Source of the DNA: Tabrizicola sp.
GTDB lineage: Bacteria; Pseudomonadota; Alphaproteobacteria; Rhodobacterales; Rhodobacteraceae
DNA length: 63,976 nt
Direction: 5' to 3'
NCBI RefSeq assembly: GCF_016792905.1
Contig: NZ_JAEULP010000035.1
Location: forward strand, 1-63,976
In this document: one piece after another, positions 1 through 63,976 of the stretch
How positions within the stretch are numbered: position 1 is the stretch's first letter
How the letters are laid out: every line of letters starts with the position of its first letter
Made by a program: the position numbers and the translations under genes
The notes under the pieces: model-generated
Database searches by the model: none
The model's input: only the letters and a program-made list of their open reading frames with translations
Told to the model about the DNA's origin: nothing

Positions 1-1236
1 CTAGGCCGGCACCGCCTGCAACGTCCGCTCGCGGATCGGCAGGTGGACGATGGCCGAGAACGCGCCCACGCCGACGCCGATCCACCAGACGAGCGTGTAG
101 TCGCCGTTCAGGTCATACATCCGCCCGCCCAGCCAGACGCCGAGGAACCCGCCGATCTGGTGGCTCAGGAACACCACGCCGTAAAGCGTGCCCATGTAGC
201 GGATGCCGTAGATATGCGCGACCAATCCGCTGGTCAGCGGCACCGTCGCCAGCCACAGCGACCCCATGACCGCCGAGAACACCAGCACCGAGGTCGGCGT
301 GATCGGCATCAGGATGAAGATCGCGGCGGCGAGGGTGCGGCCGACATAAATCCCGAACAGGAGGTATTTCTTGGTGTAGCGCTTGCCGAGCCAGCCCGCC
401 GTCAGCGTGCCGACGATGTTGAACAGCCCGATCACCGCGATGGAGACCGCGCCGAGTGCCGAGGTCGTGGTGATGCCGAGGTCGGCAAGGATCCCGCCCG
501 CATCTATCGGCGAGCACAGTTCGGTCACGAAGGCGGGGAAATGCGCGGTGATGAAGGCAAGCTGATAGCCGCAGGAAAAGAAGCCCAGGAAGATCAGCGT
601 ATAGGACGGGTCCCTGAAGGCGCGGACCAGCACGGTGCCAAGACTTTCCTCAAGCTCCTGCCGCGAGGCGAGTTGCGGGCTCCGCAGGAAGGGAAGTGCT
701 GCGAGCGTCGCAAGAATCACGAAGGCGAAGATGACGAATACAGTCTGCCAGTGGTAGCTTTGCAGCAGCCACTCGGCGGTCGGCGCGCCGAAGACCTGAC
801 CGGCCGACCCGGCGGCGGTCGCGACGCCAAGCGCCATCGAGCGGTTTTCCGGGCTGGAGGCGCGCCCCACAATGGCCAGGATCACGCCGAATCCGGTGCC
901 CGCGATGCCGAAGCCGATCAGGATCGCCAGCAGCTGGTGCTCGCCGGGCGTGACGGCATAGGCCGACAGCACCAGCCCCGCCGCATAGAGAAGCGCCCCG
1001 GCAATGATCGCCCTGCGGTCGCCGAAGCGCTCCGCCAGCGCGCCGAAAATCGGCTGCCCGATCCCCCAGGCCAGGTTCTGGATCGCGATGGCCAGCGAGA
1101 AATCCGACCGCAGCCAGCCGAACTCGGAGGCGATGGGGATCTGGAACACCCCGAAGCTGGCCCGCACCGCAAACGAGATCATCAGGATCACGCAGCCTGC
1201 GATCAGGACTGGGGTGATCAGCGGGGTCTTGGTCAT
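1..1236 (-). CDS. MFS transporter
   Basis: A 411-residue major facilitator superfamily transporter of about 12 membrane helices in the inner membrane. The first helix (ITPVLIAGCVILMISFAVRASFG) leads into a region resembling monocarboxylate or oxalate/formate-type MFS carriers, and the loop-2 signature GALAERFGDRR is present near residue 65. The stop codon TAG is the first three bases of the window, so the gene is complete. It is transcribed away from the alpha-glucosidase across a 236-nt gap. The substrate cannot be told from sequence; sugar-derived or organic acids are possible but that is inference. Confidence 0.85.
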   Translation of the reverse strand: MTKTPLITPVLIAGCVILMISFAVRASFGVFQIPIASEFGWLRSDFSLAIAIQNLAWGIGQPIFGALAERFGDRRAIIAGALLYAAGLVLSAYAVTPGEHQLLAILIGFGIAGTGFGVILAIVGRASSPENRSMALGVATAAGSAGQVFGAPTAEWLLQSYHWQTVFVIFAFVILATLAALPFLRSPQLASRQELEESLGTVLVRAFRDPSYTLIFLGFFSCGYQLAFITAHFPAFVTELCSPIDAGGILADLGITTTSALGAVSIAVIGLFNIVGTLTAGWLGKRYTKKYLLFGIYVGRTLAAAIFILMPITPTSVLVFSAVMGSLWLATVPLTSGLVAHIYGIRYMGTLYGVVFLSHQIGGFLGVWLGGRMYDLNGDYTLVWWIGVGVGAFSAIVHLPIRERTLQAVPA

Positions 1237-1472
1237 GGCGGTCTCCGGAAGCTCGGGCGCGGAAGGTGCGCCGCCGGGAAACCAGCGTCAAATGGAGATT
1301 TGTGATGGGTACAGCAACGAATGCTGATTGCCCGGCCCGGCCCCTGATTTTCGTTGCGGATGTGCCGCAGATCGGTGGAGTATCGGCGGAAACCGCCCGG
1401 TGAAACCGCTTTGGGCTTTTGCCGATGGCGGGTGGCCGCTAAGGGCCGGAAGCGATTGTGCGGGAGGCTTGA

Positions 1473-3083
1473 ATGACCGAATGGTGGCGTGGCGCAGTGG
1501 TCTATCAGGTCTATCCCCGGTCGTTCCAGGATTCGGACGGCGACGGGGTGGGCGACCTGCCCGGCATCACCCGACGCCTGCCCTATCTGGCCGCGCTGGG
1601 GGTCGACGCGGTCTGGCTTTCGCCCTTCTTCCGTAGCCCGATGAAGGACATGGGCTATGACGTCAGCGACTACTGCGACGTCGACCCGGTCTTCGGCACC
1701 CTCGCCGATTTCGACGCTCTGGTCGCGAAGGCCCATGAGCTGGGCCTGAAGGTCATCATCGACCAGGTCCTCAGCCACAGCTCGGACCAGCACCCCTATT
1801 TCGCCGAAAGCCGCAAGGACCGGGTGAACCCCAAGGCCGACTGGTATGTCTGGGCCGATCCGAAGCATGACGGCCTGCCCCCCTGCAACTGGCTCTCGGT
1901 CTTTGGCGGTCCTGCCTTCCAGTGGGACGCGCGGCGCAAGCAGTATTACCTGCACAACTTCCTGACCTCGCAGCCCGACCTGAACTACCACAACCCGGCG
2001 GTGCAGGACTGGGCGCTGGACAACATGCGTTTCTGGCTGGAACGCGGCGTCGACGGCTTCCGCTTCGATACGGTGAACTACTTCTTCCAGGACGCGCTGT
2101 TCCGCGACGACCCGGCGGATTACCGGGTGAAGGCGGAACCCGAGGGCAACCCCTACGGCATGCAGTACCACATCTTCTCGAAGAACCAGCCCGAGAACCT
2201 TCCGTGGATGGAGCGCATCCGCAAGCTTCTGGACGAATACGGCGCGGCAAGCGTGGGCGAGATGGGCGAGCAGCACCACGCGATCCGGATGATGGGCGAA
2301 TACACCGCGCCGGGGCGGCTGCATCAGTGCTATTCGTTCGAGCTGATGGGCTATGACTTCGACGCCGCCTTCTTCCGCGACCGGGTGGAGGGCTTCTTCA
2401 AGGGCGCGCCCGACGGCTGGCCGATGTGGGCGTTTTCCAACCACGACGTCGTCCGCCACGTCACCCGCTGGGCCAAGCATGGCGAAAGCACCGATGCCGT
2501 GGCCAAGCAGGCTGGCTCGCTGCTCCTGTCCTTCGAAGGGTCGATCTGCCTCTGGGAGGGCGAGGAGCTGGGCCAGACCGACACGCCCCTCGACCTGGAG
2601 GAGCTGACCGACCCGCAGGGCATCAACTTCTGGCCGGAGCCCATCGGCCGCGACAACACCCGGACGCCGATGGTCTGGGACGGCTCGCCCAGTGCCGGGT
2701 TCACCACGGGCAAGCCCTGGCTGCCGGTGAAACCGGAACAGGCCGCCCGGAATGTTGCGGGGCAGGAGGGGGCACAGGGGTCGGTGCTGGAACACTACCG
2801 GGCGGCGATCGCGTTCCGGAAGGGGTCGGCGGCGCTCTGCGCGGGGAAGACGCGGTTCCTGGACCTGGCCGAGCCGGTGCTGGGCTTCGTCCGGGGCGAG
2901 GGGGAGGGGGCGCTCCTTTGCCTCTTCAACCTCTCGCCGGTCGCGGTTTCGGTCACGGTGGCCGGGGTCGGCGCGCCGGTCGGGCCGTCGCTGCATGCCG
3001 TGTCGGACGGGGATCGGCTGCGGCTTGGTCCGAACGCGGCGGCCTTCCTGCCGGTGACGGGGACAGTGGCCGTCAGCCTGTAA
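1473..3083 (+). CDS. aglA: GH13 alpha-glucosidase
   Basis: A 536-residue glycoside hydrolase family 13 enzyme of the oligo-1,6-glucosidase/alpha-glucosidase type, expected to release glucose from alpha-glucosides in the cytoplasm since no signal peptide is seen. The catalytic set is visible: nucleophile Asp199 in GFRFDTVN, acid/base Glu263 in SVGEMGE and transition-state Asp325 in FSNHD. The N-terminal VYQVYPRSFQDSDGDGVGDL is typical. The start follows a GGGAGGC ribosome site. No sugar ABC transporter lies beside it, which is unusual for aglA, so the symbol rests on family only. Repeat copy A starts one base after its stop codon. Confidence 0.9.
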   Translation: MTEWWRGAVVYQVYPRSFQDSDGDGVGDLPGITRRLPYLAALGVDAVWLSPFFRSPMKDMGYDVSDYCDVDPVFGTLADFDALVAKAHELGLKVIIDQVLSHSSDQHPYFAESRKDRVNPKADWYVWADPKHDGLPPCNWLSVFGGPAFQWDARRKQYYLHNFLTSQPDLNYHNPAVQDWALDNMRFWLERGVDGFRFDTVNYFFQDALFRDDPADYRVKAEPEGNPYGMQYHIFSKNQPENLPWMERIRKLLDEYGAASVGEMGEQHHAIRMMGEYTAPGRLHQCYSFELMGYDFDAAFFRDRVEGFFKGAPDGWPMWAFSNHDVVRHVTRWAKHGESTDAVAKQAGSLLLSFEGSICLWEGEELGQTDTPLDLEELTDPQGINFWPEPIGRDNTRTPMVWDGSPSAGFTTGKPWLPVKPEQAARNVAGQEGAQGSVLEHYRAAIAFRKGSAALCAGKTRFLDLAEPVLGFVRGEGEGALLCLFNLSPVAVSVTVAGVGAPVGPSLHAVSDGDRLRLGPNAAAFLPVTGTVAVSL

Positions 3084-3084
3084 C

Positions 3085-3147
3085 CTGTCCACGCAGGACA
3101 GGATTTTGAATGGCGTCAAATCAATGGTTTGCTCGTGGTCATTTACC
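3085..3147 (+). repeat. Dispersed post-stop repeat, copy A
   Basis: First of four copies of a ~61-nt element. It opens with CTGTCCACGCAGGACAG, an imperfect form of the 17-nt palindrome found in the other copies, followed by a conserved tail containing AAATCAATGGTTTGCTCG and ending near CATTTAC. It begins one base after the TAA stop of the alpha-glucosidase. Confidence 0.8.
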
Positions 3148-3161
3148 AGGGGTCAACCACA

Positions 3162-3269
3162 CTGGACCTGTGCCACCGTTGCCGACGCTTGCCTGGACCT
3201 ATGGCTTCGGCCAATCTGGACCTGCGCCGCAGCCGTGCCAGGACATACGCCTGACCGGTAGCCTGGACC
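3162..3269 (+). promoter_or_regulatory. Direct repeats CTGGACC, TauR/MocR-like operator
   Basis: The heptamer CTGGACC occurs at 3162, 3193, 3216 and 3263, all in the same orientation, in the 198-nt region before the acetyltransferase gene. The published TauR (GntR/MocR family) box in Rhodobacter is a direct repeat of the form CTGGACYTAA, so a MocR-type regulator is the best guess. No such regulator gene is in the window. Confidence 0.5.
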
Positions 3270-3281
3270 ATGAGGACGCGA

Positions 3282-3959
3282 ATGACCGAAGACCTGTCGC
3301 ACTGGACCCCGCGCCCGCGCCCCGAGCGCACCGTGCAGGAGGGCCGCTTCGTGCGGATCGAGCCCTTGGACCCCGCCCGGCATCTGGAAGGCTTGTTCCA
3401 GGAAACCGCCATCGCCGATACCGAGGCCGACCGCCGCTTCACCTGGCTGTTCGAGACCCCGCCCGCCAGCCGCGACGTCCTGGGGCAGTGGATGGAAAAG
3501 GTCGCGGTCAGTCCCGACCCGCTGTTCTTCGCCCTGATCGACAAGGCCAGCGGGCGCGTCGCGGGACGGCAGTCGCTGATGAGGATCGACCCGAACTTCG
3601 GCGTGATCGAGATCGGCAACATCTACTGGGGACCGACCATCGCCCGCAAACCGGCGGCGACCGAGGCGCTGTATCTCGCGGCCCGGCATGTCTTCGACGA
3701 CCTCGGCTACCGCCGTTTCGAATGGAAGTGCAACAACCTGAACGAGCCGTCGAAGAAAGCCGCGCTTCGGTTCGGCTTCCAGCACGAAGGCGTGTTCCGG
3801 CAGCATATGGTGGTCAAGGGCCTGAACCGCGATACCGCCTGGTTCGCGATGATCGACAAGGACTGGCCAGCACTCCGCGCAGGCTACGAGGCCTGGCTTG
3901 CACCGGAAAACTTCGATGCCAACGGGCAGCAGAAGCGGCGGCTTGAAGACTGCCGGTAG
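3282..3959 (+). CDS. GNAT family N-acetyltransferase
   Basis: A 225-residue acetyltransferase of the RimJ/RimL-like GNAT group that acetylates amino groups using acetyl-CoA. Visible features are the N-terminal GRFVRIEPLDPARH, the central IGNIYWGP strand, and the C-terminal EWKCNNLNEPSKKAALRFGFQHEGVFRQ, the usual acetyl-CoA-binding end of the fold. An ATG lies at 3270, but AGGACG sits seven bases before the ATG at 3282, so the latter is preferred. It faces the lactonase gene convergently. Its promoter region carries four CTGGACC repeats, and GNAT genes are often partners of MocR regulators. Confidence 0.85.
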   Translation: MTEDLSHWTPRPRPERTVQEGRFVRIEPLDPARHLEGLFQETAIADTEADRRFTWLFETPPASRDVLGQWMEKVAVSPDPLFFALIDKASGRVAGRQSLMRIDPNFGVIEIGNIYWGPTIARKPAATEALYLAARHVFDDLGYRRFEWKCNNLNEPSKKAALRFGFQHEGVFRQHMVVKGLNRDTAWFAMIDKDWPALRAGYEAWLAPENFDANGQQKRRLEDCR

Positions 3960-4067
3960 GGTGGGCATGCCTCGCACACGCGACGCAAGACGCCGGACGA
4001 AATGCCCGAACTGCACGCCCTCTGCCGTCGCACCACCCTGTCTCGGGCCAGCGGCCGGGGCCGGGCC

Positions 4068-4904
4068 TCAGGCAATGACCCGGGGCTCGGCAAGACCCCT
4101 GGCCACGCCGGGGAAGGCGAAGAGCTGGCCGGAGGCGGGATGCCGGGCGCGGGCCTCGGCGTCCATGTGCTCCAGCGCGGTGGTGACGAACAGGGTGGAG
4201 AGGTCGGCGCCCCCGAAAGCCGGGCACGAGGCATGTGGCGCGTCGGGGGTTTCCACGGCCTCCAGGAAGACGCCGTCAGGGCCATAGCAGGCGACGCGCC
4301 CCGCGCCCCATTGCGCGTTCCAGAACCGCCCCTCGGCGTCGATGACCGCCCCGTCGGGGTTCAATCCCGCCCGGTCGAGGTCAAGCCAGACATGCGGCTC
4401 GCCCCTGGGCCAGCCCTGTGCGTCAAGCGCGACCTTCATCACCTGCCCCGTGGCGGTGTCGGCGAAATGCGCGGCAGCACCGTCCTCGGTGAAGCAGATT
4501 GCGTTCGGGATGGTGATCCCGGGATACAGCTGGCGCAACTCGCCCCTGTACCAGCGCCAGATCGCGCCCACGCCCTTCTCGGTCTTCTTCCCCATCGTGC
4601 CGAACCAGAAGCCCCCCTGCCGGTCGGCCCGGCCATCGTTCGACCGCGTGACTGCGGTTCCGACGCTGGCAACCGGGCTGTGCGACCCGGTCGTCAAGTC
4701 AAAGCGGAGAAGCCCGGTTTCCGAAGCGATCAGCAACTCGTCACGGGCCATCCAGCCCGCGGCCGAGACATAGTGGGCGAAGGTCCAGGACTGCGCGGCA
4801 GAATGCAGGGTGCGGTTCAGGATGTCGAACCAGAACAGCTCCTCCCGCAGGGGGTGCCAGAGCGCGCCTTCGCCCAGTTCGCAGGGGCGGGTGTCGAAGA
4901 TCAT
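4068..4904 (-). CDS. SMP-30/gluconolactonase family lactonase
   Basis: A 278-residue six-bladed propeller lactonase, expected to open a sugar lactone (probably galactono-1,4-lactone given the neighbours). SMP-30 landmarks: the metal-binding Glu in GEGALWH near residue 12, [18 protein letters not shown] in the middle and [16 protein letters not shown] towards the end. It is the last gene of the galactose operon and its ATG overlaps the aldolase TGA by four bases (ATGA at 4901), which suggests translational coupling. Confidence 0.85.
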
Positions 4905-5506
4905 GGAAAGACCTCGTCATAAGCCGCGACAATGGCGGCGGCCTTGGTGGCAATCCCGGCAGTGGAGAGGCCGGGGGTGTAAAGCGCGGTGCCGATGCCG
5001 AAACCGTTCGCCCCGGCGCGGGCCCAATCGGCGAAGTTCGCCGGTCCTGCGCCGCCGACGGCATAGACCGGCAGGTCTTTCGGCAACACGGCGCGGATCG
5101 CCTTCAGGCCGTCGGGTCCAAGCAGGTTGCCCGGGAAAAGCTTCAGCCCGGTCGCGCCCGCCTTGATCGCGGCAAAGCATTCGGTGGGGGTCATCACCCC
5201 GGGCCAGGAGTCCATCCCGGCAGCGCGGGTGGCGGCGATGACCTCGGCGTCGGCATTGGGCGAGACGACAAGGCTGCCCCCCGCCGCCTTCACCTGCGCG
5301 ACTTCCGAGACAGTCAGCACCGTTCCCGCGCCGATCTCGGCCCCGGGAACGGCAGCGACCATCGCGGTGATCGAGGCGAAAGGGTCGGGCGAGTTCAGCG
5401 GCACCTCGATCCTTGTGATCCCGGCGGCGACCAGCGCCCGGGCGGCGTCGGCGGCTTCGGCGGGCGTGATGCCGCGCAGGATGGCGATGATGTTGCGATG
5501 GGTCAT
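4901..5506 (-). CDS. dgoA: 2-dehydro-3-deoxy-6-phosphogalactonate aldolase
   Basis: A 201-residue class I aldolase of the KDPG/KDPGal family that splits 2-keto-3-deoxy-6-phosphogalactonate into pyruvate and glyceraldehyde 3-phosphate. RGITPAEA and [10 protein letters not shown] at the N-terminus, GTVLT in the middle and the Schiff-base lysine motif [11 protein letters not shown] are all visible. The length fits the family. It lies between dgoK and the lactonase with four-base overlaps on both sides, which favours the galactonate rather than the gluconate substrate. Confidence 0.9.
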
Positions 5507-6414
5507 CTGGCGGCCTCGCTTTCGGGCGCAAGCGCGGCAAGGCCCGCGAGCGTGCAGTCGGTGGCATTCATCCGCTCTGCCGCGATCCCTTGGGCGGCAA
5601 GGGCGCGGGCATAGGCCGCGGAAAGCTTCTCGGCGCCCACCAGCGTCACCCGCTGGCCAAGCCAGTAGGGTTTCGCCCCCGCCAACTCGGTCCCGATCAG
5701 AAGGCCGGACAGCCGGGCGCGGGCGGCATCGGGGGAAAGGCCCGCGATCAGCCCCTCGGCCCGCAGCGAAAAAAGCCGCGCGCCAAGGCGTTCGGGGCGG
5801 GACAGGGCATCCGACACGCCGGTGTCAAAGGCCGCATCGTCCCGGCCCGTCGCGCCCTGCATCCCGTGGCGCAGGACCGAGGCTTCGGAAAGAAGCGCGA
5901 ACAGCTCGCCCGTCATGAAGGTCTGGAAGCTGACGACCTCGCCCGCGCTGACCTGCGCCCATTTCGAATGGGTGCCGGGCAGGCACAGGACGCCGTCGTA
6001 GCCGGGCAGCAGGCGCAGCACACCGGCGATCTGGGTTTCCTCGCCGCGCATGACGTCGGCGGGTCTGGCCTGCATCAGGCCGGGCGCGATGGAAACGGCA
6101 AGGCGCGGGTCGGTGGTGGGCGCGGCGATCAGGCCACCCCGGTCAAGCGGCGGACAGGGGACGCTGCGATAGGGTGCCTCGACCCAGCCCTGGCGGCTGC
6201 CGACCATGCCGCAGGCCACGACCGGGGGTTTGCGCTCCAGCCAAGGCCCGATCAGCCGCAGAAGCGCAGGCTCGAACCCGTCGCGGGCAAGCTTGCCCAT
6301 ACCTTCGGGAGAGTCCGCCTCGGCCAGCACGGTGCCATCCGCCGCCATGGCCCAGGCGCGCAGGTTCGAGGTGCCCCAGTCGACGGCGATCCAGGCGGGA
6401 GAAAGCTGGGTCAT
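5503..6414 (-). CDS. dgoK: 2-dehydro-3-deoxygalactonokinase
   Basis: A 303-residue sugar-acid kinase that phosphorylates 2-keto-3-deoxygalactonate. The N-terminal [15 protein letters not shown] is the ATP-binding start of the DgoK fold; [13 protein letters not shown] and LPGTHSKWA are family motifs. The open frame extends further upstream, but the family start [14 protein letters not shown] and a four-base overlap with the upstream SDR stop fix the start at 6414. Confidence 0.92.
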
Positions 6415-7178
6415 CCGGAAATGTACCCCCCGTCCAGCACCAGGGTTTGCGAGGTCATCATCCGGGATGCGTTGGAGGCAAGGAACAGCACGGTTCCGGC
6501 CACATCCCCGGGCTGGATCGGATCGGGCAGGCATTGCCGCGCCAGATGGTTCGCCAGCGCCTCGGGCGTGACCCACATCTCCTTCTGCCGCTCGGTCAGC
6601 ACCCAGCCGGGGGCCACGGCATTCACCCGGATCCGGTCCGGCCCGAATTCGCGGGCCAGCGTCCGGGTCAGGCCGACGATGCCGGCATTGGCGGTGATGT
6701 AGGCGGCATAGCCGGTATCGGCCATCATGAAGCTGATCGAGGAGAAGTTGATGATCGAGCCCCCGCCCGCCGCCTGCATGCCGGGGATCACCGACTGGCA
6801 GGCGAAGAAATAGGACCGCAGGTTCACGTTGATCGACCAGTCCCAGAAGGTCTCGTCGGTCTTCAGCGTCTCGTGCCGCTGGTCGTTCGCCGCGTTGTTC
6901 ACCAGAACGGTGATCGGACCATGCACCCGCGCGGCGGTCGACAGGGTCAGTTGCAGCTGGTCCGTCACCGAGATGTCGCAGGGCAGGAACAGCGGGCGGT
7001 TGCCGGTCGCCTGTTCCATGGCATCGCAGAAGGCCGTGGCGTCCGAGCGCTGGCAGAACGCGACCTTCGCGCCCTGGCGCAGGAAGGCCTCGGTCAGCGC
7101 AGCACCAATGCCCGATCCGCCGCCGGTGATGAAAACCGACTGGCCCTTGAGGTCCGGGAAGCTTGCCACACTGTCCAT
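6411..7178 (-). CDS. SDR sugar 1-dehydrogenase, catalytic Lys replaced by Asn
   Basis: A 255-residue short-chain dehydrogenase, first gene of the galactose operon and therefore a candidate NAD(P)-dependent galactose 1-dehydrogenase. The nucleotide-binding TGGGSGIG, the VNNAANDQRH segment and the C-terminal LDGGYISG are clear and resemble the Caulobacter xylose dehydrogenase group. The catalytic YxxxK reads YITAN, codons TAC ATC ACC GCC AAT, so lysine is replaced by asparagine. The fold is intact, so this may be a real subfamily or an inactive enzyme. Start chosen at ATG 7178 behind AGGAAGGA. Confidence 0.82.
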   Translation of the reverse strand: MDSVASFPDLKGQSVFITGGGSGIGAALTEAFLRQGAKVAFCQRSDATAFCDAMEQATGNRPLFLPCDISVTDQLQLTLSTAARVHGPITVLVNNAANDQRHETLKTDETFWDWSINVNLRSYFFACQSVIPGMQAAGGGSIINFSSISFMMADTGYAAYITANAGIVGLTRTLAREFGPDRIRVNAVAPGWVLTERQKEMWVTPEALANHLARQCLPDPIQPGDVAGTVLFLASNASRMMTSQTLVLDGGYISG

Positions 7179-7267
7179 CTGCCCGCCGTCCTTCCTGTCG
7201 CCAGTACAATCCTAACGGGACCGACGGCCACTGGCCACGATTCCCGCAGGGCTCGCCGTCGTACCAC

Positions 7268-7307
7268 GGTTTCATTATTTGAAACCAAGTCTTGAATAAT
7301 GGAAACT
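7268..7307. promoter_or_regulatory. IclR-type operator between SDR and iclR genes
   Basis: GGTTTCATTATTTGAAACC at 7268-7286 is a perfect inverted repeat with seven-base arms. A second, imperfect copy (on the minus strand GTTTCCATTATTCAAG) follows at 7291-7307. The site lies in the middle of the divergent intergenic region and fits IclR-family operators built on GTTTCA/TGAAAC arms, so it probably controls both directions. Confidence 0.7.
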
Positions 7308-7360
7308 ATGTCGGCTATTCTTGACCCTGTCAACGACGGCATTGGCAAGGGGTGCGCGGG

Positions 7361-8173
7361 ATGGTGGCAGGGGGACATGCGGATGGCACGGTCGGCAAGG
7401 CGCTTGAGGTGCTGGACCTGGTGGCAAGCCATGGCCGCCCGCTGCGCTTCTCCGATCTGCTGGTCCGGTCGGATTTCCCGAAGGCGACGCTTTACCGCCT
7501 GCTGCAAACCCTGACGCATCAGGGAATGCTGGACCATGATCCCGAAACCGGCAACTATGCTGCGGGGCTGCGGCTGGTCCGGCTGGCGCATGCGGCCTGG
7601 GCGCACTCCTCGCTGGCGCCGATCGCGCGACCCTTTCTGGATGATCTTGCGGCCCGGACGGGCGAGACGATCCATCTGGCGCAGCTGGATCAAGGGCAGG
7701 TCCTCTATGTCGACAAGCGCAATGCAGCGCAGCCGGTCGAGATGTTCGCCCAGGCCGGAAAGGTCGGCCCCGCCTACTGCACCGGGGTTGGCAAGGCGAT
7801 GCTGGCCTGGCTTGCGCCCGAGGCGCTGGAAACCGCGCTGGCGCGGCAGTCGTTCCACCGCCACACCGCGCAGACCCTGGACAACCGCGAGACGCTTTTG
7901 GCCGAACTGGCGGCCATCCGGGCCCGTGGCCATGCCTGGGACCGCGAGGAGCACGAGCCGGGTATCATCTGCTGCGCCGTGCCGATTCTTTCGGGCTCCG
8001 GCCGGGTGCTGGGCGGGCTGTCGGTGACATCGACCACGACCCGCACGACGCTGGAGGCGCTGGGCGCCCTGACGCCGATGATCGGGGAAATCGCGGCGAA
8101 GATCGCGGCCGAGGCGGAAAGCTGGCGCTTTCCGGACGAGGCTGCGGTCAGGGACGGTGCGGGTCCGCGGTGA
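7361..8173 (+). CDS. IclR family transcriptional regulator
   Basis: A 270-residue IclR regulator with an N-terminal winged helix (about residues 10-70, including LVRSDFPKATLYRLLQTLTHQGML) and a C-terminal ligand-binding domain (ARPFLDDLAARTGETIHLAQLD through GGLSVTSTTTRTT). It is divergent from the galactose operon, with a palindromic operator between, so it most likely represses that operon until a sugar-acid intermediate binds. A GTG at 7352 is in frame, but AAGGGG at 7348 is correctly spaced for the ATG at 7361. Confidence 0.88.
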   Translation: MVAGGHADGTVGKALEVLDLVASHGRPLRFSDLLVRSDFPKATLYRLLQTLTHQGMLDHDPETGNYAAGLRLVRLAHAAWAHSSLAPIARPFLDDLAARTGETIHLAQLDQGQVLYVDKRNAAQPVEMFAQAGKVGPAYCTGVGKAMLAWLAPEALETALARQSFHRHTAQTLDNRETLLAELAAIRARGHAWDREEHEPGIICCAVPILSGSGRVLGGLSVTSTTTRTTLEALGALTPMIGEIAAKIAAEAESWRFPDEAAVRDGAGPR

Positions 8174-8253
8174 ACGCTGGCTATCGACGTCATCGCTTGC
8201 TCCGCCACGATGAGAAGGCGAAGCCCCACGAGGAGCCATGTGTTAAGATTTCC

Positions 8254-8314
8254 TGAATGCCCGCGCCCAACCCATTGATTCCAAAGGGTCGGAAAATCTG
8301 TCCACCGTGGACAG
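8254..8314 (-). repeat. Dispersed post-stop repeat, copy B
   Basis: Second copy of the ~61-nt element, on the minus strand. The perfect palindrome CTGTCCACCGTGGACAG occupies 8298-8314, one base after the trxB TGA. The tail (minus strand ATTTTCC, then AATCAATGGGTTG, ending CATTCA) runs down to 8254. There is nothing else recognisable between trxB and the iclR stop. Confidence 0.85.
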
Positions 8315-8315
8315 G

Positions 8316-9254
8316 TCAGTGCCCGGCGAGGAACTTCTCGGCATCCAAGGCCGCCATGCAGCCCATCCCGGCGCTGGTCACGGCCTGCCGGTAGATGTGG
8401 TCGGTCAGGTCGCCCGCCGCAAAGACTCCGGGGATCGCCGTCCGGGTCGATCCGGGTTCGACGACGACATAACCGCCGGAATGCAGCGGAAGCTGGTCCT
8501 TGACCAGTTCCGACGCCGGGGCATGGCCGATCGCGACGAAGAACCCCGCGCAGGGCACATCGGTCTCGGCCCCGGTCTTCACGTTGCGGACCTTGACGGC
8601 AGTGACGCCCAACGGGGTTTCGGTGCCCAGAACCTCGGTCACTTCGCTGTCCCAGATCACGCTGATCTTCGGGTTCTTGAACAGGCGGTCCTGCATGATC
8701 TTTTCGGCCCGGAAGCTGTCGCGGCGGTGCACCACGGTGACTTTCGACGCGAAGTTGGTCAGGAACAGCGCTTCCTCGACGGCGGTATTCCCGCCCCCGA
8801 TCACCACCACTTCCTTGCCCCGGTAGAAGAACCCGTCACAGGTCGCGCAGGCGGAAACCCCGAAGCCCTTGAACTTTTCTTCGCTGGGCAGCCCCAGCCA
8901 TTTCGCCTGCGCCCCGGTCGCAAGGATCACGGCATCGGAAGTGTAGGTGGTGCCACTGTCGGCGGTCGCGGTGAAGGGGCGCTTCGACAGGTCGAGCGCG
9001 GTGATATAGTCCGAGATCACCTCGGCCCCCATCGCCTTGGCGTGTTCTTCCATCCGGACCATCAGGTCGGGGCCCTGCACGGTATGATCGCCGGGCCAGT
9101 TCTCGACATCGGTGGTGATGGTCAGCTGGCCGCCGGGTTGCAGGCCCTGGATCAGGATCGGCTCCAGCATGGCGCGGGCGGAATAGACGGCGGCGGTATA
9201 GCCCGCAGGGCCGGAACCGATGATCAGAACCTTGGTATGCCGCGTCTCGCCCAT
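8316..9254 (-). CDS. trxB: Thioredoxin reductase
   Basis: A 312-residue FAD flavoprotein that passes electrons from NADPH to thioredoxin. Seen are the FAD motif [12 protein letters not shown] near residue 10, the redox-active CATCDGFF (CxxC) near residue 135, the NADPH motif [10 protein letters not shown] and the C-terminal [10 protein letters not shown]. Two adjacent ATGs at 9257 and 9254 could serve; the GGGGGG ribosome site is better spaced for 9254. It is divergent from the Lrp-type regulator, and repeat copy B follows directly after the stop. Confidence 0.95.
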
Positions 9255-9424
9255 CATCGCCCCCCTGGATGCCGGACCCCGATATAGCCACCCGTGACGG
9301 GGGCGGAAAGCCCCTGCATGACGGGGTTGCACGGAACGCCGTGGATCGTTTTCTTGCGTGCTGTTGAAATATTATTGCGCAAGCGGGCCCCCGCGCGTAA
9401 GTAAGGCCCCAGAACGGAGGCACC

Positions 9425-9925
9425 ATGGCCGCGCACAAGCTTGATCCCATCGACCGCCAGATTCTGGCCGAATTGCAGGCCGATGGTCGGATGACCAATG
9501 TCGAGCTGGCAAGCCGGGTCGGCATTTCGGCGCCGCCGTGCCTGCGCCGGGTCAGGGGGCTGGAGGAGCAGGGCTTCATCCGCGGCTATCACGCCGACAT
9601 CAATGCGCGGGAACTGGGGTTCGAGGTTCAGGTCTTCGCGATGGTGCGGCTGAGTTCGCAGGCCGAGGCAGACCTTGCCGCTTTCGAGGCGCGTTGCCGG
9701 GCCTGGCCCCTGGTCCGCGAATGCCACATGCTGAACGGCGAGATCGACTTCATCCTGAAATGTGTCTCACCCGACCTGTCGACCTTCCAGAGCTTCCTGA
9801 CCGAGGAACTCTTGAAGGCCGACCACGTTGCAAACGTCAAGACCAGCCTCGTCATCCGCTGTGCGAAGGACGAACCCGGCCTGCCGTTCGATATTCTGGA
9901 AGCGCGGCTGGCGAAGAACGCCTGA
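9425..9925 (+). CDS. Lrp/AsnC family transcriptional regulator
   Basis: A 166-residue feast/famine regulator: N-terminal helix-turn-helix (DRQILAELQADGRMTNVELASRVGISAPPCLRRVRGLEEQGFI) and a C-terminal RAM ligand-binding domain. A GGAGG site precedes the ATG. It is divergent from trxB; the gap holds an AT-rich stretch with TTGCGCAA around 9375-9382 that could be its own binding site. The amino-acid ligand cannot be told. Confidence 0.9.
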   Translation: MAAHKLDPIDRQILAELQADGRMTNVELASRVGISAPPCLRRVRGLEEQGFIRGYHADINARELGFEVQVFAMVRLSSQAEADLAAFEARCRAWPLVRECHMLNGEIDFILKCVSPDLSTFQSFLTEELLKADHVANVKTSLVIRCAKDEPGLPFDILEARLAKNA

Positions 9926-9928
9926 TCC

Positions 9929-10126
9929 TCAGCGCGCGGCGTCGGAAACCTGGCGGGTTGCGGTCTTCAGGCGCATGGCAAACCCCTTCTGGCCGGCAAC
10001 CATGGCGGTGCGGCCCGAGGTCTGGCGGGCCGAGGCGCGGGCAACGACGCGGGTATCTTCGCCATCGCCGACGGTTTCCAGGATGGAGAGGATCCAGCGG
10101 CGCTTGGTCTTCATCTGGATGATCAT
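9929..10126 (-). CDS. Small basic protein, 65 aa, unknown function
   Basis: A short arginine-rich protein beginning MIIQMKTKRRWILSILETVG and ending in TATRQVSDAAR. The open frame extends upstream to 10222, but GGGGAAAGC sits just before the ATG at 10126 and the upstream part is cysteine-rich and unlike a real N-terminus. The KTKRRW start recalls small conserved alphaproteobacterial proteins with a basic tail that I know only as hypothetical. It ends three bases after the Lrp-type gene, convergently. Confidence 0.6.
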   Translation of the reverse strand: MIIQMKTKRRWILSILETVGDGEDTRVVARASARQTSGRTAMVAGQKGFAMRLKTATRQVSDAAR

Positions 10127-10238
10127 CGCTTTCCCCGTCGCAGCACAACCTGACAGGGAAATCCTTGACTGGCGATTGCGGCAGGGTTGGGGAAGAACCG
10201 TGCTGCAATCGGAGCATTTCATGCCACCTTTCGCCGCC

Positions 10239-10997
10239 TTATAGCCTTATTGTCGAGATGAGCCGCCCGTAGTCCGCCTCGCCCGCATGGGTGGTTCGGC
10301 GGAAGGAATAGAAGCGCGAGGGGTCGCGATAGGTGCAGTGGCCGGTCCATTCCGCCTGCCTCACCCCGGCCTCGCGCAGGCGATGCAGGCCATAGGAGGG
10401 CAGGTCGAAGAGCAGCCGGTCGCCCACGCCACTGGCGAAAAAGCGGGTGCTGGCCTCGTCCTCCGCCCGGAAGAGGTCGAAGAATTCGGGGCCGACCTCA
10501 TAGGCGGCCTGGCTGATCGTCGGGCCGATGACGGCAACGATCCGCGACCGACGGGCGCCGAGCGATTCCATCGCCTCGATTGTGGCTTCCAGCACGCCAT
10601 CGACCGCGCCACGCCAGCCGGCATGGGCGGCGCCGATCACCTCTGCGTCGGGGTCGGAGAACAGGACGGGCTGACAGTCGGCGGTCAGGACGGCAAGGAG
10701 GAGGCCGGGCGTCGCCGTCACCAGCGCATCGGCCTCGGGGCGGATCGACAGCGGGCCGGTGACGGGAAGGGCCTTGGATGAATGAACCTGATGCACTGTC
10801 ACCAGCGCCTCGGGGCCGACACCCATCGCCTCGGCGACGCGGGCGCGGTTGATCGCGACGATCTCGGTCTGGTCGGTCGATCCGGTGCCGCAGTTCAGCC
10901 CGGCGAAGATGCCGGACGAGGCTCCGCCCTTGCGGGTGAAGAAGCCGTGGCGGGCCTCCAGAACGTCCGAGGTGATGATTTCCAGCGTGGAGGGCAT
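10239..10997 (-). CDS. pgeF: Peptidoglycan editing factor PgeF (laccase-domain, DUF152)
   Basis: A 252-residue protein of the YfiH/PgeF family, whose members have Zn-dependent purine nucleoside phosphorylase/deaminase activity in some bacteria and correct misplaced amino acids in peptidoglycan precursors in E. coli. The metal-site motifs are visible: VHQVHS, LTADCQPVL and AAHAGWRG. The ATG overlaps the stop of the methyltransferase by one base, making it the last gene of lgt-methyltransferase-pgeF. Confidence 0.9.
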   Translation of the reverse strand: MPSTLEIITSDVLEARHGFFTRKGGASSGIFAGLNCGTGSTDQTEIVAINRARVAEAMGVGPEALVTVHQVHSSKALPVTGPLSIRPEADALVTATPGLLLAVLTADCQPVLFSDPDAEVIGAAHAGWRGAVDGVLEATIEAMESLGARRSRIVAVIGPTISQAAYEVGPEFFDLFRAEDEASTRFFASGVGDRLLFDLPSYGLHRLREAGVRQAEWTGHCTYRDPSRFYSFRRTTHAGEADYGRLISTIRL

Positions 10998-12052
10998 CAG
11001 GCGAATCCGGGGGGCGGCGGGGCACCGGCCGAGGTGACGGCCAGCACTTTGAACAGCGAACCCATTTCCGACGGATCGGTCAAGCGCCGATGCGCGGCGC
11101 GGTGGCTTTCCAGCCGCTCGCCGGTCATGCTTTGGGCCAGCCGCTCGGCCCGGGCGTCGATGCCAAGGCGGGTGAGGAAGGTGCCTTGGGTTGTATAGAA
11201 ATGGTGTTGGTTCTCAGCCAATGGCTCGAAGTCGACATGTGCGGTCAGGTCAGCCTCGCCGGGATGAGCGAGGGGGTCGTCGAAGGCATGCCGTCGCAGC
11301 GCCTGCAACGTGTCACCGCGCGAACGCCAGTCGCCGTAGTCGATGACAAGGGCAACGCCCCCATGGTGGTACAGCCGGTGATGCACCTGCCGCATCATGA
11401 AGCGACCAATCCGGTTCTCTTCGATGACCATGCCTTCCTCGCGCTGGTGCATGGCCATCGTTCCGGGAAGCGTCGGGCCCTCCGCCAACCCGAAGGCCAG
11501 CGCCCCATCCTGCAATCCGATCAGGCGTTCATGCCAGCCGCCTTTCACGTACTGGTACTGATGAATTGGCAGGGCATCGAAGAACTCGTTTGCAACCAGA
11601 AACAGCGGCTGCTCGGGCAGATCGCCCGCCGCTTCGATCCAGCGCAGGCCAAGGTCATCGCCTCGGCAGATCGTCTTCTGTTGCTTCTGGCGCAGGACGG
11701 GCGAGGCTTCGACCAGCACCACCTGCGCAGCCGCATGGAAGCCGGGGACGCCGCGCGTCGCGCGCAGGATGTCGGCCATCAGCGTGCCGCGACCGGGACC
11801 AAGCTCGGCCAGCGTGAAGGGGGTGGGGGAGCCGCGGTCGAGCCAGCTTTGCGCGAGGGCGAGGCCCAGAAGCTCGCCGAACATCTGGCTGATTTCCGGG
11901 GCGGTGGTGAAATCCCCTGCGGTCCCGAATGGGTCGCGCGTGGTGTAGTAGCCGTGGACCGGGTGCAGCAGGCATTCGGCCATGTAGTCAGCCACAGTGA
12001 TCGGCCCGGTCTCGCGGATGCGTTCGGCCAGCAGGCGGGCGAGGGGGGTCAT
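10997..12052 (-). CDS. MidA/NDUFAF7-like SAM-dependent methyltransferase
   Basis: A 351-residue methyltransferase related to mitochondrial NDUFAF7 (which methylates an arginine of complex I NDUFS2). Motifs: [27 protein letters not shown] at the N-terminus and [18 protein letters not shown] as the SAM site. The frame runs further upstream, but the ATG at 12052 overlaps the lgt stop (ATGA) and starts the conserved [12 protein letters not shown]. Its bacterial target is inferred, not shown. Confidence 0.88.
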
Positions 12053-12918
12053 TGCGCGCGGGCGCGTAGGACGAACCACAGCCCGGCAGCGATCATCGGC
12101 AGCGACAGGAGCTGGCCCATGGTCAGGCCGTAGCTGCCGAACTGGACGGCCCAGCCGATCGGGTTGCCCTCACTCACGAACTGCGCGTCGGGCTGGCGGA
12201 CGAATTCCACCAGGAAGCGGGCGATGCCGTAGCCCGCAAGGAAGACCCCCATCAGCGCGCCGGGGCGCTTGAACCAGCCCTTGCGGAAGGCGAGCCAGAA
12301 AAGGACCAGGGCGAGGAGCAGCCCCTCCAGCGCGGCCTGATACAGCTGGCTCGGGTGCCGGGCGCAGGCACCGGTCAACTGGGCGCAGGTCTGCGCGGCG
12401 GCGCCGGGGAAGATCACGCCCCAGGGCAGGTCGGTCGGCCGACCCCAAAGCTCGGCGTTGATGAAGTTGGCAAGGCGGCCAAGCATCAGGCCGACCGGGG
12501 TGGCCACGGCCAGCAGGTCGCCCATCGACAGCATCGCGATACGCTCGCGCCAGCAGAACCAGAGCGCGGCGATCACCACCCCGGCGAATCCGCCGTGGAA
12601 GGACATGCCGCCGTTCCAGACCTGGAAGACCTGCAGCGGATCGGCAAGGTAGGTCGGCAGGTCGTAGAACAGGACATAGCCCAGCCGCCCGCCAAGGATC
12701 ACGCCCAGGATGATCCAGGTCAGCAGGCGTTCGACCTGTTCCGCCGTCAGGGGCGGATCGCCCGCCCAGAGCTGCGGCGTGCGGACCGCGCGCAGGACGA
12801 TCCACCAGCCGAAGAGGAGTCCCGCGATATAGGCCAGCGCATACCAGCGCAGCGCGATCTCGTGGCCGAAAAGCGTGACCGAGAAGAGGTTGGGCGAGAT
12901 GTCGGGGAAGGGGATCAT
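12049..12918 (-). CDS. lgt: Prolipoprotein diacylglyceryl transferase
   Basis: A 289-residue inner-membrane enzyme that moves diacylglycerol from phosphatidylglycerol to the lipobox cysteine of prolipoproteins. The signature GGMSFHGGF and several helices are visible, with the N-terminal [26 protein letters not shown] typical of Lgt. AAAGGG precedes the ATG at 12918. It heads the operon lgt-methyltransferase-pgeF. Confidence 0.95.
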
Positions 12919-13034
12919 GCGGGCCCTTTCAGCTTTGGGACCGCTTGTCGCGGGCAGGGCAGGGGATGTCAACCGCGGCTTGCCCTGTGCGCGGGCCGGG
13001 GCCATATAGGAACCAGCCGCTGAGGGAGACCGCC

Positions 13035-13292
13035 ATGCAGACCCGCAACAAGTTCTTCGACGACATGAGCCAGCTCATGACCAATGCGATGGGCGTGGCC
13101 CAGGGCGCCAAGACCGAGGCCGAGACGGCGATGCGCAGCTTTGTCGACCGCTGGATGGCCGACCGCGATTTCGTCACGCGCGAGGAGTTCGACGCGGCCC
13201 GCGCCATGGCGCAGAAGGCGCGGGAAGAGAATGCCGCGCTGGAAGCCCGGATCGCCGCGCTGGAGGCGGCGCTGGCCAAGAAGAAGGGCTGA
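13035..13292 (+). CDS. ubiK: Ubiquinone biosynthesis accessory factor UbiK (BMFP family)
   Basis: An 85-residue protein starting [20 protein letters not shown] with a C-terminal coiled coil of alternating E/A/L residues ending in KKKG. This matches UbiK (BMFP domain), a trimeric lipid-binding helper of the ubiquinone hydroxylation complex. The ribosome site GAGGGAGA precedes ATG 13035; the longer frame upstream is not family-like. It is divergent from lgt. Confidence 0.85.
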
Positions 13293-13391
13293 CACCGGGC
13301 TTCCGGTAGCGGACAGGCGCGGGAATCCTCGTGCAAGGTCGGCGTGTGGTCGCATAGGGTGATTGCCGAACCCCTGTTCGAGGTGCCCCAG

Positions 13392-13871
13392 ATGACCATC
13401 CATCCCGAAACCCGCGTGGGCCATGTCCATCTCAAGGTCGCGGACCTTGACCGGGCAATCGCCTTCTATTCCGGCATCCTTGGTTTTGACGTGACCCAGC
13501 GCTATGGCGCGCAGGCGGCCTTCCTGTCGGCGGGCGGGTATCACCACCATATCGGGCTGAACACCTGGGACAGCCTGGGGGGCTCGCCGCCGCCGCCCGG
13601 ACATACCGGGCTTTACCATTCGGCCTTTCTCTTCCCGGACCGGAAATCGCTGGCCCAGGTGCTGAAACGACTGGTCGAGGCGGGCTACCCGCTGACCGGA
13701 GCCACGGATCACGGCGTGTCCGAGGCGCTGTATCTGGACGATCCGGACGGCAATGGCGTGGAACTTTACCGCGACCGGCCCGAGGCCGACTGGCCGCGCG
13801 ACGCAGACGGTTCGCTGAAGATGATCACCAAGCGGCTGGATGTGCAGGCGCTCTTGGCCGAGGCGGACTGA
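13392..13871 (+). CDS. VOC family protein (glyoxalase/extradiol dioxygenase-like)
   Basis: A 159-residue vicinal-oxygen-chelate protein. Candidate metal ligands are the His in VGHVHLKVADL, the HH of GGYHHHIGLNTW and the Glu of GNGVELYRDRP, the pattern of a CatE-type extradiol dioxygenase half. The substrate is unknown. ATG 13392 is preceded by GAGGTG; it opens the conserved MTIHPETRVGHVHL. It converges with the TIGR02186 gene with no gap. Confidence 0.85.
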   Translation: MTIHPETRVGHVHLKVADLDRAIAFYSGILGFDVTQRYGAQAAFLSAGGYHHHIGLNTWDSLGGSPPPPGHTGLYHSAFLFPDRKSLAQVLKRLVEAGYPLTGATDHGVSEALYLDDPDGNGVELYRDRPEADWPRDADGSLKMITKRLDVQALLAEAD

Positions 13872-14630
13872 TCAGGTTCGGATCAGCCGGAAGGCGGCCG
13901 ATGCGCCCCATCCTGCCACGGCGGCCAGCACCAGCGAGACGAGGCCGTATATCAGAGGCTGCTGTTGGGCGAGGTTGAAGATGAACCGCTCCAGCCCTTC
14001 CTTCCGCACCCCGATCACCCGTTCCTGGCTGGCCACGACGCGCTTGTCGCGCAGAAGGAACAGGCGGACCTTGTATTCGCCCTCGGTCAGGTTCGAGGGC
14101 AGCACGACGTCGGTGCGGAACAGCGTGTCCTCGGTCAGTTCGACCTTGCCTTCCAGGATGCGGTAGCGGCCTTCGTTGGTGCGCACGCGCAAGAGCGCCA
14201 GCACGAATTCCCCGGCCTTGTCGGCCTCGGCCGCGATGCCGATGGCGCGGATCACCCGCTCGATGGTGATGCCATAGCGCAGGTTGTCGATGTCCGACAG
14301 GATATGGTTCAGGGGACCTGTCGTGGCGACGGCATAGAAGCTCGGGGCGCTGTCGACATGGACCGAGGCGTTGTTGACCCAGATCCCCGCCACGCGGTCC
14401 TTGCGCCGCACGGCGACCGGGGTGGATGGCCCCTCGACGGTGACGATCACCTCCAGCGGGCCACCATCGGGCGGCGGGGCCTCGCGCTTGACGGCCCCGT
14501 AGATCAGGATTTCCGAGCCGTCGAAATCGGCGGTGATCGAGACGCGGTTCTGGCTCATGCCCGAGACGATCACCTCGTTCGCTGCGGCGGGCAGGGCCAG
14601 CGCGACGACAAGGGCGAGCGCGCGGATCAT
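13872..14630 (-). CDS. TIGR02186 family secreted/membrane-anchored protein
   Basis: A 252-residue protein with a signal peptide (MIRALALVVALALPAAA), a beta-rich periplasmic domain (VIVSGMSQNRVSITADFDGSEILIYGAV) and a single C-terminal membrane helix (LIYGLVSLVLAAVAGWGASAAFRLI). It matches the alphaproteobacterial TIGR02186 family, which typically travels with a TSUP transporter; here the start overlaps the TSUP stop by four bases. The function is unknown; a role in sulfite/sulfonate export is inferred from the neighbour only. Confidence 0.85.
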   Translation of the reverse strand: MIRALALVVALALPAAANEVIVSGMSQNRVSITADFDGSEILIYGAVKREAPPPDGGPLEVIVTVEGPSTPVAVRRKDRVAGIWVNNASVHVDSAPSFYAVATTGPLNHILSDIDNLRYGITIERVIRAIGIAAEADKAGEFVLALLRVRTNEGRYRILEGKVELTEDTLFRTDVVLPSNLTEGEYKVRLFLLRDKRVVASQERVIGVRKEGLERFIFNLAQQQPLIYGLVSLVLAAVAGWGASAAFRLIRT

Positions 14631-15550
14631 GGCAGGACCCCCGGCGCGACCGAATAAAGCTCGTCCGGGGTGACGAGGAGATCGGCCGCGATGCGGAGCG
14701 AGACGGTGAGGACGAGAAGCGACAAGAGGATGCGCAGCTGTTCCGCCTTCAGCCGGACGCCGACGCGGGTGCCGATCTGGGCGCCGATGACGCCGCCGAG
14801 GATGAGGAGGAGCGCCAGCATCATGTCGACCGTCTGGCTGGTGACGGCATGCATGATGGTGGTGAAGGCCGAGACGAAGATGATCTGGAACAGCGAGGTG
14901 CCGATCACCACCTTGGTCGGCATCCCCAGCAGATAGATCATCGCCGGCACCAGGATGAAGCCGCCGCCCACCCCCATGATCGCGGCCAGGAAGCCCACCG
15001 CTGCGCCGATCAGGGCGGGGGGAATCACGCTGATGTAAAGCCCGGAGGCGCGGAACTTCATCTTGAAGGGCAGCCCGTGCACCCAGGAATGCACATGCGC
15101 CCGGCGGATCGGGGCGCCGCCCGGCTTGCGCGAGCGCATCAGGCTGCGCAGGCTTTCCTGCAGCATCATCGCGCCGATCAGGCCCAGGAAGATGACGTAG
15201 GACAGCTGGACGAACAGGTCGACCTGGCCAAGCCGGGTCATGATGCTGAACACCCAGACCCCGATGGCCGACCCGGCGATCCCGGCGAACAGGAGCACCG
15301 TCCCCATCTGGAAATCGACGCCCTTGCGGCGCAGTTGGGCCAGCACACCGGACACCGACGAGGCAACGACCTGGTTCGCGCCGGTGGCCACGGCGACGGC
15401 GGGGGGCACGCCGATGAAGAACAGAAGCGGCGTGATCAGGAAGCCGCCACCGACCCCGAACATGCCCGAGAGAAACCCGACGATGCCCCCCAGCCCGAGG
15501 ATGAGGAAGGCATTGACCGAGACCTCGGCGATGGGGAGGTAAAGCTGCAT
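14627..15550 (-). CDS. TSUP family (TauE/SafE) sulfite exporter-like permease
   Basis: A 307-residue polytopic membrane protein with the two inverted TSUP repeats, each marked by a GxGGGF motif (GMFGVGGGFLITPLL near residue 30 and AIMGVGGGFILVPAM near residue 192). The family exports sulfite or other small sulfur or organic anions. It is translationally coupled to the TIGR02186 gene downstream. Confidence 0.9.
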   Translation of the reverse strand: MQLYLPIAEVSVNAFLILGLGGIVGFLSGMFGVGGGFLITPLLFFIGVPPAVAVATGANQVVASSVSGVLAQLRRKGVDFQMGTVLLFAGIAGSAIGVWVFSIMTRLGQVDLFVQLSYVIFLGLIGAMMLQESLRSLMRSRKPGGAPIRRAHVHSWVHGLPFKMKFRASGLYISVIPPALIGAAVGFLAAIMGVGGGFILVPAMIYLLGMPTKVVIGTSLFQIIFVSAFTTIMHAVTSQTVDMMLALLLILGGVIGAQIGTRVGVRLKAEQLRILLSLLVLTVSLRIAADLLVTPDELYSVAPGVLP

Positions 15551-15648
15551 CGAGGCGGCAATCGGTCAGAAGGTGGGGCGGAGGCGAAAGCGGTGGAGTG
15601 TTCAAAGGGTTGCGCGCCTTTCCCGGCGAAGTCAAACCCCGATTCGTC

Positions 15649-16452
15649 TCACTTTCGCGAGCGCAGGAATTCCCGCAGAATCCGTTCCAGTTTTGCCGCA
15701 CCCAGGGGGGCCATGGCCTTGGTATGTTCGTGGCTGATCTTCTCGTCCGACATGCCTGCCGCCATGTTGGTGATGGTGGAAATCGCCGCGACCTTCAGGC
15801 CCAGGAAGCGGGCGAGGATCACCTCGGGCACCGTCGACATGCCGACCGCATCGCCGCCCATCAGCTTCAGCATGCGGATTTCGGCCGGGGTTTCGAACGA
15901 GGGGCCGGAATACCAGCAGTAGACGCCTTCCGGCAGGTCGATGCCCAGCCGCACGGCGGCGGCTTCCAGTTGCAGGCGCATGTCGGGGTCATGCGCATCG
16001 GTCATCGGCACGAAGCGGGCGTCGGTCTTCTCGCCGATCAGCGGGTTCAGGCCGGAATAGTTGATGTGATCCGAGAGGAGCATCACGCTCCCCGGCGGCA
16101 CGTCTTCGCGCATGGAACCGGCGGCATTGGTCAGGATCAGCTGGCTGGCCCCAAGAGCCTTCAAGACCTGCAAGGGCAGCAGCATCGCCCGGGGATTGCC
16201 GCTTTCGTAATAATGCTCCCGCGCCCCGAAAGCCGCGACCCGGACTCCCTCCAGCGTTCCGATGTGCAGGTGCGGGTTGTGCCCCGAGACGCCGACATGC
16301 GGAAAGCCGGGCAGGTCGGCATAGGGGATCGCGACGCCGTCAACCGCATGGGCGAGATGCCCAAGGCCCGAACCGAGGATCAGCCCCAGTTCGACCGGCG
16401 CATCCCCGGCGCGGTTGCGGATCAGGTCGGCCAGTGCGGCAGCGTCTGCCAT
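15649..16452 (-). CDS. punA: Purine-nucleoside phosphorylase (trimeric, PNP II type)
   Basis: A 267-residue cytoplasmic enzyme that splits purine (deoxy)nucleosides with phosphate. Seen are the phosphate-loop LILGSGLGHLAH, GAREHYYE, the base/ribose site SGPSFETPAEIRM, and STITNMAAG. It begins three bases after the stop of an ABC permease, so the nucleosides imported by the transporter are phosphorolysed by the last product of the same operon. Confidence 0.92.
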   Translation of the reverse strand: MADAAALADLIRNRAGDAPVELGLILGSGLGHLAHAVDGVAIPYADLPGFPHVGVSGHNPHLHIGTLEGVRVAAFGAREHYYESGNPRAMLLPLQVLKALGASQLILTNAAGSMREDVPPGSVMLLSDHINYSGLNPLIGEKTDARFVPMTDAHDPDMRLQLEAAAVRLGIDLPEGVYCWYSGPSFETPAEIRMLKLMGGDAVGMSTVPEVILARFLGLKVAAISTITNMAAGMSDEKISHEHTKAMAPLGAAKLERILREFLRSRK

Positions 16453-16455
16453 GAC

Positions 16456-17427
16456 CTAGCGTTCCTTCACATAGGGCTCGCCCCCCGCGCGGGGCGGGAT
16501 CGCCTTGCCGACGAAGCCTGCAAGAACCAGGACGGTCAGGATATAGGGCAGCGCGTCGAGGAAGGGGACGGGAACCTTCATGTGCACCACCCGCTCCACC
16601 ACGTCGGGCCGCAGCGCAAGCGCCTGGAAGAAGCCGAACAGCAGGCAGGCCCCCATCGCCTGCACCGGGCGCCACTTGGCGAAGATCAGCGCGGCCAGCG
16701 CGATATATCCGCGCCCTGCCGTCATCTCTTTCCCGAACCCCGCTTGCAGGGCGGTTGCCATGTAGGCGCCCGCAAGGCCGCAGAGGACGCCGGTGATCAT
16801 CACGGCAGAAAACCGAAGGCGATTCACGCTGACCCCGGCGGTATCGACGGCGGCGGGGTTCTCGCCCACGGCGCGCAGGCGCAGGCCATAGCGGGTGCGG
16901 TACAGGACCCACCACGTCAGCGCGACGATGACGAAGGCGGCGTAGACGAGGATCGAATGGCCGGAGATCACGTCGGCATAAAGCGGACCGATCACGGGCA
17001 CCGGGCGCAGCGCCTCGGCGAAGGGGAGAGTCAGTTCGCCGAAACGGGCGGCGCCGGTCAGCGGCGGGGTGCGGCCGCCCTGGCCAAACAGGCTTTGCGC
17101 CGTCAGCACGGTGATGCCCGAGGCGAGGAAGTTCAGCGCCACCCCGGCGATCAGCTGGTTGCCGCGGAAGGTGATCGAGGTCACGCCATGGATCAGCGCA
17201 AAGACCAACGACCCGCCGATCCCCGCCAGTGCCCCCGCCCAGGCCGATCCGGTGTAATAGGCAACCGCCCCCGCGCACATGGCGGCGGTCAGCATCTTGC
17301 CCTCAAGCCCGATGTCGAAAACGCCGGAGCGTTCCGAGTAAAGCCCGGCGAGGCAGGCGAGGAGGAGGGGCGTGGCCAGCCGCAGGGTGGAATCGAGGAT
17401 TTGCAGAAGGGTGCCGTAATCCATCAT
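16456..17427 (-). CDS. Nucleoside ABC transporter permease 2
   Basis: A 323-residue permease of the BPD_transp_2 family (the type used by BMP-dependent nucleoside importers and branched-chain amino acid systems). MDYGTLLQILDSTLRLATPLLLACLAGLYSERSGVFDIGLEGKML is the typical N-terminus, with SGVFDIGLEG as the family signature. Start overlaps the first permease by four bases (ATGA). Confidence 0.9.
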   Translation of the reverse strand: MMDYGTLLQILDSTLRLATPLLLACLAGLYSERSGVFDIGLEGKMLTAAMCAGAVAYYTGSAWAGALAGIGGSLVFALIHGVTSITFRGNQLIAGVALNFLASGITVLTAQSLFGQGGRTPPLTGAARFGELTLPFAEALRPVPVIGPLYADVISGHSILVYAAFVIVALTWWVLYRTRYGLRLRAVGENPAAVDTAGVSVNRLRFSAVMITGVLCGLAGAYMATALQAGFGKEMTAGRGYIALAALIFAKWRPVQAMGACLLFGFFQALALRPDVVERVVHMKVPVPFLDALPYILTVLVLAGFVGKAIPPRAGGEPYVKER

Positions 17428-18524
17428 GCGGCCTCCAGCTTGGGCTGCCGGAAGAGGGCGAAAATGCGGGTCAGAAGCATCCGCACCATCACGTCCAGGG
17501 CGCCGGTGAAAAGGATGACGAGGCCCTGCACGACGGTCCGCAGTTCAATCGGGATCTTGGTCCAGAGGCCCAGTTCGGCCCCGCCCTGGAACAGGAAGCC
17601 GAACAGAAGTGCGGCCAGCACCACGCCGACCGGATGGTTCCGGCCCATCAGTGCCACCGCGATGCCGATGAACCCGGCACCCGAGGCCGAGTTGCCCAGA
17701 AGCCGCTCCGCCTCGCCCATCACGTTGTTGATCGCCATCAGCCCGGCAAGGCCGCCGGAGATCAGCATGGCGATCATGATGATCCGGGTCGGGTTGATCC
17801 CGGCATAGCGGGCGGCGGATTCCGATTTGCCGAAAGCGCGGATCTGGTAGCCGAGCCGGGTGCGCCAGAGGAGGAGCCAGACCACCACCGCCATCGCCAG
17901 CGCGATGAAGAAGGTGACGTTGGCCGGGACCTTGGTTTCGAAGATCAGGTTGACGCCCGGAATCTCGTTGAACCTCGGCAGGTGCGCTTGCGGAGGGAAG
18001 TTCGCCGTGGCCGGGTCCATCTTGCCCGGCGGGCGCAGCACGTCGACCAGCATGTAGATCATCAGGCTGGCGGCGATGTAGTTGAACATGATCGTGGTGA
18101 TCACGATATGGCTGCCGCGCTTGGCCTGCAGATAGGCCGGGATCGCCGCCCAGGCCGCCCCGAAGAGGGCCGCGCCGACCGACGCGCCGAGGAGCGCCAA
18201 CGTCCAGTGCGGCCAGGGGATGAAGAGGACCGCGAGCGCCACGCCAAGCCCGCCCAACTGCGCCTGCCCCTCGCCGCCGATGTTGAAGAGGCCGGCATGG
18301 AAGGCGACCGTCACGGCCAGCCCGGTGAAGATGAAGCTGGTGGCGTAGTAGAGCGTATAGCCCCAGCCGTAGGCGTTCATCACCGAGCCTTCGACCATCA
18401 CCGTGATCGCCTCCCACGGGTCCTGGCCGATGGCGATGATGACAAGGGCGCTGATGATCGCGGCCAGCGTGAGCGAGACGAGGGGCACAAGGGCGACATC
18501 GGCCCAGCGGGGGAGACGGTCCAT
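17424..18524 (-). CDS. Nucleoside ABC transporter permease 1
   Basis: A 366-residue permease, partner of the following permease gene. About eight to ten helices, with FHAGLFNIGGEGQAQLGGLGVA as the BPD_transp_2 signature. The open frame extends upstream into the C-rich repeat, but GGAGGG placed before ATG 18524 and the start MDRLPRWADVALVPLV fit the family. It is separated from the ATPase by 211 bases that hold the C-rich inverted repeats. Confidence 0.9.
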   Translation of the reverse strand: MDRLPRWADVALVPLVSLTLAAIISALVIIAIGQDPWEAITVMVEGSVMNAYGWGYTLYYATSFIFTGLAVTVAFHAGLFNIGGEGQAQLGGLGVALAVLFIPWPHWTLALLGASVGAALFGAAWAAIPAYLQAKRGSHIVITTIMFNYIAASLMIYMLVDVLRPPGKMDPATANFPPQAHLPRFNEIPGVNLIFETKVPANVTFFIALAMAVVVWLLLWRTRLGYQIRAFGKSESAARYAGINPTRIIMIAMLISGGLAGLMAINNVMGEAERLLGNSASGAGFIGIAVALMGRNHPVGVVLAALLFGFLFQGGAELGLWTKIPIELRTVVQGLVILFTGALDVMVRMLLTRIFALFRQPKLEAA

Positions 18525-18560
18525 CAGGCGGCCCTCCGGTCGATCTTGATGCTGGGCGTG

Positions 18561-18602
18561 ACCCCCCCACCCCGGCCCTCCCCCGCGGAGGGGGGAGGGA
18601 GG
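18561..18602 (+). repeat. C-rich inverted repeat, left copy
   Basis: A stretch of the form (C)7AC4GG then CCCTCCCCC-GC-GGAGGGGGGAGGG, able to form a GC-rich hairpin. It is a near-reverse complement of 18675-18717 in the same gap between the ATPase and permease genes, so the two may act as a REP-like pair. Confidence 0.65.
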
Positions 18603-18674
18603 CACCGGGTCGCGCCCTCAGTCGTATGAACGCCGACAGCGCAGGACAAAAAGCGCGCCGCGTGACGTCCCGCG

Positions 18675-18717
18675 CTTCCCCTCCGCCTCTGTGGGGAGGG
18701 GAGGGGGGTGGGGGGCT
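18675..18717 (-). repeat. C-rich inverted repeat, right copy
   Basis: Read on the minus strand it gives (C)6ACCCCCC-TCCCCTCCCC and GGAGGGGAAG, the counterpart of 18561-18602 in opposite orientation. About 70 bases without any recognisable feature lie between the two. Confidence 0.65.
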
Positions 18718-18735
18718 GCCGCAAGTCAACCAACA

Positions 18736-20295
18736 TCACGCCGCCTCCCCCTTGCCAGTCACGCCCGCCATCAACAGGCCCAGCTCGCGTTCATCCGTCG
18801 TTTCCGGGTCACGGAAGCCCATGATGCGGCCGTCGAACATCACTGCGATGCGGTCCGAAAGGCTCATGATCTCGTCCAGTTCGACGCTGACCAGCAGGAT
18901 CGCCGCACCGGCATCCCGCAGGGCGATGATCTGCTTGTGGATGAACTCGATGGCGCCGATGTCGACGCCCCGGGTCGGCTGGCCGATCAGGAGAAGCGCC
19001 GGGCTCTGTTCTATCTCGCGCGCGACGACGATCTTCTGCTGGTTCCCGCCCGAGAAGGACTTGGCCGGAAGCCAGCAGTCCGGCGGGCGGACGTCGAACT
19101 TCTCCATCTTCTTCCGGGTGTCGTCGCGGAGCGCGTCGTTGTCCATAAGAAGCGCGTTCTTCTGGTAGTCCGGGTCGTTGAAATAGCCGAAGGCCATGTT
19201 CTCCCAGGCGGTGAAATCCAGGATCAGGCCGTGGTGATGCCGGTCCTCGGGCACATGGGCGATGCCCGCCGCGCGGCGGCTTTGGCCGTCGGCGCCAGGA
19301 CCCGACAAGGGCAGGTCGGCGCCCTTCAGGCTCGCCCTGCCCGTGGCGCGGATCATCCCGCCCAGGGCCTCCATCAGCTCGGTCTGGCCGTTCCCGGCAA
19401 CGCCGGCGATGCCGAGAATCTCGCCCGCCCGGATCTCGAAGCTGACGCCCTTCAGCCGTTCGACCTTGTGCTCGTCGCGGACACGCAGGTCCTCGACCTT
19501 CAGCACCACCTCGCCGGGCTTTGCGACACCCTTCTCGACCTCCAGCAGCACCTTGCGGCCGACCATCAGCTCGGCCAGCTGTTCCGGGCTGGTCTCGGCG
19601 GTCTTCACCGTCGCTACCATCGTCCCCCGCCGCATGACAGAGACGTTGTCGGTCGCCTCCATGATCTCGCGCAGCTTGTGGGTGATCAGGATCACCGTCT
19701 TGCCCTGGTCCTTCAGCCCTTTCAGGATGCGGAACAGGTGGTCGGCCTCGTCCGGGGTCAGCACCCCGGTGGGCTCGTCCAGGATCAGGATGTCGGCCTG
19801 ACGGTAGAGCGCCTTGAGGATTTCCACCCGCTGCTGGTGGCCGACCGAAAGGTCCTCGATCAGGGCGTCCGGGTCGACGTCGAGGTCATAGTCGCGGGCC
19901 AGCCGGTCCAGCTCCTTGCGCGCCTTGGCGAGCGAGCTGTTCAGCATCTGGCCCTCTTCGGCCCCGAGGATGATGTTCTCCAGCACGCTGAAGTTCTGCA
20001 CCAGCTTGAAATGCTGGAAGACCATGCCGATTCCGGCGCGGATCGCGCTCTGGCTGTCGGGGATGGGCGTGAGCGCGCCGTTGACGAAGATCTGGCCGCT
20101 ATCGGCCTTGTAGAAGCCGTAGAGGATCGACATCAGCGTCGATTTCCCCGCGCCGTTCTCGCCGATGATGCCGTGGATCGTGCCCTTCGGCACCGCGATG
20201 TTGATGTCCTTGTTCGCCTGCACCGGACCGAAGGCCTTGGAGATGCCCTTCAACTCGATGGCAAAAGCAGCGTCGGCCCCATTCGTCGCGACCAT
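18736..20295 (-). CDS. Nucleoside ABC transporter ATP-binding protein (double NBD)
   Basis: A 519-residue fused double ATPase. The first domain has Walker A GENGAGKST, signature LSVGHQQRVEI and Walker B LILDEPT. The second has the degenerate Walker A GVAGNGQTEL, signature SGGNQQK and GQPTRGVDIGA, the normal asymmetry of this sugar/nucleoside-type class. ATG 20295 follows GGGGGAAGA; the upstream extension is rejected. It lies in the operon binding protein-ATPase-permease-permease-PNP. Confidence 0.92.
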   Translation of the reverse strand: MVATNGADAAFAIELKGISKAFGPVQANKDINIAVPKGTIHGIIGENGAGKSTLMSILYGFYKADSGQIFVNGALTPIPDSQSAIRAGIGMVFQHFKLVQNFSVLENIILGAEEGQMLNSSLAKARKELDRLARDYDLDVDPDALIEDLSVGHQQRVEILKALYRQADILILDEPTGVLTPDEADHLFRILKGLKDQGKTVILITHKLREIMEATDNVSVMRRGTMVATVKTAETSPEQLAELMVGRKVLLEVEKGVAKPGEVVLKVEDLRVRDEHKVERLKGVSFEIRAGEILGIAGVAGNGQTELMEALGGMIRATGRASLKGADLPLSGPGADGQSRRAAGIAHVPEDRHHHGLILDFTAWENMAFGYFNDPDYQKNALLMDNDALRDDTRKKMEKFDVRPPDCWLPAKSFSGGNQQKIVVAREIEQSPALLLIGQPTRGVDIGAIEFIHKQIIALRDAGAAILLVSVELDEIMSLSDRIAVMFDGRIMGFRDPETTDERELGLLMAGVTGKGEAA

Positions 20296-20362
20296 ATCTT
20301 CCCCCGTGTTGCCCGGCCCCTCTCGCTTCACCTGCGACTTCTCTGGGGTGCCGGTTGCAAAA

Positions 20363-20388
20363 TGCCGCGCCAGGTGTCTGGCGCGGCA
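20363..20388 (-). terminator. Stem-loop between BMP protein and ATPase genes
   Basis: A perfect 11-bp stem (TGCCGCGCCAG/CTGGCGCGGCA) with a four-base loop, followed on the minus strand by TTTTGC. The weak U-tract suggests partial termination or 3'-end protection. That would leave the binding-protein mRNA more abundant than the downstream transporter mRNA. Confidence 0.65.
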
Positions 20389-20413
20389 CCTATCCCTTCA
20401 CACTGTCAGCCGA

Positions 20414-21409
20414 TCAGAACGTGGCGGCCGGGCAGGTGTTGTCCGACATGTAGTCGTGCACCACGATCTCGCCCGACTTGATCTTCTCGGCCGCCGCATC
20501 GACCGCCGCCTGCATTTCCGGGGTCACCAGCGCCTTGTTGTTGTCGTCCATCGCATAGCCGACGCCATCGTTCGCCAGACCCATGACATTGATGCCGGGG
20601 GTGAGGTTCTCGCCTTCCTTGAAGGCTTCGTAGACGGCGTTGTCGACGCGCTTCAGCATCGAGGTCAGGACCTGGCCGGGGTGCAGGTAGTTCTGGTTCG
20701 AGTCGACGCCGATGGACAGGATCCCCTCGTCCGCCGCCGCCTGCAACACGCCGACGCCAGTGCCGCCCGCCGCCGCGTAGATCACGTCCGCGCCTTGCGC
20801 CTTCTGGCCCTTGGCAAGCTCGGCACCCTTCACCGGGTCGTTCCAGGCCGCCGGGGTGGTGCCGGTCATGTTCAGCACGATCTTGGCGTCGGGCTTGGCC
20901 GCCAGCACGCCCTGGGCATAGCCGCAGCCGAACTTGCGGATCAGCGGGATGTCCATGCCGCCGATGAAGCCGACGGTGCCGGTCTTGGTGGCCAGACCCG
21001 CCATCATGCCGACGAGGTAGGAGCCTTCATGCTCGTTGAACACGACCGACTTCACGTTCGGCTGGTCCACGACCATGTCGACAATGGCAAACTTGGTGTT
21101 CGGGAAGTCCGGGGCGACCTTGTTCAGCACGTCGCCGAAGGCGAAGCCAGTCATCACGACGGGGTTGGCGCCCGCTTCGGCCAGGCGGCGCAGCGCCTGT
21201 TCGCGCTGGGCTTCGTCCTGCATTTCCAGTTCCTTGAACGTGCCGCCGGTTTCGGTCGCCCAGCGGGTCGCGCCGTTGAAGGCCGCTTCGTTGAACGACT
21301 TGTCGAATTTGCCGCCAAGGTCGAAGATGATCGCCGGTTCGGCGGCAACGGCACCCGCGAGGAGTGCGAATGCCGAAGCGGCCCCGGCAAGGGATTTCAT
21401 CAGGCTCAT
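20414..21409 (-). CDS. BMP family nucleoside-binding protein
   Basis: A 331-residue periplasmic substrate-binding protein of the basic membrane protein/Med family, first gene of the importer operon. A signal peptide is present (MSLMKSLAGAASAFALLAGAVAA), followed by EPAIIFDLGGKFDKSFNEAAFNGATRW, the family start. There is no lipobox cysteine, so it should be soluble. ATG 21409 is preceded by GGGAGAA. Purine nucleosides are the likely ligand, given the PNP at the operon end. Confidence 0.92.
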   Translation of the reverse strand: MSLMKSLAGAASAFALLAGAVAAEPAIIFDLGGKFDKSFNEAAFNGATRWATETGGTFKELEMQDEAQREQALRRLAEAGANPVVMTGFAFGDVLNKVAPDFPNTKFAIVDMVVDQPNVKSVVFNEHEGSYLVGMMAGLATKTGTVGFIGGMDIPLIRKFGCGYAQGVLAAKPDAKIVLNMTGTTPAAWNDPVKGAELAKGQKAQGADVIYAAAGGTGVGVLQAAADEGILSIGVDSNQNYLHPGQVLTSMLKRVDNAVYEAFKEGENLTPGINVMGLANDGVGYAMDDNNKALVTPEMQAAVDAAAEKIKSGEIVVHDYMSDNTCPAATF

Positions 21410-21564
21410 GGGTATTCTCCCGGTTGATAAACACTGTGCCGCCCAGTCCGCCGGTTTCGTCCGGTCGCGGGCGGTTCCTGACCTGATTAGCGACAAAGCC
21501 CGGCAAGGGGTCAAGCCGGATTCGCGCGGGCGGCCGGGAAAGTTGACCCGATGGTCAGGAAAGA

Positions 21565-21996
21565 TCACGAACCCGGCATTGCAGCCAGCGCGCGAGCCAT
21601 GACCACCGCGTCGATCCGGTCGCCCTCCGGAGTCCGGTAATAGCCCCGCCGCAGGCCCGAACGAGTGAAGCCCAGCGATTCGTAAAGCGCGATGGCTGCG
21701 GCATTTTCCACTGACACTTCCAGGAAGGCGGCGTCCGCCCCCCGCAGCCGGGCCTGGTAGAGGAAGCGCATGACAAGCTGGCGCGCAAGGCCCCGGCGGC
21801 GGGACTCCGGCGCGACGGCAAGGGTCAGAAGCTCGGCCTCTCCGGCAACGGCGCGGCCCAGCAGGAACCCGGCGTCGCCCTCGACCAGCAGGAAGGCGAG
21901 CGGGTCGGCGAGGAAGCCTGCGAAGTCGGCGGCGCTCCACGGCGGAGGGCTGCGGAAGCAGCGGGCGTGGAGGGCAGCAAGGGCGTCGGGGGTCAC
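21565..21996 (-). CDS. rimI: Ribosomal-protein alanine N-acetyltransferase RimI-like (GTG start)
   Basis: A 143-residue GNAT enzyme, shorter than most, with the acetyl-CoA loop ESRRRGLARQLV and the C-terminal ENAAAIALYESLGFTRSGLRRGYY typical of RimI. No ATG fits; a GTG at 21996 overlaps the tsaB TGA by four bases (GTGA) and starts VTPDALAALHARCF. The tsaB-rimI arrangement is common in proteobacteria. Confidence 0.85.
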   Translation of the reverse strand: MTPDALAALHARCFRSPPPWSAADFAGFLADPLAFLLVEGDAGFLLGRAVAGEAELLTLAVAPESRRRGLARQLVMRFLYQARLRGADAAFLEVSVENAAAIALYESLGFTRSGLRRGYYRTPEGDRIDAVVMARALAAMPGS

Positions 21997-22601
21997 GGCA
22001 GGATCACCGGGGGCGGGTCCGAGGGCGGGTCGGCGTCGGCGCCGCGCAGGTAGAAGGGGGCGGGGCGCGGTTGGGGCGTCCCGGTTCGGGTGGCGGCGAT
22101 CCGGGCGATGGCTTCGGGCAGCGGCAAGGCGGGGGGCAGGGCCATGGGGCCGGCGGCGCTGCCGGTCGCGTTGGGCAGCGGGGTGACGCTGTCGGCGGGG
22201 GCCAGCCGGGCGGGGCCGGGGCCGGTGTCGGTGAAGTCCTGAACATAGACTTCGCCGCGCCGGGCGTCTTCGATCACGGTCAGAGGGCGCGGCAGGCCAT
22301 GGGCCAGCGCCTCCAGCCGGGTCACGCCGACTGCCGGGATACCCAGTCCCAGAGCCAGCCCGCGCGCGGCGGCGACAGCAATGCGGACGCCGGTGAAATT
22401 GCCCGGCCCGGTGCCGACGGCGACTGCCTTGAGGTCGCGCCAGCCGATCCCGCCCTCGGCCAGCAGCTCCTCCAGCAGCGGGATCAGCCGTTCGGCCTGA
22501 CCCTTCTCCATCGGCTCGATACGCTGGATCGCCCTGTCGGGCAGAAGCAAAGCGGCCGCGCAATGCGCGGCCGAAGTGTCGAAGGCCAGAAGCGGCAACA
22601 A
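21993..22601 (-). CDS. tsaB: tRNA t6A biosynthesis protein TsaB (TTG start)
   Basis: A 202-residue ASKHA-fold partner of TsaD in making N6-threonylcarbamoyladenosine at position 37 of ANN-decoding tRNAs. LAFDTSAAHCAAALL and VGTGPGNFTGVRIAVAAARGLALG are the family marks. The first codon is TTG, three bases after the Nfu stop, with no good ribosome site, so translation probably depends on the upstream gene. Confidence 0.9.
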   Translation of the reverse strand: MLPLLAFDTSAAHCAAALLLPDRAIQRIEPMEKGQAERLIPLLEELLAEGGIGWRDLKAVAVGTGPGNFTGVRIAVAAARGLALGLGIPAVGVTRLEALAHGLPRPLTVIEDARRGEVYVQDFTDTGPGPARLAPADSVTPLPNATGSAAGPMALPPALPLPEAIARIAATRTGTPQPRPAPFYLRGADADPPSDPPPVILP

Positions 22602-22604
22602 GGA

Positions 22605-23168
22605 TCAGGCAGCCACTGGCCGCACTTCCAGCACTTCCGGGATGTAATGCCGCAGAAGGTTCTCGATTCCCATCTTCAGCGTCAGGGTCGAGGACGGGCA
22701 GCCCGCGCAGGCGCCCTGCATGTGCAGGTAGACCACGCCCCGGTCAAAGCCGTGGAAGGTGATGTCGCCGCCGTCCTGCGCCACCGCCGGGCGGACGCGG
22801 GTATCCAGCAGCTCCTTGATCTGCTTGACGATGTCGCCATCCTCGCCGGTATGCTCGGCATGGCCGCCGCCGTTGGTGCCCTCGCCTTCGATCACCGGCT
22901 GGCCGGACTGGTAATGCTCCATGATCGCGCCCAGGATCTGCGGCTTGATATGGGGCCAGTCGACGTCATCGGCCTTGGTCACGGTGACGAAATCGTTGCC
23001 GAAGAACACCCCGGTCACGCCGCCCGCCGCGAAGATGCGCTTGGCCAGCGGCGATTTCCCCGCCGCCTCGGCGCTTGGGAAATCGGCGGTGCCAAGCTCC
23101 AGCACGGTCTGCCCGGGCAGGAATTTCAGCGTCGCGGGGTTCGGCGTGGATTCGGTCTGGATGAACAT
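22605..23168 (-). CDS. NifU/Nfu-type Fe-S carrier protein
   Basis: A 187-residue scaffold/carrier with an N-terminal Nfu_N domain (MFIQTESTPNPATLKFLPG) and a C-terminal NifU domain with CAGCPSST (CxxC), which holds a 4Fe-4S cluster in the family. Length fits the alphaproteobacterial Nfu type. It lies just upstream of tsaB and may drive its translation. Confidence 0.92.
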   Translation of the reverse strand: MFIQTESTPNPATLKFLPGQTVLELGTADFPSAEAAGKSPLAKRIFAAGGVTGVFFGNDFVTVTKADDVDWPHIKPQILGAIMEHYQSGQPVIEGEGTNGGGHAEHTGEDGDIVKQIKELLDTRVRPAVAQDGGDITFHGFDRGVVYLHMQGACAGCPSSTLTLKMGIENLLRHYIPEVLEVRPVAA

Positions 23169-23244
23169 GCTTCCGGTCTCCGACTGTTCCTGTCGGATAT
23201 GCGCCTTGCACCCCGCAGTGTCAAGTTTGGAACCGTTCTAAAGT

Positions 23245-23397
23245 TCAGGCGCGATCCGAGCCCCAGTAGGCATACATCTGCTCCAGTGCGCTCAGCGGGC
23301 GCAGGCGGACTGGCGTTTCAACCGGGCGCTCGGCCTGGAAATAGGGCTCCACCGGCTGCGCGGCGACCGGGCGGCGGGGGAATGGATGGATCGACAT
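23245..23397 (-). CDS. Small conserved protein, 50 aa, unknown function
   Basis: A short frame starting MSIHPFPRRPVAAQPVEPYF and ending SALEQMYAYWGSDRA, with GAAAGGTG correctly placed before the ATG. The proline-rich start and the aromatic end (LEQMYAYWG) recall small hypothetical proteins of this family of bacteria. No function can be assigned. Confidence 0.65.
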   Translation of the reverse strand: MSIHPFPRRPVAAQPVEPYFQAERPVETPVRLRPLSALEQMYAYWGSDRA

Positions 23398-23513
23398 GGT
23401 ATGCACCTTTCACTCAAGGCTCCTCCCGAGGCCGAATCTAGGCCGATCCCGGGGCGACCCCAAGGCAATTCGCTGCATGGCAGCAATGCGGGTGCAGCAT
23501 GGCGCGTGACCGC

Positions 23514-23885
23514 CTACCAGATGAGCGCGACGCCCGAATATAGCGCAATTGCCCCGATGGTGCAGGCCACGGCCAGCGAGCCCAGGTCCTTGGCATCCTT
23601 GGCAAATTGCGACCAGTCGGGGGACAGGTGGTCAACCAGCACCTCAAGCGCGGTGTTCAGCGCCTCGACCGCGATCAGGACAAGGCCGATGGCCAGCAGC
23701 CCCAGAATCTCTGGCAGAGAAGCTCCGCAGATCAGGAACAGCACCAGAAGCCCCGCGATCAGCGCGACCTCCTGCCGGAAGGCGCTTTCCCGGGCCAGCC
23801 GCTTCAGCCCGCCCAGCGAATAGCCCGCCGCGGCGAAGAAATGCGCGATCCCGGATTTGCGCGGCGGCTTTTCCTGGACGCTCAT
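23514..23885 (-). CDS. dgkA: Diacylglycerol kinase (prokaryotic DgkA)
   Basis: A 123-residue integral membrane kinase with three helices. The active-site region EALNTALEVLVDHLSPDWSQFAKDAKDLGS is clear. It phosphorylates diacylglycerol to phosphatidic acid. It begins three bases after the eptA stop; EptA releases diacylglycerol when it takes phosphoethanolamine from PE, so the pair makes metabolic sense. Confidence 0.92.
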   Translation of the reverse strand: MSVQEKPPRKSGIAHFFAAAGYSLGGLKRLARESAFRQEVALIAGLLVLFLICGASLPEILGLLAIGLVLIAVEALNTALEVLVDHLSPDWSQFAKDAKDLGSLAVACTIGAIALYSGVALIW

Positions 23886-23888
23886 GCC

Positions 23889-25526
23889 TCAGCCCGCCGC
23901 GGCGCGACAAGGTGCCGCAAGATCAAGCGTGGCATCCCGGGCCGTCGTCGTCACATCCAGCATTCCAAGCACCGTCGAGAACATGTTGTCGTGGCTGACC
24001 GGGTCCGCCGCACCCTTCGCCAGGCAGGCGGCGTCCAGCGCCAGACTGTCACGGAAGCGCTGCGACATCCAGAGCACCATGGGAACCCGGGTCTGATATT
24101 CCGGCGCCATGAAATAGGGCGTGCCATGCAGGTAGAGCCCGCCTTCGCCCAGGGACTCGCCATGGTCCGAGACGTAGTACATCGCCGGGATCACCCGGCC
24201 GGAGGCATCGAGAAGGTCAATCACCTGCGACAGGAAGTAGTCCGTGTAGGCGATGGTGTTGTCATAGGCGTTGACGATCTCCTCGGTGGAGCATGAGGTC
24301 AGTTCCGGCGTGTGGCAGGCGGGCTTGAACAGTTCGCGCTCGGGCGGATAGCGCAGCCAGTAGCTGGGGCCATGGCTGCCGATCTGGTGCATGACGATGA
24401 CCGTGTTCTGGGTAATCGTATCGGCCTTGTCCTGCAGTCCTTTCAGGAAGACACCGTCGATGCATTCGGGGAAGCAGAATTCCGGCCCGTCCTCGGGCTT
24501 CATCTTGCGCGAGGGGATGCGGTCGGCAATGTCCTTGTCGCCCGTATTGTTGTCCCACCATTCAACCTTGAAGCCGGCATGGGTCAGCACGTCGACCAGG
24601 TTCTCGTGGCCAAGGCCTCCCTCATAGGAATACTCGGACCGGGTCAGGGGCGAGAACATGCAGGGCAGCGAGGTCGCGGTGGCGGTGCCGCAGCTGGTGG
24701 CGTTCGGGTAATAGACGATGTCGCGTTTCGCGAGGTCCGGGTTGGTGTCGCGCCCGTAGCCGCCCAGCGACCAGTTCTGCGCCCGGCTCGTCTCGCCCGC
24801 GACGACGACCATCAGGATCGGCTTGTCCGCCTTGGCCAGGAACGGGCCGGGCTTCGCGTCGCGCCCGGTCGGCTGCAGGGTGATCTGGGTCGACTTGAAC
24901 ATCATCTTGGCATAGCGCAGCGCCCCGCTCATCGGGGCAAGCGGCTGGACCGAGCCCATCAGTTCCTTGTTGCCGCGCAGAACCGTCGAATAGGCCTTCA
25001 GGTTGGTGAACAGGAGCCCGACCAGCAGCGCTGCCGAAAGCACCGTGACCAGCCCGGTGCCGATCAGCCCGCGCAGGACCGTCGCGCGCCGGATGCGCAC
25101 CCAGAGCACCAGTGCCGACGGGAGGACGCCATAGAGGAAGACATGGCTCAGGAAGTTGAGCGTGATGAGATGCTTCGATTCGGCGAAGGTTGTCGTCACC
25201 GCGTTCTGGATCATGTCGCGGTCGACCACGACGCCCAGCACGTCGACATAATAGGATGTCACCGCGGCGGTCAGAAGCAGGGCTACCAGGACCGGCTTCT
25301 GCGCCCGCCGCACCGCCAGGATCGACACGACCAGCAGCATCAGCGCCCAGACCGCCCCGGCGAAGACCAGCGCTGTCAGCGTCCGGCTCTCGAAGATGCG
25401 GAACAGATGGCCCCAGAACGTCGTGTTGCACAGCGCCAGCAGATAGGTGGTGACGAGCACGTTCAGCAGGAAGGGCGATAGGGTGGGACGGCGGCCCGCG
25501 CTGGCAGGCTGGTTTGGCGGAGTCAT
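23889..25526 (-). CDS. eptA: Lipid A phosphoethanolamine transferase
   Basis: A 545-residue inner-membrane enzyme with five N-terminal helices and a periplasmic sulfatase-fold domain. The nucleophile is Thr246 in VVVAGETSRAQNWSLGGYGR. Further marks are NATSCGTATATSLPCMFS, WWDNNTGDKDIADR and YVSDHGESLGEGGLYLHGTPY. The family adds phosphoethanolamine to lipid A and lowers its negative charge. Followed directly by dgkA. Confidence 0.92.
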   Translation of the reverse strand: MTPPNQPASAGRRPTLSPFLLNVLVTTYLLALCNTTFWGHLFRIFESRTLTALVFAGAVWALMLLVVSILAVRRAQKPVLVALLLTAAVTSYYVDVLGVVVDRDMIQNAVTTTFAESKHLITLNFLSHVFLYGVLPSALVLWVRIRRATVLRGLIGTGLVTVLSAALLVGLLFTNLKAYSTVLRGNKELMGSVQPLAPMSGALRYAKMMFKSTQITLQPTGRDAKPGPFLAKADKPILMVVVAGETSRAQNWSLGGYGRDTNPDLAKRDIVYYPNATSCGTATATSLPCMFSPLTRSEYSYEGGLGHENLVDVLTHAGFKVEWWDNNTGDKDIADRIPSRKMKPEDGPEFCFPECIDGVFLKGLQDKADTITQNTVIVMHQIGSHGPSYWLRYPPERELFKPACHTPELTSCSTEEIVNAYDNTIAYTDYFLSQVIDLLDASGRVIPAMYYVSDHGESLGEGGLYLHGTPYFMAPEYQTRVPMVLWMSQRFRDSLALDAACLAKGAADPVSHDNMFSTVLGMLDVTTTARDATLDLAAPCRAAAG

Positions 25527-25668
25527 GCAGAGGTCCTGGAGATACGGGCCTTGCGTAGCCCGTCGCTAATCTAGGGCGGTGTGATCGAAGCTGCAGTAAG
25601 CGGGCGCTTAAACCGGGCTATCCAGCCCTTGCGCTTGCGCCACAGGAAGCGATTCCTGTCGCCCCGGA

Positions 25669-26124
25669 TCAGGTGATGCTCTCCAGCCGCTCCTTGGACA
25701 GGTCGCCCGGGACGATGGTGATCGGGATCGGCAGGCTGCCGGAGTTGCGGCTCATCGCGGTGACAAGCGGGCCGGGCCCGTTCTTGTCGGTGCCCGCGCC
25801 AAGGACGAGCACCGCGATTTCGGCATCGTCCCGCACCTGGCTGAGGATCTCGTTCACCGGATCGCCCTCGCGGATCACCAGTTCGGGGTTGACCCCCTGC
25901 TTGTCGCGCATCCACTTGGCGAAGACCTCGAAATGGGCCTCGATCCGTTCGCGTGCCTCGGCGCGCATCAGGTCCGCGACCCCCATCCAGGTCTGGAATT
26001 CTTCCGGCGGGACGATGGACAGGATCGTCACCCCGCCGCCGGTATGGGCCGCGCGCAGGGCGGCAAAGCGCATGGCATTCAGGCATTCGCGGCTGTCGTC
26101 CAGCACGACCAGGAATTTCCGCAT
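25669..26124 (-). CDS. Universal stress protein (UspA family)
   Basis: A 151-residue single Usp domain starting MRKFLVVLDDSRECLNAMRFAA with the C-terminal VLVLGAGTDKNGPGPLVTAMS. The G-x2-G-x9-G(S/T) nucleotide loop is only partly matched, so ATP binding is uncertain. GGGGAGAAAC precedes ATG 26124. The longer upstream frame belongs to the MATE shadow and is rejected. Confidence 0.88.
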   Translation of the reverse strand: MRKFLVVLDDSRECLNAMRFAALRAAHTGGGVTILSIVPPEEFQTWMGVADLMRAEARERIEAHFEVFAKWMRDKQGVNPELVIREGDPVNEILSQVRDDAEIAVLVLGAGTDKNGPGPLVTAMSRNSGSLPIPITIVPGDLSKERLESIT

Positions 26125-26177
26125 GTTTCTCCCCTTTGGCGGCGGATCATGGCCCGGAGCACGGGGGGAAGGCAAGC

Positions 26178-27488
26178 CTAGGCTTGGCCCGCCCGCGCGG
26201 CGACCTTGGGATAGCGGCGCCAGAGCGTTACGGTGCGGCTCGCGTTCAGCACCATGAGCGCGGCCCAGAGACCATGGTTTCCGGTGACGGGAACCAGAAC
26301 GGCCAGCGCCACGGCATAGATCGCGACCGAGACAAGCATGGTCCGCACCATGTCGCCGGTCAGCAGCGCGCCGATGAAGATGCCGTCGAAGACCCAGGCC
26401 GCAACCCCGATCAGGGGCGCGGCGACCAGCCAGGGCAGGTAGGCCCGCGCCGCCTCGCGCACCTCGGGGGCGGTGGTCATCAGGTCGATGATCGGCGGGC
26501 CGGCCAGGGCGAACAGCAGCGCGAGCCCGATGCCGCCGCCAAAGCCCCATTGCAGGCAGATCCGCCCGGCGGCCTGCACCTGCCGCACCGACCGCGCACC
26601 GATGGCCTGGCCGACCAGCGTCTCGGCCGCGATGGCGAAGCCGTCCAGCGCATAGGCGGTGATTTCCAGGAACTGCATCAGGACCTGGTTCGCCGCCAGC
26701 GTCACGTCGCCGAACCGGGCGCCGAGAAAGACAAAGGTGGTGAAGGAGAGTTGCAACAGCACGGTCCGCACCATGATGTCGCGGCTGGCCGAGAACATGC
26801 GGCGGATCGACAGCCGGTCGCCCAGCCGGGCAGCGGCGTCGCGGAAGGCAGGCCCGAAGGCATCGCGCGCCAGCCACAGCGCCAGGGCAAGCCCGGTCCA
26901 TTCCGCGATCAGCGTCGCCACCGCGACTCCCGGCACGCCCCAGCCAAGGCCGAGGACGAACCAGAGGTCCAGCAGGATGTTCAAACCGTTCTGCCAGAGC
27001 TGCAGGATCAGGACGCCCCGCGTCCGCTCCAGCCCCACCAGCCAGCCGGTCAGCGCGTAAAGCGCGATGGTCGCGGGTGCGCCCCAGATGCGGATCGACA
27101 GGTAGTCATGCGCCAGGGCCTCGACCTTCGGCGTGGCGGGGGCGACCCAGAAGGCCGCCGCGAAAAGGACGACCTGCGCCAGCACCAGGGTCAGCCCGGC
27201 CGCAGTGCCGACGATCAGGGCACGGACCAGCACGGCCGTCCGCTCGCCCATGTCGCCCGCCCCCTGCGCCTGCGCGGCAAGGCCCGAGGTCGACATGCGC
27301 AGGAAGCCGAAGGCCCAGTATAGCGTCGCCAGGATCACTGCCCCGATGCCCACCGCGCCCAGGCTTGCCGCATCGCCAAGCTGTCCGATCACAGCGGTAT
27401 CGACCGCGCCCAGAAGCGGCACCGTGGCATTCGACAGGACGATCGGCCCCGCGATGCGCAGGACGCGGCCGTGGGTAATCCCTGTCAT
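26178..27488 (-). CDS. MATE family efflux transporter
   Basis: A 436-residue multidrug/toxin efflux antiporter with twelve predicted helices in two MatE halves. The N-terminal MTGITHGRVLRIAGPIVLSNATVPLLGAVDTAVIGQLGDAASLGAV is typical of the DinF-like branch. Its ATG overlaps the stop of the thioesterase gene by four bases. Substrate unknown; last gene of a three-gene operon with two thioesterases. Confidence 0.9.
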   Translation of the reverse strand: MTGITHGRVLRIAGPIVLSNATVPLLGAVDTAVIGQLGDAASLGAVGIGAVILATLYWAFGFLRMSTSGLAAQAQGAGDMGERTAVLVRALIVGTAAGLTLVLAQVVLFAAAFWVAPATPKVEALAHDYLSIRIWGAPATIALYALTGWLVGLERTRGVLILQLWQNGLNILLDLWFVLGLGWGVPGVAVATLIAEWTGLALALWLARDAFGPAFRDAAARLGDRLSIRRMFSASRDIMVRTVLLQLSFTTFVFLGARFGDVTLAANQVLMQFLEITAYALDGFAIAAETLVGQAIGARSVRQVQAAGRICLQWGFGGGIGLALLFALAGPPIIDLMTTAPEVREAARAYLPWLVAAPLIGVAAWVFDGIFIGALLTGDMVRTMLVSVAIYAVALAVLVPVTGNHGLWAALMVLNASRTVTLWRRYPKVAARAGQA

Positions 27489-27976
27489 TTCGGCTCGGCA
27501 GGGGGCATCAGGAAATGTCCCGTCGCCTGCGCGAAAAGGCGGCTGCGGTTGTCCTGCCAGGCCTCGACATGCACGGACGCATAGCGCCGACCCGACCGGT
27601 TGACCCGCGCCCGGGCATAGGCGTCGCGCGGCAGGCCCGCGCGCAGGTAGTCGATGGTGAAGTCGATGGTCTTCGGCAGCCGCAGCGGGCCTTCGGGCAG
27701 CGCGCCGTCGGCCTCCATCCCTTCCCAGAGCGTGCTCCAGGCAAGCTCGATCATCGCGGCGATCTCCAGGAAGGCCGCCGTCGCCCCGCCATGCAGGGCG
27801 GGAAGGCGCGGGTTGCCGATCAGGCCGTCCCGGAAGGGCAGGACGGCAGTCAATTCGTCGCCGCGCCGGTCGAACTCCACCCCGAGGAAGCGGATGTAGG
27901 GTACGCCGTTGACCAGTGTCCTGAGCAGCCCTTCGCGGCGCTGCTTCACGACATGAACCGGCTCCGGTGCCTTCAT
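27485..27976 (-). CDS. PaaI-type hotdog thioesterase B
   Basis: A 163-residue hotdog-fold protein with LPALHGGATAAFLEIAAMIELA, the position of the HGG motif and the catalytic acidic residue of PaaI-type acyl-CoA thioesterases. It overlaps the neighbours on both sides by four bases. Substrate unknown. Confidence 0.87.
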   Translation of the reverse strand: MKAPEPVHVVKQRREGLLRTLVNGVPYIRFLGVEFDRRGDELTAVLPFRDGLIGNPRLPALHGGATAAFLEIAAMIELAWSTLWEGMEADGALPEGPLRLPKTIDFTIDYLRAGLPRDAYARARVNRSGRRYASVHVEAWQDNRSRLFAQATGHFLMPPAEPK

Positions 27977-28395
27977 TCCTTGCGCTCCACGGTAAAGGCG
28001 CCGGTCGCCATCGCCACCGGGCGGGCTTCGTCGTCATCCGTGGCCACTGCCCGGACGAAGGCCACGCTGCGGGTGACATGATGGCATTCCGCGCGGGTGC
28101 GGATGGTCTGGCCCGGCGTGGCGGGGCGCATGTAGTCGATCCGCAAATCCAGCGTCGCGGTCGAGAACCCGGCCTGCGGATGGCTCATCACCGATGTGCC
28201 GCAGGCGGTGTCCATCAGCGCGGAAACGGCGCCGCCGTGGATCACCCCGGTTGCCGGGTCGCCGACAAGCCGGGCGTCGTAGGGCATTGATATGGTGGCG
28301 TTGCCTTCGCCGATGGTTTCAAGCCGCATCCCCAGCTCTCGGCTGTGCGGCAGGGCTTCGATGAACTGGCGGGCGATGGTCTCGATGTCGGGCAT
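27973..28395 (-). CDS. PaaI-type hotdog thioesterase A
   Basis: A 140-residue paralogue of the following gene with VIHGGAVSALMDTACGTSVMS as active-site segment. GGAGGCCCC precedes ATG 28395; the few residues upstream are dropped. Two different hotdog thioesterases in one operon may form a heteromer or handle different chain lengths. It is divergent from the MerR regulator. Confidence 0.88.
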   Translation of the reverse strand: MPDIETIARQFIEALPHSRELGMRLETIGEGNATISMPYDARLVGDPATGVIHGGAVSALMDTACGTSVMSHPQAGFSTATLDLRIDYMRPATPGQTIRTRAECHHVTRSVAFVRAVATDDDEARPVAMATGAFTVERKE

Positions 28396-28503
28396 GGGGC
28401 CTCCGGGCCGACGCATCAAACCGCTGCGTCAGGGGGAAGGCAACCCCCGACACGGTTGCACCAGCGAAGGTGTCCCCCTAGGCTGACCGGTGGAGGACCG
28501 CGC

Positions 28504-28884
28504 ATGACCGAGACCCGCCTGACCTTCAAGGAGATGTGTGCCAGGTTCGACGTGACCCCGCGCACGCTGCGCTACTACGAATACATCGAGCTTCTTGCCC
28601 CGGAAAAGGAAGGCCGCGCCCGCTTCTACGCCTCGCGCGAGGTGGCGCGGATGAAGCTGATCCTGCGCGGCCGCCGCTTCGGCTTCTCGCTGGAGGAGAT
28701 CCGCCAGTGGCTCCTGATCTACGGCAAGAAGGGCGAACGTCCGCAGCTTGAGGCCTGGCTGCAACTCGCCGACCGGCAGCTGGTCGAGCTGGAGAAGCAG
28801 AAGGCCGAACTCGAAGGCTCGATTGCCGACCTGCGCGCCCTGCGCGAGACGGCGGTGCAGGAAATGGGCAGACTGGTCGAATGA
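28504..28884 (+). CDS. MerR family transcriptional regulator
   Basis: A 126-residue regulator: N-terminal winged helix with MCARFDVTPRTLRYYEYIELL, then a long helix (ADRQLVELEKQKAELEGSIADLRAL) for dimerisation. There is no C-terminal cysteine cluster, so it is not a metal sensor of the MerR/CueR kind. The start follows GGAGGACC. It is divergent from the thioesterase-MATE operon and is its probable regulator. Confidence 0.88.
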   Translation: MTETRLTFKEMCARFDVTPRTLRYYEYIELLAPEKEGRARFYASREVARMKLILRGRRFGFSLEEIRQWLLIYGKKGERPQLEAWLQLADRQLVELEKQKAELEGSIADLRALRETAVQEMGRLVE

Positions 28885-28918
28885 TGACGTCGGGTCATCC
28901 AGGTGCGGGGTTCGCCGA

Positions 28919-28965
28919 CGGCGAATTGCCATGCTTTTTCCATAGATTCGCCGAACGATGGCAAT
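28919..28965 (+). promoter_or_regulatory. Interleaved inverted repeats (pseudoknot topology)
   Basis: Two perfect eight-base inverted repeats are interleaved as A-B-A'-B': CGGCGAAT (28919-28926) with ATTCGCCG (28946-28953), and ATTGCCAT (28925-28932) with ATGGCAAT (28958-28965). In RNA this order gives an H-type pseudoknot or two exclusive hairpins; in DNA two overlapping operators. It lies about 50 bases before the small secreted protein gene. Confidence 0.5.
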
Positions 28966-29011
28966 CGTTCTGCCCTATCGCCTTGCAGGCGGGTGGATCG
29001 GGGTTGATTCA

Positions 29012-29431
29012 ATGCGATTGAAGCGCCACCGTGGGTTTGCGGGTCTATCGGTTTTGGGGGTGATGGTGGTGTCTGCAACGGGTGTTCTGGCCGACCAGCC
29101 TTCCGGCCTGTCCTTTGCCTGCACCGGCGGCACCCAGACCGATCCCGCCCGCGTTGCCGAGATTTGCGCCGACTTCCTGAAGGCGGTGCGCAACCAGCCC
29201 GATCTTTCCGGCGCCGATCTGCAGGACGCGCCCCTGTCCGGCGGCCCGGGGCTCGAGATCGAGATCACCGAGGCCACCGCCACGAAGATCGAGGTCATTC
29301 CGACCTGGATCGACGCTTCCGGCCAGCGGGCTGTCCGGCCCTCGGTCGGAATGCTGACGATGGATACCACCGTGACCAGGTCCAGACGCCTGGCATTCTT
29401 CCAGAGGCTGATCGCCGACCTTCCTCGCTAA
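29012..29431 (+). CDS. Small secreted protein, unknown function
   Basis: About 139 residues from MRLKRHRGFAGLSVLGVMVVSATGVLADQ, a signal peptide likely cut after VLA. The mature part has two cysteines (FACTGG and EICADF) that could form one disulfide, then a beta-rich middle. No known domain is recognised. An alternative ATG at 28958 gives 18 more residues but spoils the signal peptide. It precedes the RTX protease by 24 bases and is probably cotranscribed. Confidence 0.65.
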   Translation: MRLKRHRGFAGLSVLGVMVVSATGVLADQPSGLSFACTGGTQTDPARVAEICADFLKAVRNQPDLSGADLQDAPLSGGPGLEIEITEATATKIEVIPTWIDASGQRAVRPSVGMLTMDTTVTRSRRLAFFQRLIADLPR

Positions 29432-29455
29432 CCTTTCTTGCCAAGGACTCATTTC

Positions 29456-32017
29456 ATGCCCGACGTTCAAGCCGCCCGCGACCCCTCCACCCCGAATGCC
29501 GCGCCAAATCCCGGCGATCCGTCTGCAGCCCCGATCTTCACCTGGGACCAGATCGCCACCCAGCTGACCAGTGGCTATTGGGGGGGCGTGCAGTACAAGT
29601 TCGCGCTGACGGCCACCAGAACGCTGACCTACAACGTTTCGGGCCTGTCGACGGCGGAACGCGCGATTGCAGTGGCCGCCCTTGAAGCCTGGACCGAGGT
29701 GACGGGTATCAGGTTCGTCGCATCAACCGCGTCCAACGCGAAGCTCATGTTCGACAACAACGATCCCGACGGCGCCTATGCCTATTCGGATTTCACGGGA
29801 ACCACGCTCACCCAGTCGTTCATCAACATACCGCGCGACTGGGCTCCGCTCGATCTGAACAGCTACATGCTTCAAACCTACATGCACGAGATCGGCCATG
29901 CGCTGGGCCTGGGGCATGCCGGAAACTACAATGGAGACGCGACCTACGGCGTCGATAATCTCTATGACAACGACAGCTGGCTGGCGACGGTCATGTCGTA
30001 CTTCAGCCAGGACGACAACACGCTATCCGCGACCGACAGTTTCGCCTTCACGGCCACGCTCATGCCGGCCGACATCATCGCCATCCAGAACCTCTACGGG
30101 TTTTCGGGTGTCACCAACGGCGGAAACTCGGTCTACGGCTACGGTTCGAACATCGGCGGCTATCTGCAGAGCTTGCTGAACCAGTGGACGGGCTACAGCC
30201 CCCGCACTGCGGCTGTCTACTGGGGCGATCCGATCGCCTTCACGATCTACGACACCAACGGCATCGACACGATCAACTTCTCGAATTTCAGCGCCAACCA
30301 GGAAATTTCGCTTTTCGAGCTGACCTATTCCGACATCGGCGGTCTGGTCGACAACGTGACCATTGCCCGCGGCACGGTGATCGAGAATGCCACGTCGGGC
30401 GCGGGCAACGACACGTTGACCGGCAACAACGTCAACAACGTGCTCCGCGCCAATGCCGGGAACGACATCCTGACCGGCAACCTGGGCAACGACACGCTCT
30501 ATGGCGGGCTTGGCGACGACACCCTGTCGGGCGGCGGCGGCAATGACGTCCTTTATGGCGAAGGCGGATCCAACGTCCTCGACGGGGGCGCGGGCAATGA
30601 CACCTATTATCTGACCGGCGTGACCAACGTGGTGCTGGAGGAGGCGGATGGCGGCATCGACACGATCCGCACCACGCAGACCAGCATCTTCCTGGCCGAC
30701 CAGGTGGAGAACCTGGTGCTGACCTCGACGCTGGGCGTCTATGCGATGGGCAACGTGCAGGGCAACTCGATCACTGGCGGCACCGGCGGCGACACGCTGT
30801 TCGGGGCCGACGGGTTCGATTTCCTCTACGGCGGCGCGGGCAACGACAGCCTCGATGGTGGCACCGGGAATGACGTGATCTACGCAGGCACGGGCAATGA
30901 CAATGCCTTGGGCGGCGACGGGGCGGACACGCTTTTCGGCAGCACCGGCAACGACACGCTGGCGGGGGGCGCCGAAGCTGACCGCCTTCTGGGCGAGGAT
31001 GGCAATGACCGGCTGTTCGGCGATGCAGGTGGCGACTCGATCTATGGCGGCAACGGCAACGATTCGCTCTACGGCGGCGAGGGCGGCGATTTTCTGGACG
31101 GGGGCGTCGGCAACGACAGCATGGACGGCGGTGCGGGTGACGACACCTATGTCGTGAACGCTGCCGGCGACCGGGTGGTCGAAGGCCTGGACGGCGGCAT
31201 CGACACGGTCCGCACCGCGCTGACGAATTTCACTCTGGGCGAGAACGTGGAAAACCTGGTGCTGACCTCGACCAGTGCCTCGACCGGCACCGGCAACGGG
31301 CTGGACAACACGATCACCGGCGGTGTCGGGTCGGACAGGCTGTTCGGGATGGACGGTTTCGATTTCCTGTTCGGCGGCGGGGGCAGCGACACCCTGTCCG
31401 GCGGCAACGGCAGCGACTGGATCGATGGCGGCATCGGCAACGATTCGGTGCTGGGCGGGGCGGATTTCGACACGATCATTGGCGGCGTCGGCAACGACAG
31501 GCTGTTCGGCGGCACCGAGGGGGACATGCTTTACGGCGATGCCGGCAACGACCAGCTGGACGGCGAGGACGGCGAAGACAGGCTGTTCGGCGGAATCGGC
31601 AATGACGTGCTTCTGGGCCGGGCGAATGACGACTGGCTGGACGGGGGTGATGGTGCCGACACGCTGAACGGCGGCCTGGGCTATGACGTCTACGTTGGCG
31701 GGGCAGGTGCTGACCGCTTCGTCATCAGCACGGCGGACATGGCCGACGAGTTTCTTGATTTCACCAGCGGTCTGGACAGGGTGGGCCTGTCGCGGGCGGG
31801 GCTTGGCATTGCCACCACGGCGACGATTGCCGCGATGTGGCAAACCGGCACGGCACTTCCCGAGACCTTCGGGGGCACCCAGCCTGTGCTGTTCTACGAC
31901 GCCTCGACGCGCACGCTGTATCTGGACCTCGACGGAGGGGAGAGCGGAAATGCCTCCGCGCTCTTCACCGTTCAGGAAGGCGGCACCCTGACGCAGACCG
32001 ACTTCCTGTTCGTCTGA
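29456..32017 (+). CDS. Serralysin-like RTX metalloprotease
   Basis: An 853-residue secreted zinc protease. The catalytic motif HEIGHALGLGH spans His144, Glu145, His148 and His154, and the Met-turn (VMSYF) is Met180. From about residue 316 to 760 it has many GGxGxDxLx calcium-binding nonapeptides in blocks, with two GGIDT(I/V)RT...VENLVLTST segments 181 residues apart. There is no N-terminal signal, and the end DFLFV is the acidic-plus-hydrophobic tail of type I secretion substrates. No type I exporter genes are in the window. ATG 29456 follows AAGGA by eight bases. Confidence 0.9.
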   Translation: MPDVQAARDPSTPNAAPNPGDPSAAPIFTWDQIATQLTSGYWGGVQYKFALTATRTLTYNVSGLSTAERAIAVAALEAWTEVTGIRFVASTASNAKLMFDNNDPDGAYAYSDFTGTTLTQSFINIPRDWAPLDLNSYMLQTYMHEIGHALGLGHAGNYNGDATYGVDNLYDNDSWLATVMSYFSQDDNTLSATDSFAFTATLMPADIIAIQNLYGFSGVTNGGNSVYGYGSNIGGYLQSLLNQWTGYSPRTAAVYWGDPIAFTIYDTNGIDTINFSNFSANQEISLFELTYSDIGGLVDNVTIARGTVIENATSGAGNDTLTGNNVNNVLRANAGNDILTGNLGNDTLYGGLGDDTLSGGGGNDVLYGEGGSNVLDGGAGNDTYYLTGVTNVVLEEADGGIDTIRTTQTSIFLADQVENLVLTSTLGVYAMGNVQGNSITGGTGGDTLFGADGFDFLYGGAGNDSLDGGTGNDVIYAGTGNDNALGGDGADTLFGSTGNDTLAGGAEADRLLGEDGNDRLFGDAGGDSIYGGNGNDSLYGGEGGDFLDGGVGNDSMDGGAGDDTYVVNAAGDRVVEGLDGGIDTVRTALTNFTLGENVENLVLTSTSASTGTGNGLDNTITGGVGSDRLFGMDGFDFLFGGGGSDTLSGGNGSDWIDGGIGNDSVLGGADFDTIIGGVGNDRLFGGTEGDMLYGDAGNDQLDGEDGEDRLFGGIGNDVLLGRANDDWLDGGDGADTLNGGLGYDVYVGGAGADRFVISTADMADEFLDFTSGLDRVGLSRAGLGIATTATIAAMWQTGTALPETFGGTQPVLFYDASTRTLYLDLDGGESGNASALFTVQEGGTLTQTDFLFV

Positions 32018-32033
32018 ACCGGCTGAGCCTTTT

Positions 32034-32072
32034 CGGGGGCCGGGCGAGGCATCTGCCATCGCCCGGCCCCCG
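32034..32072. terminator. Strong hairpin between convergent genes
   Basis: A perfect 14-bp stem (CGGGGGCCGGGCGA / TCGCCCGGCCCCCG) with an 11-base loop between the protease and the Usp gene. There is no U-tract right after it on either strand, so it may act as a 3'-end barrier rather than a classical terminator. Confidence 0.6.
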
Positions 32073-32077
32073 ATCCG

Positions 32078-32923
32078 TCAATGGGCCAGGAAGACCGGAA
32101 CTTCTGCGTTTTCCAGCATGTCGCGGGTCGTGCCGCCCAGGATCGCCTCGCGGAACCGCGAATGGCCATAGGCGCCCATCACCAGAAGATCGGCATCGAG
32201 GTCGCGCACCTGGCGGGCCAGAACGTCGGACACATGCGGCAGGGTGCGTGCCAGGACCGAAACCTCGGCCTTGACGCCGTGCCTGACCAGCAGCTGGCAC
32301 AGGTGCCCCCCGGGATCAGACCGCTCCGGCCCGTGGGTCGGCGGATCGACCACGACGATCTGGACCATGTCGGCGCGCTTGAGGAAGGGCAGGGCCCGGC
32401 GCGCGGCAACCAGCGCCTCGCGGCTCTGGTTCCAGCCGACGACAATGCGCTTCGGCTGGGCCGTCTTCATGCCCGAGGGTGGAACGATCAGGACCGGCGC
32501 CATGCCTTCGAAGAGCGCGGCCTCCGTCACCGCCTCGTCGGCGACGCTGCGGGTCTTGCCATAGGGCAGCGGCAGCACGGTGAGGTCGCTGTAACGCGCG
32601 CGGGCCGCGACGACATCTGTCAGTGCCCCAAGCTGGGTCACGACCGATTCGACGGATGACCGCAGCGAGGGGGACTGTGCCCCGATCGCCGCATTCAGCG
32701 CCGCCTCGGCTTCGCGCGCCTCGCCTTCGGCCCGGTCCATCGCGGCGGCGATTACCACCGCGCCCGACCCGACATAGGAATACCCGACCTGAGTGCGGTC
32801 GACACCCAGGGCAAGCCCGTCCAGATGCGCATCCGTCGCCGTGGCGATCTGACCGGCGGCTGTCACAGTTGCAAGTACGCCCTCGGGCGCGACCGCCACG
32901 GTGAGGAGGGATTTGTAGGCCAT
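32078..32923 (-). CDS. Tandem-domain universal stress protein
   Basis: A 281-residue protein of two Usp domains. The second carries a good nucleotide loop, VMGAYGHSRFREAILGGTTRDML. Of two ATGs (32929, 32923) the second has AAGGGAG six bases upstream. It is divergent from ccoN, and the 214-nt region between holds two FnrL-type boxes. The same arrangement (Usp opposite ccoN) exists in Rhodobacter sphaeroides, so anaerobic induction by FnrL is likely. Confidence 0.88.
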   Translation of the reverse strand: MAYKSLLTVAVAPEGVLATVTAAGQIATATDAHLDGLALGVDRTQVGYSYVGSGAVVIAAAMDRAEGEAREAEAALNAAIGAQSPSLRSSVESVVTQLGALTDVVAARARYSDLTVLPLPYGKTRSVADEAVTEAALFEGMAPVLIVPPSGMKTAQPKRIVVGWNQSREALVAARRALPFLKRADMVQIVVVDPPTHGPERSDPGGHLCQLLVRHGVKAEVSVLARTLPHVSDVLARQVRDLDADLLVMGAYGHSRFREAILGGTTRDMLENAEVPVFLAH

Positions 32924-32978
32924 GGTCATCTCCCTTGATAATCTTCAAGCTAGCATGAGCGTTGCAGAATTGCGCGCC

Positions 32979-32992
32979 TTGACCGAGGTCAA
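32979..32992. promoter_or_regulatory. FnrL box 1 (usp/ccoN intergenic)
   Basis: TTGACCGAGGTCAA, matching the FNR pattern TTGAY-N4-RTCAA with perfect symmetry. It is 56 bases from the Usp start, suited to act on that gene. Confidence 0.8.
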
Positions 32993-33010
32993 TTCCACTT
33001 TGGATTCCGG

Positions 33011-33024
33011 TTGACCCAGATCAA
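33011..33024. promoter_or_regulatory. FnrL box 2 (usp/ccoN intergenic)
   Basis: TTGACCCAGATCAA, second FNR-type site, 114 bases before the ccoN ATG and centred 32 bases from box 1. Likely activates ccoNOQP at low oxygen. Confidence 0.82.
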
Positions 33025-33137
33025 GGCGGATATCTCTGCTGCACCGCAGAAGTCAGAATGCCGAAGAGTGCGGCTGCCGGTTCCGAATCAAGATCCGGTG
33101 CGGCGGACCGCATGAGACAGGACGAAGGGACGCTACC

Positions 33138-34736
33138 ATGTGGGATTACCTAAAACTTGCCGGGCTTGGCCTTGTCGCGGTCCTGGCCGCGATCGCGGCC
33201 AACTACGCGCATGACCTGGCCTATCAGGTCAACGCGATCACCGTGATGCTTGCTGCTGGCATCGCCTTTCTGTGGGTGGTCCGCTCGGCGGGCGACCCGA
33301 AACCCAATGTGCAGCACGAATATTTCGACAGCGTGATCCGCGCCGGCGCGATCGCCACCGCCTTCTGGGGCGTCGTCGGCTTTCTTGTCGGCGTGGTCAT
33401 CGCCACCCAGCTGGCCTTCCCGCAGCTGAACTTCGAGTTCCTGCAGGGCTATGGCAACTTCGGCCGCCTGCGCCCGCTGCACACCAGCGCGGTGATCTTC
33501 GCCTTTGGCGGCAACGCGCTCATCATGTCGTCCTTCTACATCGTCCAGCGCACCAGCGCCGCGCGCCTGTTCGGCGGCTCGCTCGGCTGGTTCGTGTTCT
33601 GGGGCTGGCAGCTGGTCATCGTGCTGGCTGCCACGGGCTATGTCCTCGGCGCGACGCAGGGCAAGGAATATGCCGAACCCGTCTGGTACGTCGACATCCT
33701 GATCACCGTGGTCTGGGTCGCCTTCCTGATCGCCTTCATGGGCACGCTCTTCAAACGCAAGGAGCCCCATATCTACGTCGCGAACTGGTTCCTCCTGTCG
33801 ATGATCCTGACTGTCGCGATGTTGCACCTCGTCAACAACGCGGCGATCCCGGTCTCGATCTTCGGCTCGGCCCAGGTCCAGCTCTACTCCGGCGTGCAGG
33901 ATGCGATGGTGCAATGGTGGTACGGCCACAACGCCGTGGGCTTCTTCCTGACCGCGGGCTTCCTCGGGATGATGTACTACTTCGTCCCGAAGCAGGCCGA
34001 ACGCCCGGTCTACAGCTACAAGCTGTCGATCATCCACTTCTGGGCGCTGATCTTCCTTTACATCTGGGCGGGTCCCCACCACCTGCACTACACCGCGCTG
34101 CCTGACTGGGCGTCGACCCTTGGCATGGTGTTCTCGGTGATCCTGTGGATGCCTTCCTGGGGCGGCATGATCAACGGCCTGATGACGCTGTCGGGTGCCT
34201 GGGACAAGCTGCGCACCGACCCGATCATCCGCATGATGGTGGTTTCCATCGGCTTCTACGGGATGTCCACCTTCGAAGGCCCGATGATGTCGATCAAGGC
34301 GGTGAACTCGCTGTCGCACTACACCGACTGGACCATCGGCCACGTCCATTCCGGCGCCCTCGGCTGGAACGGGATGATCACCTTCGGCGTCCTCTACTAC
34401 CTGGTGCCGCGGCTCTGGAACCGTGAAGGCCTCTACTCGCTGAAACTCGTCAGCTGGCACTTCTGGCTCGCCACCATCGGCATCGTGCTCTACGCCTCGT
34501 CGATGTGGGTCACGGGCATCATGGAAGGCCTGATGTGGCGCGAAGTCGATGCGAACGGCTTTCTCGTGAACGCCTTCGCCGACACCGTGGCCGCGAAGTT
34601 CCCGATGTATGTGGTGCGGGCGCTGGGTGGTCTGCTGTTCCTGACCGGGGCGGTGATCATGTGCTGGAACCTCTGGATGACCGTGCGCGCGCAGCCTGTG
34701 AAGGCCTCGCAGCACGCGGCTGTTCCGGCAGAATAA
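33138..34736 (+). CDS. ccoN: cbb3-type cytochrome c oxidase subunit I
   Basis: A 532-residue catalytic haem-copper subunit with twelve helices that reduces oxygen to water at high affinity in the inner membrane. Conserved stretches include [19 protein letters not shown] (low-spin haem ligand region), the copper-site [13 protein letters not shown] and the [18 protein letters not shown] segment. GAAGGGACG precedes the ATG. First gene of ccoNOQP. Confidence 0.97.
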
Positions 34737-34748
34737 GGAAACGGGACA

Positions 34749-35516
34749 ATGGCTTTTCTTGACAAACACAAGGCAATCGAAACGCACGCCACGCTTCTGA
34801 TGGTGCTCAGCCTTCTGGTCGTGACCATCGGGGGGATCGTGCAGATCGTGCCGCTCTTCTACCTGGAAAACACCATCGAGAAGGTGGAGGGGGTGCGTCC
34901 CTACACCCCGCTCGAACTGGCCGGACGGTCGATCTACATCCGCGAGGGCTGCTACAACTGCCACAGCCAGATGATCCGCCCGATGCGCGACGAGGTCGAA
35001 CGCTATGGCCACTACTCGCTGGCAGCGGAATCGATGTATGACCGCCCGTTCCAGTGGGGGTCGAAGCGCACCGGGCCCGACCTGGCGCGCGTCGGCGGCC
35101 GCTACTCCGACGAATGGCATCAGGACCACTTCACCAATGCCAAGTCGGTCGTGCCGGAATCGGTGATGCCGCCCTACGGCTTCCTCGCGAACAACGTGAT
35201 CGACGGGAAATACATCCAGGACGTGCTGATCACGAACCGGCTGACCGGCGTGCCCTACACCGACGCGATGGTGGAAAACGCGCTGGCCGACTTCACCGCC
35301 CAGGCTGATCCGAACGCCGACGGCGCGGGGCTGACCGACCGCTACACCTGGAAGGAAGAGAACGGCGTGGTCACACAGGCCTTCCCGAAGACGATCAACA
35401 TCCGCAACTTCGACGGCCAGCCCGAGCTGACCGAGATGGACGCGCTGATCGCCTATATCCAGGTGCTGGGCACGATGGTCGACTTCTCGACCTTCACGCC
35501 CGTGGCGAACCGGTAA
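34749..35516 (+). CDS. ccoO: cbb3 oxidase subunit II (monohaem cytochrome c)
   Basis: A 255-residue membrane-anchored cytochrome c. One N-terminal helix ([24 protein letters not shown]) is followed by [12 protein letters not shown] with the haem-binding cysteines at 68 and 71. It passes electrons from CcoP to CcoN. It follows ccoN by 12 bases. Confidence 0.96.
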
Positions 35517-35526
35517 GGGGGCAGCG

Positions 35527-35724
35527 ATGGAAACCTATTCCTTCCTGCGCCACCTGGCCGACAGCTGGTTCCTGCTGGCGATGACGCTGGGGTTCCTGGG
35601 GCTTTGCGTCTGGGCCTTCCGGCCCGGATCGCGCGCCGCGCACCAGGAGGTCGCCACCTCGATCTTCCGCAACGATGACCATCCTGCGGACGATCACCCT
35701 GCCCAAACCGTTAAGGAGGCGTAA
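35527..35724 (+). CDS. ccoQ: cbb3 oxidase small subunit CcoQ
   Basis: A 65-residue protein with one helix ([18 protein letters not shown]) and a hydrophilic tail, in the standard place between ccoO and ccoP. CcoQ shields the assembled oxidase from oxygen damage in Rhodobacter. Confidence 0.9.
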
Positions 35725-35728
35725 GGCC

Positions 35729-36607
35729 ATGTGTGCCAAGCCAATCAAGAAAGAGCCTCGGCAGGTGGAAACGACCGGCCACAGCTGGGACGGCATCGAG
35801 GAATACAACAACCCGCTGCCGCGCTGGTGGGTCTGGGTGTTCTACGCCACGATCATCTGGGGCATCGGCTACACCGTGGCCTATCCGGCCTGGCCGCTGA
35901 TCACGGGGGCGACCCCAGGGCTGCTCGGGGCCTCGACCCGCGCCGATGTCGAGGTCGAGATTGCCGCCGTCGACAAGGCCAACGCGGCGATCAAGGACAA
36001 GCTGGTTGCCGCCGACCTGAACGCCATCGGCGCTGACCCGGAACTTGCGGGCTATGCCGAACGGGCGGGCGCCGCGGTCTTCCGCACCAACTGCGCCCAG
36101 TGCCACGGCTCGGGCGCGGCCGGGGTGGTCGGCAAGGGCTATCCGAACCTTCTGGACGACGACTGGCTCTGGGGCGGCACGATGGACGACATCCACACGA
36201 CCGTCCTCCACGGCATCCGCAACACGACCGACGCCGACGCCCGCTATTCGGAAATGCCGAAGTTCGGCACGGACGGCATCCTGGACGAAACCCAGATTGC
36301 CCAGGTTGCGGAACATGTGCTGGCCCTTTCGGGGCAGGACCATGACGCGACGCTGGACGCCGCCGGCGCCACCGTCTTCGCCGACTACTGCGCCGCCTGC
36401 CATATGGAAGACGGCAAGGGCGACCGGGCGCAGGGCGCTCCGAACCTGACCGATGCGATCTGGCTGTATGGCGGGTCGCGCGAAAAGATCATCGAGACAG
36501 TCACCAAGGCCCGTTTCGGCGTGATGCCCAACTGGAACCAGCGGCTGAGCGAAGATGAGATTCGCGCCGTGGCCTATTATGTCCACAGCCGTGGCGGTGG
36601 TGAGTGA
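35729..36607 (+). CDS. ccoP: cbb3 oxidase subunit III (dihaem cytochrome c)
   Basis: A 292-residue protein with one membrane helix ([24 protein letters not shown]) and two cytochrome c domains: CAQCH from Cys122 and CAACH from Cys221. It is the entry point for electrons from soluble cytochrome c. AAGGAGG overlapping the ccoQ end marks ATG 35729; the longer frame upstream is a read-through. Confidence 0.95.
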
Positions 36608-36631
36608 GTGACCTACGGTAACGAGTGAAGG

Positions 36632-36662
36632 AAGGGGGTCTTCCGGCCCCCTTTCTTTTTTG
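36632..36662 (+). terminator. Rho-independent terminator after ccoNOQP
   Basis: Stem AAGGGGG/CCCCCTT with an eight-base loop, followed by TTCTTTTTT. It ends the ccoNOQP transcript 25 bases after the ccoP stop. Confidence 0.85.
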
Positions 36663-36681
36663 CCTTTCTTGCCGCCGAGCT

Positions 36682-37365
36682 TCAGCCCATCGCGCTGCCA
36701 CGCACGGCCCGGTCCTTGGCCCGTTTCCTGTCGACCCGGTTGATCCAGAACACCAGCCCGACGCCGGTGGCGATATAGACCGCCCCGCCCAACAGTACGA
36801 TCTCGCCGGGAATCGGGCCGATGTCCGCCCGGTTCAGGAAACCGGGCCAGGACGTTGCCGGAAAGGGATGGACGATCAGCTTGCCGATATAGGCGACCGC
36901 CTGGATCAAGAGGATCCACAGGTAGTTCGACCGAACCCGGCGCGCGACCGCCACCATGTAGCTGACGTGGTACTGCGGGTTCCGGTAGTCGTTGGCCAGA
37001 ACGGTTTGCCAGTCCTGTTCGGTGTGCAGGTCGCCGTCCACCAGCATCGGCACATAGAAATGCCGCTCGATCCAGCGGGCGCGGGCGCGCCAGACGTTGA
37101 AGAACCTGTAGCGGCGCGCCTCCAGCGACAGGAAGAACAGGACCAGAACGCCCACCAGCACCAGCGGCAGCGGCGAAGCACCCGGCGAGGAATAGGTGAT
37201 CGACAGCGCCACGCCCAGCGTCACCACCGACCAGTTGGTCGTGGTGTCCAGCCGGGTGCGCCAGACCGTGCTGCGGTAGACCTCGCCCCGGTACAGATGC
37301 GCCAGCGCGCCGATTTCGGCGGCCGAGAACTCCTCGGTCGCAACTGCCTTGCGCTTTTCCACCAT
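36682..37365 (-). CDS. DUF2270 membrane protein
   Basis: A 227-residue protein with about four helices in two pairs (near residues 45-80 and 145-215) and the conserved LYRGEVYRSTVWRTRLDTTTNWSV and RRYRFFNVWRARARWIE. It matches the DUF2270 family, of unknown function. It sits between two cco operons on the opposite strand, so it is not part of them. Confidence 0.85.
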   Translation of the reverse strand: MVEKRKAVATEEFSAAEIGALAHLYRGEVYRSTVWRTRLDTTTNWSVVTLGVALSITYSSPGASPLPLVLVGVLVLFFLSLEARRYRFFNVWRARARWIERHFYVPMLVDGDLHTEQDWQTVLANDYRNPQYHVSYMVAVARRVRSNYLWILLIQAVAYIGKLIVHPFPATSWPGFLNRADIGPIPGEIVLLGGAVYIATGVGLVFWINRVDRKRAKDRAVRGSAMG

Positions 37366-37495
37366 GATGCCCCCCGATCCGCCCGGATCTCAGCATGGCA
37401 GGGCCGCCGCCTTCGGTCAAAGCCGACGGCAGGGCCGCCGATCACGCCGATTTGCGCCGCATTGCCGCATTCCCCTCGCCGGACCTTCTCCCTAG

Positions 37496-37509
37496 TTGAT
37501 GCAGGTCAA
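37496..37509. promoter_or_regulatory. FnrL box upstream of ccoG
   Basis: TTGATGCAGGTCAA fits TTGAY-N4-RTCAA. If it works as a class II site the transcript would begin near 37544, which favours the ATG at 37578 as the ccoG start. Confidence 0.8.
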
Positions 37510-37577
37510 TGTCCGCCTTCCCGGAATGACCGATTGCAAGCAGGATGATAGACTGGCCCCGGCCAGTGTCCGCATCA

Positions 37578-39005
37578 ATGAAAGAGCGCCCCTTGTCCAC
37601 GCCCGAAACCGAACCCAGCCTCTACGCCGCGCGCGAGCCGGTTTTTCCACGCCGGGTAAAGGGCACCTTCCGCACGCTGAAGTGGTGGATCATGGGCATC
37701 ACGCTCGGCATCTACTACATCACCCCCTGGCTGCGCTGGGACCGGGGGCCGTCCTTGCCCGACCAGGCGGTCCTCGTCGATCTCGCGAACCGCCGCTTCT
37801 TCTTCTTCATGATCGAGATCTGGCCGCATGAATTCTACTTCGTCGCGGGCCTTCTGATCATGGCCGGCCTCGGCCTCTTCCTCTTCACCTCTGCTGCCGG
37901 CCGGGTCTGGTGCGGCTATGCCTGCCCGCAGACCGTCTGGACCGATCTCTTCATCCTGGTCGAACGCTGGATCGAGGGCGACAGGAACGCCCGCGTTCGG
38001 CTCTACAAGCAGAAATGGGACGCCGAGAAGATCCGCAAGCGCGCGATCAAATGGACCGTCTGGTTCCTGATCGGGCTGGCCACCGGCGGCGCCTGGATCT
38101 TCTACTTCACCGACGCACCAACGCTCCTGAAGGACCTCGTCACCGGCCAGGCCCACCCGATCGCCTACATCACCATGCTGATCCTGACCTTCACCACCTT
38201 CTTCTTCGGTGGCTTCGCTCGGGAACAGATCTGCATCTACGCCTGCCCCTGGCCCCGCATCCAGGCCGCGATGGTCGACGAGGACACGCTGACCATCGCC
38301 TACCGCGACTGGCGGGGCGAGCCGCGCGGCAAGCTCGGCACCACCACCGGCGACTGCATCGACTGCATGGCCTGCGTCAACGTCTGCCCGATGGGGATCG
38401 ACATCAGGAACGGCCAGCAGATGGCCTGCATCACCTGCGGCCTCTGCATCGACGCCTGCAACGACGTGATGGACCGGATCGGCAAGCCGCGCGACCTGAT
38501 CGGCTACCTCGCCCTCACCGACGAGACCCGCGAACGCGCCGGCGAGCCCGCGAAAAGCGTGTGGAGCCACGTCTTCCGCCCGCGCACCGTGCTTTACACC
38601 GTGCTCTGGGCCGGGATCGGCATCGGGCTCATCGTCGCCCTGTTCATGCGCTCGCCCATCGACCTGAACGTGACCCCGGTCAGGAACCCGACCTTCGTCA
38701 CCCTCTCCGACGGCTCGATCCGCAACGCCTATGACATCCGCCTGCGCAACATGCACGGCACCGATGCGCAGTTCACCATCGCCGCAACCTCCGACGCCTT
38801 CGTCACCCTTGCGCTCGAAGGGCAGGACGGCCTCACCGTGACGGTGCCCGCGAACGAAACCATGTCGCAGCGCATCTACCTGACGGCGGCCCCCGGCACC
38901 CGGGCGGCGGTCGAGGATCGGTCGGACGTGCGGATCTGGGTCGAGGAGCTTGGCACCACGAACCGCGTGCACCATGATACGATCTTCAACGGGAAGGAAG
39001 AATGA
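37578..39005 (+). CDS. ccoG: cbb3 oxidase assembly protein CcoG (RdxB/FixG)
   Basis: A 475-residue membrane iron-sulfur protein, a cupric reductase in the family, supplying Cu(I) for the oxidase. Two 4Fe-4S motifs are present: CIDCMACVNVCPMGID and CITCGLCIDACND; several helices precede them and an Ig-like FixG domain ends the protein. The start is uncertain: ATG 37545 would leave almost no leader after the FNR box, and TTG 37593 is also possible. I prefer 37578 (MKERPLSTPETEPSLYAAREP). Confidence 0.93.
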   Translation: MKERPLSTPETEPSLYAAREPVFPRRVKGTFRTLKWWIMGITLGIYYITPWLRWDRGPSLPDQAVLVDLANRRFFFFMIEIWPHEFYFVAGLLIMAGLGLFLFTSAAGRVWCGYACPQTVWTDLFILVERWIEGDRNARVRLYKQKWDAEKIRKRAIKWTVWFLIGLATGGAWIFYFTDAPTLLKDLVTGQAHPIAYITMLILTFTTFFFGGFAREQICIYACPWPRIQAAMVDEDTLTIAYRDWRGEPRGKLGTTTGDCIDCMACVNVCPMGIDIRNGQQMACITCGLCIDACNDVMDRIGKPRDLIGYLALTDETRERAGEPAKSVWSHVFRPRTVLYTVLWAGIGIGLIVALFMRSPIDLNVTPVRNPTFVTLSDGSIRNAYDIRLRNMHGTDAQFTIAATSDAFVTLALEGQDGLTVTVPANETMSQRIYLTAAPGTRAAVEDRSDVRIWVEELGTTNRVHHDTIFNGKEE

Positions 39006-39457
39006 TGGCCGAACTTACGGGCAGGCATGTCCTTGCGATCACCGTCAGCGCCTTCGCGGTGATCATCGGGGTGAACGTCCTTCTCGCCGTCAAGGCAGTC
39101 AGCACCTTCCCGGGGCTCGAGGTCGAGAACTCCTATGTCGCGGGCCAGGATTTCAACGAACGCAAGGCCGCGCAGGAAGCGCTCGGCTGGGTCATGACGC
39201 CCGCCTATGACCGGGGGCGGATGACCTTGGCCTTCACCGGGCCCGACGGGCTGCCGGTGACGGTCAGCGACCTGCAGGTGCTGGTCGGCCGCACGACAGA
39301 GGCGAAGGATGACGTGAACCCGGTCTTCGCCGCAGAGGGCGACCTTTACGCCGCCGATGTCGCCCTTGGCAAAGGCAAGTGGATGCTCAAGGTGACAGCC
39401 AGCTCCGCCGACGGGACGCTCTTCGAACAGCGCTCCGAGCTTTATGTGAAGGGCTGA
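39005..39457 (+). CDS. ccoH: cbb3 oxidase assembly protein CcoH (FixH)
   Basis: A 150-residue FixH-family protein with one N-terminal helix (VLAITVSAFAVIIGVNVLLAVKAV) and a periplasmic beta domain. Two adjacent ATGs overlap the ccoG stop (ATGATG at 39002); AAGGA is better spaced for the second. It helps assemble the oxidase. Confidence 0.92.
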   Translation: MAELTGRHVLAITVSAFAVIIGVNVLLAVKAVSTFPGLEVENSYVAGQDFNERKAAQEALGWVMTPAYDRGRMTLAFTGPDGLPVTVSDLQVLVGRTTEAKDDVNPVFAAEGDLYAADVALGKGKWMLKVTASSADGTLFEQRSELYVKG

Positions 39458-39459
39458 CC

Positions 39460-41664
39460 ATGGCTCTGGCCGAAGACTTCGCCAGCACCGGGCCCGCCCC
39501 GGTTTCGGCCTGCCCGGCCTGCGTGGTCGTCCCCGCCGCCGAACGCATCGCCGCGCTCAGGGCCGCGCGTGCGGGGCGGATCGTCCTGTCGCTGCCGAAC
39601 GCCGGTGGCGCGCAGTCGATCTCCACCGTCGAGGCCGCCATGCAAGCCGTCCCCGGCGTGATCTCGGCCCGCGTCAACCTCACCCTCAAGCGGGTCAGCG
39701 TCGAGGCCGAACCGACCGTCACCGCCGCCCAGCTGATCGAAGTCCTCGAAGCCCAGGGCCAGGAAGCCCACGAGCTAGACCCCGGCCTCCTCTCCGTCAC
39801 CGAGACCGACCGTCAGGGCCGCGAGCTTCTGATGCGCCTCGGCGTCGCCTTCTTCTCGATGATGAACGTGATGCTCCTCTCCGTCGCCGTCTGGTCGGGG
39901 GCGGAAGACGCGACGCGCGACCTCTTCCACTGGATTTCCGGCGCCATCGCGCTGCCGACGGTGATCTTCGCGGGCCAGCCCTTCTTCAAATCCGCATGGG
40001 GCTCACTCCGGCAATGTCGCCTTGGCATGGACGTACCGATTAGCCTCGCCCTGATCCTCGCCTCGTCGATTTCGGTCTACGAGACCGCGATGTCCGGCCA
40101 TCACGCCTATTTCGACGCCGCCGTGATGCTGGCCTTCTTCCTGCTTCTGGGCCGCTACCTCGACCACCGCACCCGCGCCGTCGCCCGCTCTGCCGCCGAG
40201 GAACTGGCCGCGCTGGAAGTGCCCCGTGCGATCCTGCTGGTCGACGGGTCAGAAGTCGAAATGCCCATCGCCGAGATCCAGCCCGGCGACATGGTCCTCG
40301 TCCGACCCGGCGCACGGATGCCCGTAGACGGCGTGGTGATCCACGGCGCCTCGGAACTGGACCGCAGCCTCCTTACCGGCGAAAGCCTGCCCGTTCCGGC
40401 GGGCGAGGGGACCGTGGTCAGCGCGGGCGAGGTCAACCTGACCGGCCCGCTGACGGTTCAAGTGACAGCAGCGGGGAAGGAGTCCAGCCTGCACCGGATG
40501 GCCGACCTCGTGGCTGTGGCCGAGGGCGCGAAGACCCGCTATACCAGCCTTGCCGACCGCGCCTCGCGGCTCTACTCGCCGCTGGTGCATATCCTGTCGT
40601 TCTCGGCCTTCGGCTACTGGATGTGGGCCACCGGCGGCGACGTGCGCTATGCGATCAACATCTCCGCCGCCGTCCTGATCATCACCTGCCCCTGCGCCCT
40701 TGGCCTTGCGGTTCCAGCGGTGATCACCTCGGCCTCCGGACGGCTGTTCCGCAAGGGGCTTCTGATCAAGCACGGCACCGCGCTGGAGCGTCTGGCCGAG
40801 GTCGATACCGTCGTCTTCGACAAGACCGGCACCCTGACCCTCGGCGCGCCCGAACCCGTGGCGCTGGCCGACCAGCCCCGCCAAGCGGTCGCGGTCGCCG
40901 CGGCCCTCGCCGCAGGCTCCTCGCACCCGCTCGCCCGCGCCCTGGCCGAGGGCGCGCGCAGCTTGGGCATCGCACCCGCCGACGTGACCGACATCCGCGA
41001 AGTCCCCGGCCAGGGGATCGAGGGCCGGTATCAGGACGCCCGCGTCCGCCTTGGCCGCGCCGACTGGTGCGGGGCCACGCCGGTGGCCGCGACCGCGACC
41101 TATCTCACCCTTGCGGGCGAAACCCATGCCTTCCCCTTCACCGACCGCCTCCGCCCCGGCGCGGAAGCCGCCGTCAAGACGCTGAAAGCCGCCGGAATGC
41201 AGGTCGAACTCCTCTCCGGCGATGCCGAAGCCCCGGTCCGCGATCTTGCCGACCGTCTGGGCATCGCCAACTGGAAGTCCGGCGTCCTCCCCGCCGAGAA
41301 AGCCGCCCGCGTCGCGGCGCTCTCTGCCGAGGGCCGCAAGGTGCTGATGGTCGGCGACGGGCTGAACGACACCGCCGCCCTTGCCGCCGCCCATGTCTCG
41401 ATCTCCCCCGCCTCGGCGCTGGACGCCGCGCGGGTCGCTTCCGACATCGTGCTCCTCGGCCAGGACATCGCCCCCATCGCCGACGCGGTGCGGATCGGCC
41501 GCCAGTCCGCCCGGCGGATGGTGGAGAACTTCCTGATCTCCGGCGGCTACAACGTGGTGGCCGTGCCGCTGGCCCTGATCGGCCACGCCACGCCGCTGGC
41601 GGCAGCTCTGGCCATGTCGCTGTCCTCGATCACGGTCTCTCTTAACGCGATGCGGCTGAAGTAA
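39460..41664 (+). CDS. ccoI: Copper P1B-type ATPase CcoI, HMA domain without CxxC
   Basis: A 734-residue copper-exporting ATPase needed for cbb3 assembly. The catalytic Asp454 lies in DKTGT, the membrane copper site in ITCPCALGL, and GDGLNDTAAL near the end. CPAC at residues 18-21 is kept, but the heavy-metal-associated domain, where relatives read HCAAC or similar before the ISxVE segment, here reads PNAGGAQSISTVE, so both HMA cysteines are gone (Gly50 and Ser53 in their place). The rest of the HMA fold (AMQAVPGVISARVNLTLKRVSV) is intact. Start ATG 39460, two bases after ccoH. Confidence 0.94.
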   Translation: MALAEDFASTGPAPVSACPACVVVPAAERIAALRAARAGRIVLSLPNAGGAQSISTVEAAMQAVPGVISARVNLTLKRVSVEAEPTVTAAQLIEVLEAQGQEAHELDPGLLSVTETDRQGRELLMRLGVAFFSMMNVMLLSVAVWSGAEDATRDLFHWISGAIALPTVIFAGQPFFKSAWGSLRQCRLGMDVPISLALILASSISVYETAMSGHHAYFDAAVMLAFFLLLGRYLDHRTRAVARSAAEELAALEVPRAILLVDGSEVEMPIAEIQPGDMVLVRPGARMPVDGVVIHGASELDRSLLTGESLPVPAGEGTVVSAGEVNLTGPLTVQVTAAGKESSLHRMADLVAVAEGAKTRYTSLADRASRLYSPLVHILSFSAFGYWMWATGGDVRYAINISAAVLIITCPCALGLAVPAVITSASGRLFRKGLLIKHGTALERLAEVDTVVFDKTGTLTLGAPEPVALADQPRQAVAVAAALAAGSSHPLARALAEGARSLGIAPADVTDIREVPGQGIEGRYQDARVRLGRADWCGATPVAATATYLTLAGETHAFPFTDRLRPGAEAAVKTLKAAGMQVELLSGDAEAPVRDLADRLGIANWKSGVLPAEKAARVAALSAEGRKVLMVGDGLNDTAALAAAHVSISPASALDAARVASDIVLLGQDIAPIADAVRIGRQSARRMVENFLISGGYNVVAVPLALIGHATPLAAALAMSLSSITVSLNAMRLK

Positions 41665-41822
41665 TGGAGATCCTGGCGATCCTCATTCCCGTCTCGCTGC
41701 TCCTCGGCGGCATCGGCCTCGCCGCCTTCTTCTGGGCGATGCGGACGAAACAGTTCGACGACCCCGAGGGCGATGCGAACCGCATCCTGACCAAGGATTG
41801 GGACGACAAGCCGAAGCCCTGA
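41664..41822 (+). CDS. ccoS: cbb3 oxidase maturation protein CcoS
   Basis: A 52-residue protein starting MEILAILIPVSLLLGGIGLAA and continuing FFWAMRTKQFDDPEGDANRIL, with one helix; the FxWAxxxxQFDD motif is typical of CcoS (FixS). Its ATG shares one base with the ccoI TAA (TAATG). It completes ccoGHIS; CcoS is needed to insert haem and copper cofactors. Confidence 0.93.
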   Translation: MEILAILIPVSLLLGGIGLAAFFWAMRTKQFDDPEGDANRILTKDWDDKPKP

Positions 41823-41833
41823 GCCAGAGGCAG

Positions 41834-41853
41834 GGTGCGTGATTTCACGCACC
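41834..41853. terminator. Palindromic hairpin after ccoS
   Basis: GGTGCGTGATTTCACGCACC, an eight-bp perfect stem with an ATTT loop, 12 bases after the ccoS stop. Without a U-tract it is only a probable terminator for the converging ccoGHIS and FAH transcripts. Similar GTGCGTGA/TCACGCAC palindromes recur in my memory of related genomes. Confidence 0.55.
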
Positions 41854-41883
41854 GTCCCGCCTCAACCCAAAGGTTAAGTCCGC

Positions 41884-41945
41884 GTAAATGCGCGAGACCA
41901 ACCCATTGATTCCATTGCGTCCGATTTTCTGTCCACCGTGGACAG
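41884..41945 (-). repeat. Dispersed post-stop repeat, copy C
   Basis: Third copy, on the minus strand. Palindrome CTGTCCACCGTGGACAG at 41929-41945, one base after the FAH gene stop; its tail holds AATCAATGGGTTG and reaches CATTTAC at 41884. Confidence 0.85.
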
Positions 41946-41946
41946 A

Positions 41947-42624
41947 TCAGGCGATGGTCACGCTCGCCGACTGCAACCCCTCGATTTCCACCTTGCAGGT
42001 GTCGCCCCGATTCAAGGGGCCCACCCCCGCCGGGGTACCGGTGAAGATCAGGTCCCCCGGCGACAGGCTGACCATCTGCGACAGCGCCGCAATGATCGAG
42101 GCCGGGGTCCAGATCATCTCTTTCGTCGAGGCTTCCTGCCGCACCGCCCCGTTCACCGAACAGCGCAGCCGCGCCTCCGGCAGCGGTCCCTGCCGGATCG
42201 CCCCCACCACCGCCGACTTGTCGAACCCCTTCGCCATGTCCCAGGGCCGCCGCCGTTCCTTCGCCTCGGCCTGCAGGTCGCGCCGGGTCAGGTCATTGCC
42301 CGCCGCGTGCCCCCAGATCATCGCCTCGGCCCGCTCCTCGGATACCATCGCGCCGCCCTTGCCGATGGCCACCACCAGCTCCCCCTCGTGGTGCAGGTTC
42401 TGGGTCGCAGGCGGGTAGGGGATGCGCGAACCGGATTCGACCACCGCATCGGCGGGCTTCGTGAAGAAGAACGGCGCCTCCTTCTCGGGGTCGCCCCCCA
42501 TCTCCTTGGTATGCTCGGCATAGTTCCGGCCCACGCAGAAGATGCGGCGGACCGGGAAGCGTTCAGCGCGGCCGGTGACGGGAAGGGTCACGGTCGGCAG
42601 GGCAGGGAAGACCAGAGCGACCAT
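41947..42624 (-). CDS. Fumarylacetoacetate hydrolase family protein
   Basis: A 225-residue FAH-fold hydrolase or decarboxylase. Family marks: RRIFCVGRNYAEHTKEMGGD, FFFTKPADAVV, the metal-binding HHEGELVVAIG and FTGTPAGVGPL near the end. The short form fits fumarylpyruvate or acylpyruvate hydrolases. GGGAGG precedes ATG 42624. It follows the DD-carboxypeptidase by four bases, so they share an operon though their roles seem unrelated. Confidence 0.88.
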   Translation of the reverse strand: MVALVFPALPTVTLPVTGRAERFPVRRIFCVGRNYAEHTKEMGGDPEKEAPFFFTKPADAVVESGSRIPYPPATQNLHHEGELVVAIGKGGAMVSEERAEAMIWGHAAGNDLTRRDLQAEAKERRRPWDMAKGFDKSAVVGAIRQGPLPEARLRCSVNGAVRQEASTKEMIWTPASIIAALSQMVSLSPGDLIFTGTPAGVGPLNRGDTCKVEIEGLQSASVTIA

Positions 42625-42628
42625 CGTC

Positions 42629-44620
42629 TCAACCTCCCACGGTTTCACAAGGCACGGCACGGGCCGTCAGACGGCGGCAGGCAAGTTCGGCCTGCTCCTC
42701 GGTCAGACCCATGAAGCTCGCCCGCCAGGCCCCGCCCGACTGGGTCGTCTTCCGCAGCCCGTCGTTCAGCGTGGCGCTTTCGGCCAAGGCGGTTTTCAGG
42801 AGCGCCTTTTCGGCATCGTAGCGCGACGGGTATTCGCCGACGTTCACGCCAAAATGGCGCCCGCCCGAGGTCGACAGCACGACGACGACTTCCTCGTCCT
42901 CCTCGACGGCGGGCTCGGTGGTTTCGACCGCATCGAAGATCGGAGCGCTGCGTCTGGTGGCCGGAACCACCGCAGCCAGGTCCACCGGCGCAGGCGCGAC
43001 GGTTGCCGGTGCGGCAACGGTTTCGACTTCGGTCACGTCGGCGAGAAGGGTCTCGGGCTCGACCGCCGCGACTTCGGTGCCGGGGTCGGTGACGACAAGC
43101 TCCGGTTCGGGCGCGGCTTCGGCGACGACAACTTCCTCCACCGCAGGGGCCTCGGGCTCGAGCACCGGCTCGATGGTCGCGAGCTGGACCGTCATCCCCG
43201 CGGGCCGCGCCTTCGGCTTCATGCCGGCCAGGGCCGGATCGGGCTCGGCCACCGGGGCGCCTTCTTCAGCGGGTGTCAGGGCCGCCACCTGCGTCTCGGC
43301 GGGCGCGGCGCCAGTGGCGAGCGCAGCGGCCTGGGACTCGAAGCTGCCTTGCGCCGACGGATCGACCGCAGGTTCGGTAGCGGCGACCAGCACTTCGGCA
43401 TCGGCAAGGGGCACGGCTTCTTCAGATGCGGCCTTAGGCACGTCGGCTGCGGCGACGGCAATCTCCGGTGCAGCCTGCTCAACTTCGGCAACTGCGGTTC
43501 CTGGGTCGGCCATTGCCTCGGCCTGGAATTCCAGCGTGCCCTCCGGGGCGGGTTCGGCAGTCGCCTCGGCCAGCGCGCCGTCGATCCCCTCGGCCATGGC
43601 AATCGCGACCTCGTCGGTGACGGTCGGCATCGCCGGGCGCGCTTTCGGGCGGGGCGAGGTCTTCACCTCTCCCGACACCCGGACGATCTTGCCAGCGCCG
43701 CCCTCGGCATCGATCTCGTCGATCCCGGTCTCGACGGAAGCGATCAACGCGTCGTCCAGCGGCGCAGCCTGCGGCGGCTGTTCGGCCACGTTGTTCTTGG
43801 CCTTGCCGAAGCCGAGGTCCATCAACTCGGCCATCTTCGCATTGCGGTTCGCGCTGGAGGTGCCGCCGAATACCGTCGCAATGATGTGCTTGTTGCCGCG
43901 GTGCGCCGAAGCGGTGAGGTTAAACCCGGCAGGCGCGGTGTAGCCGGTCTTGATCCCGTCCGCGCCGTCATAGGCGTCCAGGAAGCGCGAGTTCGTGTTC
44001 GTCACGGTCGCGATTCCCGCATCCGCCGTGCGGCGCGAGAAGATGTGGTAGTACTGCGGGAAATCGTAGAACAGATGGCGGCCCAGCGTGTTCATGTCGC
44101 GGGCGGTCGACAGATGGCCGTCAGCGGTCAGGCCGTTGGCGTTCTTGAAGGTGGTGTTGTCCATCCCCAACTGCCGCGCCGTGCGGGTCATCCGCTTGGC
44201 GAAGGTCACATGGTCGCCGCCGATGTGGTCGCCAAGGGCGGCGGCGGCGTCGTTGGCCGACTTGATCGCCGCGGCGCGGATCAGGTAGCGCACCGCGATC
44301 TTCTGGCCCGGCTTGAGGCCAAGGCGCGAGGGCGGTTGCGAGGCGGCGTATTTCGTTACCGTGACCTTGGTGTCGAGCGAGAGCCGCCCGGCCTCGATCT
44401 CCTGGAAGACGATGTAGAGCGTCATCATCTTGGTGAGCGACGCCGGATGCAGCCGCGCGTCGGCGTTCTTTTCGTAGAGCACCTCGCCCGTGCGCCCGTC
44501 CATCACGATGGCCGCGAAGGGCGCGGCCTGAAGGGGCGACGTCACCACGATGGTGCTGACGACAAATGCCAGAAAAATAGCGTTGAAAATCCGCCCGAGA
44601 AGCGATGCCACGTCGCCCAC
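42629..44620 (-). CDS. D-alanyl-D-alanine carboxypeptidase with long acidic linker and SPOR-like end
   Basis: A 663-residue S11 peptidase (PBP5/6 type), about 200 residues longer than usual. Signal peptide ending SPLQA; active-site serine motif HPASLTKMM, KSANDAA as SxN and DGIKTGYTAPAG as KTG. Residues about 280-575 are an Ala/Glu/Pro/Val-rich low-complexity linker, then a C-terminal SPOR-like domain (GVNVGEYPSRYDAEKALLKTAL) that may bind denuded septal glycan. The start codon is GTG at 44620, or a second GTG at 44611 with a better ribosome site. Confidence 0.88.
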   Translation of the reverse strand: MGDVASLLGRIFNAIFLAFVVSTIVVTSPLQAAPFAAIVMDGRTGEVLYEKNADARLHPASLTKMMTLYIVFQEIEAGRLSLDTKVTVTKYAASQPPSRLGLKPGQKIAVRYLIRAAAIKSANDAAAALGDHIGGDHVTFAKRMTRTARQLGMDNTTFKNANGLTADGHLSTARDMNTLGRHLFYDFPQYYHIFSRRTADAGIATVTNTNSRFLDAYDGADGIKTGYTAPAGFNLTASAHRGNKHIIATVFGGTSSANRNAKMAELMDLGFGKAKNNVAEQPPQAAPLDDALIASVETGIDEIDAEGGAGKIVRVSGEVKTSPRPKARPAMPTVTDEVAIAMAEGIDGALAEATAEPAPEGTLEFQAEAMADPGTAVAEVEQAAPEIAVAAADVPKAASEEAVPLADAEVLVAATEPAVDPSAQGSFESQAAALATGAAPAETQVAALTPAEEGAPVAEPDPALAGMKPKARPAGMTVQLATIEPVLEPEAPAVEEVVVAEAAPEPELVVTDPGTEVAAVEPETLLADVTEVETVAAPATVAPAPVDLAAVVPATRRSAPIFDAVETTEPAVEEDEEVVVVLSTSGGRHFGVNVGEYPSRYDAEKALLKTALAESATLNDGLRKTTQSGGAWRASFMGLTEEQAELACRRLTARAVPCETVGG

Positions 44621-44804
44621 CCTTTGCCTGCTGGCCCGGATTTTCCGGTGCCTTATTCTGCCTCGACGGGAAGGCTAACACAGGCGATCACATCCGAAAA
44701 CCCAAAAAATCCAAAGGGTTTCAAGGCGCAGTTGATGTAGTTGCGCGGAAGCAGCACAAATCCGCCGATGTGCCAACATCTTGGGTCGGCACGGGGATGT
44801 CGAG

Positions 44805-45512
44805 CTAGCTGTGGGGTGCGCGTTGCACCATTTCGACAATGTCCGGCAGGTCGCCCAGGTCAGCGATCATGTGGAACCGGCGATGCTCGGTGGGGGCCAG
44901 CGCCGCCTCGTAGGACCATTCGTGTTCGTGCGGAACATGCACGCCCCATGACCCGGCGGCAAGCGCCGGGATCACGTCGGACTTCAGGGAATTGCCGACC
45001 ATCATCGCCTGGTCCGCCCCGGTGCCATGGCGGGCGAAGGCTTGGCGATAGGTCGCCTCGGTCTTGTCCGACACGATTTCCACCCCGTCGAAGAGATCGC
45101 CCAGACCGGACTGCGCCAGCTTCTTCTCCTGGTGCAGCAGGTCGCCCTTTGTGATCAGGACCAGCCGGTAGTCTGCCGCCAGCGCCATTACAGTCGTCCT
45201 TACATGCGGCAGCAGTTCCATCGGATGTTCCAGAAGCTCGCGTCCCAGCGCTACCAGATCGGTAATCACGGCGCCGGGCACCCGACCTTCGGTTACTTCC
45301 ACCGCGGTTTCGATCATCGACAGCGTGAACCCCTTCACCCCGAAGCCGTAGTAGGCCAGGTTCCGCCGCTCGGCCGCCTCCAGCCGCTCGGCCAGGCGGT
45401 CCGGGGCGGCATGGTCGGCCAGGGCCTGCAGGAAGCGGCCCTGGGTCAGGCGGAAGTAGGTCTCGTTCTGCCAGAGCGTGTCGTCCGCATCGAAGCCGAT
45501 CGTGGTCAGCAT
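44805..45512 (-). CDS. HAD family hydrolase
   Basis: A 235-residue haloacid dehalogenase-type phosphatase. The nucleophile motif is [10 protein letters not shown], motif [10 protein letters not shown] and the acidic pair [17 protein letters not shown]. Cap region between. The substrate is unknown. It is divergent from clpS across about 100 bases. Confidence 0.9.
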
Positions 45513-45615
45513 GGCCGCCCTCTTTTCGTTCCGGCAAAAGAGGCTATATTTCAGGGGTCAGTTGCAACCCCGAATCCCGCAGCCCCGGAGCATCCATCCC
45601 TTGTCGATCCGCCCA

Positions 45616-45942
45616 ATGACCATGTCTGACAAGACGGATGGGCCGGGGAATGACACCTCGATCCTGACCAAGACGAAGACCAAGACCCAGCGCCCACCGC
45701 TGTACAAGGTGCTGCTCCTGAACGACGACTACACGCCGATGGAATTCGTGGTGCATGTGCTGGAACGGTTCTTCGGCCTGAACCACGCCCAGGCGTTCGA
45801 GATCATGCTGACGGTGCACAAGAAGGGGCTGGCCGTCGTCGGCGTGTTCAGCTTCGAGGTCGCGGAAACCAAGGTGGCGCAGGTGATGGATTTCTCGCGC
45901 CGCCACCAGCACCCGCTGCAATGCACGATGGAAAAGGAATGA
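45616..45942 (+). CDS. clpS: ATP-dependent Clp protease adapter ClpS
   Basis: A 108-residue N-degron adapter that hands proteins with bulky N-terminal residues to ClpAP. Binding-pocket motifs [22 protein letters not shown] and [15 protein letters not shown] are clear. ATGs at 45616 and 45622 are both possible; neither has a good ribosome site. clpA is not in the window. Confidence 0.93.
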
Positions 45943-45987
45943 CTCCGCTTCCTGCCAAAGGGGGGCCGGGGGCCTGAGGCCCCGCCC

Positions 45988-46980
45988 ATGCGATCCGCCC
46001 GATTGTCCCTGGCGCTAGAAACCGGCGCGCTGGAGCTTCCCGCAAGGGGAAGCATTGCGGTCTATCGGCCGCGTGTAGGCGATGACCTGTCGGCCCTGCC
46101 GCGCGACCGTGTGGTGGTGCTGACCGGCTTCAAGCCCGATCATGACCATTTCGCCGCCAGCCACTCCGTGACTCCCTCGGCGCCCTATGCCGCCGCCATC
46201 GTCTGCCTGCCCCGTTCGCGCGAGGCGGCGCGGGCGCTGATCGCGCAGGCGGCGGCAGAGGTCGCACCGGGCGGCTGGATCGCGGTGGACGGCCAGAAGA
46301 CCGACGGGATCGACACCGCGCTGAAGGACCTGCGCGGACGGGTGGACCTATCGGAGAGCCTGTCGAAGGCGCATGGCAAGCTGGCCTCGTTCCAGGCGGG
46401 GGCGGACCTGTCGGACTGGCGGGCGACACCGCATCAGGTTGAAGGGTTCCAGACCCTGCCGGGGATCTTCTCGGCCGACGGGCCGGACCCCGGCTCGATC
46501 CTCCTGGCCGCGACATTGCCTGCCAAGCTGGGCGGCAAGATCGCCGACCTGGGGGCGGGCTGGGGCTTCCTTGCGGCGGAAATCCTGAAGCGGCCGGGGG
46601 TGAAGAAACTGGACCTCGTGGAGGCCGAGGCCGATGCGCTGGACTGCGCGCGGGTGAACGTCGCCGATCCCCGCGCCCGGTTCCATTGGGCAGATGCCAC
46701 GAGCTGGCGGCCCGAGACGCTGCTTGACGCCGTGGTGATGAACCCGCCCTTCCACACCGGGCGCGCCGCCGACCCCGCGCTCGGGGCCGCCTTCATCCGC
46801 GCGGCGCGGCGGATGCTGGCCCCGGACGGGAGCCTCTGGCTGGTTGCCAACCGGCATCTGCCCTATGATGCCGTGCTGTCGGACTGCTTCCTTGAGGTCA
46901 GGGATGTGGCCGGCGGCAGTGGCTTTCGCGTGATCCAAGCCATCAAGCCCCGACGCGATGCGCTTCGGGCCAAATCCTAG
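45988..46980 (+). CDS. RsmC-like class I methyltransferase
   Basis: A 330-residue two-domain methyltransferase: a degenerate N-terminal domain and a C-terminal SAM-binding one (KIADLGAGWGFLAAEIL) with the catalytic NPPFH. This is the layout of 16S rRNA m2G1207 methyltransferase RsmC or RlmG. GAGG lies eight bases before the ATG. It is followed nine bases later by the SDR gene. Confidence 0.87.
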   Translation: MRSARLSLALETGALELPARGSIAVYRPRVGDDLSALPRDRVVVLTGFKPDHDHFAASHSVTPSAPYAAAIVCLPRSREAARALIAQAAAEVAPGGWIAVDGQKTDGIDTALKDLRGRVDLSESLSKAHGKLASFQAGADLSDWRATPHQVEGFQTLPGIFSADGPDPGSILLAATLPAKLGGKIADLGAGWGFLAAEILKRPGVKKLDLVEAEADALDCARVNVADPRARFHWADATSWRPETLLDAVVMNPPFHTGRAADPALGAAFIRAARRMLAPDGSLWLVANRHLPYDAVLSDCFLEVRDVAGGSGFRVIQAIKPRRDALRAKS

Positions 46981-46989
46981 AGGCCGTCC

Positions 46990-47802
46990 ATGTCCTTTTC
47001 CATTTCCGGCAAGACTGCCATCGTGACCGGCTCTGCCTCGGGCATCGGGCTCGCCATTGCCCGGCATCTGGTGGACAAGGGCGCGAACGTGATGTTCGCC
47101 GACGTGGATGAGGACCGGTTGGAGGCCGAGATCGGTGAAGAGGCGCGGGCAGAGGGGCCGGTGCGGATGTTCGCGGGCGACCTGACCGAGAAGCTGACCA
47201 TCGCCAACCTCCTGTCGGCCACGATCGACGCCTTCGACCGCGTCGATATCCTGGTGAATGCAAGCCGCCGGACAGCCGTATCAGAAATCCTGAACCCCGA
47301 GGCGGATGCGGTTGAGGAGTTGTGGCGGCACAACGTCCTGTCGGCGTTGCGTATGTCCCAGATGACCGCAAAGCGGATGATCCAGCACGCCCAGCGGGCC
47401 GAGGTGGAGGAGGGGACAATGCTCGGCTCGATCATCAACCTGTCCTCGATCGCCGCGAAAGGCACGCGGCCGGACTTGCTGGGCTATTCGATGGCGGCAG
47501 CGGCCATGGACCAGATGACGCGGTCGCTGGCGGTGGCACTGGCGCCGAAGGGCATCCGGGTGAACGCGGTGGCCTTCGGTTCGGTGATGAGCGCGAGCCT
47601 GCAGGCAGCGCTGAAGGACAACCCCGGCTATCGCGACGAAATTACCGGGGCCACTCCCCTGGGTCGTATCGCCGCCCCGGCAGAACTGGCCGAGGCGGTG
47701 CAATTCCTCGCCTCGGATGCTGCCGGGTTTGTCACCGGCCAGGTGCTGGCGGTGGACGGCGGGCGCAGTCTTCTGGACGCGGTCAGCGCCCCGGCCCATT
47801 GA
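46990..47802 (+). CDS. Non-canonical SDR protein near hemF
   Basis: A 270-residue Rossmann-fold protein. TGSASGIG (cofactor), a catalytic-Ser strand INLSSIAAKG and VDGGRSLL are intact. But the NNAG motif reads VNASRR and the YxxxK reads YSMAA (codons TAT TCG ATG GCG GCA), so the catalytic lysine is missing. It may bind a nucleotide without acting as a dehydrogenase. It is followed convergently by a lipoprotein gene and then hemF. Confidence 0.85.
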   Translation: MSFSISGKTAIVTGSASGIGLAIARHLVDKGANVMFADVDEDRLEAEIGEEARAEGPVRMFAGDLTEKLTIANLLSATIDAFDRVDILVNASRRTAVSEILNPEADAVEELWRHNVLSALRMSQMTAKRMIQHAQRAEVEEGTMLGSIINLSSIAAKGTRPDLLGYSMAAAAMDQMTRSLAVALAPKGIRVNAVAFGSVMSASLQAALKDNPGYRDEITGATPLGRIAAPAELAEAVQFLASDAAGFVTGQVLAVDGGRSLLDAVSAPAH

Positions 47803-47817
47803 TCTGCCGGGCCGGGC

Positions 47818-48210
47818 CTATTCGGGATACTGGGCCTTGCACTGGGCAATGACGGCCTCGGCCTGCCGCACCAGCGACTTCCGCTTCTCCTTCAGGCTGG
47901 CCAGCTTGCGCGCCTCTTCGTTCAGATCGATGGCCTTTGGCCGCTGCTCTGTAACCGGGCGTTCGTCGAGACACATGCGCGGCTTCGGCGGCGGCTCGCC
48001 TGCGGGCGGGCGCGGCATCGGGCAGTGGGTCCAGTAGTCCTCGTAGACGGTAACGCTTTCATAGGCGTAGCCGCGCTGCAGGTTGCCTTCGCTTTCGGCG
48101 ATCAGCCGGTCAACCGTCCGCAAGTCGCGGGTGTTGCGGCTGATGCATTGTTCCTGCGGCGTACCACAGGCCGCAAGAGCGGCAAGTGTCAGAAAAGTCA
48201 GGCGTTTCAT
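47818..48210 (-). CDS. Putative lipoprotein, unknown function
   Basis: A 130-residue protein with a lipoprotein signal MKRLTFLTLAALAAC ending in the lipobox LAAC-G. The mature part has further cysteines and a helical C-terminus (EARKLASLKEKRKSLVRQAEAVIAQCKAQ). No domain recognised. GGAGG precedes ATG 48210. It is divergent from hemF. Confidence 0.8.
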   Translation of the reverse strand: MKRLTFLTLAALAACGTPQEQCISRNTRDLRTVDRLIAESEGNLQRGYAYESVTVYEDYWTHCPMPRPPAGEPPPKPRMCLDERPVTEQRPKAIDLNEEARKLASLKEKRKSLVRQAEAVIAQCKAQYPE

Positions 48211-48286
48211 CGGGGCCCTCCTCAATCGGTGGAAAGCGGCGCGCCGGGATGCTAGGCAGGCGATGTCGATACCCGGAGGCTTGACC

Positions 48287-49147
48287 ATGACCGATCCCGT
48301 TGACCGCCGCAAGTCAGAGGCCGCCATCTGGTTCCGGACCCTGCGCGACCGGATCGTTGCCGCTTTCGAAGGCCTGGAGGACCGTTTTTCCAAGGGCCAG
48401 CCCGGACGGTTCGAGGTTTCGCCGACGACACGCGCCGATGGCGGGGGCGGTATCATGAGCGTGATGCGCGGCGGCGGGGTGTTCGAGAAGGTCGGGGTCA
48501 ACTGGTCGGAAGTGCATGGGGTTCTTGGCGAAAAGGCGCAGACGGCCATGGCGGCGCGGGGCGTACCGGGGATGGACAAGGACCCCCGGTTCTGGGCCTC
48601 GGGCATCAGCCTGGTCGCGCATATGGTCAACCCGCATACCCCGGCCGTCCACATGAACACACGCATGTTCTGGACCCCCGGTGCCTGGTGGTTCGGGGGA
48701 GGGGCGGACCTGAACCCCTGCATCGAATATGCCGAGGACACAGCGCATTTCCATGCCGAGCTGCGCAAGGCCTGCGATGCGCATTCCCCCGACTACTATG
48801 CGAAGTTCAAGACCTGGGCAGACGAGTATTTCTTCGTGCCGCATCGTGGACGGGCGCGCGGGGTGGGGGGCATCTTCTTCGACGACCTGAATACGGGGGA
48901 TTGGCATCGCGACTTCGCCTTCACCCGCTCGGTCGGCGAGGCTTTCCTTCCAGCGTTCGTGCCGGTGACGGAACGGCGGGCGGCGACGGCCTGGTCGGAA
49001 GCCGACCGCGAGGTGCAACTGCTGCACCGGGGGCTCTATGCCGAATACAACCTGGTCTATGACCGGGGCACGAAGTTCGGGCTTGAAACCGGACATGACG
49101 CGAACGCGGTGCTGATGAGCCTGCCGCCCGTCGCGAAGTGGTATTGA
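48287..49147 (+). CDS. hemF: Oxygen-dependent coproporphyrinogen III oxidase
   Basis: A 286-residue soluble haem-pathway enzyme. Conserved segments: ADGGGGIMSVMRGGGVFEKVGVN, NPHTPAVHMNTRMFW, WWFGGGADLNPCIEY and HRGRARGVGGIFFDDLN. Length is typical. The ATG at 48287 follows CGGAGG; the long frame upstream is antisense to the lipoprotein gene and is rejected. Confidence 0.95.
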   Translation: MTDPVDRRKSEAAIWFRTLRDRIVAAFEGLEDRFSKGQPGRFEVSPTTRADGGGGIMSVMRGGGVFEKVGVNWSEVHGVLGEKAQTAMAARGVPGMDKDPRFWASGISLVAHMVNPHTPAVHMNTRMFWTPGAWWFGGGADLNPCIEYAEDTAHFHAELRKACDAHSPDYYAKFKTWADEYFFVPHRGRARGVGGIFFDDLNTGDWHRDFAFTRSVGEAFLPAFVPVTERRAATAWSEADREVQLLHRGLYAEYNLVYDRGTKFGLETGHDANAVLMSLPPVAKWY

Positions 49148-49157
49148 GGGGCGGAGC

Positions 49158-49511
49158 ATGGCGGACATCAGCATAACGGCGGCCTATGGTTCGGTCGTCG
49201 AGGACGAGGGGCAGCTTTTCGTGGGCTTCGCCGAGGGCGAAGATGAAGAGGAAGGCTATGTGCTGTTCCGCCAGCCAGTCGGCGGCGGGCCGGTCTGGTT
49301 CGAGGCGTCGGACGAGACCTTTGGGGCGGAGGATGCCATTGAAAGCGTTGTCGTCGGACCGAAGGGGTTCGAGGTGACGATCCGGCCGGTAAAGCGTTCG
49401 GCCTTTGGTTTCGCGGCGACAGTTGCGGTCAGGATCGGGCCGGGTTGCGAGGACAGGGCCGAAGCGCTTGCGGCGCTGAAGGGGATGCTTGGGGGGCTTT
49501 GGCGGGAGTAA
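49158..49511 (+). CDS. Small acidic protein, Imm10-like
   Basis: A 117-residue acidic protein (MADISITAAYGSVVEDEGQLFVGFAEGEDEEEGYVLF...). The layout faintly recalls the Imm10 family of polymorphic-toxin immunity proteins (a YxLFQR-like strand followed by a beta-hairpin), but no toxin gene is near. It follows hemF by ten bases and may share its transcript. Function otherwise unknown. Confidence 0.6.
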   Translation: MADISITAAYGSVVEDEGQLFVGFAEGEDEEEGYVLFRQPVGGGPVWFEASDETFGAEDAIESVVVGPKGFEVTIRPVKRSAFGFAATVAVRIGPGCEDRAEALAALKGMLGGLWRE

Positions 49512-49567
49512 GGGGCCAAAAGTCTTTGAACACTTTTGCAAATTCCTTCAAAGGAATTTGGGCTCTC

Positions 49568-49843
49568 TCAGGTCTGGCGTTGCGCGTGGCTCCACACCGC
49601 TTGGCGAACACGGGCGACCTTGTAGGCGTCGAATACCGCCATTGCCCAGACGAAGAGCGCACCCGCCATCTTGCCGACGAAGGACACCTCCGGCGCGGCG
49701 GTCTTCAGGGTGAAGGCGCCGAGAAGTATCGCGAAGCAGACGAAGATCAGCCCGCGCACCGGCTGGCGGTTCAGCACCTGGCCCATGCCGGGCAGGATCA
49801 GCGCCACGGCCAGCACGATGTAAGGGTTCAGGGGCGGTTTCAT
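49568..49843 (-). CDS. Small membrane protein, 91 aa
   Basis: A 91-residue protein with two to three helices (NPYIVLAVALILPGMGQVLNRQPVRG and GLIFVCFAILLGAFTLK). The LPGMGQVLNRQPVRG segment is like the turn of small TM2-type proteins. Its ATG overlaps the stop of the upstream gene by four bases (49840-49843). Confidence 0.7.
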   Translation of the reverse strand: MKPPLNPYIVLAVALILPGMGQVLNRQPVRGLIFVCFAILLGAFTLKTAAPEVSFVGKMAGALFVWAMAVFDAYKVARVRQAVWSHAQRQT

Positions 49844-50517
49844 GCGGGGTCCTTTGCAAGTGCCAGCACATCCTTGCGGATTGCGGCGAGCCTGTCGAGC
49901 AGCGGCTCCAGCCGGGCCGGAGTCAGGGGCGTGCGGCCCATCTCGGCCTCGCGGAAGATCAGATAGCGGCTTCGGTCAGCCTCTTCGGCGAGGATGACGA
50001 TACGCAGGCCCTTGGGCGACAGGACCAGCTCCTTCACCCGCGGGTCGGCGAACAGCTCGGCATGGCGGTCGATCAGCTCGGACGGGGGCGCGCGGCTGGC
50101 ATCGTCGGTGCGGATGGCGATGTCCTTCGGCAGGTGGGTCGGCGTGTGCAGCGACTGCGGCAGGGTATTGAAGCGGGTGAAGGGTTCGTTGCCCGAAGGT
50201 CGCGCCATCAGGTCAAGCGTGGCGGCAAGTGGCAAGGCTTCCGGAAGGGTGACGAGGAGCCAGAGCGCGGGCAGCTTGCGGAAGGTCAGCGTGTCGGGGA
50301 CGGCCTGCAGGTCGAAGGCGAGGCCCGCCCGGCGTCCGGCCATGCGGGGAAAGCCGGTGGGCTCGGTCCGGGTCTCGCCCCCGTCGAACAGGGGTTTCAC
50401 CGCGTCGAAATAGGCGGCGCGGGTGGCAGTCCGGGTGCGGCTTTCGCGGAGGAGGCTGAGGGCGAGCCAGAGGCCGAGGGCGGCGAAGGCAAGGCCAAGG
50501 GGAATGAGGGGAGACAT
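49840..50517 (-). CDS. Membrane-anchored protein, unknown function
   Basis: A 225-residue protein with one N-terminal helix (LIPLGLAFAALGLWLALSLL) and a soluble domain that I do not recognise (DRHAELFADPRVKELVLSPKGLRIVILAEEADRSRYLIF). Forms a two-gene operon with the small membrane protein. Confidence 0.72.
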   Translation of the reverse strand: MSPLIPLGLAFAALGLWLALSLLRESRTRTATRAAYFDAVKPLFDGGETRTEPTGFPRMAGRRAGLAFDLQAVPDTLTFRKLPALWLLVTLPEALPLAATLDLMARPSGNEPFTRFNTLPQSLHTPTHLPKDIAIRTDDASRAPPSELIDRHAELFADPRVKELVLSPKGLRIVILAEEADRSRYLIFREAEMGRTPLTPARLEPLLDRLAAIRKDVLALAKDPA

Positions 50518-50520
50518 GGG

Positions 50521-50549
50521 AAAAGGCCCGCCCCTGTGCAGGGCGGGCC
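50521..50549 (-). terminator. Rho-independent terminator of the permease operon
   Basis: On the minus strand GGCCCGCCC-TGCACAG-GGGCGGGCC followed by TTTT. It ends the small-membrane-protein/permease operon a few bases after the permease stop. Confidence 0.8.
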
Positions 50550-50556
50550 GCTTGCC

Positions 50557-51996
50557 TTAGTAGCCCTGCGGCTTCGGCCAGGGCATGGTGAACTGCGTTC
50601 CCCGGTTCACGAAGCGATAGCGCCAGAAGTGGAACCAGAGCGACACCACGATGTAGAAGCCGATCATCGCGACAAGCTGGGTGCCATAGCCCAGGAACAC
50701 CGCGAAGAAGGTGATGCCGCATAGCGCCAGCAACGTCAGCGCGGGCAGCGGGTGGAACGGGTGTTCATAGCCGCGCTTGATCGAGTTCAGCGGCCATTTC
50801 TTGCGGAACATGATGATGTTCAGCGGCATGAACGTGTATTCCAAGAGGCCCGAGAGGATCGAGAAGGTGATCACCTGGTCGAGCGGCGCGCCAAGGGCGA
50901 AGATCAGGGCGATCGGGACCAGGAAGACGATGGACCGGTAGGGGGTGCGGTACTTTGGATGGACCGCCCCGAACCAGCCTGGCAGGTACTTGTCGCGGCC
51001 CATGGCGAACCAGGCCCGCGAGGCGTCGTTGATGCAGCCGTTGGCGCTGGCAAGCGTGGCGAAGAGGGTGCCGAAGCCCAGGAGCCAGACAAGGCCGGTC
51101 GACCCGGCCAGTTGCGCGGTCGAGAACAGGGGTGCCACCGCGCCATTGACGCCGTCGCCCAGGAACTCCCACGGCAGCACGCCCGAGCAGATGTACCAGG
51201 TCAGCGTCGCGGCGATGAGGAGGGTCATGATCCCGGCCAGCGTGCCGAACGGCAGCGCGCGGGCGGGGGAGCGGACTTCCTCGGCCGCCTGGGTCGTGCC
51301 CTCGATGCCAAGGTAGTACCAGAGCCCGAAGTGCATCGCGGCGAGAACGCCGATCCAGCCGTAGGGCAATTCGTGGCCCTCGAAGAGCGCCGCGTGCTGC
51401 ATGATTCCGCCGCCGAGGATACCCGAGGTGGACACGAACAGCACCAGGATCGCGACGAAGGCGATGGCGGTGATGACCAGGTTGAAGGTCAATGTCGCCA
51501 GCACGCCCCGGTAGTTCAGCCAGGCCAGGAACATGATGACCAGGATGATGAAGGGTCGCTGGTCCAGATCTCCGGCATGCCCGGACATCTGTGCCACGAC
51601 AAAGAAGAGATAGCCCGCCGTGATCGCGTTCGCCGCCTCCAGCATGGTGTAGGCGAAGACGAGGTAGAGGCCGACGTTGAAGGCCATCAGCGGGCCGACG
51701 ATATGCTTGGCCTGCGTGTACTGCCCGCCCGCGGCGGCGACGGTCGAGGTGACCTCGGAGTCGATCATCGCGACGCAGGTGTACAGGATACCCGCGAACC
51801 AGCAGGCGATCAGTGCGGCATAGGCGCCGCCCTTGCCGACGGCGAAGTTCCAGCCCATGTATTCGCCGACCAGAACGATGCCGACGCCAAGCGCCCAGAC
51901 GTGAGCGGGGCCAAGCACGCGCAGGAGGCCGACCTTGGTGCCGTGTGGCCCCATGCCGTCCATGACGGGCGAGGTGATATCGGTGTCTGTCATCAT
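50557..51996 (-). CDS. APC family permease (ethanolamine permease-like)
   Basis: A 479-residue, twelve-helix amino acid/amine permease of the Eat branch. Motifs: GEYMGWNFAVGKGGAYAALIACW in helix 1-2, GLWYYLGIEGTTQAAEEVRSPARALPFGT and ANGCINDASRAWFAMGRDKYLP. It is the last gene of a four-gene operon whose first three products are small membrane proteins, and it is divergent from mgsABC-gmaS. Methylamine, glutamate derivatives or ethanolamine are possible substrates; that is inference from position. Confidence 0.85.
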   Translation of the reverse strand: MMTDTDITSPVMDGMGPHGTKVGLLRVLGPAHVWALGVGIVLVGEYMGWNFAVGKGGAYAALIACWFAGILYTCVAMIDSEVTSTVAAAGGQYTQAKHIVGPLMAFNVGLYLVFAYTMLEAANAITAGYLFFVVAQMSGHAGDLDQRPFIILVIMFLAWLNYRGVLATLTFNLVITAIAFVAILVLFVSTSGILGGGIMQHAALFEGHELPYGWIGVLAAMHFGLWYYLGIEGTTQAAEEVRSPARALPFGTLAGIMTLLIAATLTWYICSGVLPWEFLGDGVNGAVAPLFSTAQLAGSTGLVWLLGFGTLFATLASANGCINDASRAWFAMGRDKYLPGWFGAVHPKYRTPYRSIVFLVPIALIFALGAPLDQVITFSILSGLLEYTFMPLNIIMFRKKWPLNSIKRGYEHPFHPLPALTLLALCGITFFAVFLGYGTQLVAMIGFYIVVSLWFHFWRYRFVNRGTQFTMPWPKPQGY

Positions 51997-51997
51997 C

Positions 51998-52168
51998 TCA
52001 TCCCCTGTGTTCTTCTTCGGTCATGGCCTCAAGCTCGCCTTCGCGCGAGGAGGTCAGGACGTCTTCGGAATAGCTGGAGTCGGTCTTCAGCCAGTCCACG
52101 ACCATGTAAAGCCCGAACAGCGCCGACAGCGCCCAGGCCGCGTATTCAAGCCAGTTCCACAGATCCAT
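51998..52168 (-). CDS. Small single-helix membrane protein, 56 aa
   Basis: A 56-residue protein MDLWNWLEYAAWALSALFGL... with one helix up to about residue 27 and an acidic tail (SREGELEAMTEEEHRG). It lies one base upstream of the permease start, so it is cotranslated. No domain recognised; a permease subunit is the simplest guess. Confidence 0.75.
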   Translation of the reverse strand: MDLWNWLEYAAWALSALFGLYMVVDWLKTDSSYSEDVLTSSREGELEAMTEEEHRG

Positions 52169-52177
52169 CGCGGCCCC

Positions 52178-52558
52178 CTATTTCTGTCCGAATTTTTCGG
52201 AAATGACCTCGCGGTACTCGATGTCCGAGAACCGCAGGATCAGGAAGTAATACAGCAGGATGACCACGACCATCGCGACAAGGGCGCCGACCGAGAAGCT
52301 GTAGTCGAACCGGGCGAGGATCAGGTCATGCGCGCTTTCCGGCGTGTAGCCGAGCGCTTCGTACTGCGCGGCCTGCGCCGGGGTCTGGCCAAGCGCTTCC
52401 CAGGTGGCGTTTTCAATGGGCGCGGCGACGGTCTTGGCCGCACCGGCCATGCCCATCCAGAGCGGCACGAAGAGCGCTCCGACCGTAAGGATCACCAGCA
52501 CGATCACGTCGATCAGCTGGCTGGCCTTGCCCTGCTTCGGGGGTTCATAATGGGCCAT
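52178..52558 (-). CDS. Small two-helix membrane protein, 126 aa
   Basis: A 126-residue protein with helices near residues 15-38 (LIDVIVLVILTVGALFVPLWMGM) and 90-110 (VGALVAMVVVILLYYFLIL), separated by a roughly 50-residue soluble loop (TWEALGQTPAQAAQYEALGYTPESAHDLI). GGAGGGAC precedes ATG 52558. No known domain. Confidence 0.75.
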   Translation of the reverse strand: MAHYEPPKQGKASQLIDVIVLVILTVGALFVPLWMGMAGAAKTVAAPIENATWEALGQTPAQAAQYEALGYTPESAHDLILARFDYSFSVGALVAMVVVILLYYFLILRFSDIEYREVISEKFGQK

Positions 52559-52560
52559 CG

Positions 52561-52848
52561 TCAGTCCCTCCTGCCTTTGGATTCGTCGAGGAACTTGATG
52601 TCGAGGCCGTACATGAAGTCGCGGTCCTCGCGGTAGTGGCGCAGCATCGCCAGGATCGCGGCGGTGTTGAACACAAGCACGATGGCCCCCGCGATGAGCA
52701 GCAGCGTTCGCGCCCCGCCGGTCGGCGCCAGGTTCCAGGTCGCGATGGCGACGAAGATGATGGCGAACCAGAGGCCAATGACAAACGCCCATGCCACCAT
52801 GACATCGCGCCTGTGCATCGCCTCAATCCGCTGATTGAGATCTCCCAC
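52561..52848 (-). CDS. Small two-helix membrane protein, 95 aa (GTG start)
   Basis: A 95-residue protein with helices VMVAWAFVIGLWFAIIFVAIATW and TLLLIAGAIVLVFNTAAILAML and a charged C-terminus. The start codon is GTG, behind AGGGAGGGAA. First gene of the permease operon, 224 bases from the divergent mgsA start. Confidence 0.75.
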   Translation of the reverse strand: MGDLNQRIEAMHRRDVMVAWAFVIGLWFAIIFVAIATWNLAPTGGARTLLLIAGAIVLVFNTAAILAMLRHYREDRDFMYGLDIKFLDESKGRRD

Positions 52849-52910
52849 AGTTCCCTCCCTTGGGCGCTTGGTTTTACCCGCGTGACGTGGCCCCGACGTC
52901 TTTCCCCACG

Positions 52911-52927
52911 CGGAAAAAGTTTTTCCG
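52911..52927. promoter_or_regulatory. Palindrome between permease and mgs operons
   Basis: CGGAAAAAGTTTTTCCG, a perfect palindrome with eight-base arms around one central G. Its place in the divergent region suggests a shared operator for both methylamine-related operons. The regulator is unknown. Confidence 0.6.
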
Positions 52928-52944
52928 AAGGGAAAGCTACCTGC

Positions 52945-52955
52945 GACAGTCTGTC
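52945..52955. promoter_or_regulatory. Short palindrome upstream of mgsA
   Basis: GACAGTCTGTC, five-base arms around one T, 18 bases from the preceding palindrome. It may be part of the same control region; weak on its own. Confidence 0.35.
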
Positions 52956-53072
52956 AAGGAAAACCGCCATCCCGGAGCAGAATTTCCCGACAGGTGAAAA
53001 ATGTTTCTTACCAGTTGATAGGCGGAAAGGACGGTGCTAGCGTCAACCGAACGACACGAAGGAGGCGAATCC

Positions 53073-53969
53073 ATGTGCGGAATCGTAGGGCTGTTCCTGA
53101 AGGACCCGAAGCTGGAGCCGAAGCTTGGCGCCATGCTGACGGACATGCTGATCACCATGACCGACCGCGGCCCCGACAGCGCGGGCATCGCGATCTACGG
53201 CGGGGCGAAGGATGGGTTGGGCAAGATCACCATCCAGTCGGCCAATCCCGACAAGGATTTCAAGAACCTGGACGGCGACCTGCATGACGCCATCGGCCAG
53301 CCGGTCACGATCCTGGTGAAGTCGACCCATGCGGTGCTGGAAGTTCCGCTTGACCAGATGGCGGCCGCACGATCTGCGCTGGCGCATCTGCGCCCGACCG
53401 TGAAGGTCATGAGCGTCGGCGACGCCATCGAGATCTTCAAGGAAGTCGGCCTGCCCAAGGATGTGGCCTCGCGCTTCGACGTGTCGAAGATGAAGGGCAC
53501 CCACGGCATCGGCCACACCCGGATGGCCACCGAATCCGCCGTCACCACGATGGGCGCGCACCCGTTCTCGACCGGATCGGACCAGTGCCTGGTCCACAAC
53601 GGCTCGCTGTCGAACCATAACGGCCTGCGGCGCGAGCTGATCCGCCTGGGCAAGACCTTCGAGACGCAGAACGACACCGAGGTTGCCGCCGCCTATGTCA
53701 GCCGGAAGCTGGAAGAGGGGCAAAGCCTGGGTCAGGCGCTGGAATCCGGCCTCGATGACCTTGACGGCTTCTACACCTTTGTCGTCGGCACCAAGAACGG
53801 CTTCGGCGTCGTCCGCGACCCGATCGCCTGCAAGCCCGCCGTGATGGCCGAGACCGACCAGTATGTTGCCTTCGGGTCGGAATACCGGGCGCTGGTAAAC
53901 CTGCCGGGGATCGAGGATGCCCGCGTCTGGGAACCGGAACCCGCCACCGTCTACTTCTGGGAGCGTTGA
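53073..53969 (+). CDS. mgsA: N-methylglutamate synthase subunit A (glutamine amidotransferase class II)
   Basis: A 298-residue Ntn-hydrolase glutaminase domain like the N-terminus of glutamate synthase. The family start MCGIVG places the catalytic Cys2, and RGPDSAGIA, GHTRMATES and VHNGSLSNH are seen. GGAGG precedes ATG 53073; the 13 residues upstream are dropped. With MgsB and MgsC it moves methylamine from gamma-glutamylmethylamide onto a 2-oxoglutarate-derived acceptor to give N-methylglutamate. Confidence 0.93.
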   Translation: MCGIVGLFLKDPKLEPKLGAMLTDMLITMTDRGPDSAGIAIYGGAKDGLGKITIQSANPDKDFKNLDGDLHDAIGQPVTILVKSTHAVLEVPLDQMAAARSALAHLRPTVKVMSVGDAIEIFKEVGLPKDVASRFDVSKMKGTHGIGHTRMATESAVTTMGAHPFSTGSDQCLVHNGSLSNHNGLRRELIRLGKTFETQNDTEVAAAYVSRKLEEGQSLGQALESGLDDLDGFYTFVVGTKNGFGVVRDPIACKPAVMAETDQYVAFGSEYRALVNLPGIEDARVWEPEPATVYFWER

Positions 53970-53973
53970 GAGA

Positions 53974-54663
53974 ATGCAGAGCTTCGATCTGGGCAAAGAG
54001 GGCCTGCGCGCCTTGAACAGCGCGCTGCATGGCCTGAAAGGCCAGACCAACATGACCGACTGGGAGGTCGTCAACCCCAAGGGCGCCCACGCCATCGCCG
54101 CCGGGGTCGACGCCCCGGTGGACATCACCGTGCGCGGCTCGACCGGATACTACTGCGCGGGCATGAACAAGCAGGCGACGATCCGCATCAAGGGTTCGGC
54201 GGGTCCGGGCGTGGCCGAAAACATGATGAGCGGCACCGTCATCATCGACGGCAACGCCAGCCAATATGCCGGGGCGACCGGGCGCGGCGGGCTTCTGGTC
54301 ATCAAGGGCAATGCCTCCAGCCGCTGCGGCGTGTCGATGAAGGGCATCGACATCGTGGTGCATGGCAACATCGGCCATATGTCGGCCTTCATGGCGCAGT
54401 CGGGCAACCTGGTGGTGCTGGGCGACGCGGGCGACGCGCTGGGCGACTCGCTCTATGAGGCGCGGCTTTTCGTGCGCGGCTCTGTGAAGTCACTGGGCGC
54501 GGATTGCATCGAGAAGGAGATGCGGCCCGAGCATTATGCGCTTCTGGAAGATCTGCTGAAGCGGGGCGAGGCGGACGGCAAGGCCAAGCCGGAAGAGTTC
54601 AAGCGCTACGGCTCTGCCCGGAAGCTTTACAACTTCAACATCGACAACGCAGCGGCATACTGA
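53974..54663 (+). CDS. mgsB: N-methylglutamate synthase subunit B (GXGXG domain)
   Basis: A 229-residue right-handed beta-helix protein like the C-terminal GltB domain. Repeated glycine turns are visible (VRGSTGYYCAGMNKQATIRIKGSAGPGVAENMMSG, IDGNASQYAGATGRGG, VHGNIGHMSAF). It starts four bases after mgsA. Confidence 0.92.
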   Translation: MQSFDLGKEGLRALNSALHGLKGQTNMTDWEVVNPKGAHAIAAGVDAPVDITVRGSTGYYCAGMNKQATIRIKGSAGPGVAENMMSGTVIIDGNASQYAGATGRGGLLVIKGNASSRCGVSMKGIDIVVHGNIGHMSAFMAQSGNLVVLGDAGDALGDSLYEARLFVRGSVKSLGADCIEKEMRPEHYALLEDLLKRGEADGKAKPEEFKRYGSARKLYNFNIDNAAAY

Positions 54664-54670
54664 GGCAAAG

Positions 54671-55999
54671 ATGAGCGATTTTCCCCATACCCCGCCGCGC
54701 TATTCGGCCACCTTCACCCCGGCGGTGAACGCCGAGATCCGCCGCGCTGCCGCCTCCGGCATCTACGACATCCGTGGCGGCGGCACCAAGCGCCACCTGC
54801 CGCATTTCGACGATCTCCTGTTCCTTGGCGCCTCGATCAGCCGCTACCCGCTGGAAGGCTACCGCGAGAAATGCGCGACCGATGTCTGGCTGGGCACCCG
54901 CTTCGCCAAGAAGCCGATCCATCTGGACATTCCGGTGACGATCGCCGGGATGTCGTTCGGCGCGCTCTCCGGCCCGGCGAAGGAAGCCCTGGGCCGTGGC
55001 GCCAGCGCGGCGGGCACCTCGACCACCACCGGCGACGGCGGCATGACCGAGGAGGAGCGTGGGCATTCCAAGACGCTGGTCTATCAATACCTGCCCAGCC
55101 GCTATGGCATGAACCCCGACGACCTGCGGCGCTGCGATGCGATCGAGGTCGTGGTCGGCCAGGGCGCGAAGCCGGGCGGCGGCGGGATGCTACTGGGGCA
55201 GAAGATTTCCGACCGTGTCGCGATGATGCGGAACCTGCCCAAGGGGATCGACCAGCGCTCGGCCTGCCGTCACCCGGACTGGACCGGGCCGGACGATCTT
55301 GAGATCAAGATCCACGAGCTGCGCGAGATCACCGATTGGGAAAAGCCGATCTACGTCAAGGTCGGCGGCGCACGGCCCTACTATGACACCGCACTTGCAG
55401 TGAAGGCCGGGGCGGACGTGGTCGTGCTGGACGGCATGCAGGGCGGCACGGCGGCGACGCAGGACGTGTTCATCGAACATGTCGGCATGCCGATCCTGGC
55501 CTGCATTCCGCAAGCCGTGAAGGCGCTGCAGGACCTTGGGATGCATCGCAAGGTGCAGCTGATTGTCTCGGGCGGCATCCGGTCGGGTGCGGACGTGGCC
55601 AAGGCGATGGCGCTGGGGGCAGATGCGGTTGCCATCGGCACCGCTGCGCTGATCGCGCTGGGCGACAACGATCCGAAGCTGGAAGCCGAATACCAGAAGC
55701 TGCAGACCACGGCGGATGCCTATGACGACTGGCATGAGGGCAAAGACCCGGCGGGGATCACCACCCAGGATCCGGAACTGTTCAAGCGCTTCGACCCGGT
55801 GCTGGGCGGTCGTCGCCTGAAGAATTACCTCAAGGTGATGACGCTGGAGGCGCAGACCATCGCGCGGGCCTGCGGCAAGAACCACCTGCACAACCTGGAA
55901 CCCGAGGACCTGTGCTCGCTGACCATCGAGGCGGCGGCTATGGCGGGGGTTCCTCTGGCGGGGACCAGCTGGATACCGGGACGGAACGGCGGCTTCTAG
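54671..55999 (+). CDS. mgsC: N-methylglutamate synthase subunit C (FMN-binding glutamate synthase domain)
   Basis: A 442-residue protein like the central FMN-binding domain of glutamate synthase: PVTIAGMSFGALSGPAKEALGRGASAAGTSTTTGDGGM, PGGGGMLLGQKISDRVA and LIVSGGIRSGADVAKAMALGADAVAIGTAAL. A C-terminal CGKNHLHNLEPEDLC could be part of an Fe-S site, but this is not certain. Third subunit, seven bases after mgsB. Confidence 0.93.
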   Translation: MSDFPHTPPRYSATFTPAVNAEIRRAAASGIYDIRGGGTKRHLPHFDDLLFLGASISRYPLEGYREKCATDVWLGTRFAKKPIHLDIPVTIAGMSFGALSGPAKEALGRGASAAGTSTTTGDGGMTEEERGHSKTLVYQYLPSRYGMNPDDLRRCDAIEVVVGQGAKPGGGGMLLGQKISDRVAMMRNLPKGIDQRSACRHPDWTGPDDLEIKIHELREITDWEKPIYVKVGGARPYYDTALAVKAGADVVVLDGMQGGTAATQDVFIEHVGMPILACIPQAVKALQDLGMHRKVQLIVSGGIRSGADVAKAMALGADAVAIGTAALIALGDNDPKLEAEYQKLQTTADAYDDWHEGKDPAGITTQDPELFKRFDPVLGGRRLKNYLKVMTLEAQTIARACGKNHLHNLEPEDLCSLTIEAAAMAGVPLAGTSWIPGRNGGF

Positions 56000-56049
56000 G
56001 CCGCCGTTTCCCGATCATCAATCAAGAAAAGACCAAGGGAGTTACAGCA

Positions 56050-57357
56050 ATGGCGAAGGACCTTGCCAAATGGGCCAAGGATAAGGGCGTCAAGTATTTC
56101 ATGATTTCCTACACCGACCTGTTCGGGTCGCAGCGGGCCAAGCTGGTGCCGACGCAGGCGATCAACGACATGGCGGTGGATGGCGCCGGGTTCGCCGGGT
56201 TCGCGACCTGGCTGGACCTGACGCCTGCGCACCCCGACCTGATGGCGGTGCCGGACCCGGACAGTGTGATCCAGCTGCCCTGGAAGAAGGACGTGGCCTG
56301 GGTCGCGGCGCGGGCGACGATGGAGGAAAAGCTCGTCGACCAGGCCCCCCGCAACGTGCTGGAGCGGCTGGTGGGCGAGGCGGCGAAGGAAGGCCTGCGG
56401 GTGAAGACCGGGGTCGAGCCCGAATTCTTCATCCTGAACGCCGATGGGTCGGGCGTCTCGGACGCCTACGACACCGCCGAGAAGCCCTGCTACGACCAGC
56501 AGGCGGTGATGCGGCGCTATGACGTGATCAGCGAGATCTGCGACTACATGCTGGAGCTGGGCTGGGAGGCCTACCAGAACGACCACGAGGACGCGATCGG
56601 CCAGTTCGAGATGAACTGGAAATACGACGATGTCCTGCAAACCGCAGACAAGCATTCGTTCTTCAAGTTCATGACCAAGTCGATCGCCGAGAAGCACGGC
56701 TTCCGCGCGACCTTCATGCCGAAGCCGTTCAAGGGGCTGACGGGGTCGGGCTGCCACGCCCATATCTCGGTCTGGACGCTGGACGGCAAGACCAACGCCT
56801 TCGCCGACAAGTCGAAGGAGCTGGGGCTGTCGGACCAGGGGCGGCACTTCCTGGGCGGGATCATGAAGCATGCCAGCGCGCTGGCGGCGATCTGCAACCC
56901 GACGGTGAACAGCTACAAGCGGATCAACGCGCCGCGGACGTCCTCGGGGGCGACCTGGGCGCCGAACACCGTGACCTGGACCGGCAACAACCGGACCCAT
57001 ATGGTCCGCGTGCCGGGCCCGGGACGGTTCGAGCTGCGGTTGCCCGATGGCGCGGCGAACCCCTACCTGATGCAGGCGGTGATCCTGGCGGCGGGGCTGG
57101 ACGGGGTGCGGACCAAGGCGGACCCGGGGCGGCGCTACGATATCGACATGTATCAGGACGGCCACAAGGTGAAGGGGGCGCCGAAGCTGCCCTTGAACCT
57201 GCTCGACGCACTGCGGGAGTATGACAAGGACAAGACCCTGAAGTCGATGATGGGGGACGAGTTCTCGGCCGCCTTCCTGAAGCTGAAGCACAAGGAATGG
57301 AACGACTATTGCAGCCATTTCTCGGCCTGGGAGACGCAGACGACGCTGGACATCTGA
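56050..57357 (+). CDS. gmaS: Gamma-glutamylmethylamide synthetase
   Basis: A 435-residue enzyme of the glutamine synthetase III-like group that joins methylamine to glutamate with ATP. MAKDLAKWAKDKGVKYFMISYTDLFG is the GmaS N-terminus; VEPEFFIL, GSGCHAHISVW and PGRFELRLPDGAANPYL are GS active-site strands. It follows mgsC by 50 bases. Repeat copy D starts three bases after its stop and a terminator follows. Confidence 0.95.
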   Translation: MAKDLAKWAKDKGVKYFMISYTDLFGSQRAKLVPTQAINDMAVDGAGFAGFATWLDLTPAHPDLMAVPDPDSVIQLPWKKDVAWVAARATMEEKLVDQAPRNVLERLVGEAAKEGLRVKTGVEPEFFILNADGSGVSDAYDTAEKPCYDQQAVMRRYDVISEICDYMLELGWEAYQNDHEDAIGQFEMNWKYDDVLQTADKHSFFKFMTKSIAEKHGFRATFMPKPFKGLTGSGCHAHISVWTLDGKTNAFADKSKELGLSDQGRHFLGGIMKHASALAAICNPTVNSYKRINAPRTSSGATWAPNTVTWTGNNRTHMVRVPGPGRFELRLPDGAANPYLMQAVILAAGLDGVRTKADPGRRYDIDMYQDGHKVKGAPKLPLNLLDALREYDKDKTLKSMMGDEFSAAFLKLKHKEWNDYCSHFSAWETQTTLDI

Positions 57358-57360
57358 TTT

Positions 57361-57421
57361 CTGTCCACGGTGGACAGAATCTTGGAGGCAGCAAAATCAA
57401 TAACTTGCTCGCGGACATTCA
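57361..57421 (+). repeat. Dispersed post-stop repeat, copy D
   Basis: Fourth copy, three bases after the gmaS TGA. Palindrome CTGTCCACGGTGGACAG at 57361-57377, then AAAATCAATAACTTGCTCG and CATTCA at the end. Confidence 0.85.
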
Positions 57422-57496
57422 TCACTTCTTAACACCTTGCGAAGGGCCCCCAGGCCCGTTGCCTGCGCGTCTTACCAGACCTGAACCCCCAACTGG

Positions 57497-57520
57497 CCCC
57501 GGAGCGATCCGGGGTTTTTC
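57497..57520 (+). terminator. Rho-independent terminator after gmaS
   Basis: Stem CCCCGG-AGCGAT-CCGGGG followed by TTTTTC. It closes the mgsABC-gmaS transcript, 76 bases after repeat copy D, so the repeat lies inside the transcribed 3' end. Confidence 0.85.
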
Positions 57521-57539
57521 TCGTCACTCCGCCGCGCAA

Positions 57540-57555
57540 TTTACCTTGGGGTAAA
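57540..57555. promoter_or_regulatory. Inverted repeat TTTACC-TTGG-GGTAAA
   Basis: A perfect 16-nt inverted repeat five bases before the FNR box of the Usp gene. Probably a second regulator's site at this promoter. Confidence 0.5.
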
Positions 57556-57560
57556 CTTTC

Positions 57561-57574
57561 TTGACGCAAGTCAA
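57561..57574. promoter_or_regulatory. FnrL box upstream of usp
   Basis: TTGACGCAAGTCAA fits TTGAY-N4-RTCAA exactly. It lies 62 bases before the Usp ATG. Confidence 0.78.
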
Positions 57575-57636
57575 AGCCAGCAAGGGCAGTTCGTGGTTAG
57601 GTGCATTCAATGCAAATCAGACCAAGGATGGATGTG

Positions 57637-58050
57637 ATGACCAGCAAGATTCTCTGCCCGACCGACGGGTCCGACCACGCGACGATTGGTGTCATTCTTT
57701 CGGCTGAAGTGGCCAAGGCGACCGGCGGCCACCTGACGATCTGCGTGGTGAACATCGCGCATGGCGGCGTGCGCGGCCCGACCATCAGCCACTGGAAGTC
57801 GGAAGAGGTGGCGAGACTTCTGGCCGACGCCGAGGCGCTGGCGAAGAAGGAAGGCGCAAAGGATGTCGGGACCGTCGAAGTGGTGGCCCGAGAGGCAGCT
57901 CCGGCGATCATCGCCTATGCCGAGCAGAACGGATATACCCATATCGTCATGGGAACCGGCGACAAGCGGGGCTTGCAGCGCCTTGTCCTGGGCTCGGTCG
58001 CGAGCGAGGTGGCCACCCGCGCCCATTGCACCGTGACCATTGCCCGCTGA
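57637..58050 (+). CDS. Universal stress protein (UspA family)
   Basis: A 137-residue single Usp domain: MTSKILCPTDGSDHATIGVILSAEVA at the start and the nucleotide loop MGTGDKRGLQRLVLGSVASEV at the end. AAGG lies nine bases before ATG 57637. Controlled by a clear FNR-type box, so it should respond to low oxygen. It stands alone between gmaS and tmm, with terminators on both sides. Confidence 0.9.
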   Translation: MTSKILCPTDGSDHATIGVILSAEVAKATGGHLTICVVNIAHGGVRGPTISHWKSEEVARLLADAEALAKKEGAKDVGTVEVVAREAAPAIIAYAEQNGYTHIVMGTGDKRGLQRLVLGSVASEVATRAHCTVTIAR

Positions 58051-58093
58051 CTGCGCTTGCGGCTAGGCTTCTCGCAAAGGTTGTGACCCCGGA

Positions 58094-58117
58094 CCCCGGA
58101 GCTTGCCGCTTCCGGGG
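58094..58117 (+). terminator. Hairpin after usp
   Basis: Stem CCCCGGA/TCCGGGG with a ten-base loop, followed only by TTC. Likely end of the Usp transcript; weak U-tract. Confidence 0.5.
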
Positions 58118-58146
58118 TTCATCATGTTTACCATCAGGAAGAAGAT

Positions 58147-58176
58147 TTGACACAGGCGCAACTTTGTCTCTAGGCT
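58147..58176 (+). promoter_or_regulatory. Sigma-70-like promoter of tmm
   Basis: TTGACA at 58147-58152 and TAGGCT at 58171-58176 with an 18-base spacer, 57 bases before the tmm ATG. The -10 box is weak, which suits an activated promoter. Confidence 0.5.
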
Positions 58177-58232
58177 GGACCGCATAAATCAGAGCGCCCG
58201 CGCGGCACCAATACCCAACACTGGAGGTCACC

Positions 58233-59576
58233 ATGAAGAAAAGAGTTGCCGTCATCGGAGCGGGGCCCTCGGGCCTTGCGCAGTTGCGCGCGTTCCAGTC
58301 GGCCAAGGCGAAGGGCGAGGATATCCCGGAAGTCGTCTGCTTCGAGAAGCAATCGGACTGGGGCGGGCTGTGGAACTATACCTGGCGCACGGGCCTCGAT
58401 GAATTCGGCGAGCCGGTGCATTGCAGCATGTACCGCTACCTCTGGACCAACGGGCCGAAAGAGGGCCTGGAATTCGCCGACTATTCCTTCGAGGAGCATT
58501 TCGGCAAGCAGATCGCCAGCTACCCGCCGCGCGCGGTGATGGTCGACTATATCGAGGGCCGCGTGAAGAAGGCCGGCGTGCGTGACTGGATCCGCTTCGC
58601 GACCACGGTGCGGATGGTGAAATACAACGAAGCCAAGGGCAATTTCACCGTCACGGCACATGATCTGAAGAACGACCGGATGTACGACGAGGAGTTCGAC
58701 AACGTCATCGTCGCCTCTGGCCATTTCTCGGTGCCGAACGTGCCCGAGTATCCCGGATTCGACAAGTTCAACGGCCGCGTCCTGCACGCGCATGACTTCC
58801 GCGATGCGCGCGAGTTCGCAGGCAAGGACCTGCTGCTCCTGGGGTCGTCCTATTCGGCCGAGGACATCGGGTCGCAGTGCTGGAAATACGGCGCGAAATC
58901 GATCACGGTCGCCTATCGCAACGCGCCGATGGGCTTCAAATGGCCGTCGAACTGGAAGGAAGTGCCGAAGCTGGAACGGGTGGACGAAGACACCGCCTAT
59001 TTCTCGGATGGCACGTCAAAGAAGGTGGACGCGATCATCCTGTGCACCGGCTACAAGCACCACTTCCCGTTCCTGCCTGATGATCTGCGGCTGAAGACGG
59101 CGAACCGGCTGGCGACCAACGATCTCTACAAGGGCGTGGTCTACGTCCACAATCCGAAGCTGTTCTATCTGGGCATGCAGGACCAGTGGTTCACCTTCAA
59201 TATGTTCGATGCGCAAGCCTGGTGGGTGCGGGACGCGATCATGGGCAAGATCAAGATTCCGACCGACAAGAAGGTGCTGCTGAAGGACGTCGTGGACCGG
59301 GTGGCGCACGAAGACGCCGGCCAGGACGCCCACGACGCCATCCACTATCAGGGCGACTATGTGAAGGAGCTGATCGCCGAGACGGACTATCCGTCCTTCG
59401 ACGTCGACGGCGCCTGCGAGGCCTTCTTCGAGTGGAAGGAGCACAAGAAGCAGGACATCATGGCCTTCCGCAACCATGCCTACAAATCGGTCATCACCGG
59501 GACGATGGCGCCGGTCCACCACACGCCCTGGAAGGACGCGCTGGAGGATTCGATGGAAAGCTATCTGAAGAACTGA
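58233..59576 (+). CDS. tmm: Trimethylamine monooxygenase
   Basis: A 447-residue bacterial flavin monooxygenase that oxidises trimethylamine to its N-oxide with NADPH and oxygen. FAD motif GAGPSG (residues 9-14), FMO identifying motif [16 protein letters not shown] motif [10 protein letters not shown] and the C-terminal [18 protein letters not shown] precedes the ATG. A family member could also oxidise other methylated amines; the neighbours support trimethylamine. Confidence 0.93.
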
Positions 59577-59595
59577 TCAGGTCTTCAGCGACAGA

Positions 59596-59628
59596 AAGCG
59601 GCGCCGGAAATGGCGCCGTTTGCATTTT
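59596..59628 (+). terminator. Rho-independent terminator after tmm
   Basis: Stem CGGCGCC-GGAAAT-GGCGCCG followed by TTTGCATTTTT, 22 bases after the tmm stop. The rest of the 333-nt gap up to 59909 shows no gene; it should hold the promoter of the next permease, which I could not define. Confidence 0.82.
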
Positions 59629-59909
59629 TGGGCAGATTGGGACCGGCAACAGTGATCACCGGGAAACTTTCTTTCGCAGGGATCAATTTTTTCTCGCCAT
59701 GACCCGAAGCCCGTGCTTTCCTGCGCGGCATCAGGTCGCAGGCAAAGCCGAGCCCTGAGACGATTCTGCGCCGGACGAAGGAGTGGCTGGGGAACAGGAC
59801 TGAACGACCGACGTCCGCAAAGACTTGATTCATGACCGCATATCGGAGGGAAGGGCAGGCAGGAAGAAATGCCCAAGAGCCGCGTATGTCGCCCAACAGG
59901 AGAGAGGGA

Positions 59910-61673
59910 ATGACGACTGAAACTGGATCGGGCCAGATGGTCCGGGCGCTGACCTGGAAGGGCGCCTTCTGGGTTGCGGCAGGGGTGCCGCCCCTGGTGC
60001 TGTTCTCGATCGGCGGGATTGCCGGGACGACGGGGAAACTGGCCTTTCTGGTCTGGATCATTTCGATGATCATGGGGTTCCTGCAAAGCTTCACCTATGC
60101 CGAAATGGCGGGAATGTTCGGCAACAAGTCGGGCGGAACCTCGGTCTATGGCGCTACTGCCTGGCTGCGCTATGGCAAGCTGATCGCGCCGCTGTCGGTC
60201 TGGTGCAACTGGTTCGCCTGGTCGCCGGTGCTGTCGCTCGGCTGCGCCATCGCGGCGGGCTATATCCTGAACGCCCTGTTCCCGATTCCCTTGGCGGAAA
60301 GTCAGGCGGTGGTCGACTGGGTGACGGCGCATCTGGCGGACTACACCGCCACGACGCAGTCGGTCGTGGACTACATGGCCGCGAATGCGGGCGTGACGGC
60401 CGAGGATGCGATCAAGGCGGTGGCGGCCTCGGATGGCGTGGCGGCGCTGACGCCCGCGTTCCGCACCTGGGAAGCCTTCCAGATCGCCATCCCCGGCCTT
60501 GGCAACCTGCACTTCAACTCGACCTTCATCATCGGCGTGATCCTGATGCTGATCATCCTGATGATCCAGGAGAAGGGCATCGCCTCGACGGCCTCGGCGC
60601 AGAAATGGCTGGCGATCATCGTGCTGGTGCCGCTGCTGCTGGTCGGCCTGGTGCCGCTGGTCAACGGGTCGATCAACTGGATGAACGTGACCAACCTGGT
60701 GCCACCGACCGCGGCCTATTCCGGCGTCGACGGCGACTGGTCGATCGGCGGCTGGACGCTGTTCCTGGGCGGCATGTACATTGCGGCCTGGTCGACCTAC
60801 GGCTTTGAAACCGCGGTCTGCTATACCCGCGAGTTGAAGGACCCGAAGACCGACACGTTCCGGGCGATCTTCTATTCCGGCCTCTTGTGCTGCGTGTTCT
60901 TCTTCCTGATCCCGTTCTCGTTCCAGGGGGTCTACGGGGTGGAAGGCATGCTCGCGACCGGCATCGTCGACGGCACGGGCGTCGGCGAGGCGATGGGCAA
61001 CATGATCGGCGGCGGGCCGGTGATCACCCAGATCTTCGTGATCCTGATGATCATGGCGCTGTTTCTGGCGATCATGACGGCAATGGCGGGTTCGTCGCGC
61101 ACGCTCTATCAGGGCTCGCGCGATGGCTGGCTGCCCAAATATCTGGGCGAAGTGAACAGCCACGGCGCCCCGCACAAGGCGATGTGGACGGATGTTGCCT
61201 TCAACGTCATCCTGCTGGCGCTGGCCTCGGATGTAGCGGGCTACTTCTATGTGCTGGCGATCTCGAACGTCGGCTACATCATGTTCAACTTCCTGAACCT
61301 GAATGCCGGCTGGATTCACCGCATCGATTCGGCCCATATGGAACGCCCGTGGAAAGCGCCGACATGGCTGATCGGCATCAACACCGTGCTGGCCTTCGTG
61401 AACGCGCTGTTCCTTGGCGCCGGGGCCAAGGTCTGGGGCTATGAGAATGCGCTGTGGTCGGGGCTGGTCTTTGCCGCCTTCATCTTCCCGGTGTTCTGGT
61501 ATCGCCATTACATCGTCGATGGCGGCAAGTTCCCGAAAGAAGCCTATGACGATCTGGGCCTGAAAGAAGGCGATCTGGGCGAACGCAAGGCCGGGATGCT
61601 GCCCTATCTGGCGCTGGTCGCCGGGGCGGCGGTGGTGCTTTGGGCCAACTGGTTCTTCGTGCTGCCGGCCTGA
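59910..61673 (+). CDS. APC family permease with a large loop insert
   Basis: A 587-residue permease of the amino acid-polyamine-organocation superfamily, longer than the usual 450-500. Helix 1 (TWKGAFWVAAGVPPLVLFSIGGIAGTTGKL) and GFETAVCYTRELKDPKTD are typical. About residues 128-198 form a soluble insert between membrane segments (QAVVDWVTAHLADYTATTQSVVDYMAANAGVTAEDA...). It lies between tmm and dmmD, so an amine substrate is likely. ATG 59910 sits just after GGAGAGAGGG; ATG 59886 is an alternative. Confidence 0.85.
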   Translation: MTTETGSGQMVRALTWKGAFWVAAGVPPLVLFSIGGIAGTTGKLAFLVWIISMIMGFLQSFTYAEMAGMFGNKSGGTSVYGATAWLRYGKLIAPLSVWCNWFAWSPVLSLGCAIAAGYILNALFPIPLAESQAVVDWVTAHLADYTATTQSVVDYMAANAGVTAEDAIKAVAASDGVAALTPAFRTWEAFQIAIPGLGNLHFNSTFIIGVILMLIILMIQEKGIASTASAQKWLAIIVLVPLLLVGLVPLVNGSINWMNVTNLVPPTAAYSGVDGDWSIGGWTLFLGGMYIAAWSTYGFETAVCYTRELKDPKTDTFRAIFYSGLLCCVFFFLIPFSFQGVYGVEGMLATGIVDGTGVGEAMGNMIGGGPVITQIFVILMIMALFLAIMTAMAGSSRTLYQGSRDGWLPKYLGEVNSHGAPHKAMWTDVAFNVILLALASDVAGYFYVLAISNVGYIMFNFLNLNAGWIHRIDSAHMERPWKAPTWLIGINTVLAFVNALFLGAGAKVWGYENALWSGLVFAAFIFPVFWYRHYIVDGGKFPKEAYDDLGLKEGDLGERKAGMLPYLALVAGAAVVLWANWFFVLPA

Positions 61674-61697
61674 GTGCCTGTTTTCTGACGCTTACGG

Positions 61698-61726
61698 AAA
61701 GGGGGCCGCGCAAGCGGCCCTTTTTT
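61698..61726 (+). terminator. Rho-independent terminator after permease
   Basis: Stem GGGCCGC-GCAA-GCGGCCC followed by six T. It separates the permease from dmmD. Confidence 0.88.
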
Positions 61727-61770
61727 CATGCAATGTTTTCTGCGAAGAAAAATACTTGCATTTCATTATT

Positions 61771-61808
61771 GATTTTCGTCGCAGACCCTAACAGACTTGG
61801 CGAAAATC
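61771..61808 (+). promoter_or_regulatory. Inverted repeat upstream of dmmD
   Basis: GATTTTCG at 61771-61778 and CGAAAATC at 61801-61808, perfect eight-base arms 22 bases apart, just before the dmmD ribosome site. The AT-rich region before it also has TTTTCT-GCGA-AGAAAA. Candidate operators; regulator unknown. Confidence 0.5.
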
Positions 61809-61831
61809 AGACCAATTCAGGGAGACCGCAG

Positions 61832-62971
61832 ATGACCAATTCCTGGCGTTTTTCGACGCTGATCGACCGCCACCGCGCGCTTGGCTCGAATCTGGAAGAC
61901 TGGAGCGGGATGGGCACCGCCTGGTCCTATTCCAAGGGCGACCCGGATGCCGAATACATGGCAATCCGCACCAAGGCCGGGCTGATGGATGTCTCGGGTC
62001 TGAAGAAGGTCCATATCACCGGCCATGCCGCCAGCCATGTGATCGAGCGGGCAACCACCCGCAACGTGGAAAAGCTGATGCCGGGCCGCGCGGTTTACGC
62101 CTGTATGCTGAACGACGCGGGCAAGTTCGTGGATGACTGCGTGATCTACCGCATGGGGCCGAACAGCTTCATGGTGGTGCATGGCTCGGGTGCCGGGCAT
62201 GAACAACTGACCATGGCGGCGACCGGCCGCGATGTGTCGATCCGCTTTGACGACAACCTGCATGATCTGTCGCTGCAAGGGCCGCTGGCGGTGGATTATC
62301 TGGAAAAGCACATTCCGGGCGTCCGCCAGCTTGGCTATTTCAGCCATATGCCGACCAGCCTCTTCGGCAAGCCGATCACCCTGTCGCGCACCGGCTACAC
62401 CGGCGAGCGCGGCTATGAGATTTTCTGCCGCGGGCAGGATGCGGTGATGATCTGGGACCGGATTCTGGAGGAAGGCGCTTCCATGGGGATCATCCCCTGC
62501 CGGTTCACCACGCTGGATATGCTGCGCACCGAAAGCTACCTGCTGTTCTTCCCCTTCGACAATTCGGAAATGTATCCGTTTGAAAACGAAGGCCCCGGCG
62601 ATACGTTGTGGGAGCTTGGGCTCGACTTCACCGTGTCGCCCGGCAAGGTGGGTTTCCGTGGCGCGGAAGAGCATTACCGGCTGAAGGGCAAGGAACGCTT
62701 CAAGATCTGGGGGCTGAAGCTGGAAGGCAAGAATGTGCCCGGCAACGGTGCGCCGGTGTTCCGGGGCGATACGCAGGTCGGCGTGGTGACGCAGGCGATG
62801 TATTCGCCGCTGAACGACTGGACCGTGGCCATCGCCCGCCTGCCGGTCGATTGCGCCAATGAGGGCACCGATCTGGTGGTGAAATGCGGCACCCATGGCC
62901 CGATCAAGGCCAAGACCCATTCGCTGCCCTTCTATGACATCGAGAAGAAGCGCCGCACGGCCAAGGACTGA
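61832..62971 (+). CDS. dmmD: Dimethylamine monooxygenase-associated GcvT-like protein
   Basis: A 379-residue aminomethyltransferase (GcvT)-fold protein, first gene of dmmDABC. It is thought to pass the formaldehyde unit released from dimethylamine to tetrahydrofolate. Family stretches: AEYMAIRTKAGLMDVSGLKKVHITG, DLSLQGPLAVDYLEKHIPG and LSRTGYTGERGYEIFCRG. ATG 61832 follows GGGAGAC; the 64 residues upstream are read-through. Confidence 0.88.
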   Translation: MTNSWRFSTLIDRHRALGSNLEDWSGMGTAWSYSKGDPDAEYMAIRTKAGLMDVSGLKKVHITGHAASHVIERATTRNVEKLMPGRAVYACMLNDAGKFVDDCVIYRMGPNSFMVVHGSGAGHEQLTMAATGRDVSIRFDDNLHDLSLQGPLAVDYLEKHIPGVRQLGYFSHMPTSLFGKPITLSRTGYTGERGYEIFCRGQDAVMIWDRILEEGASMGIIPCRFTTLDMLRTESYLLFFPFDNSEMYPFENEGPGDTLWELGLDFTVSPGKVGFRGAEEHYRLKGKERFKIWGLKLEGKNVPGNGAPVFRGDTQVGVVTQAMYSPLNDWTVAIARLPVDCANEGTDLVVKCGTHGPIKAKTHSLPFYDIEKKRRTAKD

Positions 62972-63033
62972 TCCTGCCTGAACCCGGTCGGGGGCCTGTC
63001 GGCGCGGACAGGGGCCCCCGGCCGGGTGCAAAT

Positions 63034-63075
63034 CCACAAACGGACGGCCACAAACGGACGGCCACAAACGGACGG
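63034..63075 (+). repeat. Three tandem 14-nt repeats before dmmA
   Basis: The unit CCACAAACGGACGG is repeated three times without change, ending five bases before the dmmA ATG. The last unit supplies the only ribosome-site-like GGACGG. Copy-number change would alter the leader and might alter expression. Confidence 0.8.
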
Positions 63076-63080
63076 AATGC

Positions 63081-63698
63081 ATGACACAGACCCCCCTTTC
63101 CACAACAATCAAAAGTCGCCCGGTCTATGCGACGCTCGCGCCGCGCCCGGGCCGTCTGCATCTGATCGTGGCCGATGGCGAAGGCGCCGAAGCCGTGGTT
63201 GACCTGATTGCCCGCGCGCCCGACCGCGCCGCGATGCTGGCTGCGGCGCATATCCTTTACACACCCGGCCCCAATGGCACCGACCAATGGGACAGCCTGC
63301 AAGCCTTGGGGGCCGCGCAGGTGTTCCGCGCGCCGACCATCCCCACGCTGTTGCCGCGTCTGGCCAAGGTTCTGGCTGATGCCCATATGGGCACCCAGTT
63401 CTATCTTGCCGGCACCGAAGGGTTGATCGGGCAGGCCGAGCGCGACATCATGGCGACCGGCGTGCCCTTCGTGGCAATCCAGAAGGAACATCGCGGCTCG
63501 ACCGTGCGGCGCGTGCAATGCGTGCATTGCAAGGGCATCACCGAAAACGTCGCCACCGATCCGTTCCGGTGCAGCCATTGCGGCCTGAACCTGTTCGTGC
63601 GCGACCATTACTCGCGCCGTCTGGCGGCGTTTCAGGGGGTGAATATTGATGCGGAAGACCCGGGTCAGGTGCCCGAAGCGGTGGTGAGGTTCCAATGA
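63081..63698 (+). CDS. dmmA: Dimethylamine monooxygenase subunit DmmA
   Basis: A 205-residue protein with an N-terminal DmmA-like domain and a C-terminal zinc ribbon (CVHCKG ... CSHCG near residues 153-174) followed by DHYSRRLAAFQG. Part of the oxygenase that demethylates dimethylamine to methylamine. The stop overlaps the dmmB ATG by four bases. Confidence 0.88.
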   Translation: MTQTPLSTTIKSRPVYATLAPRPGRLHLIVADGEGAEAVVDLIARAPDRAAMLAAAHILYTPGPNGTDQWDSLQALGAAQVFRAPTIPTLLPRLAKVLADAHMGTQFYLAGTEGLIGQAERDIMATGVPFVAIQKEHRGSTVRRVQCVHCKGITENVATDPFRCSHCGLNLFVRDHYSRRLAAFQGVNIDAEDPGQVPEAVVRFQ

Positions 63699-63976
63699 GC
63701 GGCGGCGCAAAACTCCACGTCCGCGTGGCCGAGGTGGTGCAGGTCAATGACCTGATCAAACGTTTCCGCTTTGTGGCGCGTGATGGCGGTGCGCTTCCCG
63801 CCTTTTCCGGCGGCGCCCATACCGTGGTGGAAATGGACGACCACGGCACAAGGCGGCTGAACCCCTATTCGCTGATGTCCGACCCCGAGGATGGCTCGGG
63901 CTATGAAATCTCGGTGCGGCGGGACGATGCCGGGCGGGGTGGTTCGCTGTTCATGCACAGTCACGTCGTGCCGGGG
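63695..63976 (+). CDS. dmmB: Dimethylamine monooxygenase reductase subunit DmmB (partial)
   Basis: The first 94 residues of a PDR/VanB-type ferredoxin reductase, cut by the window end. RRLNPYSLMSDPEDGSGYEISVRRDDAGRGGSLFMH is the FMN-binding start of the family. ATG 63695 overlaps the dmmA TGA (ATGA). dmmC should follow outside the window. Confidence 0.88.
   Translation, partial: MSGGAKLHVRVAEVVQVNDLIKRFRFVARDGGALPAFSGGAHTVVEMDDHGTRRLNPYSLMSDPEDGSGYEISVRRDDAGRGGSLFMHSHVVPG

Follow-up and report, generated by a model that had tools for sequence, protein, structure and literature searches.

The DNA analysed here, referred to as the window, is a stretch of 63,976 nucleotides from Tabrizicola sp. 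(contig NZ_JAEULP010000035.1), and it raises the question of why the same repeat should lie directly behind the stop codons of four unrelated genes. In an earlier note the repeat was described as a ~61-nt element always placed after a stop, and a 3'-UTR element acting in the RNA was considered plausible.

Anatomy of the four copies in the window

The four copies have the places, strands and gaps to the upstream stop that had been claimed for them, as judged by our own gene calls; the length of ~61 nt has to be revised, since alignment gives an element of about 76 nt, ending in TTAAC beyond the earlier boundary. Copy A (3085..3160, forward strand, 59.7 bits) is separated by 1 nt from the stop of an alpha-glucosidase-like gene (1473..3083, forward), which does not reach the cut-off of any of the 25 NCBIfam families shown. 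Copy B (8239..8314, reverse strand, 89.2 bits) lies 1 nt behind trxB (8316..9257, reverse; TIGR01292 over cut-off), copy C (41870..41945, reverse, 75.2 bits) 1 nt behind a fumarylacetoacetate hydrolase (FAH)-family gene (41947..42648, reverse; below cut-offs), and copy D (57361..57436, forward, 79.4 bits) 3 nt behind gmaS, encoding a type III glutamate--ammonia ligase (56050..57357, forward; TIGR03105 over cut-off). The names trxB and gmaS are therefore secured by curated cut-offs, but those of the other two genes hold at family level only.

Each element begins with a palindrome, on the strand of its copy, which pattern search and folding place at 8298..8314 in copy B (CTGTCCACGGTGGACAG), 41929..41945 in copy C and 57361..57377 in copy D, and which is partly degraded in copy A (CTGTCCACGCAGGACAG). 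In each of the four copies the tail that follows contains a match to the IHF consensus WATCAANNNNTTR, with cores at 3119..3131 in copy A (AATCAATGGTTTG), 8268..8280 in copy B and 41899..41911 in copy C (both AATCAATGGGTTG), and 57395..57407 in copy D (AATCAATAACTTG). Toward its end stands a box, located by alignment (in copy A also from the sequence), that reads TTTA-N7-TCAAC in copy A (3142..3157), TTCA-N7-TTAAC in copies B (8242..8257) and D (57418..57433), and TTTA-N7-TTAAC in copy C (41873..41888). The repetition of the palindrome in the window is real, with four matches at up to three mismatches vs 0.31 expected and none of 100 shuffles reaching four. The core AATCAATGGGTTG alone, at up to three mismatches, shows no excess in the window (11 vs 10.19 expected) and is distinctive there only in combination with the remaining element. 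Whole-window scans with the element model and with a tail-only model each recover exactly these four places; the former also picks up three palindrome halves of these copies in reverse, besides a single match at E 0.82. No Rfam family matches the window at its gathering score, and a search of 181 nt around one copy gave a single chance-level match (E 2.6).

Placement and composition across the genome

At least 129 full-length copies are present in the genome (matches to the element model R1 at E <= 0.002), a lower bound from 150 scored candidates out of 1362, and the exact palindrome 17-mer occurs 43 times, against 0 for the reversed-pattern control. With gene boundaries called by a small script of our own, 0 of the 129 copies fall within a called gene. 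A same-strand gene adjoins the palindrome side of 99 copies, 83 of which begin within 10 nt past its stop; in 28 copies the gene on that side is on the opposite strand. Convergent contexts account for 56 copies and divergent ones for five. In the convergent contexts the palindrome side has a stop within 10 nt in 47 cases, compared with 11 for the tail side (Wilcoxon p = 4.5e-8), and position beside stops is thus strongly non-random in this genome. Between two same-strand genes there are 22 antisense and 32 sense copies, numbers that do not differ significantly (p = 0.22). The rule that the repeat always follows a stop describes all four window copies, but as the counts on either strand make plain it weakens to a preference genome-wide. 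Random placement and lack of conservation of tail or palindrome, the outcomes that had been named as refuting, were looked for genome-wide and in relatives, and neither was found. It would seem that the repeat marks gene ends across the family and is not an accident of four genes.

Judged from its letters, the conserved tail resembles a DNA site of the IHF type. The strict consensus is found in 60/129 genome copies and its WW form, WWTCAANNNNTTR, in 92/129, the core being absent by a looser rule in 29/129; a survey of the core kept the 183 of 219 copies in which it is recognisable. Across the 43 rows of alignment A1 (42 of the 43 exact copies, with the odd copy L007 omitted, plus window copy A) columns C38, A39, A40, T45, T46 and G47 are invariant and T37 is conserved in at least 90%. 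The box, TTNA-N7-TYAA in its general form, starts 10 nt behind the core. Both IHF subunit genes, ihfA and ihfB, are encoded in the genome (TIGR00987 and TIGR00988 over cut-off).

Covariation and codon positions were analysed in 39 of the 43 exact copies, omitting three A-centre copies and L007. The four top covarying column pairs are neighbours within columns 19-21, 30-31 and 35-36 and swap AA for TT; these columns form an A/T tract in DNA. Because the covariation is such swapping and not base pairing, the tail is read as a DNA-level element, and RNA structure beyond the hairpin was rejected. A coding element was likewise rejected, the variability ignoring codon positions in every forward frame. 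One forward frame is open in 36/39 copies. When a four-base A/T tract within 8 nt behind the palindrome is required, T-tracts are found in 62, A-tracts in 22 and mixed tracts in seven of the 129 copies, and 38 have none.

The palindrome is far more uniform than the tail, with a mean identity of 96% vs 52% for the tail outside the core (98/129 copies). In this genome the uniformity is to some extent selected for, as exact palindromes were the basis of R1. A check independent of the palindrome comes from the tail-only model R2 (150 of 840 own-genome candidates scored) and from three genera used in no model, described below; R2 yielded at least 119 matches, of which 115 are known copies and four are weak, and 97 of these 115 carry a perfect TGTCCAC-N-GTGGACA.

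The tail is also adjoined by an insertion sequence, which by homology appears to be a relative of the IS30 family, at one fixed point in 8/8 places found in the genome. The possibility that the element is itself an insertion-sequence end was rejected, as the eight ends share letters and the adjoining tails differ. This also provides an apparent relative of the IS30 family whose choice of target is very strict.

Conservation in other Rhodobacteraceae

Tail and palindrome occur together in at least 17 Rhodobacteraceae genera, from scans in which at most 19 and 14 candidates were scored per genome; the tail-only scan takes in weak single matches, among them G084, G413 and G468, and those in G255 and G447 have no palindrome. 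Among isolates, Tabrizicola aquatica RCRI19 and T. flagellatus SYSU G03088 have the element. About ten palindrome types were found, some common to several genera. They are mostly uniform within a genome, their arms are able to form a hairpin (folding was usable for 7/12 stretches, leaving out L361, L351, L377, L379 and L376), and arm differences between genera compensate. The distance between GTCC and GGAC is 5, 6, 7 or 8 bp, varying by genus. Identity of TGTCCAC..GTGGACA with a DnaA box or parS was dropped, as the letters are not kept in other genera. In three genera outside all models, found by tail alone, 19/20 copies have an exact inverted repeat (arms of 6 bp or more) that ends 16-19 nt ahead of the core, vs 0.65/20 expected from shuffles. 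Genus G304 departs from the usual placement: of seven copies examined, five lack a same-strand gene beside the palindrome, and in the remaining two the distance to a stop is 51 and 82 nt.

Orthologous ends of trxB and gmaS show the core kept in place where the hairpin often differs. Among 55 such loci, located by protein alone and with our own excluded, the box is present at 15 vs 0.25 expected from shuffles, and in all 15 the core stands 10 nt ahead of it, with WWTCAANNNNTTR exact in 11, with one difference in three and with two in one. With our own loci included, WWTCAANNNNTTR occurs within 90 nt past the stop at 9/30 trxB and 13/27 gmaS loci, 0.03 being expected for each from shuffles; these, like the shuffles for the 55 loci and for the inverted repeats, preserve base composition only. 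A recognisable element is absent from most trxB and gmaS orthologues, so it must be dispensable at a given gene. Other repeats were seen at the trxB or gmaS ends of several orthologues and, by eye, at the trxB ends of some sister species. From other Tabrizicola-type genomes, 42 copies were chosen by palindrome and core, and 30 of them could be matched by their flanks: 26 have the same gene end and direction as a copy here by printed coordinates, one falls short, another is displaced by 54 nt and two are reversed. Since 26/42 adjoin the same gene end, many copies are old and have been inherited in place.

Candidate roles and known counterparts

We consider it somewhat better than an even bet (probability about 0.55) that the element is an IHF-site-bearing palindromic interspersed repeat that marks gene ends, the Rhodobacteraceae counterpart of RIB/BIME-1, working in three steps. 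The palindrome beside the stop would be transcribed and form a hairpin, about 6-8 bp long, which would end the upstream mRNA or shield its end, by intrinsic termination in some T-tract copies and as a 3' barrier in others. IHF would bind the WATCAANNNNTTR-like core, 16-19 nt past the palindrome, and bend the DNA, the A/T tract behind the palindrome perhaps serving as its second contact. The bend might then set a boundary that limits read-through or the spread of supercoils between neighbouring, often convergent, genes, and the TTNA-N7-TYAA box, with its CtrA-like spacing, could be read by a second protein. Counting against this explanation are the limitation of strict IHF matches to 60/129 copies, the 29 coreless copies, the 22 antisense copies between same-strand genes and the position of G304 copies away from stops. 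A more tentative possibility is a gene-end address in two parts, in which an IHF-like core and box form a platform common to at least 17 Rhodobacteraceae genera, and the palindromes, which differ between lineages, co-evolve with a trans-acting reader. Such a sequence-specific partner, protein or RNA, would act with IHF and keep the palindromes uniform; copying of whole elements fails to explain that uniformity, because the tails are ~52% and the palindromes 96% identical and because inheritance in place accounts for many copies.

Four other explanations have to be weighed. That a transposase spread the element as a selfish repeat of the REP-like or MITE-like kind, which survives in 3' flanks as the least harmful place and whose IHF site is a part of its own (past) mobility, is rather unlikely. 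The many intergenic copies, the palindrome types that vary by genus and look like successive waves, the other repeats noted by eye at trxB ends of sister species and the description of REPs as a 3'-flank kind of repeat (PMC3733652) would all suit it, but it does not sit well with copies inherited at the same gene ends, with core and box preserved at orthologous sites, or with a tail so much less alike than the palindrome, unlike recent whole-unit copying. A RAYT-driven REP in particular was rejected: Y1_Tnp (PF01797) has no match in our own assembly, which is 93% complete, and is present in 5/14 control genomes, including E. coli and Caulobacter. A 3'-UTR element that acts in the RNA, whether through stability, protein binding or sRNA release as in the earlier note or by stalling ribosomes at the stop, we regard as unlikely. 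It draws on the adjacency to stops, on a hairpin preserved through compensating changes while its loop length varies, and on a report that E. coli REPs up to 15 nt from a stop stall ribosomes (PMC12306157). The capacity to form a hairpin is supported, but the IHF-type tail, whose conservation suits a DNA site, and the AA/TT covariation do not fit it, and the 28 antisense-side copies together with the one genus whose copies do not adjoin stops argue against a role in RNA alone.

It is improbable that the family consists of plain intrinsic terminators, hairpin and U-tract past the stop with the remainder as passenger. At 31/84 element ends vs 9/142 control ends the stop has a terminator-like site no more than 60 nt away, and T-tracts follow 62/129 palindromes; but 60/129 copies have an A-tract or none, core and box are conserved beyond any U-tract, antisense copies exist, and a terminator-like site distinct from the element lies at 57495..57516 behind gmaS (0.5 expected by chance). 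Only 26/84 stop-adjacent hairpins satisfy the terminator rule (GC-rich hairpin plus U-tract), from which it follows that termination is not the general role. We are similarly doubtful that the palindrome is the operator of a dimeric DNA-binding protein and the element an operator joined to an IHF site. Palindrome letters that stay uniform in most genomes examined while tails drift do suggest a sequence-specific reader, but the varying GTCC-GGAC distance suits hairpin loops more than a rigid dimer, and a symmetric site should be indifferent to gene orientation.

The repeat, with its IHF-like site at gene ends, matters because the roles of REPs were still called unclear in 2025 (PMC12306157), and a conserved case of IHF plus palindrome in another bacterial class than that of E. 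coli would offer a natural swap experiment, one IHF-like platform with different palindromes by genus. The partner could then be sought among genes whose presence or protein sequence tracks the palindrome type, and insulation of neighbours by gene-end IHF becomes testable.

Searches of the open-licence PMC literature turned up no account of a repeat of this kind from Rhodobacteraceae. The GTAG and CGTC REP super-families are described as high-copy, mostly intergenic repeats near ORF 3' ends, between convergent or unidirectional genes (PMC3733652), all of which applies here, and some palindromes open with CGTC or TGTC. By that description REPs of CGTC families 1-4 have a CGTC head, a stem of 8-9 bp that opens with A/T pairs, a CCA tail and mostly head-to-head dimers, whereas the present element, by eye, lacks A/T first pairs, is mostly single and has a conserved tail of ~60 nt. 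Br-REP1 and Br-REP2 of Bradyrhizobium are likewise alphaproteobacterial palindromic repeats, found in 3'-UTRs and turning over quickly among related species; their letters differ, Br-REP1 is a three-hairpin unit, and an IHF tail does not figure in the available part of its description (PMC5082802). The box shares its spacing with the full CtrA site, given as TTAA-N7-TTAA (PMC6180460), with a degenerate first half whose third base is mostly C, and it lies behind genes, unlike the CtrA site near a promoter -35. REPs have also been described as insertion-sequence targets (PMC1525189); the repeat here is one too, although of a putative IS30-family relative and at one fixed tail point.

The nearest known kind is probably RIB/BIME-1 of E. 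coli, to which the element would be a counterpart in kind and not in sequence. Repeats of IHF site plus palindrome at gene ends were reportedly treated in E. coli by Boccard and Prentki in 1993. RIB/BIME-1 is described as two opposed REPs with an inter-REP sequence that interacts with IHF (PMC2817692). Like it, the element is a repeated extragenic unit, in which a putative IHF site, assigned by its consensus only, stands beside a palindrome, and it is placed at the 3' ends of transcription units (83/99 same-strand copies, G304 excepted). Unlike it, the element has, in the aligned copies, a single flanking palindrome, has unrelated letters and a palindrome type that switches between genera, and adds the TTNA-N7-TYAA box at a fixed spacing.

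Copies of the repeat and their place next to stop codons

The earlier note had reported a repeat of ~61 nt. Its four copies in the window, A (3085..3160, +), B (8239..8314, -), C (41870..41945, -) and D (57361..57436, +), are confirmed, and their palindromes begin 1, 1, 1 and 3 nt past the stops of an alpha-glucosidase-like gene (1473-3083, +), trxB (8316-9257, -), a FAH-family gene (41947-42648, -) and gmaS (56050-57357, +). The repeat is real, but the length given was too short, as the aligned copies extend beyond TTAAC to 76 nt. With up to three mismatches the palindrome matches the window 4 times against 0.31 expected, and the tail's core alone shows no excess (11 against 10.19 at the same tolerance); the element model (R1) and a tail-only model (R2), each scanned over the whole window, returned the same four places. 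Folding energies of these copies are -9.2 to -9.4 kcal/mol.

The assembly of this genome (3.79 Mb, 91 contigs) contains 43 exact palindromes, and none were found with a reversed-pattern control. R1 (E <= 0.002; 150 of 1362 candidates scored) yielded at least 129 full-length copies, 108 of them with a perfect TGTCCAC-N-GTGGACA. The sequence-only R2 (E <= 0.1; 150 of 840 candidates scored) yielded at least 119 matches, 115 of which coincide with R1 copies (97 with a perfect palindrome); the remaining four, outside R1 copies, have E values of 0.003 to 0.07. Tail and palindrome form one unit, occurring together.

None of the 129 copies lies inside a gene as called by our own gene caller. The palindrome-side gene is on the same strand in 99 of the 127 copies that have a gene there, and in 83 of these 99 the palindrome starts within 10 nt of its stop, with an overlap in ten (1 nt in nine of them, 23 nt in the other). 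Contexts are convergent in 56 copies, unidirectional sense in 32, unidirectional antisense in 22 and divergent in 5, a gene call being missing on the tail side in 12 and on the palindrome side in 2. Where the context is convergent, the palindrome side has a stop within 10 nt in 47 copies, compared with 11 for the tail side (Wilcoxon p = 4.5e-8). The suggestion that the repeat is a 3'-UTR RNA element agrees with these 83 stop-adjacent copies, but the sense and antisense counts in unidirectional gaps do not differ significantly (p = 0.22), and this argues against a role carried strictly by the RNA. Several convergent pairs have the stop codon of the opposite gene within the tail, as a reverse-strand TGA or TAA out of TTCA and TTAA; negative tail-side gene distances occur, for example, at C44:22266, C65:14455, C57:42575 and C62:36226. 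At one locus (L180) two copies, C41:73389 (+) and C41:73679 (-), face each other, one at the stop of each convergent gene.

Elsewhere, a same-strand gene is present for 23 of 30 copies in genome G215, and 22 of these 23 begin at most 24 nt from its stop; 6 of 8 copies in G074 lie no more than 10 nt from a stop, 6 of 8 in G329 lie 4-26 nt past a same-strand stop, and all five in G417 lie 9-65 nt past one. Overlap with a called gene was seen in 1 of 90 copies in other genomes. A position always after a stop, true of the window, does not hold throughout this genome, and it fails in G304, where the palindrome side faces an opposite-strand gene in 5 of 7 copies and the remaining two are 51 and 82 nt away from a stop. 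Stop-adjacency is usual in most genomes seen but does not define the element.

The tail as a putative IHF site and insertion target

The core fits the IHF consensus WATCAANNNNTTR, as quoted in PMC10380432, in all four window copies. Across the genome the strict fit holds in 60 of 129 copies and a form with A or T as second base (WW) in 92, while a looser rule finds no core in 29; C38, A39, A40, T45, T46 and G47 are invariant in 43 aligned copies. The genome encodes ihfA and ihfB, both above NCBIfam cut-offs, and judged by sequence the tail resembles an IHF site. Ten nt past the core begins a TTNA-N7-TYAA box, spaced as in the full CtrA site described in PMC6180460; CtrA is only a lead, because the third base of the box is mostly C here. 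The top covariation within the element consists of AA/TT and AAA/TTT swaps between neighbouring positions, which would be compatible with an A/T tract in duplex DNA but not with a U-tract or a paired RNA.

Eight copies, at the ends of contigs C3, C7, C13, C16, C56, C75, C76 and C79 (loci L001, L150, L065, L158, L187, L205, L032 and L209), run into identical foreign DNA, after which the contig ends. A search with the foreign end found 8 sites in this genome, each next to an element tail at TTAA, and 15 in six further same-genus genomes (among L400-L418). By eye, 12 of these 15 adjoin an element, whose core is degenerate in two cases, and the other three lie away from any element. A full copy of the insertion sequence was not found in this assembly. 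A relative in genome G017 (L401), among the three sites away from an element, carries the full-length gene of a 359-aa IS30-family transposase (L401:553-1632; NF033563, above cut-off); the adjoining gene resembles a phage/GTA terminase. By homology, the insertion sequence would belong to the IS30 family, with a strict target at the element tail.

Conservation of palindrome and tail among genomes

A palindrome-plus-core scan of named genomes gave 67 stretches (the window's own record perhaps not among them), all in records named Tabrizicola, Rhodobacter, Rhodobacteraceae or Rhodobacterales, or in MAGs named at Alphaproteobacteria or Pseudomonadota level. R1 matched all 25 same-genus genomes (own included; 1 to 117 matches each) and none of 16 genomes of other families. 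Within the family, with few candidates scored per genome, R1 was positive in at least 18 of 248 genomes and R2 in at least 23 of 395 (21 of 351 genera), some single R2 matches lacking the palindrome. Both parts were seen together in 17 genera, and two further genera have an imperfect palindrome. The palindrome is GTCCGAGCTCGGAC in G074 (8/8 copies), GTCCCAYGATGGGAC in G188 (6/6), GTCCCACGGTGGGAC in G087 (4/4), GTCCCACGATGGGAC in G108 (6/6), GTCCACATGTGGAC in G283 (4/4), GTCCCACGCGTGGGAC in G278 (4/4), GTCCCAYSRTGGGAC in G215 (30/30) and CCTGTGTTACAGG in G175 (3/4). Types are mixed in G001, of the window's genus, and G286; since G087 and G329 have one type in common, and G188 and G417 another, the palindrome is lineage-typical, not unique. 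Three genera outside all models were found by the tail alone; there, an exact inverted repeat with arms of at least 6 bp ends 16-19 nt ahead of the core in 19 of 20 copies (0.65 of 20 expected from shuffles). The arms co-vary, with T-A/C-G and A-T/C-G changes on both, and the GTCC-GGAC distance varies from 5 to 8 bp; a hairpin therefore fits better than a rigid dimer site.

At 55 orthologous trxB and gmaS ends, located by protein independently of the repeat and excluding our own, the tail box is present at 15 (0.25 expected from shuffles), always with a core 10 nt ahead of it (11 exact WW forms, three with one difference, one with two). Hairpin letters there often differ (e.g. CTGCCC..GGGCAG, CGCGCC..GGCGCG), some sites retaining CTGTCCACGGTGGACAG; arms of at least 5 bp lie within the first 30 nt at 9 of the 11 exact-core sites, one with a mismatch. 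By the same rule 40 of the 55 ends have no tail box, and several carry other repeats. By eye, sister species have a multi-hairpin CCGGAGCCTTTGAAGGCTCCGG type and a GGCGCCTTGCGGCGCGAAGACCTGTTCTCT type after trxB (L223, L225, L236, L238 and L241, L242, L244, L248). Of 42 distinct copies chosen by palindrome and core from other same-genus genomes, 26 abut a gene end that also bears a copy here.

Mean identity in this genome is 96% for palindromes and 52% for tails outside the core (98 of 129 copies); palindromes also exceed tails in G215, G074, G188 and G108, and hardly in G001 (68% against 61%). This is a paradox, since many copies are old and whole-element copying or conversion should even out the tails too. 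The simplest reason for uniform palindromes with drifting tails would be a putative sequence-specific reader of the palindrome; a RAYT gene was not found in this assembly.

Proposed function and nearest known system

Most weight is given to a putative boundary element at gene ends that is centred on IHF and has a hairpin which may also act in the transcript. IHF at the tail core would set a boundary between neighbouring genes, and the hairpin would act in the RNA, in part of the copies as a terminator. Of 84 element ends, 31 have a terminator-like site within 60 nt past the stop, compared with 9 of 142 other ends, so that part of the copies can use their hairpin as a terminator; a further such site at 60-200 nt occurs at 9 of 84 and 8 of 142. 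At gmaS, copy D is followed after 58 nt by a terminator-like hairpin of 9 pairs with a T-tract (57495-57516; 1 against 0.5 expected from shuffles).

In design and place the element is closest to RIB/BIME-1 of E. coli, from which it differs in its letters and in having no second palindrome.
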